Assembly (NCBI GenBank): GCA_030765065.1
Contig: CM060990.1
Span: forward strand, 215,489,290 to 215,553,289
From: Deroplatys truncata
Lineage: Eukaryota; Arthropoda; Insecta; Mantodea; Mantidae
Direction: 5' to 3'
Length of the DNA: 64,000 nucleotides
Shown here in pieces: positions 1 to 64,000 of the stretch. Positions within the stretch are counted from its first letter, which is position 1, and each line of letters begins with the position of its first letter. The position numbers and the translations under genes were made by a program. The notes below the pieces were generated by a model, which saw nothing but the letters and a program-made list of their open reading frames with translations, did no database searches and was not told where the DNA came from.

Positions 1-89
1 TGCTATTTTCTGAGGTACCTCCATAGGTAACTCAATTTGTCATTTAGTACCATGGTGGAGTTCATAAAATAAATAGCTGATCTGTTGCA

Positions 90-455
90 TTCACATTCCT
101 TTCTCTACTCACGCTTCTAAAACATTACTTACAAAAGCTTATTCTTGGTACTATTTTTTGTTAATTCAGACTTTCATTACCAACTTACACATTCCATTGT
201 AGGAATAGAAAGAATGCAATAAACTGAAGCAATTGTCAAACTTTAAGTGGGTCACTATGTGATGGCTTTGAAATTCCATTCTTCTAATCACTCTTCTACA
301 AACTATTCTTTCAAAAGCTTATTATTCTAGCTACTTCTTGTTAATCCAAATAAACTTTCAATTCACATTTACACATTTCATTGTATGACTCAGTAGGTAA
401 AGCAATTCAGACTTTTAAAGAGCATGTAGCTAAGCGATGGCTTTGAAATTCCATC
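90..455. repeat. Diverged tandem duplication, unit about 185 bp
   Basis: Two adjacent diverged copies start near 92 and 279. Shared blocks in the same order include CTTCTAAAAC/CTTCTACAAAC, CAAAAGCTTATT, a CACATTYCATTGTA block and GATGGCTTTGAAATTCCAT. No coding potential is seen. The similarity was judged by eye, and divergence suggests an old event. Confidence 0.6.
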
Positions 456-620
456 CTCTTTGCATGACCATGAGAACAAAAGCAAATAGCAGCTACCCAT
501 TTGAGAAACGTGTACATATTTGAAAATTCAAACCAATAACAAGGGATATCTCAGATATGCTTTTTACAAAAAGAGTTATTTGACATAAATTGTGCGCTTT
601 AATGAGGTCTAAATTTTTTT

Positions 621-789
621 GTAGTAATAGTTTGTCTCTCCCTTCTGATTTACCAATTGTACAAAACTCATTCAGAATAAAAAGGACTTCAGAGATTATA
701 TCCAGAAAATTCAAGATATACATTTAATTTACATGAAAATGTCTTAAACACATGGTATTTTAATCAAAATAATCTCTCTCTCTCTCCCT

Positions 790-827
<38 letters not shown>

Positions 828-1083
828 GACATGAAAATATCTTAAACATAGGGTATTTTAATCAAAACTTACAGCCTCTTTGTTTTTTTCAATTTTGCTG
901 TTTACAAACACACACACAGGCCTATACTTTTTGTGTAGTAAGATTTTGTCTACCTCTTACAGTTTACCAGTTACACAAAAGTATTCTGAATGAAGAGCAC
1001 CTTACAGGCTATTTCCAGAAAATTCAAGTGATACATTTTATTTGCCATGCAAATATCTTAAACATACAACATTTTAATTAACA
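621..1083. repeat. Diverged tandem duplication, unit about 314 bp
   Basis: The block from 621 (GTAGTAATAGTTTGTCT, later TCCAGAAAATTCAAG and CTTAAACA...TTTTAAT) recurs from 935 with the same order of landmarks. A partial third copy (CATGAAAATATCTTAAACATA) lies near 828-870. The duplication brackets a (TC)n tract and a short (AC)n tract. It is AT-rich with no sustained open frame. Confidence 0.6.
773..823. repeat. (TC)n / (CCCT)n simple repeat
   Basis: About 50 bp of uninterrupted TC dinucleotides with a few CCCT units, inside the larger tandem duplication. Confidence 0.95.
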
Positions 1084-1974
1084 ATGTTACAGCCATTTTT
1101 GAGGAAATAAATTATAAACAGTTTTCCATGTAAAGTGTAGTTTGGGGTGATTGGATTTTCTTGAAAATCTGTGTCGCATGCTTGGAGGACACTAAACTTA
1201 ATTACCAAGTTTGGTATTTAATTGACTTTTCTTTTTTGAAATATGCATGCAGATGCACACAGAGACCTTTTTCTATAAATGTCTTTTTGTGGGGAAGGGT
1301 TCAGGAAGTCTCAAAACATGTATTTCCAGTGAAATGTCAATATCAAATTTTTGGGTGGAATACAACACTTCCTATACTTACTATTACCTAAGTAGTAAAG
1401 AAATTAAAAATTAAGAGTTGCTTGTGCAAGATTTTCTTCCAGAGGCAAATGAAACATGAGATGGAGCACTTAACAATGCTGAAAAGATGCAGATTCCTGA
1501 GAGGTTTTCATCTTGTGTAGGTATGATAACCTAAATAGAATGAGTGAGGTCACAGTGATCTGCTCTCATTATAGATGTGTTCTAGGCTAGCAAGCCCCAT
1601 GGGAAGAAGTGCAGGGAGAGGGGAAAATGCAATCTGAGTTACGCACAAGCTACTATGCAGCGAACAACAGGGTCTTAGTCAGCATTCACATAGCCTACTT
1701 TGCTCAGTATATCTATATAGTTTAGTACTGTAAGTAGCATTATAGATAAATGTAACAAAGAAGCTTTAAAAAAACATTTACATTCAGTGATGCAAGCTAC
1801 CTAATGTGCTACATTTTATATGGGTGTTTCCACTTTAACACTTTCGCAAGGAGAAGAAAGGGCTGTAGTCAACAGGTTTTTTTTTTTTTTATTTTTATGG
1901 ACACTCTTTTAACTGCTGTGGTCCATAGCATCCCATTTTATATTGGGCATGAAAGACCAGAAATTTTGCTTAGA
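1084..1974. other. AT-rich stretch with no recognised gene
   Basis: Only short open frames occur (76 and 72 codons), with compositions typical of random AT-rich sequence. No domain, splice pattern or repeat family was recognised. A short T-run lies near 1880-1891. Confidence 0.5.
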
Positions 1975-2166
1975 GGCCTCTTTACCATGCTTGAGGTTCT
2001 CTTACGTGCTGTAAACCTATGACACGGGACCACCGGCTTTACTTCCCTTCCAAAGGAAGCCATGCTAAGGATTTTTATGCCAGAAAAAACTCATTGACCT
2101 CTGCCAGGTTTGAACCTGCGACCTCAGGAACTAGATGCTAGCATGGTAACCATTACACCACAGATG
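1975..2166 (-). mobile_element. tRNA-derived SINE
   Basis: Read on the minus strand, the element starts with a tRNA-like head. An A-box-like TGGTGTAATGGTTA lies at 2147-2160 and a B-box GGTTCAAACCT at 2106-2116, spaced as in a Pol III internal promoter. A tRNA-unrelated body follows, containing GGCATAAAAATCC, GGAAGTAAAGCCGGTGG and CGTAAGAGAACC. The body beyond the head and the mutated stems argue against a functional tRNA gene. I recognise the general SINE pattern but do not assign a family name. The body end near 1975 is approximate and no target duplication was identified. Confidence 0.75.
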
Positions 2167-2214
2167 ATGACATCAAGAGGAGGAAACAGAGTATTGAGCA
2201 CTCTTGGAAAAAGA

Positions 2215-2840
2215 AGAAAAACCAGGCCAGAACATAATGTTGTGGAAATCGATGACTTTGATGTTGCTGTCATATGAGTTATGTTCAAGAAAAATGTGTC
2301 CTGACTGTAAGGAAATTGTTCCCAGTTATGAAACAGAGAATATACTTTTCTTGGGGGAGAATCTCTCTCTCTTTTGTGTGATCAAAGAGTTGGGTGTTAA
2401 GTTGAAAACGTTGAGGACAAAAGAAAAGTACTAATAGAAATCCCACACACTGTTTCACTGCAACATGATTACCTCACTACCTTAAAAGAAATGAGAGAAA
2501 TTGAACAGAATATTGTGTATGTTGATGAAACTTAAGTAAATAGTAATATCACTTTTGGGAAATGCTGGCAGAGTGCTGATGAAATGGGCATTCAGAATAA
2601 TGTTAATTCTAACAGACTTATAGTAGTGCATGCTGGAGGTTGCAATGGCTACATAGAAAATGCGCTTTTGTTTATAAAGCTGAAAATACTGCTGGTGACT
2701 ACCATGGGGCTGTGGAAAAACTTCAGAATGAATATTGGGAGAAAGATAGAATTGTTCCTGATATACTTGAGAGAATTGTGATCTCTTTGGAATGCAGCAG
2801 CGATTCCTTATCAGGCAGTGGAAGGTCTTCCTCATTCTGA
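2215..2840 (+). pseudogene. Fossil DDE transposase (IS630/Tc1-like DDE superfamily)
   Basis: Frame-hopping translation shows landmarks of insect DDE-superfamily endonucleases in the right order. A VIKELGVKLKTLR segment (about 2380-2420) is followed by a degraded LQHDYLTTLKEMREIEQ, then IVYVDET (about 2512-2532), which carries the first catalytic Asp, and then NRLIVVHAGGCNGYIENAL and GDYHGAVEKL. Several frameshifts and stops break it. The second and third catalytic acidic residues were not found, so the 3' half seems lost or replaced by unrelated sequence. Ends and terminal repeats are not defined. Family placement is inference from motifs. Confidence 0.65.
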
Positions 2841-3036
2841 GCTGCATCTTCATCAGAAACAAAAACAGAATTAGCACGGCCACTAATATAAGGTAGGCCA
2901 CATGCTATTTTTCAACACTGTGTCTAACTGTGCATGGCTTTTGTTTCATTATGCCATCATGTCTGTATACTTGTGTATATGTGTATGCATTCCTTCCTGG
3001 GTTCACAAGCTCAGAGCACATCTATAATACCAAAAG
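2841..3036. other. Unique flank and target site of E1
   Basis: No gene is seen. It ends with the left copy of the E1 target duplication, ATCTATAATACCAAAAG at 3020-3036. Confidence 0.6.
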
Positions 3037-3067
3037 AGAGAGAGAGAGAGAGAAGTGGGAGGATAAA

Positions 3068-3098
3068 GGGCGCAAAACCAGAAAGGTCATTAGCGCCC
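3068..3098 (-). promoter_or_regulatory. 3'-terminal hairpin of E1
   Basis: The 6-bp stem GGGCGC/GCGCCC and the conserved GGTCATTAGCGCCC side are retained, although the rest of the 3' UTR has diverged from the E2 type. It probably serves as the RT recognition structure at the RNA 3' end, by analogy with other non-LTR elements. Confidence 0.6.
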
Positions 3099-3262
3099 GC
3101 CACAGATAAAATACAGGTTAGTGAGCAGTTAAAAAGCCAAACAGACAATAGGGCCGAGAAGGAAAGACATAAAAGCTATAAAATGTCAGGTTAAAAGTCC
3201 ACGAAAAAGAATAAAAGAGTCAGTGTCAGAGACTGTAGAACGAGAGGCTTAAAACAAGGCAG

Positions 3263-3264
<2 letters not shown>

Positions 3265-3308
<44 letters not shown>
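3265..3308. repeat. (A)44 homopolymer in the E1 3' UTR
   Basis: Forty-four A residues on the plus strand, which is poly(T) in the element's sense. It lies between the ORF2 stop and the 3' hairpin, so it is not the element's poly(A) tail. Confidence 0.9.
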
Positions 3309-3311
<3 letters not shown>

Positions 3312-3351
3312 TCTATAACACTAAAAACCAGAAAGAACGAACGCAGAGTGG

Positions 3352-6300
3352 TCAAACGCTGTCCTGGAAGCTGCTGCGCCGAATGAAAGTTAAAACACGT
3401 TCCACAGCCAACATGTTGTCCGCTAAAATGTCGGGCAATGCTACGTCCATCTGCAGAGCAGTACGAAGAGTAGCGAAATACTGACACTGCTCTAAAACAT
3501 GCCGCACCGTCAACGGCGCACCGCAACGATTACAAACAGGAGCGGGCTCACGGCGCAACAAGTGACAGTGGCTAAAACGACAGTGCCCGATTCGAAGTCT
3601 ACATAAAATAACCTCCTCCCGACGGGAGGATCGGGAAGAAGTAGCCCAGGCCGAGGGTAAAGGCTTTATCTCCCGCAATTTGCTAGCCTGGACAGAGGAC
3701 CAGGCAGAAAACCATAGAGAGAGAATAGACTTCTTTAAATAGTGACTAAAATCGTCCGCAGGAACAGAGGAGCTAAAACAAGAACGAGAGAAAATAGCGC
3801 TCTTGGCAGCAGCATCTGCACCCTTCATTACCAGGAATGCCAACGTGTCCAGGAACCCAGACAAAGAATAGGCTGACTCCATCAGAGGTAAGCCGGTGGG
3901 AACAATCCTGGAGACGCTGCACGATAGGATGGCGTACGTACAGCGCACGAAGGCTAGAAAGGGCGCTTAAAGAGTCCGTGCATATAACACAATGCTGCAG
4001 ACCACGTTGACGGATAAAAGACAGAGCTTGTTCCAGAGCAATAAGTTCAGCAGTAAAAATCGAGCACTGGTCAGAGAGACGAAACATAAAACGTTCTACA
4101 CCAAATAAAAAGGCACATCCAACTCCACGGTCATCCTTTGAGCCGTCGGTATAAATAAAACAATGGCTGCCAAAGTGAGACTGAACTTCGGCAAAAGCCG
4201 AACGGATGACCGGAGCGGGGGTCGTGGACTTAGGCATGGACGTCAAATCAAGGTAGCAAGATACTCCAGAATGCAGCCAAGGGGGGAACTGTGTGTGACG
4301 TCGTGGAAGTATAGTGGGCAATGTGATATTTAAATTCCGAAGTATCCGGCGGAAACGTACCCCTGGCGGGAGCAAGGCCAGGGGTCGAGACGCATAATGA
4401 CAATCCAGCGAGTCCTCAAAGAAAGACGAATAAGTGGGGTGTTGAGGCATACAGGACAACCGGCAAGCATAGCTGCAAAGAAGAACGTCACGACGATAAG
4501 AGAGCGGAGGTTCTGCAGCTTCTACACAAAGACTCAAAACAGGGCTAGTACGAAAAGCACCAGTTGAGAGACGAAGGCCCTGGTGGTGGACTGGATTCAA
4601 GCGACTCAGGATGGAAGGTCGCGCAGCAGAATACACAATACACCCATAGTCAAGCTTAGAGCGAACCAATGATCGATAAAGTCGCAAAAGGACCGTGCGA
4701 TCTGCACCCCAGGATGTGCCACTTAAAACACGTAAAATACAAAGAGAACGTTCACACCTTGCTTTCAAATAGCTGATATGCGACGACCAACACAACTTCC
4801 TATCCAAGATTAACCCGAGGAATTTCGTTTCGTCCGAAAATGGGAGGAGTGCCGCACCGAGTCGGAGACAAGGTGGAGGGAACTCTTTACGGCGCCAGAA
4901 GTTAATGCAGACTGTCTTCTCCGGAGAAAATTGAAAGCCGTTTGCAACGCTCCAGGAGTGAAGGGAGTTAAGACATTGCTGCAGTCGGCGTTCCAAAAGA
5001 CAGGTGCGACGAGAAGTTGCGAAGATGGCGAAATCGTCAACAAAAAGCGATGAGGAAATTCCAGCTGGAACACAGTCAGCAATGGGGTTAATCGCTATAG
5101 CAAACAGTGTGACGCTGAGTACCGAGCCTTGAGGTACTCCGTTCTCTTGGATAAAAAGTGAAGATAAAATCGATCCCACGCGCACACGAAATATCCGGTC
5201 CCTCATAAACTCACAAATAAAGGCAGGGAGACGACCACGGAAACCCCACAGATGGAGTGTACGAAGAATGCCAGTCCTCCAACATGTGTCATAAGCCTTC
5301 TCCAAGTCAAAAAATACTGCCACAGTCTGGCACCCTCTCAGGAAGCCGTCCAGAATGGAGGTCGAAAGATGGACAAGATGATCCACAGGAGAACGGTGTC
5401 GGCGAAAACCACATTGTACATTCGCTATAAGGTTCCGAGACTCAAGGCACCAGACCAAACGCCCGTTGATCATGCGTTCCATAACCTTGCAAATGCAACT
5501 GGTTAAGGAAATCGGGCGATAGCTAGATGGTAGGTGGCGATCCTTTCCGGGTTTCAAAACTGGAACGATGGTGGCTGCTCGCCAACCTGTAGGAAGAGTA
5601 CTAGTTTCCCAGATGCGGTTGTAAATCTGAAGGAGAAAGCACAGTCCAGCAGAGGAGAGATTTTGAAGGAACACCACGTGAATAGAATCAGGCCCAGGTG
5701 CGGTAGGCTTAGAAGATGCTAGGGCATGCTCTAGCTCGCGGAAGGTAAATGGGCGATTATATACCTCCTGGTTGCTGGAGTGAAAAGAGAGTGCATGGGC
5801 CTCCACCGCGGCCTTGTGTGGAAGAAAACCCGGGTCATAACGGGCAGAGCTGGAAATGCGTTCAAAGTTCTTGCCGAGGGTGTCGGCAATAGCAGGTGGT
5901 TCGCAAATAGTACTAGAGCCTACCCGAAGACCGGGAATAGAAGAACGGGTCTTGCCGGCCACACGCCTAAGTTTGTCCCAGACAACCGATGTAGGTGTAG
6001 AGCTATTGAAACCGGCTACATAGCGCTCCCAGGAGGCTTTCTTGCTGATGCGAATTACCCTGCGAGCCTTAGCGCGTAATTCCTTATAACGGACCAGATT
6101 AGCAAGAGTAGGGTGCCGCCGAAATACCCTAAGAGCACCGCGTCGTGCACGGACGGCGTCCCGACATTCCGCGTTCCACCAAGGGACCGGTAAACGCCTG
6201 GGATGTGAAGACGTGCGGGGAATGGAACGTTCGGCAGCGGCGAAAATGACAGTACGCAGGTGTTCCACCATGAGATCCACAGAGGAAAAGGCGCAGTGAG

Positions 6301-7048
6301 AAAACCGCGCTAGACGGGAAAAAAGGGTCCAGTGAGCTTTGCGGAACTGCCATTTAGGAAGGACAGGTGAATCGACAGAAGAAGACAGGAGAGTAATTAC
6401 GCACGGAAAGTGATCGCTAGAATGTGTATCAGCTATGACATACCATTCCATACGATGAGCAAGCTGCGCAGAGCAAAGACACAAATCCAGATGGGAAAAT
6501 GTGCCGGTTGAATCGGAGAGAAAAGTGGGTTCGCCGGTATTCAGAACAGAAAGGCAGTGCTGATCAAGAAGTGCAGCCAAAAGTTCGCCCCTCGCGCACG
6601 CCCTAGGAGAACCCCAAAGAGGGTGGTGTGCATTGAAATCCCCCAAGAGTAAATAAGGGGCAGGGAGCTGTAAAATCAGGCGGTCTAGGTCATCCTGTGC
6701 AAGAGGAGAAGAAGGAGGAACATAGAGGCTACAGATACAGAAGTTAAAACCAGGAAGAGAAAGGAGGATCCCAACAGCTTGCAGAGGTGTGGCAAGCGGA
6801 ACCCGATTATAAAACACATCATCGCGAACAAGTACTGTAACACCACCGTGTGCAGGAGAACCATCCGCTGGAGCAAGATCGAAGCGCTCCGGAGTATACC
6901 TACGAATGGCAAAGGTATCCTGAGGTCGAAGTTTTGTCTCCTGTAGACAGACGACTAGGGGGTAGTGAGTGTGCAGTAGCATGTCCAACTCCGCTCGGTG
7001 TGCACGGAGACCACGGATATTCCACTGAAGGAAGTGATTAAGAGCCAT
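3352..7048 (-). pseudogene. E1 ORF2: endonuclease-RT-RNase H polyprotein, one frameshift
   Basis: The start is taken at the ATG at 7048 (MALNHFLQWNIRG), which aligns with the MAILTWNVRG start of the other copies; an in-frame TTG lies just upstream. Domains in order are AP endonuclease (WNIRG, QETKL, GDFNAH, SSDHFP), reverse transcriptase (KPGKDR, FFDLEKAYD, GVPQGSVLS, FVDD) and RNase H (YTDGSKDD, TAEL, CTDSLSAL, PGHVG). A shift near 3830, just after GNEG, moves the remaining RNase H sequence (ADAAAKSA) and the C-terminal CNRC...H...C finger into another frame. Many substitutions relative to E2 mark an older, separate subfamily. The rest of the frame is open, which is unusual for such a diverged copy. 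Confidence 0.85.
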
Positions 7049-7085
7049 AAATATCAAGATAGGCAAGAAGTGCGTGCGGGTAAGG

Positions 7086-7285
7086 CTATTTAATAGCCGC
7101 AGTGGATCGGTTTAGTTTCACCTTTTTCTTCCGGGTAGGACTGCGCCCCGGCCGAGAATGCGCAGGCCTCTCGAATCCCTCCGTGCCACCATCGCTGCTA
7201 ACTGAATCTGAGCAGGTGGTGCGAGTCCTGGAGCGACCCGTCGGACGACGAACAGGTGATTTGCACCCGCTCCAGGCCTGATCTC
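7086..7285 (-). pseudogene. E1 ORF1 C-terminal remnant
   Basis: A basic Ser/Arg/Lys-rich tail (RSPTRKKKVKL...STAAIK, stop TAG at 7086-7088) lies just upstream of the E1 ORF2 start, the position and composition of the ORF1 tail in other copies. No zinc knuckle is found upstream. Sequence beyond about 7290 does not resemble ORF1, so the knuckles and N-terminus appear deleted. Confidence 0.55.
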
Positions 7286-7289
7286 AGAG

Positions 7290-7928
7290 AATACCTCAGA
7301 AAAGTTACCCTCCGACCGTCACTACTTACCGGTTTACGACACGTTCACCATAGGCAGGCCCGACTTTACGCCCCTACCACTGGAATAACCGCCAGTGGCC
7401 CCCCACTTTAGGCCACGCTGCCTCAACAGAGTCAACGTGGATTCAGGGGACTTGTGGTAGATTACATCGGGCCCCAGACAGCGGTAACACGTCGAGCCCC
7501 CCCCCCGGACAACCCAGCCACTCGCGGTCGCCGAACTGTCCGAGGGGCACCCGGCCCCTATGGGGCTACGTGGGTGTACGTGACAATGGAACGGCTCCGC
7601 ACCTAGTGTCGCAGGAAAGGGGTAGTGAGGAGGGTTCACTCAACCTTCACGCTTGAGACCTCCGGAGAGCACACAAGTTGAAAGCTGCGCCGAAACCGTG
7701 GGACAGCAACCACGGAAATAGAAAAGATCCCTGTTGGTGAGACAGGAGTAAATAAGCCTAAGATGCCTAAACCTAGTATAAGGAATAATTCTAGAAGAGG
7801 AAGAGTAAAGTAAAGAAACAACGTGGCTAGTCCAGATGGGGGTGAGGGGATGAATATGACGATGATTGGCTCGGGAACCCCCGGGTGCGCCAAAAACCCG
7901 TACTCACATAACGTGAGCCCCTGAGGGT
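7290..7928 (-). promoter_or_regulatory. E1 5' UTR, mostly unlike the other copies
   Basis: A GC-rich stretch containing a C9-10 tract (7499-7508). Only the outermost part from about 7835 to the end matches E2, E3 and E8 (GATGGGGGTGAGGGGATGAAT..., then the GC-rich end). The inner part is unrelated by eye. A 101-codon open frame (7334-7639) is treated as chance. Confidence 0.5.
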
Positions 7929-7942
7929 ATCTATACCAAAAG

Positions 7943-8460
7943 GCTGATAACAAACTATGTAGAGTAGAATGTTCTTACAAATCAAAACTGGATTATAACT
8001 AAAGAATTTCCTATAAAACCAGCCCTAAATTTAACTTTCAACAAAATGAAACTCTTTCATCCAGTATAGCTTTAATTCAATAATAACCTACTTGGAATTA
8101 CTTATTGTGATATTGTTATATATACATAGGAATATCAATATAATGATGGAAAAACACAAGTAGTAATAAATCTACTTTCAATATATCACTTAAGAAGTGA
8201 CAGGTTCCTAATACTATAAAATTAAGGAAATGAAGAATTGAATTTAGAAAGGGGATGAACGTTATCTGTTGGGACAAATCTGAATTTCTTATTTCATTTG
8301 TCGAATCTTTAATTTCATTTCTTTTGCTTAAGATTTGTATCACTATTAGGTTTATTAAATGAGAGTATGCTTAACATCAATAAGCAGCCCTGTATTTATG
8401 CATGAGCCACATGGGTGGCAGCAACATAAGAAAATAAAAAAAAAATTAAATAATTATATA
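7943..8460. other. AT-rich spacer with no recognised gene
   Basis: Low-complexity AT-rich sequence between the E1 target duplication and the Tc1-like terminal repeat. The only open frame (75 codons) has no recognisable features. Confidence 0.5.
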
Positions 8461-8825
8461 CATTACGTGATCAAATGTATCCGGACACCTGGCTGAAAGT
8501 GGCATACAAGTTTGTGGCGCCCTCCATCGGTAATGCTGGAAGTCAATATGGTGTTTGCCCACCCTTAGCCTTGATGAAAGCGTTCACTCTCGCAGGCATA
8601 CCTTCAGTCAGGTGCTGGAAGGTTTCTTGGGGAATGGCAACCCATTCTTCATGAAGTACGGAACTGAGGAGAGGTATCCATGTAGGTCAGCGAGACCTGG
8701 CACGAAGTCGACATTCCAAAACATCCCAAAGGTGTTCTATAGGATTCAAGTCAGGACTCTGTGCAGGCCAGTCCATTACAGGGATGTTATTGTCCTGTAA
8801 CCACTCCGCCACAGCCCGTGCAGTA
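8461..8825 (-). pseudogene. Tc1-like transposase, C-terminal part
   Basis: Minus-strand translation reads AEWLQDNNIPVMDWPAQSP, then DLNPIEHLWDVLE, the diagnostic Tc1-family block with the third catalytic acid (Glu of NPIE). It continues as HEEWVAIPQETFQHL. Stops follow in the distal part. It joins directly to the N-terminal part at 14887 once E2 and one copy of GCCCGTGCAGTA are removed. Confidence 0.85.
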
Positions 8826-8851
8826 ATGATGATGATGATGATATGCGGCTT

Positions 8852-8886
8852 AAGGGCGCTAAACTGCTGAGGTCATCAGCGCCCTT
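8852..8886 (-). promoter_or_regulatory. 3'-terminal hairpin of E2 with TGA-repeat tail
   Basis: Arms AAGGGCGCT (8852-8860) and AGCGCCCTT (8878-8886) form a 9-bp stem around a 17-nt loop. On the element's sense strand the loop begins GATGACC. Between the hairpin and the target duplication is a short trinucleotide tract (8826-8842). Stem sequence and loop length are kept in nearly all copies, suggesting an RT-binding structure. In related elements the 3' end of the RNA is what the RT recognises. Confidence 0.75.
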
Positions 8887-8984
8887 ACAATGTATAAAAT
8901 ATAAAGTCAAAAGATAAAAACAAGTAAAAGAACCGCATAATTAAAAAACGGGACGTAAACCCGCGATGTCCAAAAGGCTAAAAA

Positions 8985-9085
8985 TAACAATAAGATAACA
9001 ATAACAATAATGATAACAATAACAATAACAACAAGAATAACAATAACAACAATAAAATCAATAACAACAACAATAACAATACAAA
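8985..9085. repeat. AT-rich (ATAACA)n-type repeat in the E2 3' UTR
   Basis: Imperfect runs of AATAAC/ATAACA units. Homologous but length-variable tracts lie at the same place in E3 (21497-21610), E5 (31415-31495) and E8 (42465-42570), so the tract belongs to the element and expands or contracts. Confidence 0.8.
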
Positions 9086-9247
9086 TATCTGAAAAAACCA
9101 ACACACTAAAAGCATAGGCAATAAACGATTAAAACGTGTCAAAATCTATGGAATGCGAGGGACATGAGCGCCATATGTCCACTGGGGAATAGAGTCCCCA
9201 TAAAAACTGACAGAATAAAAGTAATAAGTTAAAAGACGCTCAACGCA

Positions 9248-12200
9248 TTAAATGCGCAGATTAAAATCACTGTCATGAATAAAACGTAAAACACATTCCA
9301 CAGCATGCGTGTCGTCTGCCAAAACGTTGGCTAAGCCAACAGGCAGACCTACACGAGCACGCAATGCAGCTAAAACCTGACACTCTGTTAAAATGTGACG
9401 CACCGTTAAGGGCACGTCACACTGCCCACAGAGTGGTGCGGGGTCACCACTGAGCAAATACCTATGACTAAAAACACAATGTCCAATTCGTAAACGGGCT
9501 AAAAGTACCTCCTCCCGACGTGAAGAACGAGAAGAGGTACCCCAGATTAACGGGAGAGGCTTAACCTCCCGCAACTTGTTCCCCCGGAGGGCCGTCCACT
9601 CATCGCGCCAGCGCGAGAGGATGCGGCGACGTAAAATAGCACACGAATCTGACGAGGGAACTACAGAGGTAAAAAATCTGGGTAATAAAATCGCCGATTT
9701 CGCAGCGGCGTCGGCAGACTCGTTACCTGAGATGCCCACATGACCTGGAATCCACATGAAGGAGACGCTGATGCCAGAGACACCGAGCGAGTGGAGCAGG
9801 TCATGTATGCGCTGTACGAGTGGGTGGTAATGGTACAGCGCATGAATAGCCTGAAGGGCACTCAGAGAGTCCGTACAAATAAAACAGTGCCGTAAGGCGT
9901 GCCGCTGAATGAATAAAACAGATTGATAAATGCTAAAAAGTTCGGCCGTAAAAATTGAACATTGTTGAGGTAAACGAAAAGTAAAACTCTGTACACCAAA
10001 AACAAAGCCACATCCTACTCCAACATCAGTCTTAGACCCATCAGTATATATAAAATGACAGTCCCCGAACTGCGCCTGTAGTTCTAAAAAGGCGGATCTG
10101 AGAACAGAAGCAGGGGTCGCATTTTTCGGCATCGACGTTAGCCCAAGGTGGATGTGGGCCTCAGCGCGCGACCATGGAGGAAAACGCGTTTCCCCTCGGG
10201 TAAGGGCCGGCGCTGGCGTAACGTCCAAATGCCGAAGTAGCAGTCGAAATCGAACCCCTGGGGGGAGCAATGCAGAGGAGCTAACGAAATATTGACGATC
10301 TAGCGAATCCTCGTAAAAGACATCGAAGGACGGGTGGTTAGGCAAGCTTGAGAGCCGACAAGCATAGCTACATAAGAGCAGCTCACGCCTGAAAGACAGC
10401 GGAGGCTCTGCAGCCTCAGCGTAAAGACTGGGCACGGGGCTAGTTGGGAAGGCCCCTGTAGCGACTCTAATACCACGATGATGAATGGGATTCAAACGAC
10501 GTAACACAGATGGACGTGCCGACGAATAAACTATACACCCGTAATCAAGTTTGGATCGGACCAAAGAGCGATAAAGGCGAAGAAGGACGGTCCGATCAGC
10601 TCCCCAGGATGTGCCACTTAAAACACGTAAAAGATTAAGAGAACGGTCACACTTGGCTTTTAAAAAGGAAACGTGCGAGGTCCAACACAACTTCCTGTCA
10701 AAAATCAACCCCAAAAATTTCGCCTCGTCTGCAAACGGAAGTATCCCTGGCCCAAGATGGAGAAAGGGCGGAGGGAAATACTTCCGGCGCCAGAAGTTGA
10801 TGCAGACGGATTTCTCGGCGGAGAAATTAAAGCCGTTGGCGTTACTCCAGGCGTAGAGACGGTCGATACAGCTCTGGAGACGGCGTTCGAGTAGACAGGT
10901 CCGCCGTGAACTGCAATAAATAGCGAAATCGTCAACAAAAAGGGACGATGAAATGCCGGGTGGAATACAATCAACAATGGGGTTGATAGCAATCGCAAAA
11001 AGTGTGACACTGAGTACAGAGCCCTGCGGTACTCCGTTCTCTTGAATAAAACGACGAGATAAAACCGAGCCCACACGTACACGAAAGACGCGGTCCGTCA
11101 TAAACTCCCGAAGAAATATGGGAAGACGACCGCGTAAATTCCAATCGTGAAGTGTACGTAAAATGCCGCCCCTCCAACAAGTGTCATAAGCTTTCTCCAG
11201 GTCAAAAAATACAGCCACGGTTTGACACTTTCTCAGAAATCCATTCATAACATGCGTCGACAGGGACACCAGATGGTCGACGGTAGAGCGATAGCGACGA
11301 AATCCGCACTGAGCGTTCGCTAAAAGTTTCTGAGACTCAAGCCACCATGTCAACCGCCCGTTGATCATGCGCTCCATCACCTTGCAAATGCAACTGGTGA
11401 GGGAGATAGGGCGGTAGCTGGAAGGTAGTTGCCGATCCTTCCCAGGCTTAAGAATAGGGACAATGGTGGCTTCGCGCCAAACGGAAGGAAAAATGCCGTC
11501 TTGCCAAATACGGTTATAGACCTGTAAGAGAAATAGTTTACTGTCGGCTGAAAGGTTCTTTAACATCAGGACATGAATGCCGTCCGGGCCAGGAGCGGAG
11601 TGCCTAGAGCAATTAAGAGCGCGCTCCAGCTCCCTCAGTGTGAAAAGTTCATTATAACACTCATTATTAGCAGACCGAAAATGAAAGGTGTCGAAATCCA
11701 GCCGGTCTTTGATAGAGCGAAAGCCGGCGGAATAATGGTCCGAACTGGATACGGCCTCAAAGGCAGTACCCAGAGTGTTAGCGATGGCAGCCGGATCCAC
11801 TATGGTGGCATTAGAAACCTGAAGGCCAGAAACAGTACAATGTGACACTTTACCTGAGAAGCGACGAAGTTTATCCCAAACAACGGATGAAGGCGTAAAA
11901 CGATTAAAAGACTCGACAAAACGAGCCCAAGATGCCTTCTTGCTATCCTGAATAATGCGACGAGCCCTGGCGCGCGATTGTTTAAAAGTCACCAAATTAT
12001 CAAGTGTAGGGTGGCGCCGAAACACCCTAAGTGCAGTCCTACGGGCACGAACGGCGTCCCGACAATCCTCGTTCCACCACGGAACAGGTGGCCGCCGAGG
12101 TTGGGAGGATGAACGGGGTATTGCGCGTTCGGCGGCAGAGAAAATAACAGACGTAAGGTGCTGCACTAGTTGGTGAATGTCGGAGAAGGGCTGGTCGTCA

Positions 12201-12937
12201 AAATGCACGAGGCTGGAATACAAGCTCCAGTCGGCTTTTGCGAATATCCAGGTAGGTACTCTGGAATGCTGTACGTGGTGCGACAGAAGAGAAACGATGC
12301 AGGGGTAATGGTCGCTGGAGTAGGTGTCAGCGACGACGTTCCACTGAAGACGACGTGCAAGCTGGAGTGAGCAAATTGCAAGGTCCAGGTGAGAAAATGT
12401 ACCAGAAGAATCAGAAATAAAAGTAGGTGCACCTGTATTGAGGATGGAAAGATTGAACTGATAAAAAATGTCGGAAAGAAGAGTTCCCCTCGCACAAGCC
12501 CTTGGCGAACCCCATAGTGGGTGATGGGCATTAAAATCTCCCAACAGAAGAAATGGTGTTGGGAGAGCGGACAGGAGAGATCGCATGTCCGCGGGAGCGA
12601 GGGGAGACGATGGAGGTGTATACACAGAGCAAACAGAAAACAAAAAGCCGGGTAAGTGAAGGCGAACGGCAACAGCTTGCAAGTCAGATGTAAGTGTGAC
12701 AGGTGTAAAATGAACGTCATTACGCACCAAAATCATGACACCACCATGAGCAGGAGTACCCTCCTCCGGTTCAAGGTCGTAGCGAACCGGAGTATATCCT
12801 CGGAGATCAAAAGGATCGTGAGGGCGAAGCTTAGTCTCCTGCAAACATACGACCATAGGTGAATGGGAACGCAATAAAAGCTGCAGTTCCGCCCTATGCG
12901 ATCGTACACCACGTACATTCCAGGTCAGGATAGCCAT
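9248..12937 (-). CDS. E2 ORF2: endonuclease-RT-RNase H polyprotein, intact
   Basis: 1229 residues. An AP-type endonuclease occupies about 1-230 (Asn7 of WNVRG, Glu34 of QETKL, GDFNAH 133-138, SHLD 182-185, SSDH 207-210) and would nick the target. The reverse transcriptase is about 440-780 (KPGKDRQLPSSYRPIS, Asp579 in FFDLEKAYD, GVPQGSVLS, FVDD 667-670). RNase H is about 960-1085 with the D-E-D-D set (Asp966, Glu999, Asp1023, Asp1076) plus His1066. A Cx2Cx7Hx4C zinc finger lies at 1170-1186. This order is that of I-group elements; R1 and jockey elements generally lack RNase H. The ATG is conserved in E3, E5, E6, E8, E9 and E10, and lies 22 bp after the ORF1 stop, so translation probably needs reinitiation or similar. 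No lesion is visible. Confidence 0.95.
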   Translation of the reverse strand: MAILTWNVRGVRSHRAELQLLLRSHSPMVVCLQETKLRPHDPFDLRGYTPVRYDLEPEEGTPAHGGVMILVRNDVHFTPVTLTSDLQAVAVRLHLPGFLFSVCSVYTPPSSPLAPADMRSLLSALPTPFLLLGDFNAHHPLWGSPRACARGTLLSDIFYQFNLSILNTGAPTFISDSSGTFSHLDLAICSLQLARRLQWNVVADTYSSDHYPCIVSLLSHHVQHSRVPTWIFAKADWSLYSSLVHFDDQPFSDIHQLVQHLTSVIFSAAERAIPRSSSQPRRPPVPWWNEDCRDAVRARRTALRVFRRHPTLDNLVTFKQSRARARRIIQDSKKASWARFVESFNRFTPSSVVWDKLRRFSGKVSHCTVSGLQVSNATIVDPAAIANTLGTAFEAVSSSDHYSAGFRSIKDRLDFDTFHFRSANNECYNELFTLRELERALNCSRHSAPGPDGIHVLMLKNLSADSKLFLLQVYNRIWQDGIFPSVWREATIVPILKPGKDRQLPSSYRPISLTSCICKVMERMINGRLTWWLESQKLLANAQCGFRRYRSTVDHLVSLSTHVMNGFLRKCQTVAVFFDLEKAYDTCWRGGILRTLHDWNLRGRLPIFLREFMTDRVFRVRVGSVLSRRFIQENGVPQGSVLSVTLFAIAINPIVDCIPPGISSSLFVDDFAIYCSSRRTCLLERRLQSCIDRLYAWSNANGFNFSAEKSVCINFWRRKYFPPPFLHLGPGILPFADEAKFLGLIFDRKLCWTSHVSFLKAKCDRSLNLLRVLSGTSWGADRTVLLRLYRSLVRSKLDYGCIVYSSARPSVLRRLNPIHHRGIRVATGAFPTSPVPSLYAEAAEPPLSFRRELLLCSYACRLSSLPNHPSFDVFYEDSLDRQYFVSSSALLPPGVRFRLLLRHLDVTPAPALTRGETRFPPWSRAEAHIHLGLTSMPKNATPASVLRSAFLELQAQFGDCHFIYTDGSKTDVGVGCGFVFGVQSFTFRLPQQCSIFTAELFSIYQSVLFIQRHALRHCFICTDSLSALQAIHALYHYHPLVQRIHDLLHSLGVSGISVSFMWIPGHVGISGNESADAAAKSAILLPRFFTSVVPSSDSCAILRRRILSRWRDEWTALRGNKLREVKPLPLIWGTSSRSSRREEVLLARLRIGHCVFSHRYLLSGDPAPLCGQCDVPLTVRHILTECQVLAALRARVGLPVGLANVLADDTHAVECVLRFIHDSDFNLRI

Positions 12938-12959
12938 TAAAAATAAGGGGATAAACTGT

Positions 12960-14249
12960 CTATTTAGAAGGGCGGCTTAAAATTACCTTTTGTTTAACCT
13001 TTGGGCTCGGGCTTTTTGTATGGAGTTGGTCAGACTCCATAGCTTCCTCGGAGGGAGGGCCCACGCGCTCAGTGCCAGAAACCGATTCAAGCGCCGTGAA
13101 TCGGTTCTGGGTGGCGATGGGTGAAGGGTGCCGCTGAGCGCGGCTTGTCCCAGGACCTTCCTGGGACAGCGACCTCCGAGGAGGAGAAGGTGAACTTTTC
13201 TTACCGCGCGCACGCGGAGGGTCTTTCAAAAAATCTTCCCTACGTAGTTTCTGCTTGGGCTTCTTTTCAACGGCTTGCGACTTCATTGACTTGGGACCAG
13301 GTTTATACGGCTTGGTAACTGTAGCCTTAATAGACGGCCGGATGGTAGTGGCGGTTAATCCAGTCAAGGTCCAGGTCTGAGTTTCGGCATCTACGCGTGG
13401 TACTGGCGAGGCAACAACAGAACTAAATGTGCCAGATCGCAGGAGTGAAGGTTGGCGCGCATGGTAACGCCTCCGGGCTTCAGCGAAGGAGAGTTTTTCC
13501 TTTACCCGGATCTCCTGGATCGCCTTCTCGTCTAAGTACCGCGGACAGTCGGCAAACGAAGCAGAATGAGACCCTTTACAATTAACGCAGACGGGGGCTG
13601 TTGAACAGGTACCTTCGTGTGAGGGCTGGCTACAGGTTGCACAGATGTTAACGGCACTCTTACATGAGACTTGCGTATGCCCAAAACGTTGGCATTTAAA
13701 ACAACGCAGAGGTCTAGGAATATAAGGCCTCACAGAAATCCGTTCGTACCCTGCGGAAATGCTCGTGGGCAGATCGACGCCATCAAATGTAATAAACAGG
13801 GTACGAGTGGGTACCAACACGCCGTCGCGTTTGGCCTGCACTCGATGAACCGCTGTCACCCTCTGGTCTGCAAGATATTCCACCAGGTCTTCGTCAGAGA
13901 TACCATCGAGGCAATGCGTGGTGACAACGCCTCTACAAGAATTCAAGGTGCGGTGCTTCTCAACACGGATAGGATAACCGTGGAGAAGTGTGGCGCTCAA
14001 CAAGGACTTACTTTGTGCCTCGGATTTGCTTTGAACTAGCAACGAACCATTACGAAGACGAGTGCAGGAAAGAACCGGACCAGCAATTGAGTCAATGCCC
14101 TTCTGGATAATAAAAGGGTTCACCTTCTCGAATGATTGTCCCTCCTCTGTACGGGTAATCACTAAGTAACAACCAGCTGTTGGCGGTGCTACTTCTGTTA
14201 CAAAAACTTTGCGGCGCTTGTTGTTAACAATGGAGAAAGGGTGCTCCAT
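12960..14249 (-). CDS. E2 ORF1: zinc-knuckle RNA-binding protein, intact
   Basis: 429 residues from the ATG at 14249 (MEHPFS). An in-frame TTG at 14276 lies upstream, but the ATG is the start shared by E3, E5, E7, E8 and E10. The N-terminal half is a conserved basic/hydrophobic region typical of I/jockey ORF1 proteins. Three CCHC-type knuckles follow: CFKCQRFGHTQVSC, CATCSQPSHEGTC and CVNCKGSHSASFADC. The last 150 residues are Ser/Pro/Lys-rich and probably disordered. The expected role is to bind element RNA and form the RNP used for integration. It is followed directly by ORF2. Confidence 0.92.
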   Translation of the reverse strand: MEHPFSIVNNKRRKVFVTEVAPPTAGCYLVITRTEEGQSFEKVNPFIIQKGIDSIAGPVLSCTRLRNGSLLVQSKSEAQSKSLLSATLLHGYPIRVEKHRTLNSCRGVVTTHCLDGISDEDLVEYLADQRVTAVHRVQAKRDGVLVPTRTLFITFDGVDLPTSISAGYERISVRPYIPRPLRCFKCQRFGHTQVSCKSAVNICATCSQPSHEGTCSTAPVCVNCKGSHSASFADCPRYLDEKAIQEIRVKEKLSFAEARRRYHARQPSLLRSGTFSSVVASPVPRVDAETQTWTLTGLTATTIRPSIKATVTKPYKPGPKSMKSQAVEKKPKQKLRREDFLKDPPRARGKKSSPSPPRRSLSQEGPGTSRAQRHPSPIATQNRFTALESVSGTERVGPPSEEAMESDQLHTKSPSPKVKQKVILSRPSK

Positions 14250-14860
14250 AGCGAAAAAAATCCTCCACCATTGCAACCGTCTCCGACCTCGGGCTCTGAC
14301 TTCCCGGGCGTTACCCCGGCTTGGGTGAGTGGCCTATCTATACCTAGCTCACCCCAGGGTCACACCTCCCAGAACATAGACAGAGGGACCCAATCGCCGT
14401 CGGAAGCCAGCAGCTCATGCAATGGCCCCCCCGCGGGACTGCAGTTGAACAGCGGATACGAACAACAACCCTACATGACGACCCCGGGTGGTGGGGATGA
14501 CGCCATTACCCACTCACCCAGCTGCGCACGCGGTGCGCGGGTATCCGTCAGGCTGTGTCCACGGAGGATTTAAATAAAAAGATAAAAGAAACTAAAACTG
14601 TGTGGGCGTTTCGCACGCAAGGTAGGCCGGCGGGGAAGAAAAAGAGAGATATGCGAATGTCGTGGTGCGAAATGGCCGGAAAGTGACAAGAGAAGAAAGA
14701 AACGATGGTGAGGTGCGGTATGAATGGAATGTAAAGAACGCACGAGAGCCTACCTTGGGTCCACCGGTCACTTGAAGAACCCACCTCGACCGGATGGGGG
14801 TGAGGGGATGAATGTGGCGATGATTGGCTCGGGAACCCCCGGGTGCGCCAAAAACCCGTA
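14250..14860 (-). promoter_or_regulatory. E2 5' UTR
   Basis: About 610 bp between the terminal hairpins and ORF1, GC-rich and conserved in E3, E5, E7, E8 and E10. It probably holds the internal promoter, since non-LTR elements must carry their own. No TATA box or initiator could be assigned. A sense upstream frame begins at the ATG within TTATGTGAG of hairpin 2, and an antisense frame of 110 codons lies at 14241-14573. Confidence 0.55.
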
Positions 14861-14886
14861 CTCACATAAGGTGAGCCCCTGAGGGG
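14861..14886 (-). promoter_or_regulatory. 5'-terminal double hairpin of E2
   Basis: On the sense strand the first 11 nt are CCCC-TCA-GGGG (plus strand 14876-14886). CTCAC-CTTAT-GTGAG follows (14861-14875). Both are perfect small stems and the outer one starts exactly at the target duplication. Loop and stem changes in E5, E7 and E10 keep pairing. Confidence 0.65.
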
Positions 14887-15627
14887 GCCCGTGCAGTATG
14901 AACAGGTGCTCGATTGTGTTGAAAGATGCAATCGTAATCCCCGAATTGCTCTTCAACAGTGGGAAGCAAGAAGGTGCTTAAAATATCAATGTAGGTCTGC
15001 GCTGTGATCGTGCCATGCAAAACAAGGGGTGCAAGCCCCCTTCAGGAAAAACACGACCACACCATAACACCACCACCTCCAAATTTCACTGTTGGCACTA
15101 CACACCTTGTCAGATGACATTCACCGGGCATTCGCCATACCCACACCGTGCCATTGGATCGCCACATTGTGTACCATGATTTGTCACTCCACACAACATT
15201 TTACCACTGTTCAATCGTGTAATGTTGACGTTCCTTACACCAAGCGAGGCGTCATTTGGCATTTCCCTGCATGATGTGTGGCTTATGAGCAGCCGCTTGA
15301 CCCTGGAATCCAAAGTTTCTCACCTCACGCCTAACTGTCATAGTTGCAGTTTGGAATTCCTGTGTGATGGTCTGGATAGATGTCTGCCTATTACTCTTTT
15401 ATGACCCTCTTCAAATGTCGGCGGTCTCTGTCAGTCAACAGATGAGGTCGGCCTATACGCTTTTGTGCTGTACATGTCCCTTCACGTTTCCACTTCAATA
15501 TCACATCAGAAACAGTGGACCTAGGGATGTTTAGGAGTGTGGAAATCTCGCGTACAGACTTCTGACACAAGTGACACCCAATCACCTGACCACGTTCGAA
15601 GTCCATGAGTCCCACGGAGCGCCCCAT
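14887..15627 (-). pseudogene. Tc1-like transposase, N-terminal and central part
   Basis: The start is at 15627 (MGRSVGLMDFERGQV). Residues 20-55 form the helix-turn-helix region (VREISTLLNIPRSTVSDVI), followed by a GRPHLLT linker typical of the family. Downstream frames carry WSDKSW (first catalytic Asp), a degraded GGGGVMVW and FQHNRAPVHTA. In the last motif the second catalytic Asp (normally QDNAP) is replaced. An in-frame stop follows residue 78. This is a dead transposase on at least two counts. Confidence 0.85.
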
Positions 15628-15760
15628 TCTGCTGTTTCACGATGTCTAATGTCTTCTGAGGTCACGGATAATGAGTACTAGGCAGTAGGTGGCAGCACAA
15701 TGCACCTAAGATGAAAACGTATGTTTGTGGGGATGTCCAGATACTTTTCATCACATAGTG

Positions 15761-16064
15761 TGTGTGTGCTGAAAATAAATTTTCACATATGCTAAAGCAC
15801 AGCAGCGATGGTAGTGGGAATTCTTATTAGTGAGAGGGAAATTATAAGTAGACAGATGGAGATCTTATATGCATGATGCATCATGGAACTGGCAACAATG
15901 CCTTCCTGCATGCTGCCTGCACTGTTTTTGAGTGGTGAGGCGAGGATGGCTAAGATATGGAAGCAGAAGCTTTTATGTAGTGTGGTGTCAGTTTCCTAAC
16001 ATATTGTATATGTATTTTCCCTGTTCTATTAATGCGGTGAAGTTTTAGTGTAAAGTGAACATCA
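15761..16064. other. Spacer with no recognised gene
   Basis: Lies between the Tc1-like right end and the hAT-like coding remnant. It may include the hAT element's 5' terminal region, but no inverted repeat could be matched. Confidence 0.45.
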
Positions 16065-17689
16065 GTATAAATGGTAGGAAATGTCTGAGTGGTGTAGGCT
16101 ACAGGGAATTAGTTGAACAGAAGAGGGGAGGGAAAAGAAAGTATTAGATCAAATGCCAAAGTTGCACATGTTTATCATTAACAAAAGACTAGATACTGCA
16201 GCTGCAGGTTCTTCCTCAACTCAAAGCTTAAAACCTGCAACTGATTTACAGCAGAGAAACGATTGTTGTGAAAAGAATGAAATTAGTAAATCTGAAATTG
16301 ATAATCCATGCGTGAATAAAATCCACAGCAAATGAACCAAATTTAAGCCTAGCTGAAGTTTTGTCACATTTTACAGTAGATGAAGATCCCTTCTTTTGGG
16401 AAAACAGTGAAAAAAACATGAGATTACATACTAAGAAATGGAATTAACCAGAATGGAAACTGTTATTTTATAAAGTCAGAACGAGTATATCCTGATAAAT
16501 GAAGATTTCTTTCAAGGGGACATCACGCAATGTGATACTTGATTTATTCCCCAGTGAAGGTTCACTTTACTCTACACCATGTAAACTGTTCGGAGGTTCA
16601 TCCCAGTTGGTACAAGTGGCTTTAGTGCTGGAAACATGCTAATCAAAGGGTAACTGAACATGAAAATTCCAGTGCACATAATGTTTGTGTTGCAAGTTTT
16701 AAAGAAAGGAGGAATACTCTGTGTAGAATTGATGAACAATTTATCACTCAGGAGAAGAGGTGAAATTTTGGAGAAATGTATGAAGAGAGCAGTGGCTGTA
16801 GTGAAAAAACTTTCTTCTAGGAGGTTGCCACTTCATGGCGATGAACAGTTTGATTCCTTAGTGAAAGCTAATTTTATGATGTGTTTGGAGCTGATTGCTA
16901 AATGTTGTGCACTCTTAGCAGGTCATATAGTCAAATATGGAAATCCAGGTAAAGAACAGACCTCATATTTATTATTTAGCACTTAAGAAGAAATCATAAA
17001 CATAATGGGAAGAGATTATGTCATAAAAGAAATCATAAAGGACATAGTTGATATGAAGTATTTCTCCATTATAGTGGTTTCTACCACTGATGTTTCAAGC
17101 TGTGATCACTTAAGTTTCATTATACGATGTATGAACAGAGATGGTGTGACATAACAGCGATTTGTAGAGTTTATGAGAAATGTTAGGCATACCAGGCAAG
17201 ATTTGATAGATGCTGTTCAACTCTCATGAACTACACATAAACAATTGCTATGGCCAAAGATATGATAATACTGCAAATATGCCAGAAATCTACTCCGGCC
17301 TACAAGCCCGAATCAAGTTAGGACTTCAATCGCTTGCTCCACTCATTCCCTGAATCTGATAGGATCAAGTGCAGACACATGCTATAAAATGGCTACAACT
17401 TTTTTGTAGTTTTGTACAACTGTAAATTGTAAACAAAAGGTTTACAATTTTTTTCAGCATCTAAGCAACGTTGAAAAATGCTAGTCTTTTTTCGAGGATG
17501 GAAACTTGAAAAGCAAAAAATTTGCTAATTGGGATGCAGCCAATAAAGCTCTTAAATGCATCTGTGAAGAGAAAAGTGAGCAGGCTGTGACTAAATCAGA
17601 AGCAACAGGAATATTACAAAAGTTTAACTCTTGAGAAATGGCATTCATGGCTACAATGCAGGAGAATATTTTGAAATGTTTCAATGCAG
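16065..17689 (+). pseudogene. hAT-like (ZMYM1-type) transposase fossil, 5' and central part
   Basis: Broken plus-strand frames give, in order, a basic SGVGYRELVEQKRGGKRKY start (about 16085), MPKLHMFIINKR, a Ser/Thr-rich linker, CVASFKERRNTL, FSIIVVSTTDVSSCDHLSF (the D-box of hAT/ZMYM1 proteins), GVT...RFVEFMRNVRHT, DNTANMPE/YSGLQARIKL-like and THSLNLIGSSADTCYK. Many stops and frameshifts are present. The frame runs into the LINE insertion at 17690 and resumes in phase at 21050. The family is recognised from motif order; I cannot name the element. Confidence 0.75.
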
Positions 17690-17748
17690 TATAAATGAAT
17701 GAATGAATTTATTGTGCAATTTGGTTTACAATTTTTATACAATATATA

Positions 17749-17783
<35 letters not shown>

Positions 17784-17798
17784 ATATATATATATATA
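17749..17798. repeat. (AAAT)n followed by (AT)n microsatellite
   Basis: About eleven TAAA units followed by an AT run, in the 3' UTR of the second-family LINE. Confidence 0.9.
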
Positions 17799-17806
17799 CC
17801 ATACCC

Positions 17807-20800
17807 TTACATCTTATGTACAATTTGTCTGGTGCTTGTCTTCCTATTCGGCCACTCAAGATTGCTTGGCTCCCAGGTCTTATTGCTTGCTGAGCCTTCT
17901 TTCTTTGTCTCTCTTACTTTTCTAGACCACTTTTCCTTTACCTTCCTTAAAAATTCTCCCATGCTCTTGATTTTCTTTTCTTCTTTCCCTGTCAACATCT
18001 TTATAGCTACTATTTTTCTATCTATATTTTCCCATCTCGTTTCCAACTTTCTTTCCCTCCAGCTCCTTATTTCCTTACATTCCATCATAGAGTGTTCTGT
18101 ACTTTCTCTTCCTTCACACAGCTCGCATATTCCTCTTCCACTGCCTCTTATCCCTCTTAAATACATTGATCCCATTCTCATCCATGCTAAACCTTCTCTT
18201 TCTTGTCTATTACAGCAATCAACATACCTCTCTCTTCCCTCCCTTCTATATCAATTTATAAAAGCTCAATGATTTTATCTTTACGGCTTCTTCATATCTC
18301 TTGTCTTTCTATGTCTTCCACTCTGTTTCCTACTACTTTCCAAAAACCATTTGTATTTCGTTCCTCTAGCCCCATATATCCCCCATTACAATTAACTCCA
18401 TTACTTTTTCGGTTTCTTTCTACCAGCTGTTTTTGCTTCTTAGAACCTTTTGCTGAGTCATGCATATCTTTAAGATTTCACCTTCCTCCATTTTCATACA
18501 TCTAAACCAAAATTTTAAAATTCTTTCTAATATTATACCTTTCCTCCTTGTTCTTCCTAGTTCTACTAATGCATCCTCTCTTGGTGCTGCTCTTGGTAGT
18601 ACAACTAATTCTTTACAAAACATTCTGTACATTTGGTCAATTTTCTTTAATTCTCCACCCCCCCCCCATATTTCCACCGCACAGAGCATTTTTGATTCTC
18701 CAATACCTCATACATTCTCTGCAACCATTTTGTCGACATCTCTAATTTATATTTGTATATTCTTATTCCTGTCATAGCTACCTTCCCTTTAATTGATATC
18801 TTCCTGCCATGTACTTCCCATTCCCTGCTATTTCAACCTTACTCCTAAATAATCATATTCTTTGACTACTTCCAGTTCTTAACCATCTAAAAAGATACCC
18901 AGTTTATTTTCTTTTTTTTAAAAGATATCACTTGGGATTTATTTATATTTAACTTAATTCCCCATTTTTCACAAAATTCTTGAATTTCATTTATTGCTTT
19001 TTGTAAATCTATTATAGATATAGCACCTACCATAAGGTCGTCTGTGCATAATAAACCTGGAATCTCCTTATCCCTTATTACTGGATAATGCTGATTTCTT
19101 ATTTTTACACTTTCTAATATCTCATCTATGAATAGGTTAAATAATATTGGACTCAGCTTACATCCTTGTGTTAATTCTATTTTTTGTTGAATCATCTCTG
19201 TGATGCTGCTTTTTTCACCGCCTATACCAAACTTTACATTTTTATATACTTTCTTAATTTCTCTTATAAACTTGTCACTTACTACCTTTTCCCTTAGTTT
19301 ATATTCCAGAGCTTCTCTATTTATTTTATCAAAAGCTTTTTCAAAGTCAGCAAAAAACATATATACCCTTCCTCTTTTCCTACTCAAATATTTATCTATT
19401 ATAGTCTTTATTATACATATGTTATCTACAGTGTCTTCCTTTCCTAAAACCTACCTGGAACTCTCATATTTTTTTTCCAGTTTCTACCCATTCCCTTAGT
19501 CTGTCTGCCAAAATTCCTGTATACACCTTCCTTAATATGATAGTAGACTTATTCCTCTATAGTTCTCAAGCCTGTTTACTCCTCCCTTCCCTTTGTAAAT
19601 TGGTGCCATCATACTTGTTTTCCAGCTTTCTGGTATGTCACTTTTTAATTTTATTTTGTTTAATAATTCTGTCATTAATTTTAATCTTTTTTGAGTTTCA
19701 CCATATTTCCCCCAAAATTCTCCTGGAACTCCATCTATTCTTACCACTTTCCCTTTATTTAAATTTCTTAGTTGTAAATATACCTCCTGGATTGATATTT
19801 CTCTGTCTAATTTTTCGTTTATCACCTCTTGTCCAAACATTCTATGCTCTAACCTTATCTCTATTCCTTCCCCAATCAGGTTTTTAGAATATTCTACCCA
19901 TTCAGTTGGTGTGATCTTGTTTTTTTTTTTTTCTCCTGTCCTGTTCACCCTTCTTACTATTTCCCAAATATTTTTACTATCTTTCTTTTCAATTGCCCCC
20001 TTTAGTTTATTTTCCATATTTTCTTGCCATTCTTTTTTCTTTGTCTCTAACAAGTATTTATATCCCCATTTGTAAATCATCCAATTTTTCCTGTCTTCTT
20101 CTTTTTCCGATTCCCTCCATCTAATAAGTTATTTGAAAATCTCCTTCTTTGCATTTTTCCACTCTTCATCATACCATCCCTTGTTTGTCTGTATCTTTCC
20201 CTGTTTTATCTCCATATCTGTCCCTGCTCTTTTTACTATTAGTTCCATTAATTCTAGTGCTTTCTCTGCTTTTTTTCCTTCATATAGGTTCATCTTTATT
20301 TCACATTCTATAATTTGGATTACCTTTGAATTTACATCTTTTGCAAATTTTCTTTCTAGTTCCCCCTTCCATTTATAAGTTTTTAATCTCCTCATCTTTG
20401 TCACCCCTTTATCTACTACTTCCTGTTCTCCTACCTTTAGTTCCATTGTTAATGGGGAATGGCTGCTATTTACTATCTTGTTTCTGATTTTAAATTTCCT
20501 AATTTTCTCCTCTGATTCCTCTATACATAAAATATAATCTATTACATTTTTGACCATTTGCACTTGCAAATGTAAATTCTCCTTCTTTGTCCTCTCTTAT
20601 TGTCCCGTTACATATTAACAGATTGTTTATTTAACAGAATTCTAATACCTTTTTTCCTTCCTTATTACACTATCCCTGCTTTTCCTTTCTCTTACTTCAT
20701 TTTCTTTCTCCTTCACCTATCATGGCACTTCCTAATAATCTACAGTTTTCCCTCCCTATTCTTGCATTAAAGCCTTCCATTACAATAAACTCTATGCCTG

Positions 20801-21041
20801 GCCACTTATTTCTGATTTCTTCAATGTATTCACCTATAATTTTATACAGGTTATTCTCATACAAGTTTGATGTTTCTGGGAAGTTATATACTACACCAAT
20901 TCCAATATTTACATTTATCTTATTTACTTATTCTATTAACATCCATAGAACCTTGTTAACTTTCACTTCTGTTTCAACACTTATGTGCATGTCTTTTCTA
21001 ATGAATATACCAATTCCTTCCGAAGCTATTCGTTTCTCAAG
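17807..21041 (-). pseudogene. Decayed endonuclease-RT ORF of the second-family LINE
   Basis: Pieces in order from 21041 down are: an endonuclease part (EGIGIFIRKDM; GFNARIG near 20800, where family members have GDFNARIG; SSHSPLTMEL near 20450), the RT N-terminal part (KTSMMAPIYKGKG near 19600), the RT core (FADFEKAFD, QGCKLSPILFNLF, CTDD in place of YADD, 18887-19387), the RT thumb (18420-18689) and a C-terminal CELCEG...H...C finger (17807-18181). At least four frame breaks. No RNase H is seen. The very low GC content sets it apart from the E-family. Clade is undecided (CR1/jockey-like group possible). Confidence 0.75.
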
Positions 21042-21049
21042 CAATGCAG

Positions 21050-21341
21050 CAAGTACAACACTACAGTCAGAAAAAGTTGACATATCTGCAGTTATGAAAC
21101 TTCATACTTCACTTCTATTTTTCATAAATGAGATGATAAACTCTTTTGATGTGTACACAATGTTGGGAGAGAGAAAGCTGGAGACTACACAAGTTGTACG
21201 AGTCAATGAAACTAAAGCAAAACATGTGAAGAAATGAAAGAGGTTCTTCAATGACTTGGATTTGAGTCAGTAAATGAAATTGTGGTTTGTGAATCTGATG
21301 GTGACATATTGAAAACCATTTTTTTATTACATTGGACAGAT
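21050..21341 (+). pseudogene. hAT-like transposase fossil, middle part
   Basis: Continues in phase after the LINE: AASTTLQSEKVDISAVMKL, then TSLLFFINEMINSFDVYTM, typical of the helical insertion region of hAT/ZMYM1 proteins. A stop follows VKK at about 21237, then further decayed coding sequence up to the E3 target site ACATTGGACAGAT (21329-21341). Confidence 0.7.
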
Positions 21342-21365
21342 GATGATGATGATGATATGCGGTTT

Positions 21366-21400
21366 AAGGGCGCTAAACTGCTGCGGTCATCAGCGCCCTT
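21366..21400 (-). promoter_or_regulatory. 3'-terminal hairpin of E3
   Basis: Same 9-bp AAGGGCGCT/AGCGCCCTT stem and 17-nt loop as E2. The loop differs from E2 by one base (GCGG for GAGG on the plus strand). Confidence 0.75.
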
Positions 21401-21496
21401 ACAATGAGTAAAATATAAGGTCACAATATAAAAGACAGGTAAAAAACCGCATAATTAAAAAACGGGACACAAACCCGCAATGTCAAAAAAGTTAAA

Positions 21497-21610
21497 AATA
21501 ACAATAGAATAACAAGAACAATAATAACAATAACAATAAAAACAATAACAATAATAACAATAACAATAAAAACAATAACAATAATAACAATAACCAGAAT
21601 AACAATAAAG
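21497..21610. repeat. (ATAACA)n-type repeat in the E3 3' UTR
   Basis: AATAAC/AATAAAAAC units arranged in a higher-order repeat of about 36 bp that itself recurs two to three times, longer than in E2. Confidence 0.8.
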
Positions 21611-21768
21611 ATATCTAAAAAACCAACACACTAAAATCATGGTCACTAAAATAATAAAACGTGTCAAGAACTGCAGAATGCAAGGAACATGAGCGCCTTA
21701 TATCAGGGGAGAAGGGCCCCATTAAAACTAACAATATAAAATCAAACAGCTAAAAGGCGCTCAGCGCA

Positions 21769-24700
21769 TCAAATGCGACGGCTAAAACCAATGTCAGTGA
21801 TAAAACGTAAAAGACATTCTACAGCATGCGCGTCGTCTGCCAACACGTTGGCTAGGCCAACAGGCAGACCCACGCGAACGCGCAGTGGAGCTAAAACTTG
21901 ACACTCGGTTAAAATGTGACGGACCGTTAAGGGCACGTCACACTGACCACACAGAGGTGCGGGATCACCACTTAACAGGTATCTATGACTAAAAAGGCAA
22001 TGTCCGATACGAAGGCGTGTTAAAAGTACCTCTTCCCGACGAGAAGCACGGGAAGAGGTAGCCCAGACTAGCGGAAGAGGTTTAACCTCCCGCAACTTGT
22101 TCCCCCGGAGGGCCGTCCACTCATCGCGCCAGCGCGAGAGGATGCGGCGACGTAAAATCACACACGAATCTGACGAGGGAACAACAGAAGTAAAAAATCT
22201 GGGTAATAAAATCGCCGATTTCGCAGCGGCGTCGGCCGACTCATTCCCTGAGATACCCACATGACCTGGAATCCACATAAAAGAGACGCTGATGCCAGAG
22301 GCACCCAGCGAATGGAGCAGGTCATGAATGCGCTGTACGAGGGGGTGGTAAGAGTACAGCGCGTTAATACTCTGAAGGGCACTCAGAGAGTCCGAACAAA
22401 CAACACAACGCCGTAAAACATGCCGCTGAATGTATAAAACACATTGATAGATACTAAAAAGTTCGGCGGTATAAATCGAACATTGCCCGGGTAAACGAAA
22501 AGTAAAACTATGCGCACCTAAAACAAAGGCACATCCTACTCCAACATCAGTCTTAGACCCATCAGTATAAATAAAATTACAGTCTCCGAATGTTGCCTGA
22601 AGTTCTAAAAATGCGGATCTAAGGACTGAAGCAGGGGTCTCATTCTTCGGCATCGACGTTAGCCCAAAGTGGATGTGGGCCTCAGCGCGCGACCATGGAC
22701 GAAAGCGCGTTTCCCCTCGGGTAAGGGCCGGCGCTGGCGTAACGTCCAAATGCCGAAGAAGCAGTCGAAATCGAACCCCTGGAGGGAGCAATGCAGAGGA
22801 GCTAACAAAATATTGGCGATCAAGCGAATCCTCGTAAAATACATCGAAGGACGGGTGGTTAGGCAAGCTTGAGAGTCGACAAGCATAGCTGCACAAAAGC
22901 ATCTCACGCCGGAAGGACAGCGGAGGCTCTGCAGCTTCAGCATACAGGCTAAAAACAGGGCTAGTTGGAAAGGCCCCTGTAGCGACTCTTATGCCACGAT
23001 GGTGAATGGCATTCAATCGACGTAACACAGATGGACGTGCCGACGAATAAACAATACACCCGTAATCAAGCTTGGAGCGGACCAAAGAGCGATAAAGGCG
23101 AAGAAGGACGGTCCGATCAGCTCCCCAGGATGTGCCACTTAAAACACGTAAAAGATTAAGAGAACGGTCACACTTTGCTTTTAAAAAGGAAACGTGCGAG
23201 GTCCAACACAACTTCCTGTCAAAAATCAACCCCAAAAATTTCGCCTCGTCTGCAAACGGAAGTATCCCTGGCCCAAGATGGAGAGAGGGCGGAGGGAAAT
23301 ACTTCCGGCGCCAAAAGTTGATGCAGACGGATTTCTCGGCAGAGAAATTAAAGCCGTTGACGTTACTCCAGGCGTAGAGACGGTCGATACAGCTCTGGAG
23401 ACGACGCTCGAGTAGACAGGTCCGCCGTGAACTACAATAAATAGCGAAATCGTCAACAAAAAGGGACGATGAAATGCCAGGTGGAATACAATCAACAATG
23501 GGGTTGATAGCAATCGCAAAAAGTGTGACACTGAGTACAGAGCCCTGCGGTACTCCGTTCTCTTGAATAAAACGACGAGATAAAACCGAGCCCACACGTA
23601 CACGAAAGACGCGGTCCGTCATAAACTCCCGAAGAAATATGGGAAGACGACCGCGGATATTCCAATCGTGAAGTGTACGTAAAATGCCGCCCCTCCAACA
23701 AGTGTCATAAGCTTTCTCCAGGTCAAAAAATACAGCCACGGTTTGACACTTTCTCAGAAATCCATTCATAATATGCGTCGACAAGGACACCAGATGGTCG
23801 ACGGTAGAGCGATAGCGACGAAACCCGCACTGAGCGTTCGCTAGAAGTTTCTGAGACTCAAGCCACCATGTCAACCGCCCGTTGATCATGCGCTCCATCA
23901 CCTTGCAAATGCAACTGGTGAGGGAGATAGGGCGGTAGCTGGAAGGTAGTTGGCGATCCTTCCCAGGCTTAAGTATAGGGACAATGGTGGCTTCGCGCCA
24001 AACGAAAGGAAAAATGCCGTCTTGCCAAATACGGTTATAGACCTGTAAGAGAAATAGTTTACTGTCGGCTGAAAGGTTCTTTAACATCAGGACATGAATG
24101 CCGTCCGGCCCGGGAGCGGAGTGCCGAGAGCAATGAAGAGCGTGCTCCAGCTCCCTCATTGTGAATAGTTCGTTATAGCATTCATCATTAGCAGACCGAA
24201 AAGTATATGATGCGGAATCCTGCCGGTCTTTAATAGAGCGAAAGCCGGCGGAATAATGGTCTGAACTGGAAACCGCCTCAAAGGCAGAACCCAGAGTGTT
24301 AGCGATGGCAGCCGGATCCACTATGGTGGCATTAGAAACCTGAAGGCCAGAAACAGTACAATGTGACACTTTACCTGAGAAGCGACGAAGTTTATCCCAA
24401 ACAACGGATGAAGGCGTAAAACGATTAAAAGACTCGACAAAACGAGCCCAAGATGCCTTCTTGCTATCCTGAATAATGCGACGAGCCCTGGCGCGCGATT
24501 GTTTAAAAGTCACCAAATTATCAAGTGTAGGGTGTCGCCGAAACACCCTAAGTGCAGTCCTACGGGCACGAACGGCGTCCCGACAATCCTCGTTCCACCA
24601 CGGAACAGGTGGCCGCCGAGGTTGGGAGGATGAACGGGGTATTGCACGTTCGGCGGCTGAGAAAATAATAGACGTAAGGTGCTGCACTAGTTGATTAATG

Positions 24701-25458
24701 TCGGAGAAGGGCTGGTCGTCAAAATGCACGAGGCTGGAATACAAGCTCCAGTCGGATTTTGCGAATGTCCAGGTAGGTACTCTGGAATGCTGTACGTGGT
24801 GCGACAGAAGAGAAACGATGCAGGGGAAATGGTCGCTGGAGTAGGTGTCAGCGACGACGTTCCACTGAAGACGACGTGCAAGCTGGATTGAGCAAATCGC
24901 AAGGTCCAGGTGAGAGAATGTACCAGAAGAATCAGAAATAAAAGTAGGTGCACCTGTATTGAGGATGGAAAGATTGAACTGATAAAAAATGTCGGAAAGA
25001 AGAGTTCCCCTCGCACAAGCCCTTGGCGAACCCCATAGTGGGTGATGGGCATTAAAATCTCCCAACAGAAGAAATGGTGTTGGGAGAGCGGACAGAAAAG
25101 CTCGAATGTCCGCGGGAGCGAGGGGAGACGATGGAGGTGAATATACAGAGCAAACAGAAAACAAAAAGCCGGGCAAGTGAAGGCGAACGGCAACAGCTTG
25201 CAAGTCGGATGTAAGTGTGACAGGTGTAAAATGAACGTCGTTACCCACTAAGAACATGACACCTCCATGAGCAGGAGTACCCTCCTCCGGTTCAAGGTCG
25301 TAGCGAACCGGAGTATATCCTCGGAGATCAAAAGGATCGTGAGGGCGAAGCTTAGTCTCCTGCAAACATACGACCATAGGCGAATGGGAACGCAATAAAA
25401 GTTGCAGTTCCGCCCTATGCGATCGTACACCACGTACATTCCAGGTCAGGATAGCCAT
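21769..25458 (-). CDS. E3 ORF2: endonuclease-RT-RNase H polyprotein, intact
   Basis: 1229 residues, exactly the length of E2 ORF2, with every catalytic motif kept: WNVRG, QETKL, GDFNAH, SSDHFP, FFDLEKAYD, FVDD, YTDGSK, TAEL, CSDSLSAL, PGHVG, ESAD and the C-terminal CGQC...H...C finger. Differences from E2 cluster in the connection and RNase H regions, consistent with a different 3' source or recombination. It lies 56 bp downstream of the shortened ORF1 stop. Confidence 0.95.
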   Translation of the reverse strand: MAILTWNVRGVRSHRAELQLLLRSHSPMVVCLQETKLRPHDPFDLRGYTPVRYDLEPEEGTPAHGGVMFLVGNDVHFTPVTLTSDLQAVAVRLHLPGFLFSVCSVYSPPSSPLAPADIRAFLSALPTPFLLLGDFNAHHPLWGSPRACARGTLLSDIFYQFNLSILNTGAPTFISDSSGTFSHLDLAICSIQLARRLQWNVVADTYSSDHFPCIVSLLSHHVQHSRVPTWTFAKSDWSLYSSLVHFDDQPFSDINQLVQHLTSIIFSAAERAIPRSSSQPRRPPVPWWNEDCRDAVRARRTALRVFRRHPTLDNLVTFKQSRARARRIIQDSKKASWARFVESFNRFTPSSVVWDKLRRFSGKVSHCTVSGLQVSNATIVDPAAIANTLGSAFEAVSSSDHYSAGFRSIKDRQDSASYTFRSANDECYNELFTMRELEHALHCSRHSAPGPDGIHVLMLKNLSADSKLFLLQVYNRIWQDGIFPFVWREATIVPILKPGKDRQLPSSYRPISLTSCICKVMERMINGRLTWWLESQKLLANAQCGFRRYRSTVDHLVSLSTHIMNGFLRKCQTVAVFFDLEKAYDTCWRGGILRTLHDWNIRGRLPIFLREFMTDRVFRVRVGSVLSRRFIQENGVPQGSVLSVTLFAIAINPIVDCIPPGISSSLFVDDFAIYCSSRRTCLLERRLQSCIDRLYAWSNVNGFNFSAEKSVCINFWRRKYFPPPSLHLGPGILPFADEAKFLGLIFDRKLCWTSHVSFLKAKCDRSLNLLRVLSGTSWGADRTVLLRLYRSLVRSKLDYGCIVYSSARPSVLRRLNAIHHRGIRVATGAFPTSPVFSLYAEAAEPPLSFRREMLLCSYACRLSSLPNHPSFDVFYEDSLDRQYFVSSSALLPPGVRFRLLLRHLDVTPAPALTRGETRFRPWSRAEAHIHFGLTSMPKNETPASVLRSAFLELQATFGDCNFIYTDGSKTDVGVGCAFVLGAHSFTFRLPGQCSIYTAELFSIYQCVLYIQRHVLRRCVVCSDSLSALQSINALYSYHPLVQRIHDLLHSLGASGISVSFMWIPGHVGISGNESADAAAKSAILLPRFFTSVVPSSDSCVILRRRILSRWRDEWTALRGNKLREVKPLPLVWATSSRASRREEVLLTRLRIGHCLFSHRYLLSGDPAPLCGQCDVPLTVRHILTECQVLAPLRVRVGLPVGLANVLADDAHAVECLLRFITDIGFSRRI

Positions 25459-25514
25459 TAAGAATAAGGGGATAAACTGTCTATTTAGAAGGGCGGCTTA
25501 AAATTACCTTTTGT

Positions 25515-26747
25515 TTAACCTTTGGGCTCGGGCTCCATAGCTTCCTCGGAGGGAGGGCCCACGCGCTCAGTGCCAGAAACCGATTCAAGCGCCGTGAATC
25601 GGTTCTGGGTGGCGATGGGTGAAGGGTGCCGCTGAGCGCGGCTTGTCCCAGGACCATCCTGGGACAGCGACCTCCGAGGAGGAGAAGGTGAACTTTTGTT
25701 ACCGCGCGCACGCGGAGGGTCTTTCAAAAAATCTTCCCTACGAAGTTTCTGCTTGGGCTTCTTTTCAACGGCCTGCGACTTCATTGACTTGGGACCAGGT
25801 TTATACGGCTTGGTAACTGTAGCCTTAATAGACGGCCGGATGGTAGTGGCGGTTAATCCAGTCAAGGTCCAGGTCTGAGTTTCGGCATCTACTCGTGGTA
25901 CTGGCGAGGCAACAACAGAACTAAATGTGCCAGATCGCAGGAGTGAAGGTTGGCGTGCATGGTAACGCCTCCGGGCTTCAGCGAAGGAGAGTTTTTCCTT
26001 TACCCGGATCTCCTGGATCGCCTTCTCGTCCAAGTACCGCGGACAGTCGGCAAACGAAGCAGAATGAGACCCTTTACAATTAACGCAGACGGGGGCTGTT
26101 GAACAGGTACCTTCGTGTGAGGGCTGGCTACAGGTTGCACAGATGTTAACGGCACTCTTACATGAGACTTGCGTATGCCCAAAACGTTGGCATTTAAAAC
26201 AACGCAGAGGTCTAGGAATATAAGGCCTCACAGAAATACGTTCGTACCCTGCGGAAATGCTCGTGGGCAGATCGACGCCATCAAATGTAATAAACAGGGT
26301 ACGAGTGGGTACCAACACGCCGTCGCGTTTGGCCTGCACTCGATGAACCGCTGTCACCCTCTGGTCTGCAAGATATTCCACCAGGTCTTCGTCAGAGATA
26401 CCATCGAGGCTATGCGTGGTGACAACGCCTCTACAAGAATTCAAGGTGCGGTGCTTCTGAACACGGATAGGATAACCGTGGAGAAGCGTGGCGCTCAACA
26501 AGGACTTACTTTGTGCCTCGGATTTGCTTTGAACTAGCAACGAACCATTACGAAGCCGAGTGCAGGAAAGAACCGGACCAGCAATTGAGTCAATGCCCTT
26601 CTGGATAATAAAAGGGTTCACCTTCTCGAAGGATTGTCCCTCCTCTGTACGGGTAATCACTAAGTAACAACCAGCTGTTGGCGGTGCTACTTCTGTTACT
26701 AAAACTTTGCGGCGCTTGTTGTTAACAATGGAGAAAGGGTGCTCCAT
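25515..26747 (-). CDS. E3 ORF1: zinc-knuckle protein with altered C-terminus
   Basis: Start at the shared MEHPFS ATG (26747), about 410 residues. The N-terminal region and all three knuckles match E2 almost exactly. A 23-bp deletion relative to E2 (just left of 25535, between short CT repeats) shifts the frame. The normal tail beginning SDQLHTKS is replaced by EPEPKG and a stop. The basic tail after the Ser/Pro-rich region is therefore lost. Whether the protein still works is unknown. Confidence 0.88.
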   Translation of the reverse strand: MEHPFSIVNNKRRKVLVTEVAPPTAGCYLVITRTEEGQSFEKVNPFIIQKGIDSIAGPVLSCTRLRNGSLLVQSKSEAQSKSLLSATLLHGYPIRVQKHRTLNSCRGVVTTHSLDGISDEDLVEYLADQRVTAVHRVQAKRDGVLVPTRTLFITFDGVDLPTSISAGYERISVRPYIPRPLRCFKCQRFGHTQVSCKSAVNICATCSQPSHEGTCSTAPVCVNCKGSHSASFADCPRYLDEKAIQEIRVKEKLSFAEARRRYHARQPSLLRSGTFSSVVASPVPRVDAETQTWTLTGLTATTIRPSIKATVTKPYKPGPKSMKSQAVEKKPKQKLRREDFLKDPPRARGNKSSPSPPRRSLSQDGPGTSRAQRHPSPIATQNRFTALESVSGTERVGPPSEEAMEPEPKG

Positions 26748-27384
26748 AGCGAAAAAAATCCTCCACCATTGCAACCGTCTCCGACCTCGGGCTCTGACTT
26801 CCCGGGCGTTACCCCGGCTTGGGTGAGTGGCCTATCTATACCTAGCTCAACCCAGGGTCACACCTCCCAGAACATAGACAGAGGGACCCAATCGCCGTCG
26901 GAAGCCAGCAGCTCATGCAATGGCCCCCCCGCGGGACTGCAGTTGAACAGCGGATACGAACAACAACCCTACATGACGACCCCGGGTGGTGGGGATGACG
27001 CCATTACCCACTCACCCAGCTGCGCACGCGGTGCGCGGGTATCCGTCAGGCTGTGTCCACGGAGGATTTAAATAAAAGGATAAAAGAAACTAAAACTGTG
27101 TGGGCGTTTCGCACGCAAGGTAGGCCGGCGGGGAAGAAAAAGAGAGATATGCGAATGTCGTGGTGCGAAATGGCCGGAAAGTGATAAGGGAAGAAAGAAA
27201 CGATGGTGAGGTGCGGTATGGATGGAATGCAAAGAACGCACGAGAGCCTACCTTGGGTCCACCGGTCACGAGAAGAACCCACCTCGACGGGATGGGGGTG
27301 AGAGGATGAATGTGGCGATGATTGGCTCGGGAACCCCCGGGTGCGCCAAAAACCCGTACTCACATAAGGTGAGCCCCTGAGGGG
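26748..27384 (-). promoter_or_regulatory. E3 5' UTR and 5'-terminal hairpins
   Basis: Nearly identical to the E2 5' UTR. The terminal 11 nt are again CCCC-TCA-GGGG on the sense strand, abutting the target duplication. A sense frame of 105 codons starts at 27363 and an antisense frame of 110 codons occupies 26739-27071. Confidence 0.6.
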
Positions 27385-27397
27385 ACATTGGACAGAT

Positions 27398-27897
27398 TAT
27401 TCATAAAACTTGAGAGGAATCTTGGTGTCTACAGGAGTTTTCTGAGAAGTCTCATTCTTATACAGTTTGACAGAAATGGACCCTGATGAAGTCTACAACC
27501 CTGCAAAATAGCTGTAGCATGTTTACTCAGGGATTTAGAGGAGTCTTTTGGAACAGAATGTGTCCATCTTAAAAGCTTTCTTTTGAGTTCCACATATGAG
27601 AACTGTCCTCCTTTACCTCTGTTGAATAAAATGCTAACAGACAAATATCTCTTTGATATTTATCCAATTGCTCTTCAGATATATTTGAGCATACCAACAA
27701 CAAACTGCTCTGCCAAATAGTCTTTCTCCATTCTTGGAAAAAGCTAAGAACTACTTGCGTGTGTCTCAGACTCAGGATCGTTGAAATCATATGGCTGTGC
27801 TAGCAATAGGAAATGATCTGACTGTGAAACTGGACTTTGAGAATATGATAAATGTATTTGCCAACAACAAGCCAAGAAGAAAGCCATTCAACCACTA
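27398..27897 (+). pseudogene. hAT-like transposase fossil, C-terminal dimerisation part
   Basis: Plus-strand frames after E3 carry LEESFGTECVHLKSFLLS, LTDKYLFDIYPIALQIYLSI and PTTNCSAK*SFSILGKS, the hallmark of the hAT C-terminal region (normally TNCSAERSFS). The tail QQQAKKKAIQP follows. Several stops. It completes the transposase begun at 16065. No terminal inverted repeat was found. Confidence 0.75.
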
Positions 27898-27902
27898 ACA
27901 TT

Positions 27903-28230
27903 CTTTGTTCCATATGGCTGTAGTGACACCCTCATCCAGAGGGTTCTAGTACTCCAAAAGAAATGTATCAGAACAATGTTCAAAATGGGAAAACGTGAAT
28001 CCTGTAAGGAAGTCTTCAAAAGGGAACAACTGTTTACTGTAATGTTTTTGTACATTTAGCGGCACCCCACCACAAAGGTAGACCAGTTCATCACAGACTT
28101 GACACACGCCACATAAGCACTAGTATACTGTTAAATGGCAAATTATATGTAAATAGCTCACACATGCTCCACAGGGGCACTGATTTACATTAAGTCAAGC
28201 TCAATAAACTAGATGGCACCATGGGTAATT
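27903..28230 (+). pseudogene. Jockey-type RT C-terminal fragment
   Basis: The frame reads VPYGCSDTLIQRVLVLQKK, then CIRTMFKMGKRESCKEVFK and LFTVMFLYI, the typical end of jockey-group ORF2 (LQKKCIR..., SCKEVF). Further decayed sequence resembling the terminal segment (HLLNGKLYVNSSHML) runs to about 28230. It is plus-strand, opposite to the E-family. No boundary or tail was identified. Confidence 0.65.
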
Positions 28231-28540
28231 AGCGCAGGAGTTACGACCTAATGACCACGGTTCTGTGATGAATAGACCGAGAGGTGAGGCACACAATTGA
28301 TCTTAACTGATCCTCACTAACTAACAAAGTGGCGTCCTTTAAATTGAAAAGATAGTTGACTTATTTGTCAGTAGAGTAAATCCTATGCCCTCTCTGACTA
28401 TCTCTCATTTCCTCTTATCCGTGGGGATCTCGTAGAGACGACATGATGATCCCAGCCAGTGTTTGAGCTCAGTGATCTTACCACTAGTGTGCCTCAAACT
28501 TGAGAGGAGCCTTGTCCACCCTACCGGGACCTACACATTC
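28231..28540. other. Unassigned spacer
   Basis: No open frame or recognised repeat. A GTTTGAGCTCAGTGATCTTAC stretch near 28465 vaguely resembles a tRNA-like box but does not pair convincingly. Confidence 0.4.
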
Positions 28541-29215
28541 AGCTGAGCTGAAATGATGAACCAGGCTTCATCGCCTAGAGCCACATCACCTGAGCAAGCA
28601 CCTGGAACCAAGCAGGCAGTGCCTTCTCCAGTTGGCCAAACAAACATCCTCAGACTCAAATCTCTTGTAGTGACAACACGCAAAAAAGAACGCATCACAG
28701 TCCACAACATTGGTGACCACCAACGAAGCTGCACCAGAGGGTATCACAGCACAACTGGAAGCCGTTCAACTCACCACTGCCAACCTGCTGGCCTTCTAAA
28801 AGATGATACTGCAACATGGTTCCTGCAGGCAAAGCAGTCTTCACAGTGCGCACGCTTCCACTGCATCGTGGGACAACTTCCATGACAGATGGTGGTTCAG
28901 ATAGTTGATCTTGTGGCCAACCCAGTGAACCAACACTACCAAGTGCTGAAGCAGTGGCTGCTCGAGATCTATGCACCAAAGGGGCGACAACAGCTGCAAA
29001 AATAGCTCGAGGATACCCAGCTAGGCGACCAGAAGCCGTAACACCTACTACGAGTAATATGCCACCTGGCGGGAGCCAGCACACATGAGGAACTACTCCA
29101 ATTCCTCTGGCTGCGCAAACATCCACCCCAGACACAAGCCCTACTGGCAGCATGGGAAGAAGAATCCTTGGACCGAGTTGCCTGAATTGCAGACTGCACC
29201 TTGTAACAGAACTCG
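28541..29215 (+). pseudogene. Ty3/gypsy-like gag fossil
   Basis: Frame-hopping translation gives DDTATWFLQAKQSF (family pattern: W-F-x-Q-x-E-x-x-F), then LLEIYAPKGRQQLQK, LEDTQLGDQKP and HLLRVICHLAG, then LLQFLWLRKHPPQTQALLAA, which is the capsid-like gag landmark series (LGDRKPSxLL, LWLxRLPxxVQAIL). Multiple frameshifts and stops. No protease or RT and no LTR is present here; E4 begins about 6 bp further on and may have interrupted or abutted it. Confidence 0.65.
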
Positions 29216-29220
29216 GGTAG

Positions 29221-31260
29221 TGATGATGATGATGATGAGATAGGGTTTAAGGGCGCTAAACATCTAGGGTCATCAGCGCCCTTACAATGTATGAAATGTA
29301 AAACCCCAAAACTAATACATGGTACACAAACCCACTATGTCAAAAACTAAAAGAAAAACCAAATACCAATACCTAAAAACCAACACACTAAAAGCATTGT
29401 CAATAAAAGAGTAAAACAATGTATCAAGAACTGCAGAATGCGAGGGACATGAGCGTCATATGTCCGCCGGGGAGAAGAACCCATTAAAACAGACAATAGA
29501 AAATCACAGAGCTAAAAGACGCTCAACGCATCAAATGCACCGATTAAAACCACTGTCACTTATAAAACGTAAAGGCAATTCTACAGCACGCGCGTCGTCT
29601 GCCAAAACATTGGCTACGCCAACAGGAAGCCCATACGAACTAGGAACGGAGCTAAAACTTAACGCTCTGATAAAATGTGATGCACCAGTAAGGGGGAATC
29701 ACACTGATCACAGAGTGGTGCGGGCTCACCACTGAGCAGGTATCTATGGCTAAAAAAACAATAACCGATACGTAAACGAGTTAAAATCACCTCTTCTCGA
29801 CGAAAGGAGCGAGAAGAAGTACCCCAGACCAACGGAAGAGGTTTAACCTCCCGCAACTTGTTCCCCCTAAGAGCCGCCCAACCATCGCGCCAGCGCGAGA
29901 GGATACGGTATCGTAAAATAACATAAAAATCTGAAGAAGGATCAACACAGGTAAAACATCTGGGTGATAAAAGCGCCGATATGGGAGCGGCGTCGGTAGA
30001 CTTGTTCCCTGATATACCCACATGACCTGGAATCCAAATGAAGGAGACGCTGATGCCAGAACCACCAAGCGAGTGGAGCAGGTCATGAATGCGCTGTACG
30101 GAGGGTGGTAAGTGTACAGCGCGCTAATACTCTGAAGGGCACTCAGAGAATCCGTACAAACAACACAACGCCGTAAGACGTGCCGCTGAATGTATAAAAC
30201 ACATTGATAGATATTAAAAAGTTCGGCGGTATAAATCGAACATTGCCCGGGTAAACGAAAACTAAAACTATGTGCACCGAAAACAAAGGCACATCCTACT
30301 CCAACATCAGTCATAGACCCATCAGTATAAATAAAATGACAGTCCCCGAATTGTGCCTGTAGTACTAAAACTGCGGATCTAAGGACTGAAGCAGGGGTCT
30401 CATTCTTCGGCATCGACGTTAACCCAAGGTGACAGTGGGCCTCAGCGCGCGACCGAGGAGAAAACGCGTTTCCCCCCGAGGAAGGGCCGGCGCTGGCGTA
30501 ACCTGCAAATGCCGAAGTAGCTGTCGAAATCGAACCCCTGGAGGAAGCAATGCAGAGGCTAATTAAATAGTGGCGATCAAGCGACTTCTCGAAAATTAAC
30601 TCGAAGGACCGGTGGTCAGGCAAGCTTGAGATTCGACAGGCACAGCTGCACAAAAGCAACTCACGCCGGAAGGACAGCGGAGGTTGTGCAGCTTCAGCAT
30701 ACAGACTGGGAACAGGGCTGGTTGGAAACGCCCCGTAGCGACTCTTAAACCACGATGGTAAATTGCATTCAATCGACGTAACACAGATGGACGTGCCGAC
30801 GAATAAACAATGCACCCGTAATCAAGCTTGGATCGGACCAAAGAGCGATAAAGGCGAAGGACGGTCCGATCAGCTCCCATGGATGTGCCACTTAAAACAC
30901 ATAAAAGATTAAGAGAACGGTCACACTTTGCTTTTAAAAAGGAAATGTGCGAAGTCCAACACAACTTCCTATCAAAGATCAACCCCCAAAAATTCACCTC
31001 GTCTGCAAAAGGAAGTATTTCCGGCCAAGATGGAGAGAGGGCGGAGGGAAATACTTCCGGCGCAAGAAGTTGATGCAGACGGATTTCTCGGTGGAGAAAT
31101 TAAAGTCGTTGGCGGTACTCCAGGCGCAAAGACGGTCTATACAGCTCTGGAGACGGCGTCCGAGCAGACAGGTATGCCGTGAACTGCAATAGATCACAAA
31201 ATCGTCAACAAAAAGGGACGATGAAATGCCAGTTGGAATACAATCAACAATGGGGTTGAT
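29221..31260 (-). mobile_element. E4 (3' segment): host copy of the nested stack
   Basis: The 3' end is at 29221 with TGA repeats and the hairpin 29249-29283 (9-bp stem, 17-nt loop, loop partly divergent). The segment runs through the 3' UTR, RNase H and RT up to ATGGGGTTGAT (31250-31260), where E5 is inserted. It lacks the long ATAACA tract of the E2 type. E4 resumes at 37306, and its 5' part must lie beyond the window after E6. Confidence 0.9.
29531..31249 (-). pseudogene. E4 ORF2, RNase H and RT C-terminal half
   Basis: At least three frame changes separate the RT palm end (SSRHTCLLGRRLQS, 30994-31197), the thumb (FDRKLCWTSHISF, 30596-30997), the RNase H (YTDGSMTDVG, TAEL, CTDSLSAL; 29787-30815) and the C-terminal part with the finger (CDQC...H...C; 29659-30021). 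The RNase H motif GNESAD is GNKSTD here. Clearly inactive. Confidence 0.88.
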
Positions 31261-31414
31261 GATGATGATGATGATGATATGCGGTTTAAGGGCGCTAAAC
31301 TGCTACGGTCATCAGCGCCCTTACAATGTATAAAAGATAAGGTCAAAATATAAAACAGGTAAAAGAACCGCATAGTTAAAAACGGGACACAAACCCGCGA
31401 TGTTCAAAAAGCTA

Positions 31415-31495
31415 AAACTAACAATAATAGAACAATAACAAAATAACAATAACAACAATAATAACAAGAACAACAATAATAACAATAACAACAAT
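31415..31495. repeat. (ATAACA)n-type repeat in the E5 3' UTR
   Basis: AATAAC/AATAAT units at the same position as in E2, shorter. Confidence 0.75.
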
Positions 31496-31661
31496 ACAAA
31501 GTTCTGAAAAACCAACACACTAAAAGCATAGGCAATAAAAGATTAAAACGTGTCAGGAACTGTCGAATGCGAGGGACATGAGCGCCATATGTCCACTGGG
31601 GATAAGAGTTCCCATAAAAACAGACAGAATAAAAGTACTAAGCTAACAGACGCCCAACGCA

Positions 31662-34600
31662 TTAAATGCGCAGATTAAAATCACTGTCATTAATAAAACG
31701 TAAAACACATTCTACAGCACGCGTGTCGTCTGCCAAAACGTTGGCTAGGCCAACAGGCAGACCCACACGAGCACGCAATGCAGCTAAAACCTGACACTCT
31801 GTTAAAATGTGACGCACCGTTAAGGGCACGTCACACTGCCCACAGAGTGGTGCGGGGTCACCACTGAGCAAATACCTATGACTAAAAACACAATGTCCAA
31901 TTTGTAGACGAGCTAAAATTACCTCTTCCCGACGACAAGAACGAGAAGAGGTACCCCAGAGCAACGGGAAAGGCTTAACCTCCCGCAACTTGTTCCCCCG
32001 GAGGGCCGTCCACTTATCGCGCCAGCGCGAGAGGATGCGGCGACGTAAAATAACACACGAATCTGACGAGGGAACAACAGAAGTAAAAAATCTGGGTAAT
32101 AAAATCGCCGATTTCGCCGCGGCGTCGGCAGACTCATTACCTGAGATGCCCACATGACCTGGAATCCACATGAAGGACACGCTGATGCCAGAGACACCAA
32201 GCGAGTGGAGCAGGTCATGTATGCGCTGTACGAGTGGGTGGTAATGGTACAGAGCATGAATAGTCTGAAGGGCACTCAGAGAGTCCGTACAAAGAAAACA
32301 GTGCCGTAAGTCGTGCCGCTGAATGTATAAAACAGATTGATAAATGCTAAAAAGTTCGGCGGTAAAAATTGAACATTGTCGAGGTAAACAAAAAGTAAAA
32401 CTCTGTACACCAAAAACAAAGGCACATCCTACTCCAACATCAGTCTTACACCCATCAGTATATATAAAATGACAGTCCCCGAACTGCGCCTGTAGTTCTA
32501 AAAAGGCGGATCTAAGAACAGAAGCAGGGGTCGCATTTTTCGGCATCGACGTTAGCCCAAGGTGGATGTGGGCCTCAGCGCGCGACCATGGAGGAAAGCG
32601 CGTTTCCCCTTGGGTAAGGGCCGGCGCTGGCGTAACGTCCAAATGCCGAAGTAGCAGTCGAAATCGAACCCCTGGAGGGAGCAATGCAGAGGAGCTAACG
32701 AAATATTGGCGATCAAGCGAATCCTCGTAAAATACATCGAAGGACGGGTGGTTAGGCAAGCTTGAGAGTCGACAAGCATAGCTGCACAAAAGCATCTCAC
32801 GCCGGAAGGACAGCGGAGGCTCTGCAGCTTCTGCGTACAGACTGGGTACAGGGCTAGTTGGAAAGGCCCCTGTAGCGACTCTTATGCCACGATGGTGAAT
32901 GGCATTCAATCGACGTAACACAGATAGACGTGCCGACGAATAAACAATACACCCGTAATCAAGCTTGGGTCGGACCAAGGAGCGATAAAGGCGAAGAAGG
33001 ACGGTCCGATCAGCTCCCCAGGATGTGCCACTTAAAACACGTAAAAGATTAAGAGAACGGTCACACTTTGCTTTTAAAAAGGAAACGTGCGAGGTCCAAC
33101 ACAACTTCCTGTCAAAAATCAACCCCAAAAATTTCGCCTCGTCTGCAAACGGAAGTATCCCTGGCCCAAGATGGAGAGAGGGCGGAGGGAAATACTTCCG
33201 GCGCCAAAAGTTGATGCAGACGGATTTCTCGGCGGAGAAATTAAAGCCGTTGACGTTACTCCAGGCGTAGAGACGGTCGATACAGCTCTGGAGACGACGC
33301 TCGAGTAGACAGGTCCGCCGTGAACTACAATAAATAGCGAAATCGTCAACAAAAAGGGACGATGAAATGCCAGGTGGAATACAATCAACAATGGGGTTGA
33401 TAGCAATCGCAAAAAGTGTGACACGAGTACAGAGCCCTGCGGTACTCCGTTCTCTTGAATAAAACGACGAGATAAAACCGAGCCCACACGTACACGAAAG
33501 ACGCGGTCCGTCATAAACTCCCGAAGAAATATGGGAAGACGACCGCGGATATTCCAATCGTGAAGTGTACGTAAAATGCCGCCCCTCCAACAAGTGTCAT
33601 AAGCTTTCTCCAGGTCAAAAAATACAGCCACTGTTTGACACTTTCTCAGAAATCCATTCATAATATGCGTCGACAAGGACACCAGATGGTCGACGGTAGA
33701 GCGATAGCGACGAAACCCGCACTGAGCGTTCGCTAGAAGTTTCTGAGACTCAAGCCACCATGTCAACCGCCCGTTGATCATGCGCTCCATCACCTTGCAA
33801 ATGCAACTGGTGAGGGAGATAGGGCGGTAGCTGGAAGGTAGTTGGCGATCCTTCCCAGGCTTAAGTATAGGGACAATGGTGGCTTCGCGCCAAACTGAAG
33901 GAAAAAGGCCGTCTCGCCAAATACGGTTATAGACCTGTAAGAGAAAGAGTTTACTGTCGGGTGAAAGGTTCTTTAACATCAGGACATGAATGCCGTCCGG
34001 CCCAGGAGCGGAGTGCCTAGAGCAATGAAGAGCGTGCTCCAGCTCCCTCATTGTGAAAAGTTCATTATAACACTCAATATTAGCAGACCGAAAATTAAAG
34101 GTGTCGGAATCCAGCCGGTCTTTGATAGAGCGAAAGCCGGCGGAATAATGGTCTGAACTGGATACCGCCTCAAAGGCAGCACCCAGAGTGTTAGCGATGG
34201 CAGCCGGATCTACTATAGTGGCATAGGAAACCTGAAGGCCAGAAACAGTACAATGCGACACTTTGCCTGAGAAGCGACGAAGTTTATGCCAAACAACAGA
34301 TGAAGGCGTAAAGCGATTAAAAGACTCGACAAAACGAGCCCACGACGCCTTCTTGCTATCCTGAATAATGCCACGAGCCCTGGCGCGCGATTGTTTAAAA
34401 GTCACCAAATTATAAAGTGTAGGGTGTCGCCGAAACACCCTAAGTGCAGTTCTACGGGCACGAACGGCGTCCCGACAATCCTCGTTCCACCACGGAACAG
34501 GTGGCCGCCGAGGATGAGAGGATGAACGGGGTATTGCGCATTCGGCGGCAGAGAAAATAATAAACGTAAGGTGCTGCACTAGTTGGTTAATGTCGGAGAA

Positions 34601-35350
34601 GGGCTGGTCGTCAAAATGCACGAGGCTGGAATACAAGCTCCAGTCGGCTTTTGCGAATATCCAGGTAGCTACTCTGGAATGCTGTACGTGGTGCGACAAA
34701 AGAGAAACGATGCAGGGGTAATGGTCGCTGGAGTAGGTATCAGTGACGACGTTCCACTGAAGACGATGAGTAAGCTGGAGTGAGCAAATGGCAAGGTCCA
34801 GATGAGAGAAGGTACCAGAAGAATCAGAAATAAAAGTAGGTGCACCTGTATTGAGGATGGAAAGATTGAAGTGGTAAAAAATGTCGGAAAGAAGAGTTCC
34901 CCTCGCACAAGCCCTTGGCGAATCCCACAGTGGGTGATGGGTATTAAAATCTCCCAACAGGAGAAATGGTGTTGGGAGAGCGGACAGGAGAGCTCGAATG
35001 TCCGCGGGAGCGAGGGGAGACGACGGAGGTGAATATACAGAGCAAACAGAGAAGAAAAAACCGGGTAACTGCAATCTAATGGCAACAGCTTGCAAGTCGG
35101 ACGTAAGAGCGAGAGTTTGAAAATGAACGTCGTTACGCACCAACAACATGACACCTCCATGAGCAGGAGCACCCTCCTCCGGTTCAAGATCGTAGCGAAC
35201 CGGAGTGTACCCTCGGAGATCGAAAGGGTCGTTAGGGCGAAACTTGGTCTCCTGCAAACACACGGCCATAGGTGAATGGGAACGCAATAAAAGTTGCAGT
35301 TCCGCCCTATGCGATCGTACACCACGTACATTCCAGGTCAGGATAGCCAT
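31662..35350 (-). pseudogene. E5 ORF2, single 2-bp deletion
   Basis: The start ATG is at 35350 (MAILTWNVRG). Endonuclease and RT motifs are intact through GVPQGSVL, where a 2-bp deletion near 33424 (GACACGAG for GACACTGAG) shifts the frame. The shifted frame reads VSHFLRLL. The original frame resumes as VTLFAIAINP and runs open through FVDD, RNase H (YTDGCKTDVG, with Ser to Cys next to the catalytic Asp) and the zinc finger to the normal stop. One lesion separates it from a full-length frame. Confidence 0.92.
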
Positions 35351-35370
35351 GAATAAAAGGGATAAACTGT

Positions 35371-36659
35371 CTACTTAGAAGGGCGGCTTAAAAGAATCTT
35401 GTGCTTAACCTTTGGGCTCGGGCTTTTTGTATGGAGTTGGTCAGACTCCATAGTTTCCTCGGAGGGAGGGCCCACGCGCTCAGTGCCAGAAACCGATTCA
35501 AGCGCCGTGAGTCGGTTCTGGGTGGCGATGGGTGAGGGGTGCGGCTGAGCGCGGCTTGTCCCAGGACCTTCCTGGGACAGCGACCTCCGAGGAGGAGAAG
35601 GTGAACTTTTGTTACCGCGCGCACGCGGAGGGTCTTTCAAAAAATCTTCCCTACGAAGTTTCTGCTTGGGTTTCTTTTCAACGGCTTGCGACTTCGTTGA
35701 CTTGGGACCAGGTTTATACGGCTTGGTAACTGTAGCCTTAATGGACGGCCGGATGGTAGTGGCGGTTAATCCAGTCATGGTCCAGGTCTGAGTTTCGGCA
35801 TCCACTCGTGGTACTGGCGAGGCAACAACAGAACTAAATGTGCCAGATCGCAGGAGTGAAGGTTGGCGCGCATGGTAACGCCTCCGGGCTTCAGCGAAGG
35901 AGAGAATTTCCTTTACCCGGATCTCGTGGATCGCCTTCTCGTCCAAGTACCGCGGACAGTCGGCAAACGAAGCAGAATTAGACCCTTTACAATTAACGCA
36001 GACGGGGGCTGTTGAACAGGTACCTTCGTGTTAGGGCTGGCTACATGTTGCACAGATGTTAACGGCACTCTTACATGAGACTTGCGTATGCCCAAAACGT
36101 TGGCATTTAAAACAACGCAGACGTCTAGGAATATAAGGCCTCACAGAAATCTGTTCGTACCCTGCGGAAATGCTCGTGGGCAGATCGACGCCATCAAATG
36201 TAATAAACGGGGTACGAGTGGGTACCAATACGCCGTCGCGTTTGGCCTGCACTCGATGCATTGCAGTCACATTTTGATCGGATAGATAGTCTACTAGATC
36301 CTCGTCCGATATACCATCGAGGCTATGGATGGTAACGACGCCCCGACAGGAGTTCAATGTGCGGTGCTTCTCGACACGGATGGGATAACCGTGGAGAAGC
36401 GTAGCGCGCAACAAGGTCTTACTTTGCTGATCGGACTTAGTTTGTGTCAATAAGGATCCATTCCGTAAACGAGTGCAGGATTGAACCGCACCAGCAATAG
36501 CATCTATGCCCTTCTGAATTATAAAAGGGTCACCTTCTCAAAGTTTTGTCCTTCTTCTGTTCTTGAAATGACCAAGTAACAACCAGATGACGGCGGTGCT
36601 ACTTCTGTTACAATGACTTTTCGGCGCTTGTTTGTATTAATGGAGGAAGGGTGCTCCAT
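35371..36659 (-). pseudogene. E5 ORF1, one frameshift and one stop
   Basis: The start is the shared MEHP ATG at 36659. A 1-bp deletion near 36528 (GGGTCACC for GGGTTCACC) shifts the frame within the first 50 codons. A nonsense change (TCA to TAA on the sense strand, near 36033) falls just after the CATCSQP knuckle. Downstream sequence (MDEKAIHEIRV...) is open to the normal stop. The N-terminal half is of the E8 type (TKSDQQSKTLLRATLLHG). Confidence 0.9.
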
Positions 36660-37294
36660 AGCGAAATAAATCCTCCACCATTGCAACCGTCTCCGACCTC
36701 GGGCTCTGACATCCCGGGCGTTACCCCGGCTTGGGTGAGTGGCCTATCTATACCAGACTCACCCCAGGGTCACACCTCCCAGATCATAGACAGAGGGACC
36801 CAATCGCCGTCGGAAGCCAGCAGCTCATGCAATGGCCCCCCCGCGGGACTGCAGTTGAGCAGCAGATACGAACACATACCCTACATGACGACCCCGGGTG
36901 GTGGGGATGACGCCATTACCCACTCACCCAGCTGCGCACCCAGTGCGCGGGTATCCGTCAGGCTGTGTCCACGGAGGATTAAAAGAAAAGATAAAAGAAA
37001 TAAAACTGCGTGGGCGTTTCGGATGCAAGGTAGGCCGGCGAGGAAGAAAAAGCGATGCGTAAATGAATGGACGTGGTGCGAAATCTGCAGAAGTAAATGA
37101 GAAGACAGAAGCGATGGCGAGGGGCGAGATGTAATGATATGCACAGAACGCACGAGAGCCTACCTTGAGTCCCCCGGTCACGAGAACGAACCCACCTCGA
37201 CCGGACGGGGATGAAAGGGTGAAAATGGCTATGGATGGCTCGGGTACCCCGGGTGCGCCTAACCCGTACTCACAAAAGGTGAGCCCCTGGGGGG
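36660..37294 (-). promoter_or_regulatory. E5 5' UTR and terminal hairpins
   Basis: The inner part matches E2. The outer part from about 37040 differs and matches E7 instead (GGGATGAAAGGGTGAAAATGGC on the plus strand). Hairpin 2 is CTCAC-CTTTT-GTGAG, so the upstream ATG of E2 and E3 is absent. Confidence 0.55.
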
Positions 37295-37778
37295 ATGGGG
37301 TTGATAGTAATCGCAAAAAGTGTGACACTGAGTACAGAGCCCTGCGGTACACCGTTCTCTTGAATAAAACTACTGGATAAAACCGAGCCCACACGTACAC
37401 GAAAGACGCGATCCGTCATAAACTCCCTAAGAAATATGGGAAGACGACCGCGGAAATTACATGCATGGAGTGTACGTAAAATGCCGCCCCTCCAACAAGT
37501 GTCATAAGCTTTCTCCAGGTCAACACACACAGCCACTGTTTGACACTTTCTCAGAAATCCGTTCATAATATGCGTCGACAGAGACACCAGATGGTCGACG
37601 GTAGACTGATGGCGACGAAATCCGCACTGAGCGTTCGCCAGAGGTTGCTGAGACTCAAGCCACCATGTCAACCGCCCGTTGATCACGCGCTCCATCACCT
37701 TGCAAAGGCAACTGGTGAGGGAGATAGGGCGGTAGCTGGAAGGTAGTTGTCGATCCTTCCCAGGATTAAGTATAGGGA
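37295..37778 (-). mobile_element. E4 (middle segment): RT coding sequence between E5 and E6
   Basis: Starts with the right copy of ATGGGGTTGAT and continues the E4 RT exactly where it left off. The minus-strand frame shows PILNPGKDRQLPSSYRPIS, CVDLEKAYD (usually FFDLEKAYD, catalytic Asp kept) and GVPQGSVLSVTLF. It is cut by the 3' end of E6 after TATAGGGA (37771-37778), within the ATIVPILKPG region. Confidence 0.9.
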
Positions 37779-39178
37779 TGATGATGCTAATAATGTGTAG
37801 GGGCTTAAGGGCGCTCAACTGCTATGGTTATTAGCGCCCTTACAATGTTTAAATATAAAATTGAAAAGTCAAGAAACTAAAAAAAAAAAAAACACGCAAA
37901 CCCGCTTGGTCATAAACACTAAAAAAAACAACATACGAAAGGCTAAAACTACACACTAAAATCAAGGTCACTAAAAGAATAAAACAACGTGTCAAGAACT
38001 GTAAAATGCAAGGGACATGAGCGCCTTATGTTCATCGGGGAGAAGAGCCCCATTAAAACTGACAATATAAAATCTCTAAGCTAAAAGACGCTCAGCGCAT
38101 CAAATGCGCCCATTAAAACCAATGTCACTTATAAAACGTAAAAGACATTCTACAGCATGCGTGTCGTCTGCAAAACGTTGGCTATGCCAACAGGCAGACC
38201 CAAACGAACGCGCAGTGGAGCTAAAACTTGACACTAAGTTAAAATGTGACGCACTGTTAAGGGGGCATCACACTGCTGACACAGTGGAGCGGGGTCACCA
38301 CTAAGCAGGTAACTATGACTAAAAAGGCAATGTCCAATTCGTAAACGGGCTAAAAGTACCTCTTCTTGACGTGTAGAACGAGAAGAGGTACCCCAGACTA
38401 ACGGGAGAGGTTTAAGCTCCTGCAACTTGTTCCCCCGGAGGGCCGTCCACTCATCGCGCCAAAGCCAGAGGATGCGGCGACGTAAAATAACACACGAATC
38501 TGACGAGGGAACCACAGAGTTAGAAAATCTTGGTAATAAAAATGCCGATTTGGCAGCAGCATCGGCAGACTCGTTCCCTGAGATGCCCACATGACCTGGA
38601 ATCCACATGAAGGAGACGCGGATGCCAGAGGCACCAAGCGAGTGGACCAGATCATGTATGCGCAGTACAAGGGGGTTGTAACTGTACAGCGCGCGAATAC
38701 TTTGAAGAGCACTCAGGGTGTCGGAACAAATAAAACAGTGACGTAAGTCGTACCGCTGGACGTATAAAAGTGACTGATAAATACTAAAAAGTTCGGCGGT
38801 ACAAATCGAACATTGCCCGGGTAAACGAAATGTAAAACTACGATGACCATCAATAAAAGCACAACCTACTCCAACATCAGTCTTAGACCCATCAGTATAT
38901 ATAAAATGAAAGTCTCCGAGCTGCGACTGAAGTTCTAAAAAAGCCGATCTAAGAACTGAAGAAGAGGTCGCAATGTTCGACATTGACGTCAAACCAAAGT
39001 GACAGTGGGCCTCAGCGCGCAACCAAGGAGGAAAGCGCGTTCACCCCCTGGGAAGGGCCGGCGCTGTCGTAAAGTCCAAATGCCGAAGAAGCTTTCGAAA
39101 TCGAACCCTGGAGGGAGCAAGGCAGAGGAACTAACAAAAAATTGCGGATAAAGCGAATCTTCGTAAAATACTTCGAAA

Positions 39179-39180
<2 letters not shown>
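37779..39180 (-). mobile_element. E6 (3' segment): inserted in E4
   Basis: Begins with a short degenerate tail (TGATGATGCTAATAATG) and the hairpin 37807-37841 of the second loop type (loop contains GGTTATT on the plus strand). The 3' UTR is shorter and lacks the ATAACA tract. Runs to ACTTCGAAAGA (39170-39180), where E7 is inserted. The right-hand target duplication of E6 lies outside the window. Confidence 0.9.
38100..39169 (-). pseudogene. E6 ORF2, RNase H and C-terminal part
   Basis: A 262-residue open stretch (38234-39022) carries YTDGSKTDVGVG, TAEL, CSDTLSAL, PGHVG and GNESADAAAK, so the RNase H set is complete. Shifts separate it from the C-terminal tail (including the finger region near 38240) and from the connection region toward 39169. 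Confidence 0.88.
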
Positions 39181-39210
<30 letters not shown>

Positions 39211-42200
39211 GGTGGAGCTTAAGGGCGCTCAACTACATTGGTTATTAGCGCCCTTACATTGTATAAAATATAAAATTGAAAAGTCAAAAAACTAAAAAAC
39301 CAGACACAAACAGGCTTGGTCAAAACACTAAAAAACAACACACCAAAGACTAAAATCTACACACTAAAATCATGGTCACTAAAAGAATAAAACGTGTCAA
39401 GAACTGTAGAATGCAAGGAACATGAGCGCCTTATGACCGGAGAGAACGGTCCCATTAAAACTAACAATATAAAATCAAACAGCTAAAAGGCGCTCAGCGC
39501 ATCAAATGCGACGGCTAAAACCAATGTCAGTGATAAAACGTAAAAGACATTCTACAGCATGCGCGTCGTCTGCCAACACGTTGGCTAGGCCAACAGGCAG
39601 ACCCACGCGAATGCGCAGTGGAGCTAAAACTTGACACTCGAATAAAATGTGACGGACCGTTAATGGCATAGAACACTGACCACACAGAGGTGCGGGATCA
39701 CCACTAAGCAGGTATCTATGACTAAAAAGGCAATGTCCGATACGATGGCGTGTTAAAAGTACCTCTTCCCGACGAGAAGCACGGGAAGAGGTAGCCCAGA
39801 CTAGCGGAAGAGGTTTAACCTCCCGCAACTTGTTCCCCCGGAGGGCCGTCCACTCATCGCGCCAGCGCGAGAGAATGCGGCGACGTAAAACAACACACGA
39901 ATCTGACGAGGGAACAACAGGGGTAAAAAATCTGGGTAATAAAATCGCCGATTTCGCAGCGGCGTCGGCTGACTCGTTCCCTGAGATGCCCACATGACCT
40001 GGAATCCACATAAAAGAGACGCTGATGCCAGAGGCACCAAGAAAATGGAGCAGATCATGTATGCGCTGTACGAGGGGGTGGTAAGTGTACAGTGCGCGAA
40101 TACTTTGAAGAGCACTCAGGGAGTCGGAACAAATAAAACAGTGCCGTAAGTCGTGCCGCTGAATATATAAAAGAGACTGATAAATGCTAAAAAGTTCGGC
40201 GGTAAAAATCGAACATTGCCCTGGTAAACGAAAGATAAAACTATTTCCACCACAAAAAAGGCACATCCTACTCCAGCAACAGTCTTAGATCCATCAGTAA
40301 AGATAAAAGGCAAGTCCCCAAATTGCGACTGAAGTTCTAAAAACGCTGATCTAAAGACTAAAGAAGGGGTCTCATTCTTCGGCATTGACGATAACCCAAG
40401 GTGACAGAGGGCCTCAGCGCGCGACCATGGAGGAAAACGCGTTTCCCCCTTGGAAGGGCCGGCGCTGGCGTAACGTCCAAATGCCAAAGTAGCAGTCGAA
40501 ATCGAACCCCTGGAGGGAGCAATGCAGAGGAGCTAACTAAGTATTACCGGTCAAGTGAATCCTCGAAAAATGCCGCGAAAGACGGGCGGTCAGGCAAGCT
40601 GGAGAGTCGACAGGCATAGCTGCACAAGAGCATCTCACGCCATGAGGACAGCGGAGGCTCTGCAGCTTCAGCGTAAAGACTGGGCACGGGGCTAGTTGGA
40701 AAGGCCCCTGTAGCGACTCTAATACCACGATGATGAATGGGATCCAAGCGACGTAACACAGATGGACGTGCCGATGAAAAGACAATACACCCGTAATCAA
40801 GTTTGGATCGGACCAAAGAGCGATATAGACGCAGAAGGATGGTCCGATCAGCTCCCCAGGATGTGCCACTTAAAACACGTAAAAGATTAAGAGAACGGTC
40901 ACACTTTGCTTTTAAAAAAGAAATGTGCGAGGTCCAACACAACTTTCTATCAAAGATCAACCCCAAAAATTTCGCCTCGTCTGCAAACGGAAGCATCCCT
41001 GGCCCTAAATGGAGAGAGGGCGGAGGGAAATACTTCCGGCGCCAGAAGTTGATGCAGACGAATTTCTCGGCGGAGAAATTAAAGCCGTTGGCGTTACTCC
41101 AGGCGTAGAGACGGTCGATACAGCTCTGGAGACGGCGTTCGAGTAGACAGGTCCGCCGTGAACTGCAATAAATAGCGAAATCGTCAACAAAAAGGGACGA
41201 TAAAACGCCAGGTGGAATACAATCAACAATGGGGTTGATAGCAATTGCAAAAAGTGTAACACTGAGTACAGAGCCCTGCGGTACTCCGTTCTCTTGAATA
41301 AAACGACTAGATAAAACCGAGCCCACACGTACACGAAAGACGCGGTTCGTCATGAACTCCCGCAGAAATATGGGAAGACGACCGCGGATATTCCATGCGT
41401 GAAGTGTACGTAAAATGCCGCCCCTCCAACAAGTGTCATAAGCTTTCTCCAGGTCAAAAAACACAGCCACGGTTTGACACTTTCTCAGAAATCCATTCAT
41501 AACATGCGTCGACAGGGACACCAGATGGTCGAAGGTAGAGCGATAGCGACGAAATCCGCACTGAGCGTTCGCTAAACGTTTCTGAGACTCAAGCCACCAT
41601 GTCAACCGCCCGTTGATCATGCGCTCCATCACCTTCAAATGCAACTGGTGAGGGAGATAGGGCGGTAGCTGGAAGGTAGTTGGCGATCCTTCCCAGGCTT
41701 AAGAATAGGGACAATGGTGGCTTCGCGCCAAACGGAAGGAAAAATACCGTCTTGCCAAATACGGTTATAGACCTGTAAGAGAAAGAGTTTACTGTCGGCT
41801 GAAAGGTGCTTTAACATCAGGACATGAATGCCGTCCGGCCCAGGAGCGGAGTGCCTAGAGCAATGAAGAGCGTGCTCCAGCTCCCTCATTGTGAAAAGTT
41901 CATTATAACACTCATTATTAGCAGACCGAAAATTAAAGGTGTCGGAATCCAGCCGGTCTTTGATAGAGCGAAAGCCGGCGGAATAATGGTTTGAACTGGA
42001 TACCGCCTCAAATGCAGCACACAGAGTGTTAGCGATGGCAGCCGGATTAACTATAGTGGCATTGGAAACCTGAAGGCCAGAAACAGTACAATGCGACACT
42101 TTACCTGAGAAGCGACGAAGTTTATCCCAAACAACAGATGAAGGCGTAAAGCGATTAAAAGACTCGACAAAACGAGTCCACGACGCCTTCTTGCTATCCT

Positions 42201-42308
42201 GAATAATGCGACGAGCCCTGGCGCGCGATTGTTTAAAAGTCACCAAATTATCAATTGTAGGGTGTCGCCGAAACACCCTAAGCGCAGTTCTACGGGCACG
42301 AACGGCGT
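39181..42308 (-). mobile_element. E7 (3' segment): inserted in E6
   Basis: A long TGA tract (39181-39210) is followed by hairpin 39221-39255 of the E6 loop type. The 3' UTR joins an ORF2 C-terminus of the E3/E8 type. Runs to ACGAACGGCGT (42298-42308), where E8 is inserted. E7 boundaries are the near-exact duplication ACTTCGAAAGA (39170-39180) / ACCTCGAAAGA (50791-50801). Confidence 0.92.
39502..42297 (-). pseudogene. E7 ORF2, RT to C-terminus
   Basis: Four frames in series: 41635-42276 (linker and RT start, KPGKDRQ), 40544-41644 (RT with FFDLEKAYD, GVPQGSVLS, FVDD and thumb), 40116-40487 (connection and RNase H start, FTDGSKTVAG) and 39502-40266 (rest of RNase H and finger). One shift is a single missing G near 41635 (CACCTTCAAATG for CACCTTGCAAATG). 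Otherwise the motifs are intact. Confidence 0.9.
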
Positions 42309-42464
42309 TGATGAAGATGATATGCGGTTTAAGGGCGCTAAACTGCTGCGGTCATCAGCGCCCTTACAATGAGTAAAATATAAGGTCACAATATAAAAGA
42401 CAGGTAAAAAACCGCATAATTAAAAAACGGGACACAAACCCGCGATGTCAAAAAAGTTAAAAAT

Positions 42465-42570
42465 AACAATAGAATAACAATAACAAGAATAACAATAACA
42501 ATAAAAACAATAACAATAATAACAATAACAATAAAAACAATAACAATAATAACAATAACAAGAATAACAA
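42465..42570. repeat. (ATAACA)n-type repeat in the E8 3' UTR
   Basis: Same higher-order arrangement as E3 (AATAACAATAAAAACAAT units repeated). Confidence 0.8.
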
Positions 42571-42733
42571 TAAATATATCTGTAAAACCAACACACTAAA
42601 ATCATGGTCACTAAAAGAATAAAACGTGTCAAGAACTGTAGAATGCAAGGAACATGAGCGCCTTATGTCCGGGGAGAAGGGCCCCATTAAAACTAACAAT
42701 ATAAAATCAAACAGCTAAAAGGCGCTCAGTGCA

Positions 42734-45700
42734 TCAAATGCGACGGCTAAAACCAATGTCAGTGATAAAACGTAAAAGACATTCTACAGCATGCGCGTCG
42801 TCTGCCAACACGTTGGCTAGGCCCACAGGCAGACCCACGCGAACGCGCAGTGGAGCTAAAACTTGACACTCGGTTAAAAAGTGACGGACCGTTAAGGGCA
42901 CGTCACACTGACCACACAGAGGTGCGGGATCACCACTTAACAGGTATCTATGACTAAAAAGGCAATGTCCGATACGAAGGCGTGTTAAAAGTACCTCTTC
43001 CCGACGAGAAGCACGGGAAGAGGTAGCCCAGACTAGCGGAAGAGGTTTAACCTCCCGCAACTTGTTCCCCCGGAGGGCCGTCCACTCATCGCGCCAGCGC
43101 GAGAGGATACGGCGACGTAAAATAACACACGAATCTGACGAGGGAACAACAGAAGTAAAAATTCTGGGTAATAAAATCGCCGATTTCGCAGCGGCGTCGG
43201 CCGACTCATTCCCTGAGATACCCACATGACCTGGAATCCACATAAAAGAGACGCTGATGCCAGTGGCACCTAGCGAATGGAGCAGGTCATGAATGCGCTG
43301 TACGAGGGGGTGGTAAGAGTACAGCGCGTTAATACTCTGAAGGGCACTCAGAGAGTCCGAACAAACAACACAACGCCGTAAGACATGTCGCTGAATGTAT
43401 AAAACACCTTGATAGATACTAAAAAGTTCGGAGGTACAAATCGAACATTGCCCGGGTAAACGAAAAATAAAACTATGCGCACCTAAAACAAAGGCACATC
43501 CTACTCCAACATCAGTCTTAGACCCATCAGTATAAATAAAATTACAGTCCCCGAATGTTGCCTGAAGTTCTAAAAATGCGGATCTAAGGACTGAAGCAGG
43601 GGTCTCATTCTTCGGCATCGACGTTAGCCCAAGGTGGATGTGGGCCTCAGCGCGCGACCATGGAGGAAAGCGCGTTTCCCCTCGGGTGGCGTAACGTCCA
43701 AATGCCGAAGTACCAGTCGAAATCGAACCCCTGGAGGGAGCAATGCAGAGGAGCTAACGAAATATTGGCGATCAAGCGAATCCTCGTAAAATACAGCGAA
43801 GGACGGGTGGTTAGGCAAGCTTGAGAGTCGACAAGCATAGCTGCACAAAAGCATCTCACGCCGGAAGGACAGCGGAGGCTCTGCAGCTTCAGCATACAGG
43901 CTAAAAACAGGGCTAGTTGGAAAGGCCCCTGTAGCGACTCTTATGCCACGATGGTGAATGGCATTCAATCGACGTAACACAGATGGACGTGCCGACGAAT
44001 AAACAATACACCCGTAATCAAGCTTGGATCGGACCAAAGAGCGATAAAGGCGAAGGACGGTCCGATCAGCTCCCCAGGATGTGCCACTTAAAACACGTAA
44101 AATATTAAGAGAACGGTCACACTTGGCTTTTAAAAAGGAAACGTGCGAGGTCCAACACAACTTCCTGTCAAAAATCAACCCCAAAAATTTCGCCTCGTCT
44201 GCAAACGGAAGTATCCCTGGCCCAAGATGGAGAGAGGGCGGAGGGAAATACTTTCGGCGCCAAAAGTTGATGCAGACGGATTTCTCGGCGGAGAAATTAA
44301 AGCCGTTGGCGTTACTCCAGGCGTAGAGACGGTCGATACAGCTCTGGAGACGGCGTTCGAGTAGACAGGTCCGCCGTGAACTACAATAAATAGCGAAATC
44401 GTCAACAAAAAGGGACGATGAAATGCCAGGTGGAATACAATCAACAATGGGGTTGATAGCAATCGCAAAAAGTGTGACACTGAGTACAGAGCCCTGCGGT
44501 ACTCCGTTCTCTTGAATAAAACGACGAGATAAAACCGAGCCCACACGTACACGAAAGACGCGGTCCGTCATAAACTCCCGAAGAAATATGGGAAGACGAC
44601 CGCGGTTATTCCAATCGTGAAGTGTACGTAAAATGCCGCCCCTCCAACAAGTGTCATAAGCTTTCTCCAGGTCAAAAAATACAGCCACGGTTTGACACTT
44701 TCTCAGAAATCCATTCATAACATGCGTCGACAAGGACACCAGATGGTCGACGGTAGAGCGATAGCGACGAAACCCGCACTGAGCGTTCGCTAGAAGTTTC
44801 TGAGACTCAAGCCACCATGTCAACCGCCCGTTGATCATGCGCTCCATCACCTTGCAAATGCAACTGGTGAGGGAGATAGGGCGGTAGCTGGAAGGTAGTT
44901 GGCGATCCTTCCCAGGCTTAAGTATAGGGACAATGGTGGCTTCGCGCCAAACGGAAGGAAAAATGCCGTTTTGCCAAATACGGTTATAGACCTGTAAGAG
45001 AAAGAGTTTACTGTCGGATGAAAGGTTCTTTAACATCAGAACATGAATGCCGTCCGGCCCAGGAGCGGAGTGCCGAGAGCAATGAAGAGCGTGCTCCAGC
45101 TCCCTCATTGTGAATAGTTCGTTATAGCATTCATCATTAGCAGACCGAAAAGTATATGATGCGGAATCCAGCCGGTCTTTAATAGAGCGAAAGCCGGCGG
45201 AATAATGGTCTGAACTGGAAACCGCCTCAAAGGCAGCACCCAGTGTGTTAGCGATGGCAGCCGGATCCACTATGGTGGCATTAGAAACCTGAAGGCCAGA
45301 AACAGTACAATGTGACACTTTACCGGAGAAGCGACGAAGTTTATCCCAAACAACGGATGAAGGCGTAAAACGATTAAAAGACTCGACAAAACGAGCCCAA
45401 GATGCCTTCTTGCTATCCTGAATAATGCGACGAGCCCTGGCGCGCGATTGTTTAAAAGTCACCAAATTATCAAGTGTAGGGTGTCGCCGAAACACCCTAA
45501 GTGCAGTCCTACGGGCACGAACGGCGTCCCGACAATCCTCGTTCCACCACGGAACAGGTGGCCGCCGAGGTTGGGAGGATGAACGGGGTATTGCGCGTTC
45601 GGCGGCAGAGAAAATAACAGACGTAAAGTGCTGCACTAGTTGGTGAATGTCGGAGAAGGGCTGGTCGTCAAAATGCACGAGGCTGGAATACAAGCTCCAG

Positions 45701-46407
45701 TCGGCTTTTGCGAATATCCAGGTAGGTACCCTGGAATGCTGTACGTGGTGCGACAGAAGAGAAACGATGCAGGGGTAATGGTCGCTGGAGTAGGTGTCAG
45801 CGACGACGTTCCACTGAAGACGTCGTGCAAGCTGGAGTGAGCAAATTGCAAGGTCCAGGTGAGAAAATGTACCAGAAGAATCAGAAATAAAAGTAGGTGC
45901 ACCTGTATTGAGGATGGAAGGATTGAACTGATAAAAAATGTCGGAAAGAAGAGTTCCTCTCGCACAAGCCCTTGGCGAACCCCATTGTGGGTGATGGGCA
46001 TTAAAATCTCCCAACAGAAGAAATGGTGTTGGGAGAGCGGACAGGAGAGATCGAATGTCCGCGGGAGCGAGGGGAGACGATGGAGGTGTATACACAGAAC
46101 AAACAGAAAAGAAAAAACCGGGTAACTGCAGTCTAATGGCAACAGCTTGCAAGTCGGACGTAAGTGTGATAGTTTGAAAATGAACGTCATTACGCACCAA
46201 AATCATGACACCACCATGAGCAGGAGTACCCTCCTCCGGTTCAAGGTCGTAGCGAACCGGAGTATATCCGCGGAGATCAAAAGGATCGTGAGGGCGAAGC
46301 TTAGTCTCCTGCAAACATACGACCATAGGCGAATGGGAACGCAATAAGAGTTGCAGTTCCGCCCTATGCGATCGTAAACCACGTACATTCCAGGTCAGGA
46401 TAGCCAT
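42734..46407 (-). pseudogene. E8 ORF2, single 13-bp deletion
   Basis: The start ATG is at 46407. The frame is open through endonuclease (QETKL, GDFNAH, SSDHYP), RT (FFDLEKAYD, FVDD) and thumb for about 900 codons. A 13-bp deletion near 43687 (CTCGGGTGGCG for CTCGGGTAAGGGCCGGCGCTGGCG) then shifts it. The following 294-codon frame (42734-43618) holds a complete RNase H (YTDGSK, SELF, CSDS, PGHVG, ESAD) and the zinc finger. One codon is also missing in the thumb (RTVLRLYR), in frame. Confidence 0.92.
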
Positions 46408-46429
46408 TAAGAATAAGGGGATAAACTGT

Positions 46430-47719
46430 CTATTTAGAAGGGCGGCTTAAAATTACCTTTTGTTTAACCTTTGGGCTCGGGCTTTTGGTATGGAGTTGGT
46501 CAGACTCCATAGCTTCCTCGGAGGGAGGGCCCACGCGCTCAGTGCCAGAAACCGATTCAAGCGCCGTGAATCGGTTCTGGGTGGCGATGGGTGAAGGGTA
46601 CCGCTGAGCGCGGCTTGTCCCAGGACCTTCCTGGGACAGCGACCTCCGAGGAGGAGAAGGTGAACTTTTGTTACCGCGCGCACGCGGAGGGTCTTTCAAA
46701 AAATCTTCCCTACGAAGTTTCTGCTTGGGCTTCTTTTCAACGGCTTGCGACTTCATGGACTTGGGACCAGGTTTATACGGCTTGGTAACTGTAGCCTTAA
46801 TAGACGGCCGGATGGTAGTGGCGGTGAATCCAGTCAAGGTCCAGGTCTGAGTTTCGGCATCTACTCGTGGTACTGGCGAGGCTACAACAGAACTAAATGT
46901 GCCAGATCGCAGGAGTGAAGGTTGGCGCGCATGGTAACGCCTCCGGGCTTCAGCGAAGGAGAGAATTTCCTTTACCCGGATCTCCTGGATCGCCTTCTCG
47001 TCCAAGTACCGCGGACAGTCGGCAAACGAAGCAGAATGAGACTCTTTACAATTAACGCAGACGGGGGCTGTTGAACTGGTACCTTCGTGTGAGGGCTGGC
47101 TACAGGTTGCACAGATGTTAACGGCAATCTTACAGGAGACTTGCGTATGCCCAAAACGTTGGCATTTAAAACAACGCAGAGGTCTAGGAATATAAGGCCT
47201 CACAGAAATCCGTTCGTACCCTGCGGAAATGCTCGTGGGCAGATCGACGCCATCAAATGTAATAAACAGGGTACGAGTGGGTACCAATACGCCGTCGCGT
47301 TTGGCCTGCACTCGATGCACTGCAGTCACCTTTTGATCAGATAGATATTCTACGAGATCCTCGTCCGATAGACCATCGAGGCTATGGGTGGTAACGACGC
47401 CCCGACAGGAGTTCAATGTGCGGTGCTTCTCAACACGGATGGGGTAACCGTGGAGAAGCGTAGCGCGCAACAAGGTCTTACTTTGCTGATCGGACTTAGT
47501 TTGTACCAATAAGGAACCATTCCGTAGACGAGTGCATGATTGAACCGTACCAGCAATAGCATCTATGCCTTTCTGAATTACAAAAGGGTTCACATTCTCA
47601 AAGTTTTGTCCTTCTTCTGTTCTTGAAATGACTAAGTAACAACCAGATGTCGGCGGTGCTACTTCTGTTACAATAGTTTTTCGGCGCTTGTTTGTATTAA
47701 TGGTGAAAGGGTGCTCCAT
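46430..47719 (-). CDS. E8 ORF1: zinc-knuckle protein, intact
   Basis: 429 residues starting MEHPFT, the same length as E2 ORF1 from its ATG, which supports that start. Knuckles: CFKCQRFGHTQVSC intact; the second knuckle CATCSQPSHEGTS has its last Cys changed to Ser; the third, CVNCKESHSASFADC, is intact. The N-terminal half is of the second sequence type (TKSDQQSKTLLR). The C-terminal Ser/Pro/Lys-rich tail is normal. It ends 22 bp before the ORF2 start. Confidence 0.9.
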   Translation of the reverse strand: MEHPFTINTNKRRKTIVTEVAPPTSGCYLVISRTEEGQNFENVNPFVIQKGIDAIAGTVQSCTRLRNGSLLVQTKSDQQSKTLLRATLLHGYPIRVEKHRTLNSCRGVVTTHSLDGLSDEDLVEYLSDQKVTAVHRVQAKRDGVLVPTRTLFITFDGVDLPTSISAGYERISVRPYIPRPLRCFKCQRFGHTQVSCKIAVNICATCSQPSHEGTSSTAPVCVNCKESHSASFADCPRYLDEKAIQEIRVKEILSFAEARRRYHARQPSLLRSGTFSSVVASPVPRVDAETQTWTLTGFTATTIRPSIKATVTKPYKPGPKSMKSQAVEKKPKQKLRREDFLKDPPRARGNKSSPSPPRRSLSQEGPGTSRAQRYPSPIATQNRFTALESVSGTERVGPPSEEAMESDQLHTKSPSPKVKQKVILSRPSK

Positions 47720-48355
47720 AGCGAAAAGAAATCCTCCACCATTGCAACCGTCTCCTGCCTCGGGCTCTGACTTCCCGGGCGTTACCCCGGCTTGGGTGAG
47801 TGGCTTATCTATACCGATCTCACCCCAGGGTCACACCTCCCAGAACATTGACAGAGGGACCCAATCAACGTCGGAAGCCAGCAGCTCATGCAATGGCCCC
47901 CCCGCGGGACTGCAGTTGAACAGCGGATACGAACAACAACCCTACATGACGACCCCGGGTGGTGGGGATGACGCCATTACCCACTCACCCAGCTGCGCAC
48001 GCGGTGCGCGGGTATCCGTCAGGCTGTGTCCACGGAGGATTTAAATAAAAAGATAAAAGAAACTAAAACTGTGTGGGCGTTTCGCACGCAAGGTAGGCCG
48101 GCGGGGAAGAAAAAGAGATATGCGAATGTCGTGGTACGAAATGGCCGGAAAGTGTTTAGGGAAGAAAGAAACGATGGTGAGGTGCGGTATGGATGGAATG
48201 CAAAGAACGCACGAGAGCCTACCTTGGGTCCACCGGTCACTTGAAGAACCCACCTCGACCGGATGGGGGTGAGGGGATGAATGTGGCGATGAATGGCTCG
48301 GGAACCCCCGGGTGCGCCAAAAACCCGTACTCACATAAGGTGAGCCCCTGAGGGG
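47720..48355 (-). promoter_or_regulatory. E8 5' UTR and terminal hairpins
   Basis: Close to the E2 5' UTR. Terminal hairpins CCCC-TCA-GGGG and CTCAC-CTTAT-GTGAG. An antisense frame of 118 codons covers 47688-48044. Confidence 0.6.
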
Positions 48356-48366
48356 ACGAACGGCGT

Positions 48367-49164
48367 CCCGAAAATCCTCGTTCCACCACGGAACAGGTGG
48401 CCTCCGAGGTTGAGAGGATGAACGGGGAATTGCACGTTCGGCGGCAGAGAAAATCGTAGACGTAAGGTGCTGCACTAGTTGGTTAATGTCGGAGAAGGGC
48501 TGATCGTAAAAATGCACGAGGCTGGAATACAAGTTCCAGTCGGCTTTTGGGAATATCCAGGTAGGTACTCTGGAATGCTGTACGTGGTGCGACAGAAGAG
48601 AGACGATGCTGGGGTAATGGTCCCTGGAGTAGGTGTCAGCGACGACGTTCCACTGAAGACGACTAGCAAGCTGGAGGGAGCAAATGCAAGGTCCAGATGT
48701 GAGAATGTACCAGAAGAATCAGAAATAAAAGTAGGCTCACCTGTATTGAGGATTGAAAGATTGAACTGGTAAAAAATGTCGGAAAGAAGAGTTCCCCTCG
48801 CACAAGCCCTTGGCGAACCCCATAGTGGGTGATGGGCATTAAAATCTCCCAACAGAAGAAATGGTGTTGGGAGAGCGGACAGGAGAGATCGAATGTCCGC
48901 GGGAGCGAGGGGAGACGATGGAGGTGTATACACAGAACAAACAGAAAAGAAAAAACCGGGTAACTGCAGTCTAATGGCAACAGCTTGCAAGTCGGACGTA
49001 AGTGTGATAGGTTGAAAATGAACGTCATTACGCACCAAAATCATGACACCACCATGAGCAGGAGTACACTCCTCCGGTTCAAGGTCGTAGCGAACCGGAG
49101 TATATCCTCGGAGATCAAAAGGATCGTGAGCGCGAAGCTTAGTTTCCTGCACACATACGACCAT
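48367..49164 (-). pseudogene. E7 ORF2, endonuclease part lacking its start
   Basis: Starts at MVVCVQETKL; the first ~28 residues including WNVRG are deleted. GDFNAH and FISDSSGTFSHLDLA remain. A shift near 48690 separates the SDH region. The first residues now follow ORF1 codons directly. Confidence 0.88.
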
Positions 49165-50155
49165 TGGGTTTCTTTTCAGCGGCTTGCGACTTCAGTGACT
49201 TCGGACCAGGTTTATACGGCTTGGTAACTGTAGCTTTAATGGACGGCCGGATGGCAGTGGCTAATCCAGTCATGCTCCAGGTCTGAGTTTCGGCATCTAC
49301 TCGTGGTACTGGCGAGGCAACAAGAGAACTAAATGTGCCAGATCGCAGGAGTGAAGGTTGGCGCGCATGGTAACGCCTCCGGGCTTCAGCGAAGGAGAGT
49401 TTTTCCTTTACCCGGATCTCCTGGATCGCCTTCTCGTCCAAGTACCGCGGACAGTCGGCAAACGAAGCAGAATGAGACCCTTTACAATTAACGCAGACGG
49501 GGGCTGTTGAACAGGTACCTTCGTGTGAGGGCTGGCTACATGTTGCACAGATGTTAACGGCACTCTTACATGAGACTTGCGTATGCCCAAAACGTTGGCA
49601 TTTACAACAACGCAGAGGTCTAGGAACATAAGGCCTCACAGAAATCCGTTCGTACCCTGCGGAAATGCTCGTGGGCAGATCGACGCCATCAAATGTTAGA
49701 AACAGGGTACGAGTGGGTACCAATACGCCGTCGCGTTTGGCCTGCACTCGATGGACCGCTGTCACCTTCTGGTCTGCAAGATATTCCACCAGGTCCTCGT
49801 CCGATATTCCATCGAGGCTATGCGTGGTGACAACGCCTCGGCAAGAATTCAAGGTGCGGTGCTTCTCAACACGGATAGGATAACCGTGGAGAAGCGTAGC
49901 GCGCAACAAGGTCTTACTCTGCTGTTCCGATTTGGTTTGAACCAACAAGGAACCAATCCGTAGACGAGTACAGGACTGAACCGCACCTGAAATAGCGTCA
50001 ATGCCCTTCTGGATAATGAAAGGGTTCACCTTCTCAAACGTTTGACCTTCCTCAGTTCGTAAAACCACTAAGTAACTACCAGTTGTCGGCGGTGCTACTT
50101 CTGTTGCAAGTACTTAACGGCGCTTATTATTAATAATGGAGAAAGGGTGCTCCAT
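49165..50155 (-). pseudogene. E7 ORF1, early stop and 3' deletion
   Basis: From the MEHPFS ATG (50155) the frame ends after 13 codons (KRR then TAA at 50114-50116). A 309-codon frame (from 50068) then runs through three knuckles, the first changed to CCKCQRFGHTQVSC, to SQAAEKKP, where the internal deletion joins it to out-of-frame ORF2 sequence. Confidence 0.88.
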
Positions 50156-50801
50156 AGCGAAAGAAATCCTCCACCATTGCAAACGTCTCCGACCTCGGGC
50201 TCTGACTTCCCGGGCGTTACCCCGGCTTGGGTGAGTGGCCTATCTATACCTATCTCACCCCAGGGTCACACCTCCCAGAACATAGACAGAGGGACCCAAT
50301 GGCCGTCGGAAGTCAGCAGCTCATGCAATGGCCCCCCCGCGGGACTGCAGTTGAACAGCGGATACGAACGCATACCCTACATGACGACCCCGGGTGGTGG
50401 GGATGACGCCATTACCCACTCACCCAGCTGCGCACGCGGTGCGCGGGTATCCGTCAGGCTGTGTCCACGGAGGATTAACATAAAAGGTTAAAAGAAACTA
50501 AAACTGTGTGGGCGTTTCGCACTCAAGGTAGGCCGGCGAAGAAGTAAAAGAGACGTGTAAATGAATGGGCGTGGGGCGAAATGTGCATAAACAGAAGAGA
50601 AGAAAGAAGCGATGGCGAGGGGCGACGTGGAATGAAATGCACAGAACGCACGAGAGCCTACCTTGAGTCCCCCGGTCACGAGAACGAAACCACCTCGACC
50701 GGACGGGGATGAAAGGGTGAAAATGGCTATGGATGGTTCGGGTACCCCGGGTGCGCCTAACCCGTACACAAAAGGTGAGCCCCTGGGGGGACCTCGAAAG
50801 A

Positions 50802-53404
50802 AGGGTGGTCAGGCAAGCTTGATTGCCGACAGGCATAGCTGCACAAAAGCATCTCACGCCTGAAGGACGGCGGAGGCTCTGCAGCTTCAGCATACAGACT
50901 GGGTACAGGGCTGGTTGGAAAGGCCCCCGTAGCGACTCTTACGCCACAATGGTGAATGGCATTCAATCGAGATAATACAGATGGACGTGCCGACGAATAA
51001 ACAATGCACCCGTAATCAAGCTTGGATCGGACCAAAGAGCGATAAAGATGTAGAAACACGGTCCGATCAGCTCCCCAGGATGTGCCACTTAAAACACGTA
51101 AAAGATTAACAGAACGGTCACACTTTGCTTTTAAAAACGAAATGTGCGAAATCCAGCTCAGCTTCCTATCAAAGATCAACACAAAAAATTTCGCCTCGTC
51201 TGCAAACGAAAGTATCTCTGGCCCAAGATGGAGAGAGCTGGAGGCAAAGCCTTCCGACGCCAGAAATTTATACAGACGGATTTTTCGGCGGAGAAATTAA
51301 ATCCGTTGGCAGACTCCAGGCGTAGAGACGGTCGATACAGCTCTGGAGACGGCGTTCGAGTAGACAGGTCCGCCGTGAACTACAATAAATGGCAAAATCG
51401 TCAACAATAAGGGACGATGAAATGACAGGTGGAATACAATCAACAATGGGGTTGATAGCAATTGCGAAAAGTGTGACACTGAGTACAGAACCCTGCGGTA
51501 CTCCGTTCTCTTGAATAAAACGACTAGATCAAACCGAGCCCACACGTAAACAAAAGACGCGGTCCGTCAGAAAATCCCGAAGGAATATGGGAAGACGACC
51601 GCGGTGATTCTATGCGTGCAGTGTACGTAAAATACCGCCCCTCCAATAAGTGTCATAAGCTTTCTCAGTGTCAAAAACGCAGCCACGGTTTCACACTTTC
51701 TCAGAAATCCATTCATAATATGCGTCGACAGGGACAACAGATGGTCGACGGTAGACCGATGGCGACGAAATTCGCAGTGAGCGTTCGCTAGAAGTTTCTG
51801 AGACTCAAGCCACCATGTCAACCGTCCGTTGATCATGCGCTCCATCACCTTGCAAATGCAACTGGTGAGGGAGATAGGGCGGTACCTGAAAATGGTAGTT
51901 GGCGATACTTCCCAGGCTTAAGTATAGGGACAATGGTGGCTTCGCGCCAAACGGAAGGAAAAAGGCCATTTTGCCAAATACGGTAATCGACCTGTAAGAG
52001 AAAGAGTTTACTGTCGGCTGAAAGGTTCTTTAACATCAGGACATGAATGCCGTCCGGCCCAGGAGCAGAGTGCCTAGAGCAATGAAGAACGTGCTCCAGG
52101 TCCCTCATTGTGATAAGTTCATTACAACACTCATTAGTAGCAGACCGAAAATTAAAGGCTGCGGAATCCATCCGGTCTTTAATAAAGAAAAAGCCGGTGG
52201 AATAATGGTCTGAACTGGAAACCGCCTCAAAGGCAGCAACCAGAGTGTTAGCGATGGCAGCCGGATCTACTATGATGGCATTGGGAATCTGAAGGCCAGT
52301 AACAGTACCATGCAACACTTTACCTGAGAAGCGATGAAATTTATCCCAAACAGAGGAAGGTGTGAAGCGTTTAAAAGACTCGGCAAAACGAGTCCAAGAC
52401 GCCTTCTTGGTATCCTGCATAACGCGACGAGCCCTGGTGCGCGATTGTTTAAAAGTAACCAAATTATCAAGTGTAGGGTGTCGCCAAAACACCCTAGGTG
52501 CAGTTCTACGGGCACGAACGGCAACCCGACACTCATGGTTCCACCAAGGAACAGAAATCCGTCGAGGGTGTTAGAATGAACGAGGAATTGCGCGTTCGGC
52601 GGCAGATAGAATCGTAGACGCAAGGTGCTGCACCATTTGGTTAAAGTCAGTGAAGAGCTGGTCCGCAAAAGACACCAGGCTAGAATACAATCTCCAGTCG
52701 GCTTTTGTGAATATCCAGGTAGGTACTCTGCAGTGTTGGACGTGGTGAGACTGAAGAGAAACGATGCAAGGGTAATGGTCGCTGGAGTATGTGACAGCAA
52801 CGACGTTCCACTGCAGACGACTAGCAAGCTGGAGTGAGTAAACGGCAAGGTCCAGGTGTGAGAATGTACCAGAAGAATCAGAAATAAAAGTACGTTCACC
52901 TGTATTGCGGATGGAGGGATTGAACTGGTATAAAATGTCGGAAAGAAAAGTTCCCCTTGCACAAGCCTTTAGCGAACCCCACAATGGGTGATGGGCATTA
53001 AAATCTCCCAACAGAAGAAATGATGTTGGGAGAGCGGACAAGAGATCTCGAATGTCTGCATTTGCAAGGGGAGACGATGGAGGTGAATACACAGAGCATA
53101 CAGAAAAGAAAAAACCGGGTAAGTGAAGTCTAATGGCAACAGCTTGCAAGTTGGATTTAAGAGTGAGATTTTAAAAATGAACGTCGTTACGTACTAATAA
53201 CATGACACCTCCAGGAGCAGGAGCACCCTCCTCCGGTTCAAGATCGAAGCGAACCGGAGTATACCCTCGGAGATTAAAAGGATCTTGAGGGCGTAACTTA
53301 GTCTCCTGCAAACACACGACCATTGGTGAATGGGAACGCAATAAAAGTTGCAGTTCCGCCCTATGCGATCGTACACCACGTAAATTCCAGGTATGGATAG
53401 CCAT
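50802..53404 (-). pseudogene. E6 ORF2, endonuclease to RT
   Basis: The start ATG is at 53404 (MAIHTWNLRG). Pieces: 53171-53404, 52571-53149 (GDFNAHHPLWG, SSDHYP), 51845-52492 (linker to KPGKYRQLP), 51567-51848, 51297-51545 and 50757-51182 (FDRKLSWISH). At least five shifts or small indels, the most eroded ORF2 besides E9 and E10, agreeing with its being an early insertion. Confidence 0.88.
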
Positions 53405-53424
53405 GAATACAAGGGATAAACTGC

Positions 53425-54083
53425 CTACTTAGGAGGGCGGCTCAAAATTACGTTCTGCTTAACCTTTGGGCTCGGGCTTTTAGTACGGAGTTGGTCAGAC
53501 TCCATAGGCTCCTCGAAGGGAGGGCCCATGCGCTCAGTACCAGAAACCGATTCATCGGCCGTGAATCGGTTCTGGATGGCAATGGGCGAAGGGTGCCGCT
53601 GAGCGCGGCTTGTCCCAGGAGCATCCTGGGACTGCGACCTTCGAGGACGAGAAGGTGAACTTTTCTTTCCGCGCGCACGCGGAGGGTCTTTAAGAAAGTC
53701 TTCCCTGCGAAGTTTCTGCTTGGGCTTCTTTTCCGTGGCTTGGGACTTCAGAACCTTAGGACCAGCTTTAGATGACTTGGTAAGCGTGCTCGAGACGGAT
53801 GGACGGATGCCCGGATGGTAGTGGCGGTCAAGGCAGTACTGGCAACGCAACAACAGAACTAAATGTACCAGATCGCAGGAGCGAAGGTTGGCGCGCATGG
53901 TAACGCCTCCGGGGTTCAGCGAAGAACGGTTTTTTCTTTATCCGGATCTCCTGGATCGCCTGCTCGTCCAAGTACCGCGAACAGTCTGCAAATGACGCTA
54001 AATGAGGCCCTTTGCAATTGACGCAGACGGGAGCTGTTGAACAGGTACCTTCGTGTGAGGGCTGGCTACATGATGCACAGATG
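53425..54083 (-). pseudogene. E6 ORF1, C-terminal half
   Basis: The Ser/Pro/Lys-rich tail is open at 53425-53898. Upstream a shift precedes the third knuckle region and the segment ends at the E9 insertion within CATCSQP. The tail sequence (KVLKSQATEKKP) groups with E10 rather than with E2. Confidence 0.82.
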
Positions 54084-54969
54084 GTGGTGGTGGTGATGAT
54101 GATGATGATGATGATGAGATGGGGCTTAAGGGCGCTAAACTGCTAAGGTTATTAGCGCCTTACTATGTGTAAAATATAAAATGTAAAAGTAAAAAAAAAT
54201 TTAAAAAAAACACACACAAAATGCTTGATCAAAATCACTAAAAAACACAACAGAACAAATACTAAGATCTACATACTAAAATCATGGTCAACAAGAGAAT
54301 AAAACAACGTGTCAAGAACTGTATAATGCGAGGGACACGAGCGCCATATGTCCACTGGGGAGGAGTGCCCCCATTAAAAGATAATGTAAAATCAAACAGC
54401 TAAAAGGCGCTCAGCGCATCAAATGCGACGGCTAAAACCCATGTCAGTAATAAAACCTAAAATACATTCTACAGCATGCGCATCGTCTGCCAAAACGTTG
54501 GCTATGCCAACAGGCAGACCCACGCGAACGCGCAATGGAGCTAAAAGTTGACACTCTGTTAAAATGTGACGCACCATTAATGGCATATCACACTGACCAC
54601 ACAGAGGTGAGGGGGCACCACTAAGCAGGTAACTATGGCAATGTCCGATTCGTAGACGAGCTAAAATCATCTCTTCCTGACAGAAGAACGCGAAGAGGTG
54701 TTCCAGATTAACGGGAGAGGTTTAACCTCCCGCAACTTGTTCCCCCGGAGGGCCGTCCACTCATCGCGCCAAAGCGAGAGGATGCGGTGACGTAAAATAA
54801 AACGCAAATCAGACGAGGGAACAACAGAGGTAAACAATCTGGAGGATAAAATCGCCAATTTGGCAGCGGCGTCGGTAGACTCGTTCCCTCAGATGCCCAC
54901 ATGACCTGGAATCCACACGAAGGACACGCAGATGCCAGAAGCACCAACGGGTGGAGCAGGTCATGAATG
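54084..54969 (-). mobile_element. E9 (3' segment): inserted in E6 ORF1
   Basis: The tail is a mixed (GGT)n then (GAT)n tract (54084-54115), followed by the hairpin 54128-54161 with one C missing from the right arm. Runs through the 3' UTR and ORF2 C-terminus to AGGTCATGAATG (54958-54969), where E10 is inserted. Confidence 0.9.
54419..54957 (-). pseudogene. E9 ORF2, C-terminal part
   Basis: C-terminal finger CGQCDMPLMVRHILTEC (54419-54670) and the preceding segment (54667-54858), with a shift between them. RNase H GHVG is present but GNESAD is degraded. Confidence 0.85.
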
Positions 54970-55270
54970 ATGATGCTGATATGCGGTTTAAGGGCGCTAA
55001 ACTGCTATGGTCATCAGCGCCCTCACAAACTATAAAACTGAAAGTCCAAAAATAAAATACGAGTAAAAAACAGAATAGTCAAAAATACTCTAAAATCAGT
55101 CATCAATTGTTAAAACCACTATAAAAACCACGTGAAACAATTCAATAAAATAGTAAAACGTGCAAAGAACTGTAGAACGCATAGGACATGAGCGTCATAT
55201 CTCCACAGGGGAGTAGAGCCACCATTAAAACGGCAATATAAAATCATAATGTTCAAGGACACACAATGCA

Positions 55271-58200
55271 TCAAATGCCGCCGATTAAAATTACTGTCAT
55301 TGATAAAACGTAAAAGACATTCTACAGCATGCGCGTCGTCGGCCAAAACGTTGGCTATGCCAACAGGCAGGCCCACACGACTGCGCAATGCAGCTAAAAC
55401 TTGACACCCTGTTAAAATGTGACGCACAGTTAAGGGTGCATCACACTACTCGCATACTGGTGCGGGGTCACCACTGAGCAGGTATCTATGGCCAAAAAGG
55501 CAATGTCTGATTCGTAGACGGGCTAAAAGCACCTCATCCCGACGAGTAGAACGAGAAGAGATACCCCAGACCAACGAAAGAGGTTTAACCTCCCGCAACT
55601 TGTTCCCCCTAAGAGCCGCCCACTCATCCCGCGAGCGCGAGGATACGGTACGTAAAATAACATAAAAATCTGAGGAAGGAACAACACAGGTAAAACATCT
55701 GGGTGATAAAATGCTGATGTGGTAGCGGCGTCTGCAGACACGTTGCCTGAGATGCCCACATGACCTGGAATCCACACGAAGGAGACGCTGATGCCAGAAC
55801 CACCAAGCGAGTGGAGGTCATGAATGCGCTAAACGAGCGCGTGGTAACTATACAGCGCGTGAATACTCTGAAGGGCAATCAGAGAGTCCGTACAAAAAAC
55901 ACAACGCCGTAAGACGTGCCGCTGAATGTATAAAACACATTGAAAAATACTAAAAAGTTCGGCGGTATAAATCGAATATTGTCCAGGTAAACGAAAAGTA
56001 AAACTATGTGCACTAAAAACAAAGGCACATCCTAGTCCAACATCAGTCTTAGACCCATCGGTATATATAAAATGAACAGTCCAGGAACTGCGCCTATAGT
56101 TATCAAAAAGCAGAACTAAGGACGGAAGCAGGGTCTCATTTTTCGGCATCGACGTTAACCCAAGGTGACAGTGGGCCTCAGCGCGCGACCATGGAGGAAA
56201 ACGCGTTTCCCGCCGTGGAAGGGCCGGCGCTGGCGTAACGTCCAAATGCCGAAGTAGCAGTCGAAATCGAACCCCTGGTGGGAGCAATCCAGAGGAGCTA
56301 ACGATATAATGGCGATCAAGGAATCCTCAAAAAATACCTCGAAGGACGGGTGGTCAGGCAAGCTTGAGAGTCGACAGCCATAGCTGCACAAAAGCATCTC
56401 ACGCCGGAAGGACAGCGAAAGCCCTGCAGCTTCAGCATACAGACTGCGAACAGGTCTGGTTGGAAAGGCCCCCGTGGCGACTCTTATTCCACGATGGTGA
56501 ATGGCATTCAATCGACGTAACACAGATGGACGTGCCGACGAATAAATAATGCACCCGTAATCAAGCTTGGATCGGACCAAAGAGCGATAAAGGCGAAGGA
56601 CGGACCAATCAGCTTCCCAGGATGTGCCACTTAAAACACGCAAAAGATTAAGAGAACGGTCACACTTTGCTTTCAAAAAGGAAATGTACGAAGTCCAACA
56701 CAACTTCCTATCAAAAATCAACCCCAAAAATTTTACCTCGTCTGCAAACGGAAGCATCTCCGTCCTAAGATGGAGAGAGGGCGGATGGAAATATTTCCGG
56801 CGCCAGAAGTTGATGCAGACGGATTTTTCGGCGGAGGAATTAAAGCCGTTAGCGTTACTCCAGGCGTAGAGACGATCGATACAACTCGGAGACGGCGTTC
56901 GAGTAGACCGGTTCGACGCAAACTGCAGTAAGTTTCAAAATCGTCAAATATAAGGGATGATGAAATGCCAGGTGGAATACAATCAACAATGGGGTTGATA
57001 GCAATTGCAAAAAGTGTAACACTTAGTACAGCGCCCTGCGGTACTCCGTTCTCTTGAATAAAACGACTAGATAAAACCGAGGCCACACGTACACGAAAGA
57101 CGCGGTCCGTCATAAACTCACGGAGATTCCATGCATGGAGTGTACGTAAAATGCCGCGCCTCCAACAAGTGTAATAAGCTCTCTCCAGGTCAAAAAATAC
57201 AGCCACTGTTTGACACTTTCTCAGAAATCCGTTCATAATATGCGTCGACAGAGACACCAGATGGTCGACGGTAGAGCGATGGCGACGAAATCCACACTGA
57301 GCGTTCGCCAGAAGATTCTGAGACTCAAGCCACCATGTCAACCGCCCGTTGATCACGCGCTCCATCACCTTGCAAAGGCAACTGGTGAGGGAGATAGGGC
57401 GGTAGCTGGAAGGTAGTTGGCGATCCTTACCAGGTTTAAGTATAGGGACACTGGTGGCTTCGAGCCGAACGGAAGGAAAAAGGCCGTCCTTCAAACACGA
57501 TTATAGACCCGTAAGATAAAGCGCTTACTGTCGACTGAAAGGTTCTTTAACAGCAGAACATGAATGCCATCCGGCCCAGGAGCGGAGTGCCTAGAGCAAT
57601 GAAGAGCATGCTCCAGCTTCCTCATTGTAAAAAGGGCATTATGCCATTCCGTATTAGCAGACCGAAAATTATAGGTTGGGGAATCCAGCCGGTCTTTGAT
57701 AGAGCAAAAGCCGGCGGAATAATGTCCTAAACTGGAAACCGCCTCAAAGGCAGCACCCAGAGTGTTAGCGATGGCAGCCGGATCCACTATGGTGGCATTG
57801 GAAAACTAAAGGCCAGAAACAGTACAATGCGACACTTTAACTGAGAAGCGACAAAGTTTATCCCAAAGAACAGATGAAGGCGTAAAGCGATTAAAAGACT
57901 CGACAAAACGAGTCCAAGAAGCCTTGTTGCTATCCTGAATAATCCGACGTGCCCTGGAGCGCGATTGTTTAAAAGTCATCAAATTATCAAGTGTAGGGTG
58001 TCACCGAAACAGCCTAAACGCAGTTCTATGGGCACGAACGGCGTCCCGACAATCCTCGTTCCACCACGGAACAGGCATTCGCCGAGGTTGAGAGGATGAA
58101 CGCGGAATTGCGCGTTCGGCGGCAGAGAAAATCGTAGACGTAAGCTGCTGCACTAGTTGGTTAATGTCCGCGAAGGGCTGGTCGTCAAAATGCGCGAGGC

Positions 58201-58919
58201 TGAAATACAAGCTCCAGTCGGCTTTTCTGAATCTCCAAGTAGGTAGTCTGGAATGCTGTACGTGGAGTGATAAAAGAGAAACGATGCAGGGGTAATGGTC
58301 TCTGGAGTAGGTGTCAGCGACGACGTTCCACTGCAGACGACTAGCAAGCTGGAGTGAGCAAACGGCAAGGTCCAAGTGAGAAAATGTACCGGAAGAATCA
58401 GAAACGTAGGCTCGCCTGTATTGAGAATAGAGAGATTGAACTGATCAAAGATGTCAGAAAGAAGAGTTCCCCTCGTTCAAGCCCTTGGCGAACCCCACAG
58501 GGGGTGATGGGCATTAAAATCTCCCAACAGAAGAAATGGTGTTGGGAGAGCGGACAGGAGAGCTCGAATGTCCGCGGGAGCAAGGAGAGACGATGGAGGT
58601 GAATACACAGAGCAAATAGAAAAGAAAAAACCGGGTAACTGCAGTCTAATGGCAACAGCCTGCAAGTCCGACATAAGAGTGAGACGTTGAAAATGAACAT
58701 TGTTACGCACTAAAAACATGACACCTCCATGAGCAGGAGTACCCTCCTCCGGTTCAAGGTCGTAGCGAACCGGAGTATATCCTGGGAGATCAAAAGGATC
58801 GTGAGGGCGAAGCTTAGTCTCCTGCAAACAAACCATCAAGGGGAATGGGAAAGCAATAAAAGTTGAAGTTCCGCCCTATGCGACCGTACATCACGCACAT
58901 TCCAGGTCTGGAAAGCCAT
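55271..58919 (-). pseudogene. E10 ORF2, many frameshifts
   Basis: The start is at 58919. Readable pieces include endonuclease (GDFNAHHPLWG near 58510; SSDHYP is changed to SRDHYP), RT (SYRPIS; FFDLERAYY, where the catalytic Asp of FFDLE is kept; SLIFDDFE, with FVDD changed to IFDD), thumb, RNase H (YTDGSKTDVG, TAEL, CTDSLIAL, PGHVG) and the finger region with CxxC degraded. A short in-frame deletion removes part of the NFRGRLPIFL region. The terminal codons carry a 1-bp insertion. Confidence 0.88.
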
Positions 58920-58940
58920 TAAGAAAAAGGGATAAACTGT

Positions 58941-60224
58941 CTACTTAGATGGGCGGCTTAAAGTTACCTTTTGTTTAACCTTTGGGCTCGGGCTTTTGGT
59001 ATGGAGTTGGTCAGAGTCGATAGCCTACTCGAAGGGAGGGCCCACGCGCTCAGAGCGAGAAACAGATTCAAGCGCCGAGAATCGGTTCTGGGTGGCGATG
59101 GGCGAGGGGTGCCGCTGAGCGCGGCTTGTCCCAGGAGTTTCCTGGGACTGCGACCTCCGAGGAGAAGGTGAACTATGCTTACTGTGAACACGCGGAGGGT
59201 CTTTTAGAAAGTTTTCTCTTCGAAATTTCTGCTTTGATTTTTCTCTGTGGCTTGTGACTTCATAGACTTTGGACCAGGTTTAGAGGGCTTGGTAACAGTA
59301 GCTGAAATGGGATGCCAGATGGTAGTGACGGTCAAGGCAGTCATGGTCCAAGTTTGAGTCCCAGCATCCTTCCGGGGTACTGACGAGGAAACAACAGAAC
59401 TGAATGTTCCCGATCGCAGGAGCGAAGGTTGGCGCGCATGGTAACGCCTCCGGGCTTCGGCGAAGGAGAGATGCTCCTTTACCCGGATCTCCTGGATCGC
59501 CGTCTCTTCCAAATACCGCGGACAGTCGCCAAATGAAGCAGAATGTGACCCTTTGCAATTGACGCAGACGGGGGCTGTTGAAAAGGCACCTTCGTGTGAG
59601 GGCTGGCTATATGTTGCACAGATGTTAACGGCACTCTTACATGAGACTTGCGTATGCCCAAAACGTTGGCATTTAAAAAACGCAGAGGTCTAGGAATATA
59701 AGGCCTCACAGAAATCCGTTCGTACGCTGCGGAATTGCTCGTAGGCAGATCGACGCCATCAAATGTTAGAAACAGGGTGCGAGTGGGTACCAATACGCCG
59801 TCGCATTTGGCCTGCACTCAATGCACCGCTGTCACCTTTTGATCGGATAGATATTCGACGAGGTCCACGTCCGATATACCATCGAGGCTATGCGTGGTAA
59901 CGACGCCCCGACAGGAATTCAATGTGCAATGCTTCTCGACATGGATGGGATAACCGTAGAGAAGCGTAGCGCCCAACAAGGTCTTTCTTTGCTGATCGGA
60001 CTTCGTTTGTGCCAATAAGGAACCATTCCGTAGACGAGTGCAGGACTGAACCCCACCAGATTTGCATCAATGCCCTTCTGAATTATAAAAGGCTTCACCT
60101 TCCCAAAGCTTTGTCCTTTTTCTGTTCTTGAAATTACCAAGTAACAACCAGATGTCGGCGGTGTTACTTCCGTTACAATAACTTTACGGCGCTTGTTGGA
60201 AATAATGGAGAGAGGGGGCTCCAT
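58941..60224 (-). pseudogene. E10 ORF1, several lesions
   Basis: The shared ATG is at 60224 (MEPPLS, His to Pro) and the usual stop position at 58941. Frames change near 60060, 59680 (loss of one base in the first knuckle, LNANVLG) and in the tail. The second and third knuckles are recognisable but altered (CSTAP Cys to Phe). Inactive. Confidence 0.85.
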
Positions 60225-60856
60225 AGCGAAAGAAATCCTCCACCATTGCAACCGTCTCCGACATCGGGCTCTAACTTCCCGGGCGTTACCCCGGCTTGAG
60301 TGAGTGGCCTATCTATACCAGACTTACCCCAGGGTCACACCTCCCAAAACATAGACAGAGGGACCCAATCGCCGTCAGAAGTCAGCAGCTCATGCAATGG
60401 CCCCCCGCGGGACTGTAGTTGAACAGCGGATACGAACATAAACCCTACATGACGAGCCCGGGTGTTGGGGATGACGCCATTACCCACTCACCCAGCTGCG
60501 CACCCAGTGCGCGGGTATCCGTCAGGCTTTGTCAACGGAGGATTAAAAGAAATGATAAAAGAAATAAAACTGCGTGGGCGTTTTGCACCCAAGGTAGCCC
60601 CGCTAGGAAAAAAAAGAGATGTGCGAATGTCGTGGTGCGAAATAGCCGGAAAGTGACAACGGAAGAAAGAAAAGATAGCGAAGTGCGGTATGAATGTAAT
60701 GCAAAGAACGCACCAGAGCCTACATTGTCTCCACGGTCACGAGAACGAACCCACCTCGACCGGACGTGGATGAATGGATTAATATGGCGATGAGTGGCTC
60801 GGGAAACCCCGGGTACGCCAACATCCGTACTCACATAAGGTGAGCTCCTGGGGAGG
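60225..60856 (-). promoter_or_regulatory. E10 5' UTR and terminal hairpins
   Basis: Matches the common inner 5' UTR with more substitutions. Outer stem CTCC/GGAG, then CTCAC-CTTAT-GTGAG. Confidence 0.55.
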
Positions 60857-60868
60857 AGGTCATGAATG

Positions 60869-63793
60869 CGCTGTACGAGCGGGTGGTAAGTGTACAGCGC
60901 GCTAATATTCTGAAGGGCACTCAGAGAATCCGTACAAACAACACAACGCCGTAAGACGTACCGCTGAATATATCACACATTGATAGATAGTAAAAATTTC
61001 GGCGGTATAATTTGAACATTGCTCGGGTAAACGAAAAGTAAAACTATGTGCACCGAAAACAAAGGCACATCCTACACCAACATCAGTCTTAGACCCACCA
61101 GTATAAATAAAATCACAGTCCCCGAATTACGCCTGTAGTTCTAAAAATGCGGATCTAAGGACTAAAGCAGGGGTCCCATTCTTCGGCATCAACGTTAACC
61201 CAAGGTGACAGTAGGCGTCAGCGCGAGACCAAGGAGGAAAACGCGTTTCCCCCCGAGGAAAGGCAGGCGCTGGCGGAACGTCCAAATGCCGAAGGAGCTG
61301 TCGAAATCGAACACCTGGAGCGAGCAATGCAGAGGAGCTAATTAAATAGTGGCGATCAAGCGACTCCTCGAAAAATAACTTGAAGGGCGGGTGGTCAGGC
61401 AAACTTGAGAGTCGACAGGCATAGCTGCACAAGAGCATCTCACGCCTGAAGGACAGCGGACGCTCTGCAGCTTCAGCATACTGACTGGGAACAGGGCTGG
61501 TTGGAAAGGCCCCCGTAGCGACTCTTATGCCACGATGGTGAATGGCATTCAATCGACGTAACACAGATGGACGTGCCGACGAATAAACAATGCACCCGTA
61601 ATCAAACTTGGATCGGACCAAGGAGCGATAAAGGCGAAGAAGGACGGTCCGATCAACTCCCCAGCATGTGCCACTTAAAACACGTAAAATGTTAAGACAA
61701 CGGTCACACTTTGCTTTTAAAAAGGAAATGTGCGAAATCCAGCTCAGCTTCCTATGAAATATCAACCCCAAAAATTTCGCTTCGTCTGCAAACGGAAGTA
61801 TCCCTGGCCCAAGATGGAGAGAGGGCGGAGGGAAAGCCTTCCGACGCTAGAAATTAATACACACGGATTTCTCGGCAAAGAAATTAAAGCCGCTGGCGTT
61901 ACTCCAGGCGTAGAGACGGTCGATACAGCTCTGGAGACGGCGTTCGAGTAGACGGGTCTGCCGTGAACTACAATAAATGGAAAAGTCGTCAACGAAAATG
62001 GACGATGAAATGCCAGGTGGAATACAATCAACAATGGGGTCGATAGCAATCGCAAAAAGTGTGACACTGAGTACAGAGCCCAGCGGTACACCGTTCTCTT
62101 GAATAAAACGTTTAGATAAAACCGAGCCCACACGTACACGAAAGACGCGGTCCGTCATAAATTTTCGAAGAAATATGGGAAGACGACCGTGTAACTTCCA
62201 TGCGTGAAATGTACGTAAAATGCCGCCCCTCCAACAAGTGTCATAAGCTTTCTCTAGGTCAAAAAACACAACAACTGTTTGACACTTTCTCAGAAATTCG
62301 TTCATAATATGCGTCGACAAAGACAGCAGATGGTCGACGGTAGAGCGATAGCGACGAAATCCGCAGTGAGCGTTCGCTAGAAGGTTTTAAGAGTTTACTG
62401 TCGGCTGAAAGGGTCTGTATCATCAGGACATGAATGCCGTCCGACCCAGGAGCGGAGTGGCTGGAGCAATGAAGAGCATGCACCAGCTCCCCCATTGTGA
62501 AAAGTTCATTATAACACTCCATATTAGCAGAGCGAAAATTAAAGGTTTTGGTACCCAGCCGATCTTTGAGAGTGCGAAAGCCGGCGGAATAATGGTCTGA
62601 ACTGGAAATCGCCTCAAAGGCAGCACCCAGAGCGTTAGCAATTGCAGCCGGATCCACTATGGTGGCTTTGGAAACCTGAAGGCCAGACACAGTACAATGT
62701 GACACTTTACCGGAGAAGCAACGAAGTTTATCCCAAACAACAGAGGAAGGCGTGAAGCGATTAAACGACTCGACAAAACGAGTCCAGGAAGCCTTCTTGC
62801 TATCCTGAATAACGCGACGAGCCCTGACGCGGGATTGTTTAAAACTAACCAAATCATCAAATGTAGGGTGTCGCCGAAACACTCTAAGCGCAGTTCTACG
62901 AAAACGAACGGCGTCCCGACAATCCTCGATCCACCACAGAACAGGAATACGCCGGTGGTAAGAGGATGATCGGCGAATCGTGCGTTCGGTGGCAGAGAGA
63001 ATCGTAGACGAAAGGTGCTGCACTATGTGGTTAACGTTAGAGAAGGGCAGGTCCTGAAAGCACACGAGGCTGGAATACAATCTCCAGTCGGCTTTTCCGA
63101 ATATCCAGGTAGGAACTCTGCAATGCTGGACGTGATGAGACAAAAGAGAAACATACAGGGGTAATGGTCGCTGGAGTAGGTGTCAGTGACGACGTTCCAC
63201 TGCACAGGACTAGCAAGCTGGATGGAGCAAACGGCAAGGTCTAAATGAGAGAATGAACCAGAAGAATCATAAATAAAAGTAGGTTCACCGGTATTGAGGA
63301 TAGAGGGGTTGAACTGATCAAAAACGTCGGAAAGAGGAGTTCCCCTCGCACAAGCCCTTGGCAAACCCCACTGGGGGTGATGGGCATTAAAATCTCCCAA
63401 CAGAAGAAATGGTGTTGGGAGAGCGGACAGAAGATCGCGAACGTCCGCGTGAGCGAAGGGAGACGACGGAGGTGTATAGGTGGAGCAAACAGAATATAAA
63501 AAGCCGGGTAATTGAGGTCTAACGGCAACAGCTTGCAATTCGGACGTAAGTGTGAGAGTCTGAAAATGATCATCGTTTCGCACTAATATCATGAAACTTC
63601 CATGAGCAGGAGTACCCTCATCCGGTTCAAGATCGTAGCGAACCAGAGTATACCCTCGGAGCTCAAAAGGGTCGTGAGGGCGTAGTTTGGTCTCCTGCAA
63701 ACACACGACCATAGGTGAATGGGAACGCAATAAAAGTTGCAGCTTCGCCCTATGCCATCGTACACCACGTAAATTCCAGGTCAGGATAGCCAT
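60869..63793 (-). pseudogene. E9 ORF2, endonuclease to RNase H
   Basis: The start is MAILTWNLRG at 63793; the endonuclease (QETKL, GDFNAHHPQWG, SSDHYP) is open for about 250 codons. The linker and RT start are at 62259-63143. A deletion near 62385 joins SADSKLL directly to the ERSLRI/FRRYRS region, removing about 70-80 codons with the RT fingers (KPGKDR, CICKVMERMI). The palm (FFDLEKAYD, FVDDFSIY) and thumb follow at 61127-62320, then a broken RNase H. It cannot encode a working RT. Confidence 0.87.
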
Positions 63794-63814
63794 GAATAAA
63801 AGGGATAAACTGTC

Positions 63815-63899
63815 TACTATTGAGGGCGACTCAAAATTACTTTCTGGTTAACCTTTGGGCTCGGCGTTTTAGTATGCAGTTGGTCAGACTACATAGGCT
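63815..63899 (-). pseudogene. E9 ORF1, last codons
   Basis: Matches the ORF1 tail of E6 and E2 (plus strand TTAACCTTTGGGCTCGG, GGTCAGACT) for about 85 bp, then stops abruptly at CATAGGCTCC. Confidence 0.75.
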
Positions 63900-64000
63900 C
63901 CTTGGCGAACTCCACAGTGGGTTGGGAGAGTGGACATGAGAGCTCGAATGACCGCGGGAGCGAGGGTAGACGATGGAGGTGAATACACAGAGCATATAGA
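63900..64000 (-). mobile_element. Endonuclease fragment of a further E-family copy
   Basis: The plus strand reads TTGGCGAACTCCACAGTGGG, then jumps to TTGGGAGAGTGGACATGAG, equivalent to two parts of the ORF2 endonuclease (compare 52970-53060). About 30-35 bp between them, including the GDFNAH codons, is missing. It follows the E9 ORF1 tail directly, so it is a rearranged junction or another copy. The window ends before this can be resolved. Confidence 0.7.

Follow-up and report, generated by a model that had tools for sequence, protein, structure and literature searches.

Self-nested, same-oriented copies of a non-LTR retrotransposon family in the mantis Deroplatys truncata

The non-LTR retrotransposons HeT-A, TART and TAHRE form head-to-tail arrays of one orientation at Drosophila telomeres, where the copies attach to chromosome ends. 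Self-nesting LINE arrays are so far known from algae and poplar, and are probable or established centromere components there. In Coccomyxa, the published account describes Zepp copies inserted in Zepp copies, giving 26 clusters of 1.5-42.3 kb (PMC3446292). Zepp, found in Chlorella as well as Coccomyxa, and the ZeppL elements of Chlamydomonas are described as targeting existing copies by nested insertion, and the same source groups Zepp with the L1 elements (PMC8226300). The poplar centromeric LINE Celine is about 6.1 kb long with two ORFs; some of its copies are self-nested (about 7% in P. simonii), and one 46.5-kb read carries nine copies (PMC11288735). The word "orientation" is absent from the main text of that paper (PMC11288735). 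Deducing temporal order from nesting is established practice, as in the REANNOTATE report (PMC2672092). For Jockey-3 at Drosophila centromeres, the source passages offered nothing on nesting or orientation (PMC10827089). A literature search over titles and abstract openings recognised no animal LINE with self-nested, same-oriented arrays.

In this study, a stack of related retrotransposons in a window of 64,000 nucleotides (the whole stretch of DNA analysed) from Deroplatys truncata was investigated. The preferred reading, given a probability of about 85%, is that an autonomous non-LTR family has repeatedly inserted into its own resident copies by target-primed reverse transcription, the guests nearly always taking the orientation of the host.

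Structure of the element family

The window is occupied by a family of 6.06-kb elements. Copy A, which lies in a Tc1-like transposase gene, was used as the ruler: element positions 1-6062 run 5' to 3' from 14887 down to 8826.

8826..14887, minus strand: copy A, complete reference, 12-bp duplication GCCCGTGCAGTA; ORF1 (12960-14333) and ORF2 (9248-12976) both open
21340..27386, minus strand: copy B, complete, both ORFs open, in non-family DNA, duplication ACATTGGACAG(AT)
3381..7927, minus strand: M3k, a distant relative in the same orientation as A

M3k is 67.8% identical to A across 3381-6955. In Pfam searches, ORF2 of both A and M3k matched PF03372, PF14529, PF00078 and the RNase H family PF00075, and endonuclease and reverse transcriptase domains were detected in the open part of ORF2 of copy E8. 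ORF1 of copy A gave no Pfam match; cysteine-rich, CCHC-like knuckles are visible in it by eye. The assignment to non-LTR retrotransposons is based on the endonuclease and reverse transcriptase in ORF2, on target duplications of variable sequence and 11-13 bp at A, B, E5, E7, E8 and E10, and on a 3' tail formed by a (CAT)n repeat downstream of a stem-loop. We take the I-like group (I, Loa, R1, Jockey) to be a candidate placement, which fits the RNase H and the CCHC-like ORF1 motifs. The best 120 of 440 relatives in a protein search were at most 45% identical.

Over the first ~98 bases of the element, A (14790-14885) and M3k (7832-7927) share 95.8% identity, and short 5' modules resembling this conserved start are also present in loci c413 and c706. 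The module may be a promoter. A search for a 5'-terminal ribozyme with Rfam gave nothing at the 5' ends and one match elsewhere with a score below the gathering threshold; the 5' ends did not show notable folding either (z 1.77 for A, 0.91 for M3k and -1.85 for E10). At the other end, A (8826-8905), B (21340-21420) and M3k (3045-3125) carry a GGGCGC...GCGCCC stem-loop ahead of the 3' simple repeat. It folds more stably than shuffled sequences in all three (z -2.8 to -4.0), and is a candidate 3' recognition structure. A and B terminate in a (CAT)n repeat, and M3k in a TC-rich one. About 2 kb to the left of B, a reverse transcriptase fragment of a LINE outside the matches of the family was seen at 18890-19450 on the minus strand.

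Closed insertions and the depth of the stack

To the right of copy B lie seven further copies, E4 to E10, in which the following segments were recognised.

29220..31260, minus strand: E4, 3' part (element 6062-3901), left flank non-family
31262..37294, minus strand: E5, complete, in E4
37295..37778, minus strand: E4 continuation (element 3911-3420), halting at the 3' end of E6
37779..39180, minus strand: E6, 3' part (element 6062-4558)
39181..42308, minus strand: E7, 3' part, in E6
42309..48355, minus strand: E8, complete, in E7; the third demonstrated level
48356..50790, minus strand: E7, 5' part, attaining the true 5' end, with an internal deletion of ~395 bp at 49164-49167
50791..54083, minus strand: E6 continuation (element 4569-1241), halting at the 3' end of E9
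54088..54969, minus strand: E9, 3' part, its 3' boundary falling in a GTG/GAT repeat and thus placed only to within a few bases
54970..60856, minus strand: E10, decayed but with both termini, in E9
60857..63902, minus strand: E9 continuation, to element 1837, with a ~196-bp deletion at 62388

The initial annotation had read four insertions from target duplications, and all four were recovered at the positions given: the 11-bp ATGGGGTTGAT at 31250 and 37295 for E5 in E4, ACTTCGAAAGA at 39170 and ACCTCGAAAGA at 50791 (one mismatch in 11) for E7 in E6, ACGAACGGCGT at 42298 and 48356 for E8 in E7, and the 12-bp AGGTCATGAATG at 54958 and 60857 for E10 in E9. Equal letters are weak evidence here, because each duplication sits inside family sequence, and three of the four sequences recur in other family copies. 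The main evidence for insertion, which is strong, is the step back of the host coordinate together with near-seamless empty sites. Across each insert, the element coordinate of the host retreats by 11-17 bp, the values of 15 and 17 including chance extension. Inserts were then excised in silico, and 60+60 bp of joined host flank were aligned to copies uninterrupted at that position, a gap being scored within 15 bp of the join. The joined flanks of E4 were identical to five copies at 109-117 of 120 bases and those of E7 to four copies at 108-114 of 120, both gapless. For E6, 98-104 bases were identical over 120 against five copies, with a gap-free join, and for E9 the values were 103-111 of 121 with one or two gaps, near the join in one of five comparisons. 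In total, 18 of 19 comparisons were gap-free near the join, the sole exception being a single gap in E9 against E4.

Such host closures are more frequent than expected by chance. In 324 kb comprising the window, its flanks and eight other loci, 12 were found, whereas 500 randomisations gave 1.43 on average and never more than 6. Eight of them contain family inserts and four non-family inserts; one of the latter, in the repeat-rich 3' UTR at c369, may be a repeat effect. Self-insertion also occurs outside the window, as F92 in F91 and as two levels in c412. For the four closed pairs of the window, the data support the view that the apparent gene array arose by self-insertion, and the duplications and empty sites rule out tandem duplication as a general cause. 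Annotation could mistake a stack of this kind for a gene cluster or for tandemly duplicated genes. In the non-family DNA that hosts E4, two open pieces had no Pfam match above the curated cut-off; this host is gag-like in look, by impression only.

The nest had been proposed to be four levels deep, E4 > E6 > E7 > E8. Three levels, E6 > E7 > E8, held up, whereas the step from E4 to E6 has a left junction only, where the 3' end of E6 meets E4 at element 3420; the fourth level is likely but not demonstrated. The proposed insertion of E9 in E6 similarly has its left junction, the 3' terminus of E9 lying against the interior of E6 at element 1241, and no resumption on the right. If E6 and E9 are inserted, remainders of E6 and E4 are expected beyond E9. 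Sequence was accordingly added on both sides (60 kb on the right, 40 kb on the left), giving 164 kb in total without N. Among the matches in the 60-kb right flank, no piece started near element 3420 (E4) or 1241 (E6). Instead, the following copy was found at the edge of the window.

63903..64000, minus strand: E11, entered at element ~2388, continuing past the window to a 5' end near 70160

Two pieces break up E11: a short 3' fragment and an insert of 3.8 kb that is not of the family. The insert, at 64094-67920 in window coordinates, shows an 11-bp host overlap, and no inverted repeat is formed by its outermost 40 bases on either side. The 5' end of E11 adjoins a copy E12 at element 402, and E12 finishes at its own 5' end, 70554, in non-family DNA, so that the stack extends to about 70.55 kb.

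Element termini lie at or within a few bases of the junctions 37778/37779, 54083/54088 and 70160/70161. The junction 63902/63903, from E9 element 1837 to E11 ~2388, coincides with no element terminus and shares only CCT. The arrangement is most simply explained by a later deletion, which probably took away the right-hand part of the stack. E11 is not E6 or E9, because both already contain that stretch; by divergence, neither E11 nor E12 could be assigned to E4, E6 or E9. E12 may represent the missing 5' end of E4, in which case a deletion of ~10 kb, by arithmetic, took the right halves of E9, E6 and E4. The left flank of E4, AGAACTCGGGTA, has no second copy across the 164 kb.

This leads to the question whether E4 is the host of E6 at all. 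E4 could alternatively be a 5'-truncated copy that inserted in the (GAT)n tail of E6, leaving a depth of three. E6 starts with TGATGATG, which is able to mask a duplication in the tail of E4, private substitutions do not separate the two copies (56:53, see below), and strong 5' truncation is known in the family from a 3' fragment of ~70-80 bp near 68530-68600. Such an event requires an unusual landing in a 3' tail, however, and if E6 had likewise landed in the tail of E9, GTGGTGGTGGT should lie to the left of E6 or E4, where it was not found. This arrangement is regarded as rather unlikely.

Orientation, distribution and age of the copies

All ten family copies of the window (M3k, A, B and E4-E10) share one strand (p=0.002). 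In the whole 164 kb no opposite-strand family copy was counted; the only opposite matches, three overlapping short ones near -13.9 kb, fall in the simple repeat of the 3' UTR. In the window, flanks and eight other loci, 31 five-prime ends were classified, 19 against family sequence and 12 against other DNA. Those adjoining family sequence comprise 18 in the same orientation and 1 in the opposite one (two-sided p=8e-5), although some ends may be tandem copies and hence non-independent. The bias persisted without window and flanks (12 of 13 same, p=0.003) and stood at 15 of 16 (p=0.0005) once three short 5' modules were removed, and for closed family insertions alone it was 7 of 8 (p=0.07). Of the three-prime ends, 33 were classified and 21 adjoin family sequence; 20 of these have the same orientation and one is opposite, belonging to the same event as the opposite five-prime end. 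In c401, one nested copy is opposite to its host.

The distribution of the family was assessed with one exact 20-mer of E4. The 4.29-Gb genome contains it 29 times, at 18 places on contig C16 (215 to 707 Mb) and at 11 on eight other contigs. C16 makes up 16.5% of the genome (p=4e-8, the places being possibly non-independent). None of 18 family rows selected independently of the 20-mer contained it exactly; the 29 places thus account for only a minor share of the family. The eight other loci are 20-kb stretches, all on C16, taken from the 28 further places; another eight places were covered by 3-kb stretches, each with one single family piece. Five of the eight loci are dense arrays with 69-98% family sequence and nesting, and three contain 18-38%; because they were picked by a family 20-mer, the loci over-represent arrays.

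A single orientation could also result from random insertion followed by the loss of opposite nests, long adjacent inverted repeats being unstable. Opposite nesting is real yet rare (1 of 19), as this explanation expects. On the other hand, the young nested copies E5, E8 and F92 are already same-oriented, and a single direction is likewise shared by the copies that landed in non-family DNA within the window and flanks (M3k, A, B, E4, F72, F91 and others), though no inverted repeat with the host could form there. Loss of opposite nests is thus a doubtful explanation for the bias. Selection in a unistrand piRNA cluster appears more improbable still. Elements in the Drosophila flamenco cluster are mostly in one orientation according to the source (PMC10643416), and the uniform strand of the window is what such selection predicts. 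Same-oriented arrays are present at several far-apart C16 loci, however, on either strand, and the stack is composed of nearly one family. As to a cause in strand composition, the AT skew of eight non-family flanks ranged from -0.01 to 0.42, with six positive in this small sample.

The age order of the copies had been expected to equal the nesting order. Private substitutions in ORF2 were counted across 48 family rows; fragments were kept, and the outgroup M3k and the too-short E12 omitted. Host-to-guest counts were 58:5 for E4/E5, 98:31 for E6/E7 and 31:6 for E7/E8, as well as 43:1 for F91/F92 in the right flank. The pairs E9/E10 (100:95), E4/E6 (56:53) and E6/E9 (94:101) were inseparable. 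A smaller set, nine family copies and both ORFs at sites unanimous in the others, gave 68:10, 183:64 and 84:31 for the first three pairs and 147:129, 68:86 and 156:148 for E9/E10, E4/E6 and E6/E9. Terminal branches agreed with nesting less well than private counts. In a ten-row tree they were 0.067 for E4, 0.025 for E5, 0.088 for E6, 0.050 for E7, 0.011 for E8, 0.083 for E9 and 0.063 for E10, and in a 49-row tree 0.071, 0.023, 0.052, 0.054, 0.013, 0.063 and 0.064, respectively. E6 was the longest of these in the ten-row tree, whereas in the 49-row tree it was about equal to E7, and the branch of E9 exceeded that of its supposed host E6. Disabling changes were 5.7 per kb in E10 versus 2.9 in its host E9, contrary to the nesting order. 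Broadly, E4, E6, E9, E10 and F91 are old, A, B, E5, E8, F72 and F92 are young, and E7 lies between by private counts. The expected order thus held for E4/E5, E6/E7 and E7/E8, and the stack records the activity history of the family as an insertion order where insertions are closed, not as a fine clock. Stacks of this kind give a clock-free relative order of insertion.

It is very improbable that the array arose from element pieces multiplied by segmental duplication or unequal crossing-over. Such a process does seem to operate nearby: consecutive copies at 102565-105924 and 105929-109346 in the right flank, which differ at 187 of 3181 sites, have a common internal gap (element 3246/3123), and at 105929 and 109351 they pass into the following 3' end through similar junctions, as after tandem duplication. 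It would not, however, explain why element termini come with 11-12 bp duplications and near-seamless empty sites in all four closed cases, nor private counts with hosts older than guests.

Mechanism and comparison with known systems

Target-primed insertion into resident copies is well supported. During insertion, staggered nicks would have produced the target duplications of ~11-13 bp, and guest copies nearly always adopted the orientation of the host. E6 in E4 and E9 in E6 would also be insertions, and one later deletion would have fused E9 element 1837 to E11 2388, with loss of the right-hand halves. A fixed target sequence, or a fixed endonuclease site, is judged unlikely, as the duplications and the host positions vary from one insertion to the next and no obvious common sequence was seen by inspection. 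The bias may stem from an RNA-protein complex that works close to the family's own loci, perhaps at the one being transcribed, and nicks one strand preferentially. With modest confidence, insertion near the family's own loci is favoured over loss of inverted nests or piRNA selection as the cause of self-landing in one direction. The wider proposal, that an RNase H-bearing LINE directs insertion to its own copies with no fixed target and in host orientation, giving directional self-recording arrays at many loci, is put forward tentatively. A possible cause would be an RNA-protein complex acting in cis on a transcribed locus and nicking the template strand.

Unlike HeT-A, TART and TAHRE, the family shows closed insertions with target duplications, 215.5 Mb inside a contig. 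A telomeric retrotransposon array is ruled out by the position of the window, C16:215489290-215553289 of 707 Mb.

The closest likeness is to Zepp and ZeppL, as far as these are described, in that LINE clusters arise by self-insertion and copies lie inside copies of the same family. Zepp and ZeppL arrays are described as mostly 3' ends, whereas the Deroplatys truncata family has many complete 5' ends, and Zepp is L1-type, whereas the mantis family carries RNase H. Coccomyxa is reported to have one cluster per chromosome, probably centromeric; the mantis family is at many loci on one contig, with 18 20-mer places on C16 alone. Celine resembles the family in length, in its two ORFs and in self-nesting, but is a plant LINE described as residing mainly in LTR elements and in CENH3 domains (PMC11288735). 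Compared with dating as outlined for REANNOTATE, there is no difference in principle, the layers here all belonging to one LINE family. Should near-uniform orientation at many loci hold, self-targeting and strand choice in target-primed reverse transcription would become directly testable. Self-nesting LINE arrays are thus already known, and to these the Deroplatys truncata family adds a different protein architecture, many loci and a strong coherence of orientation in the examined stretches.
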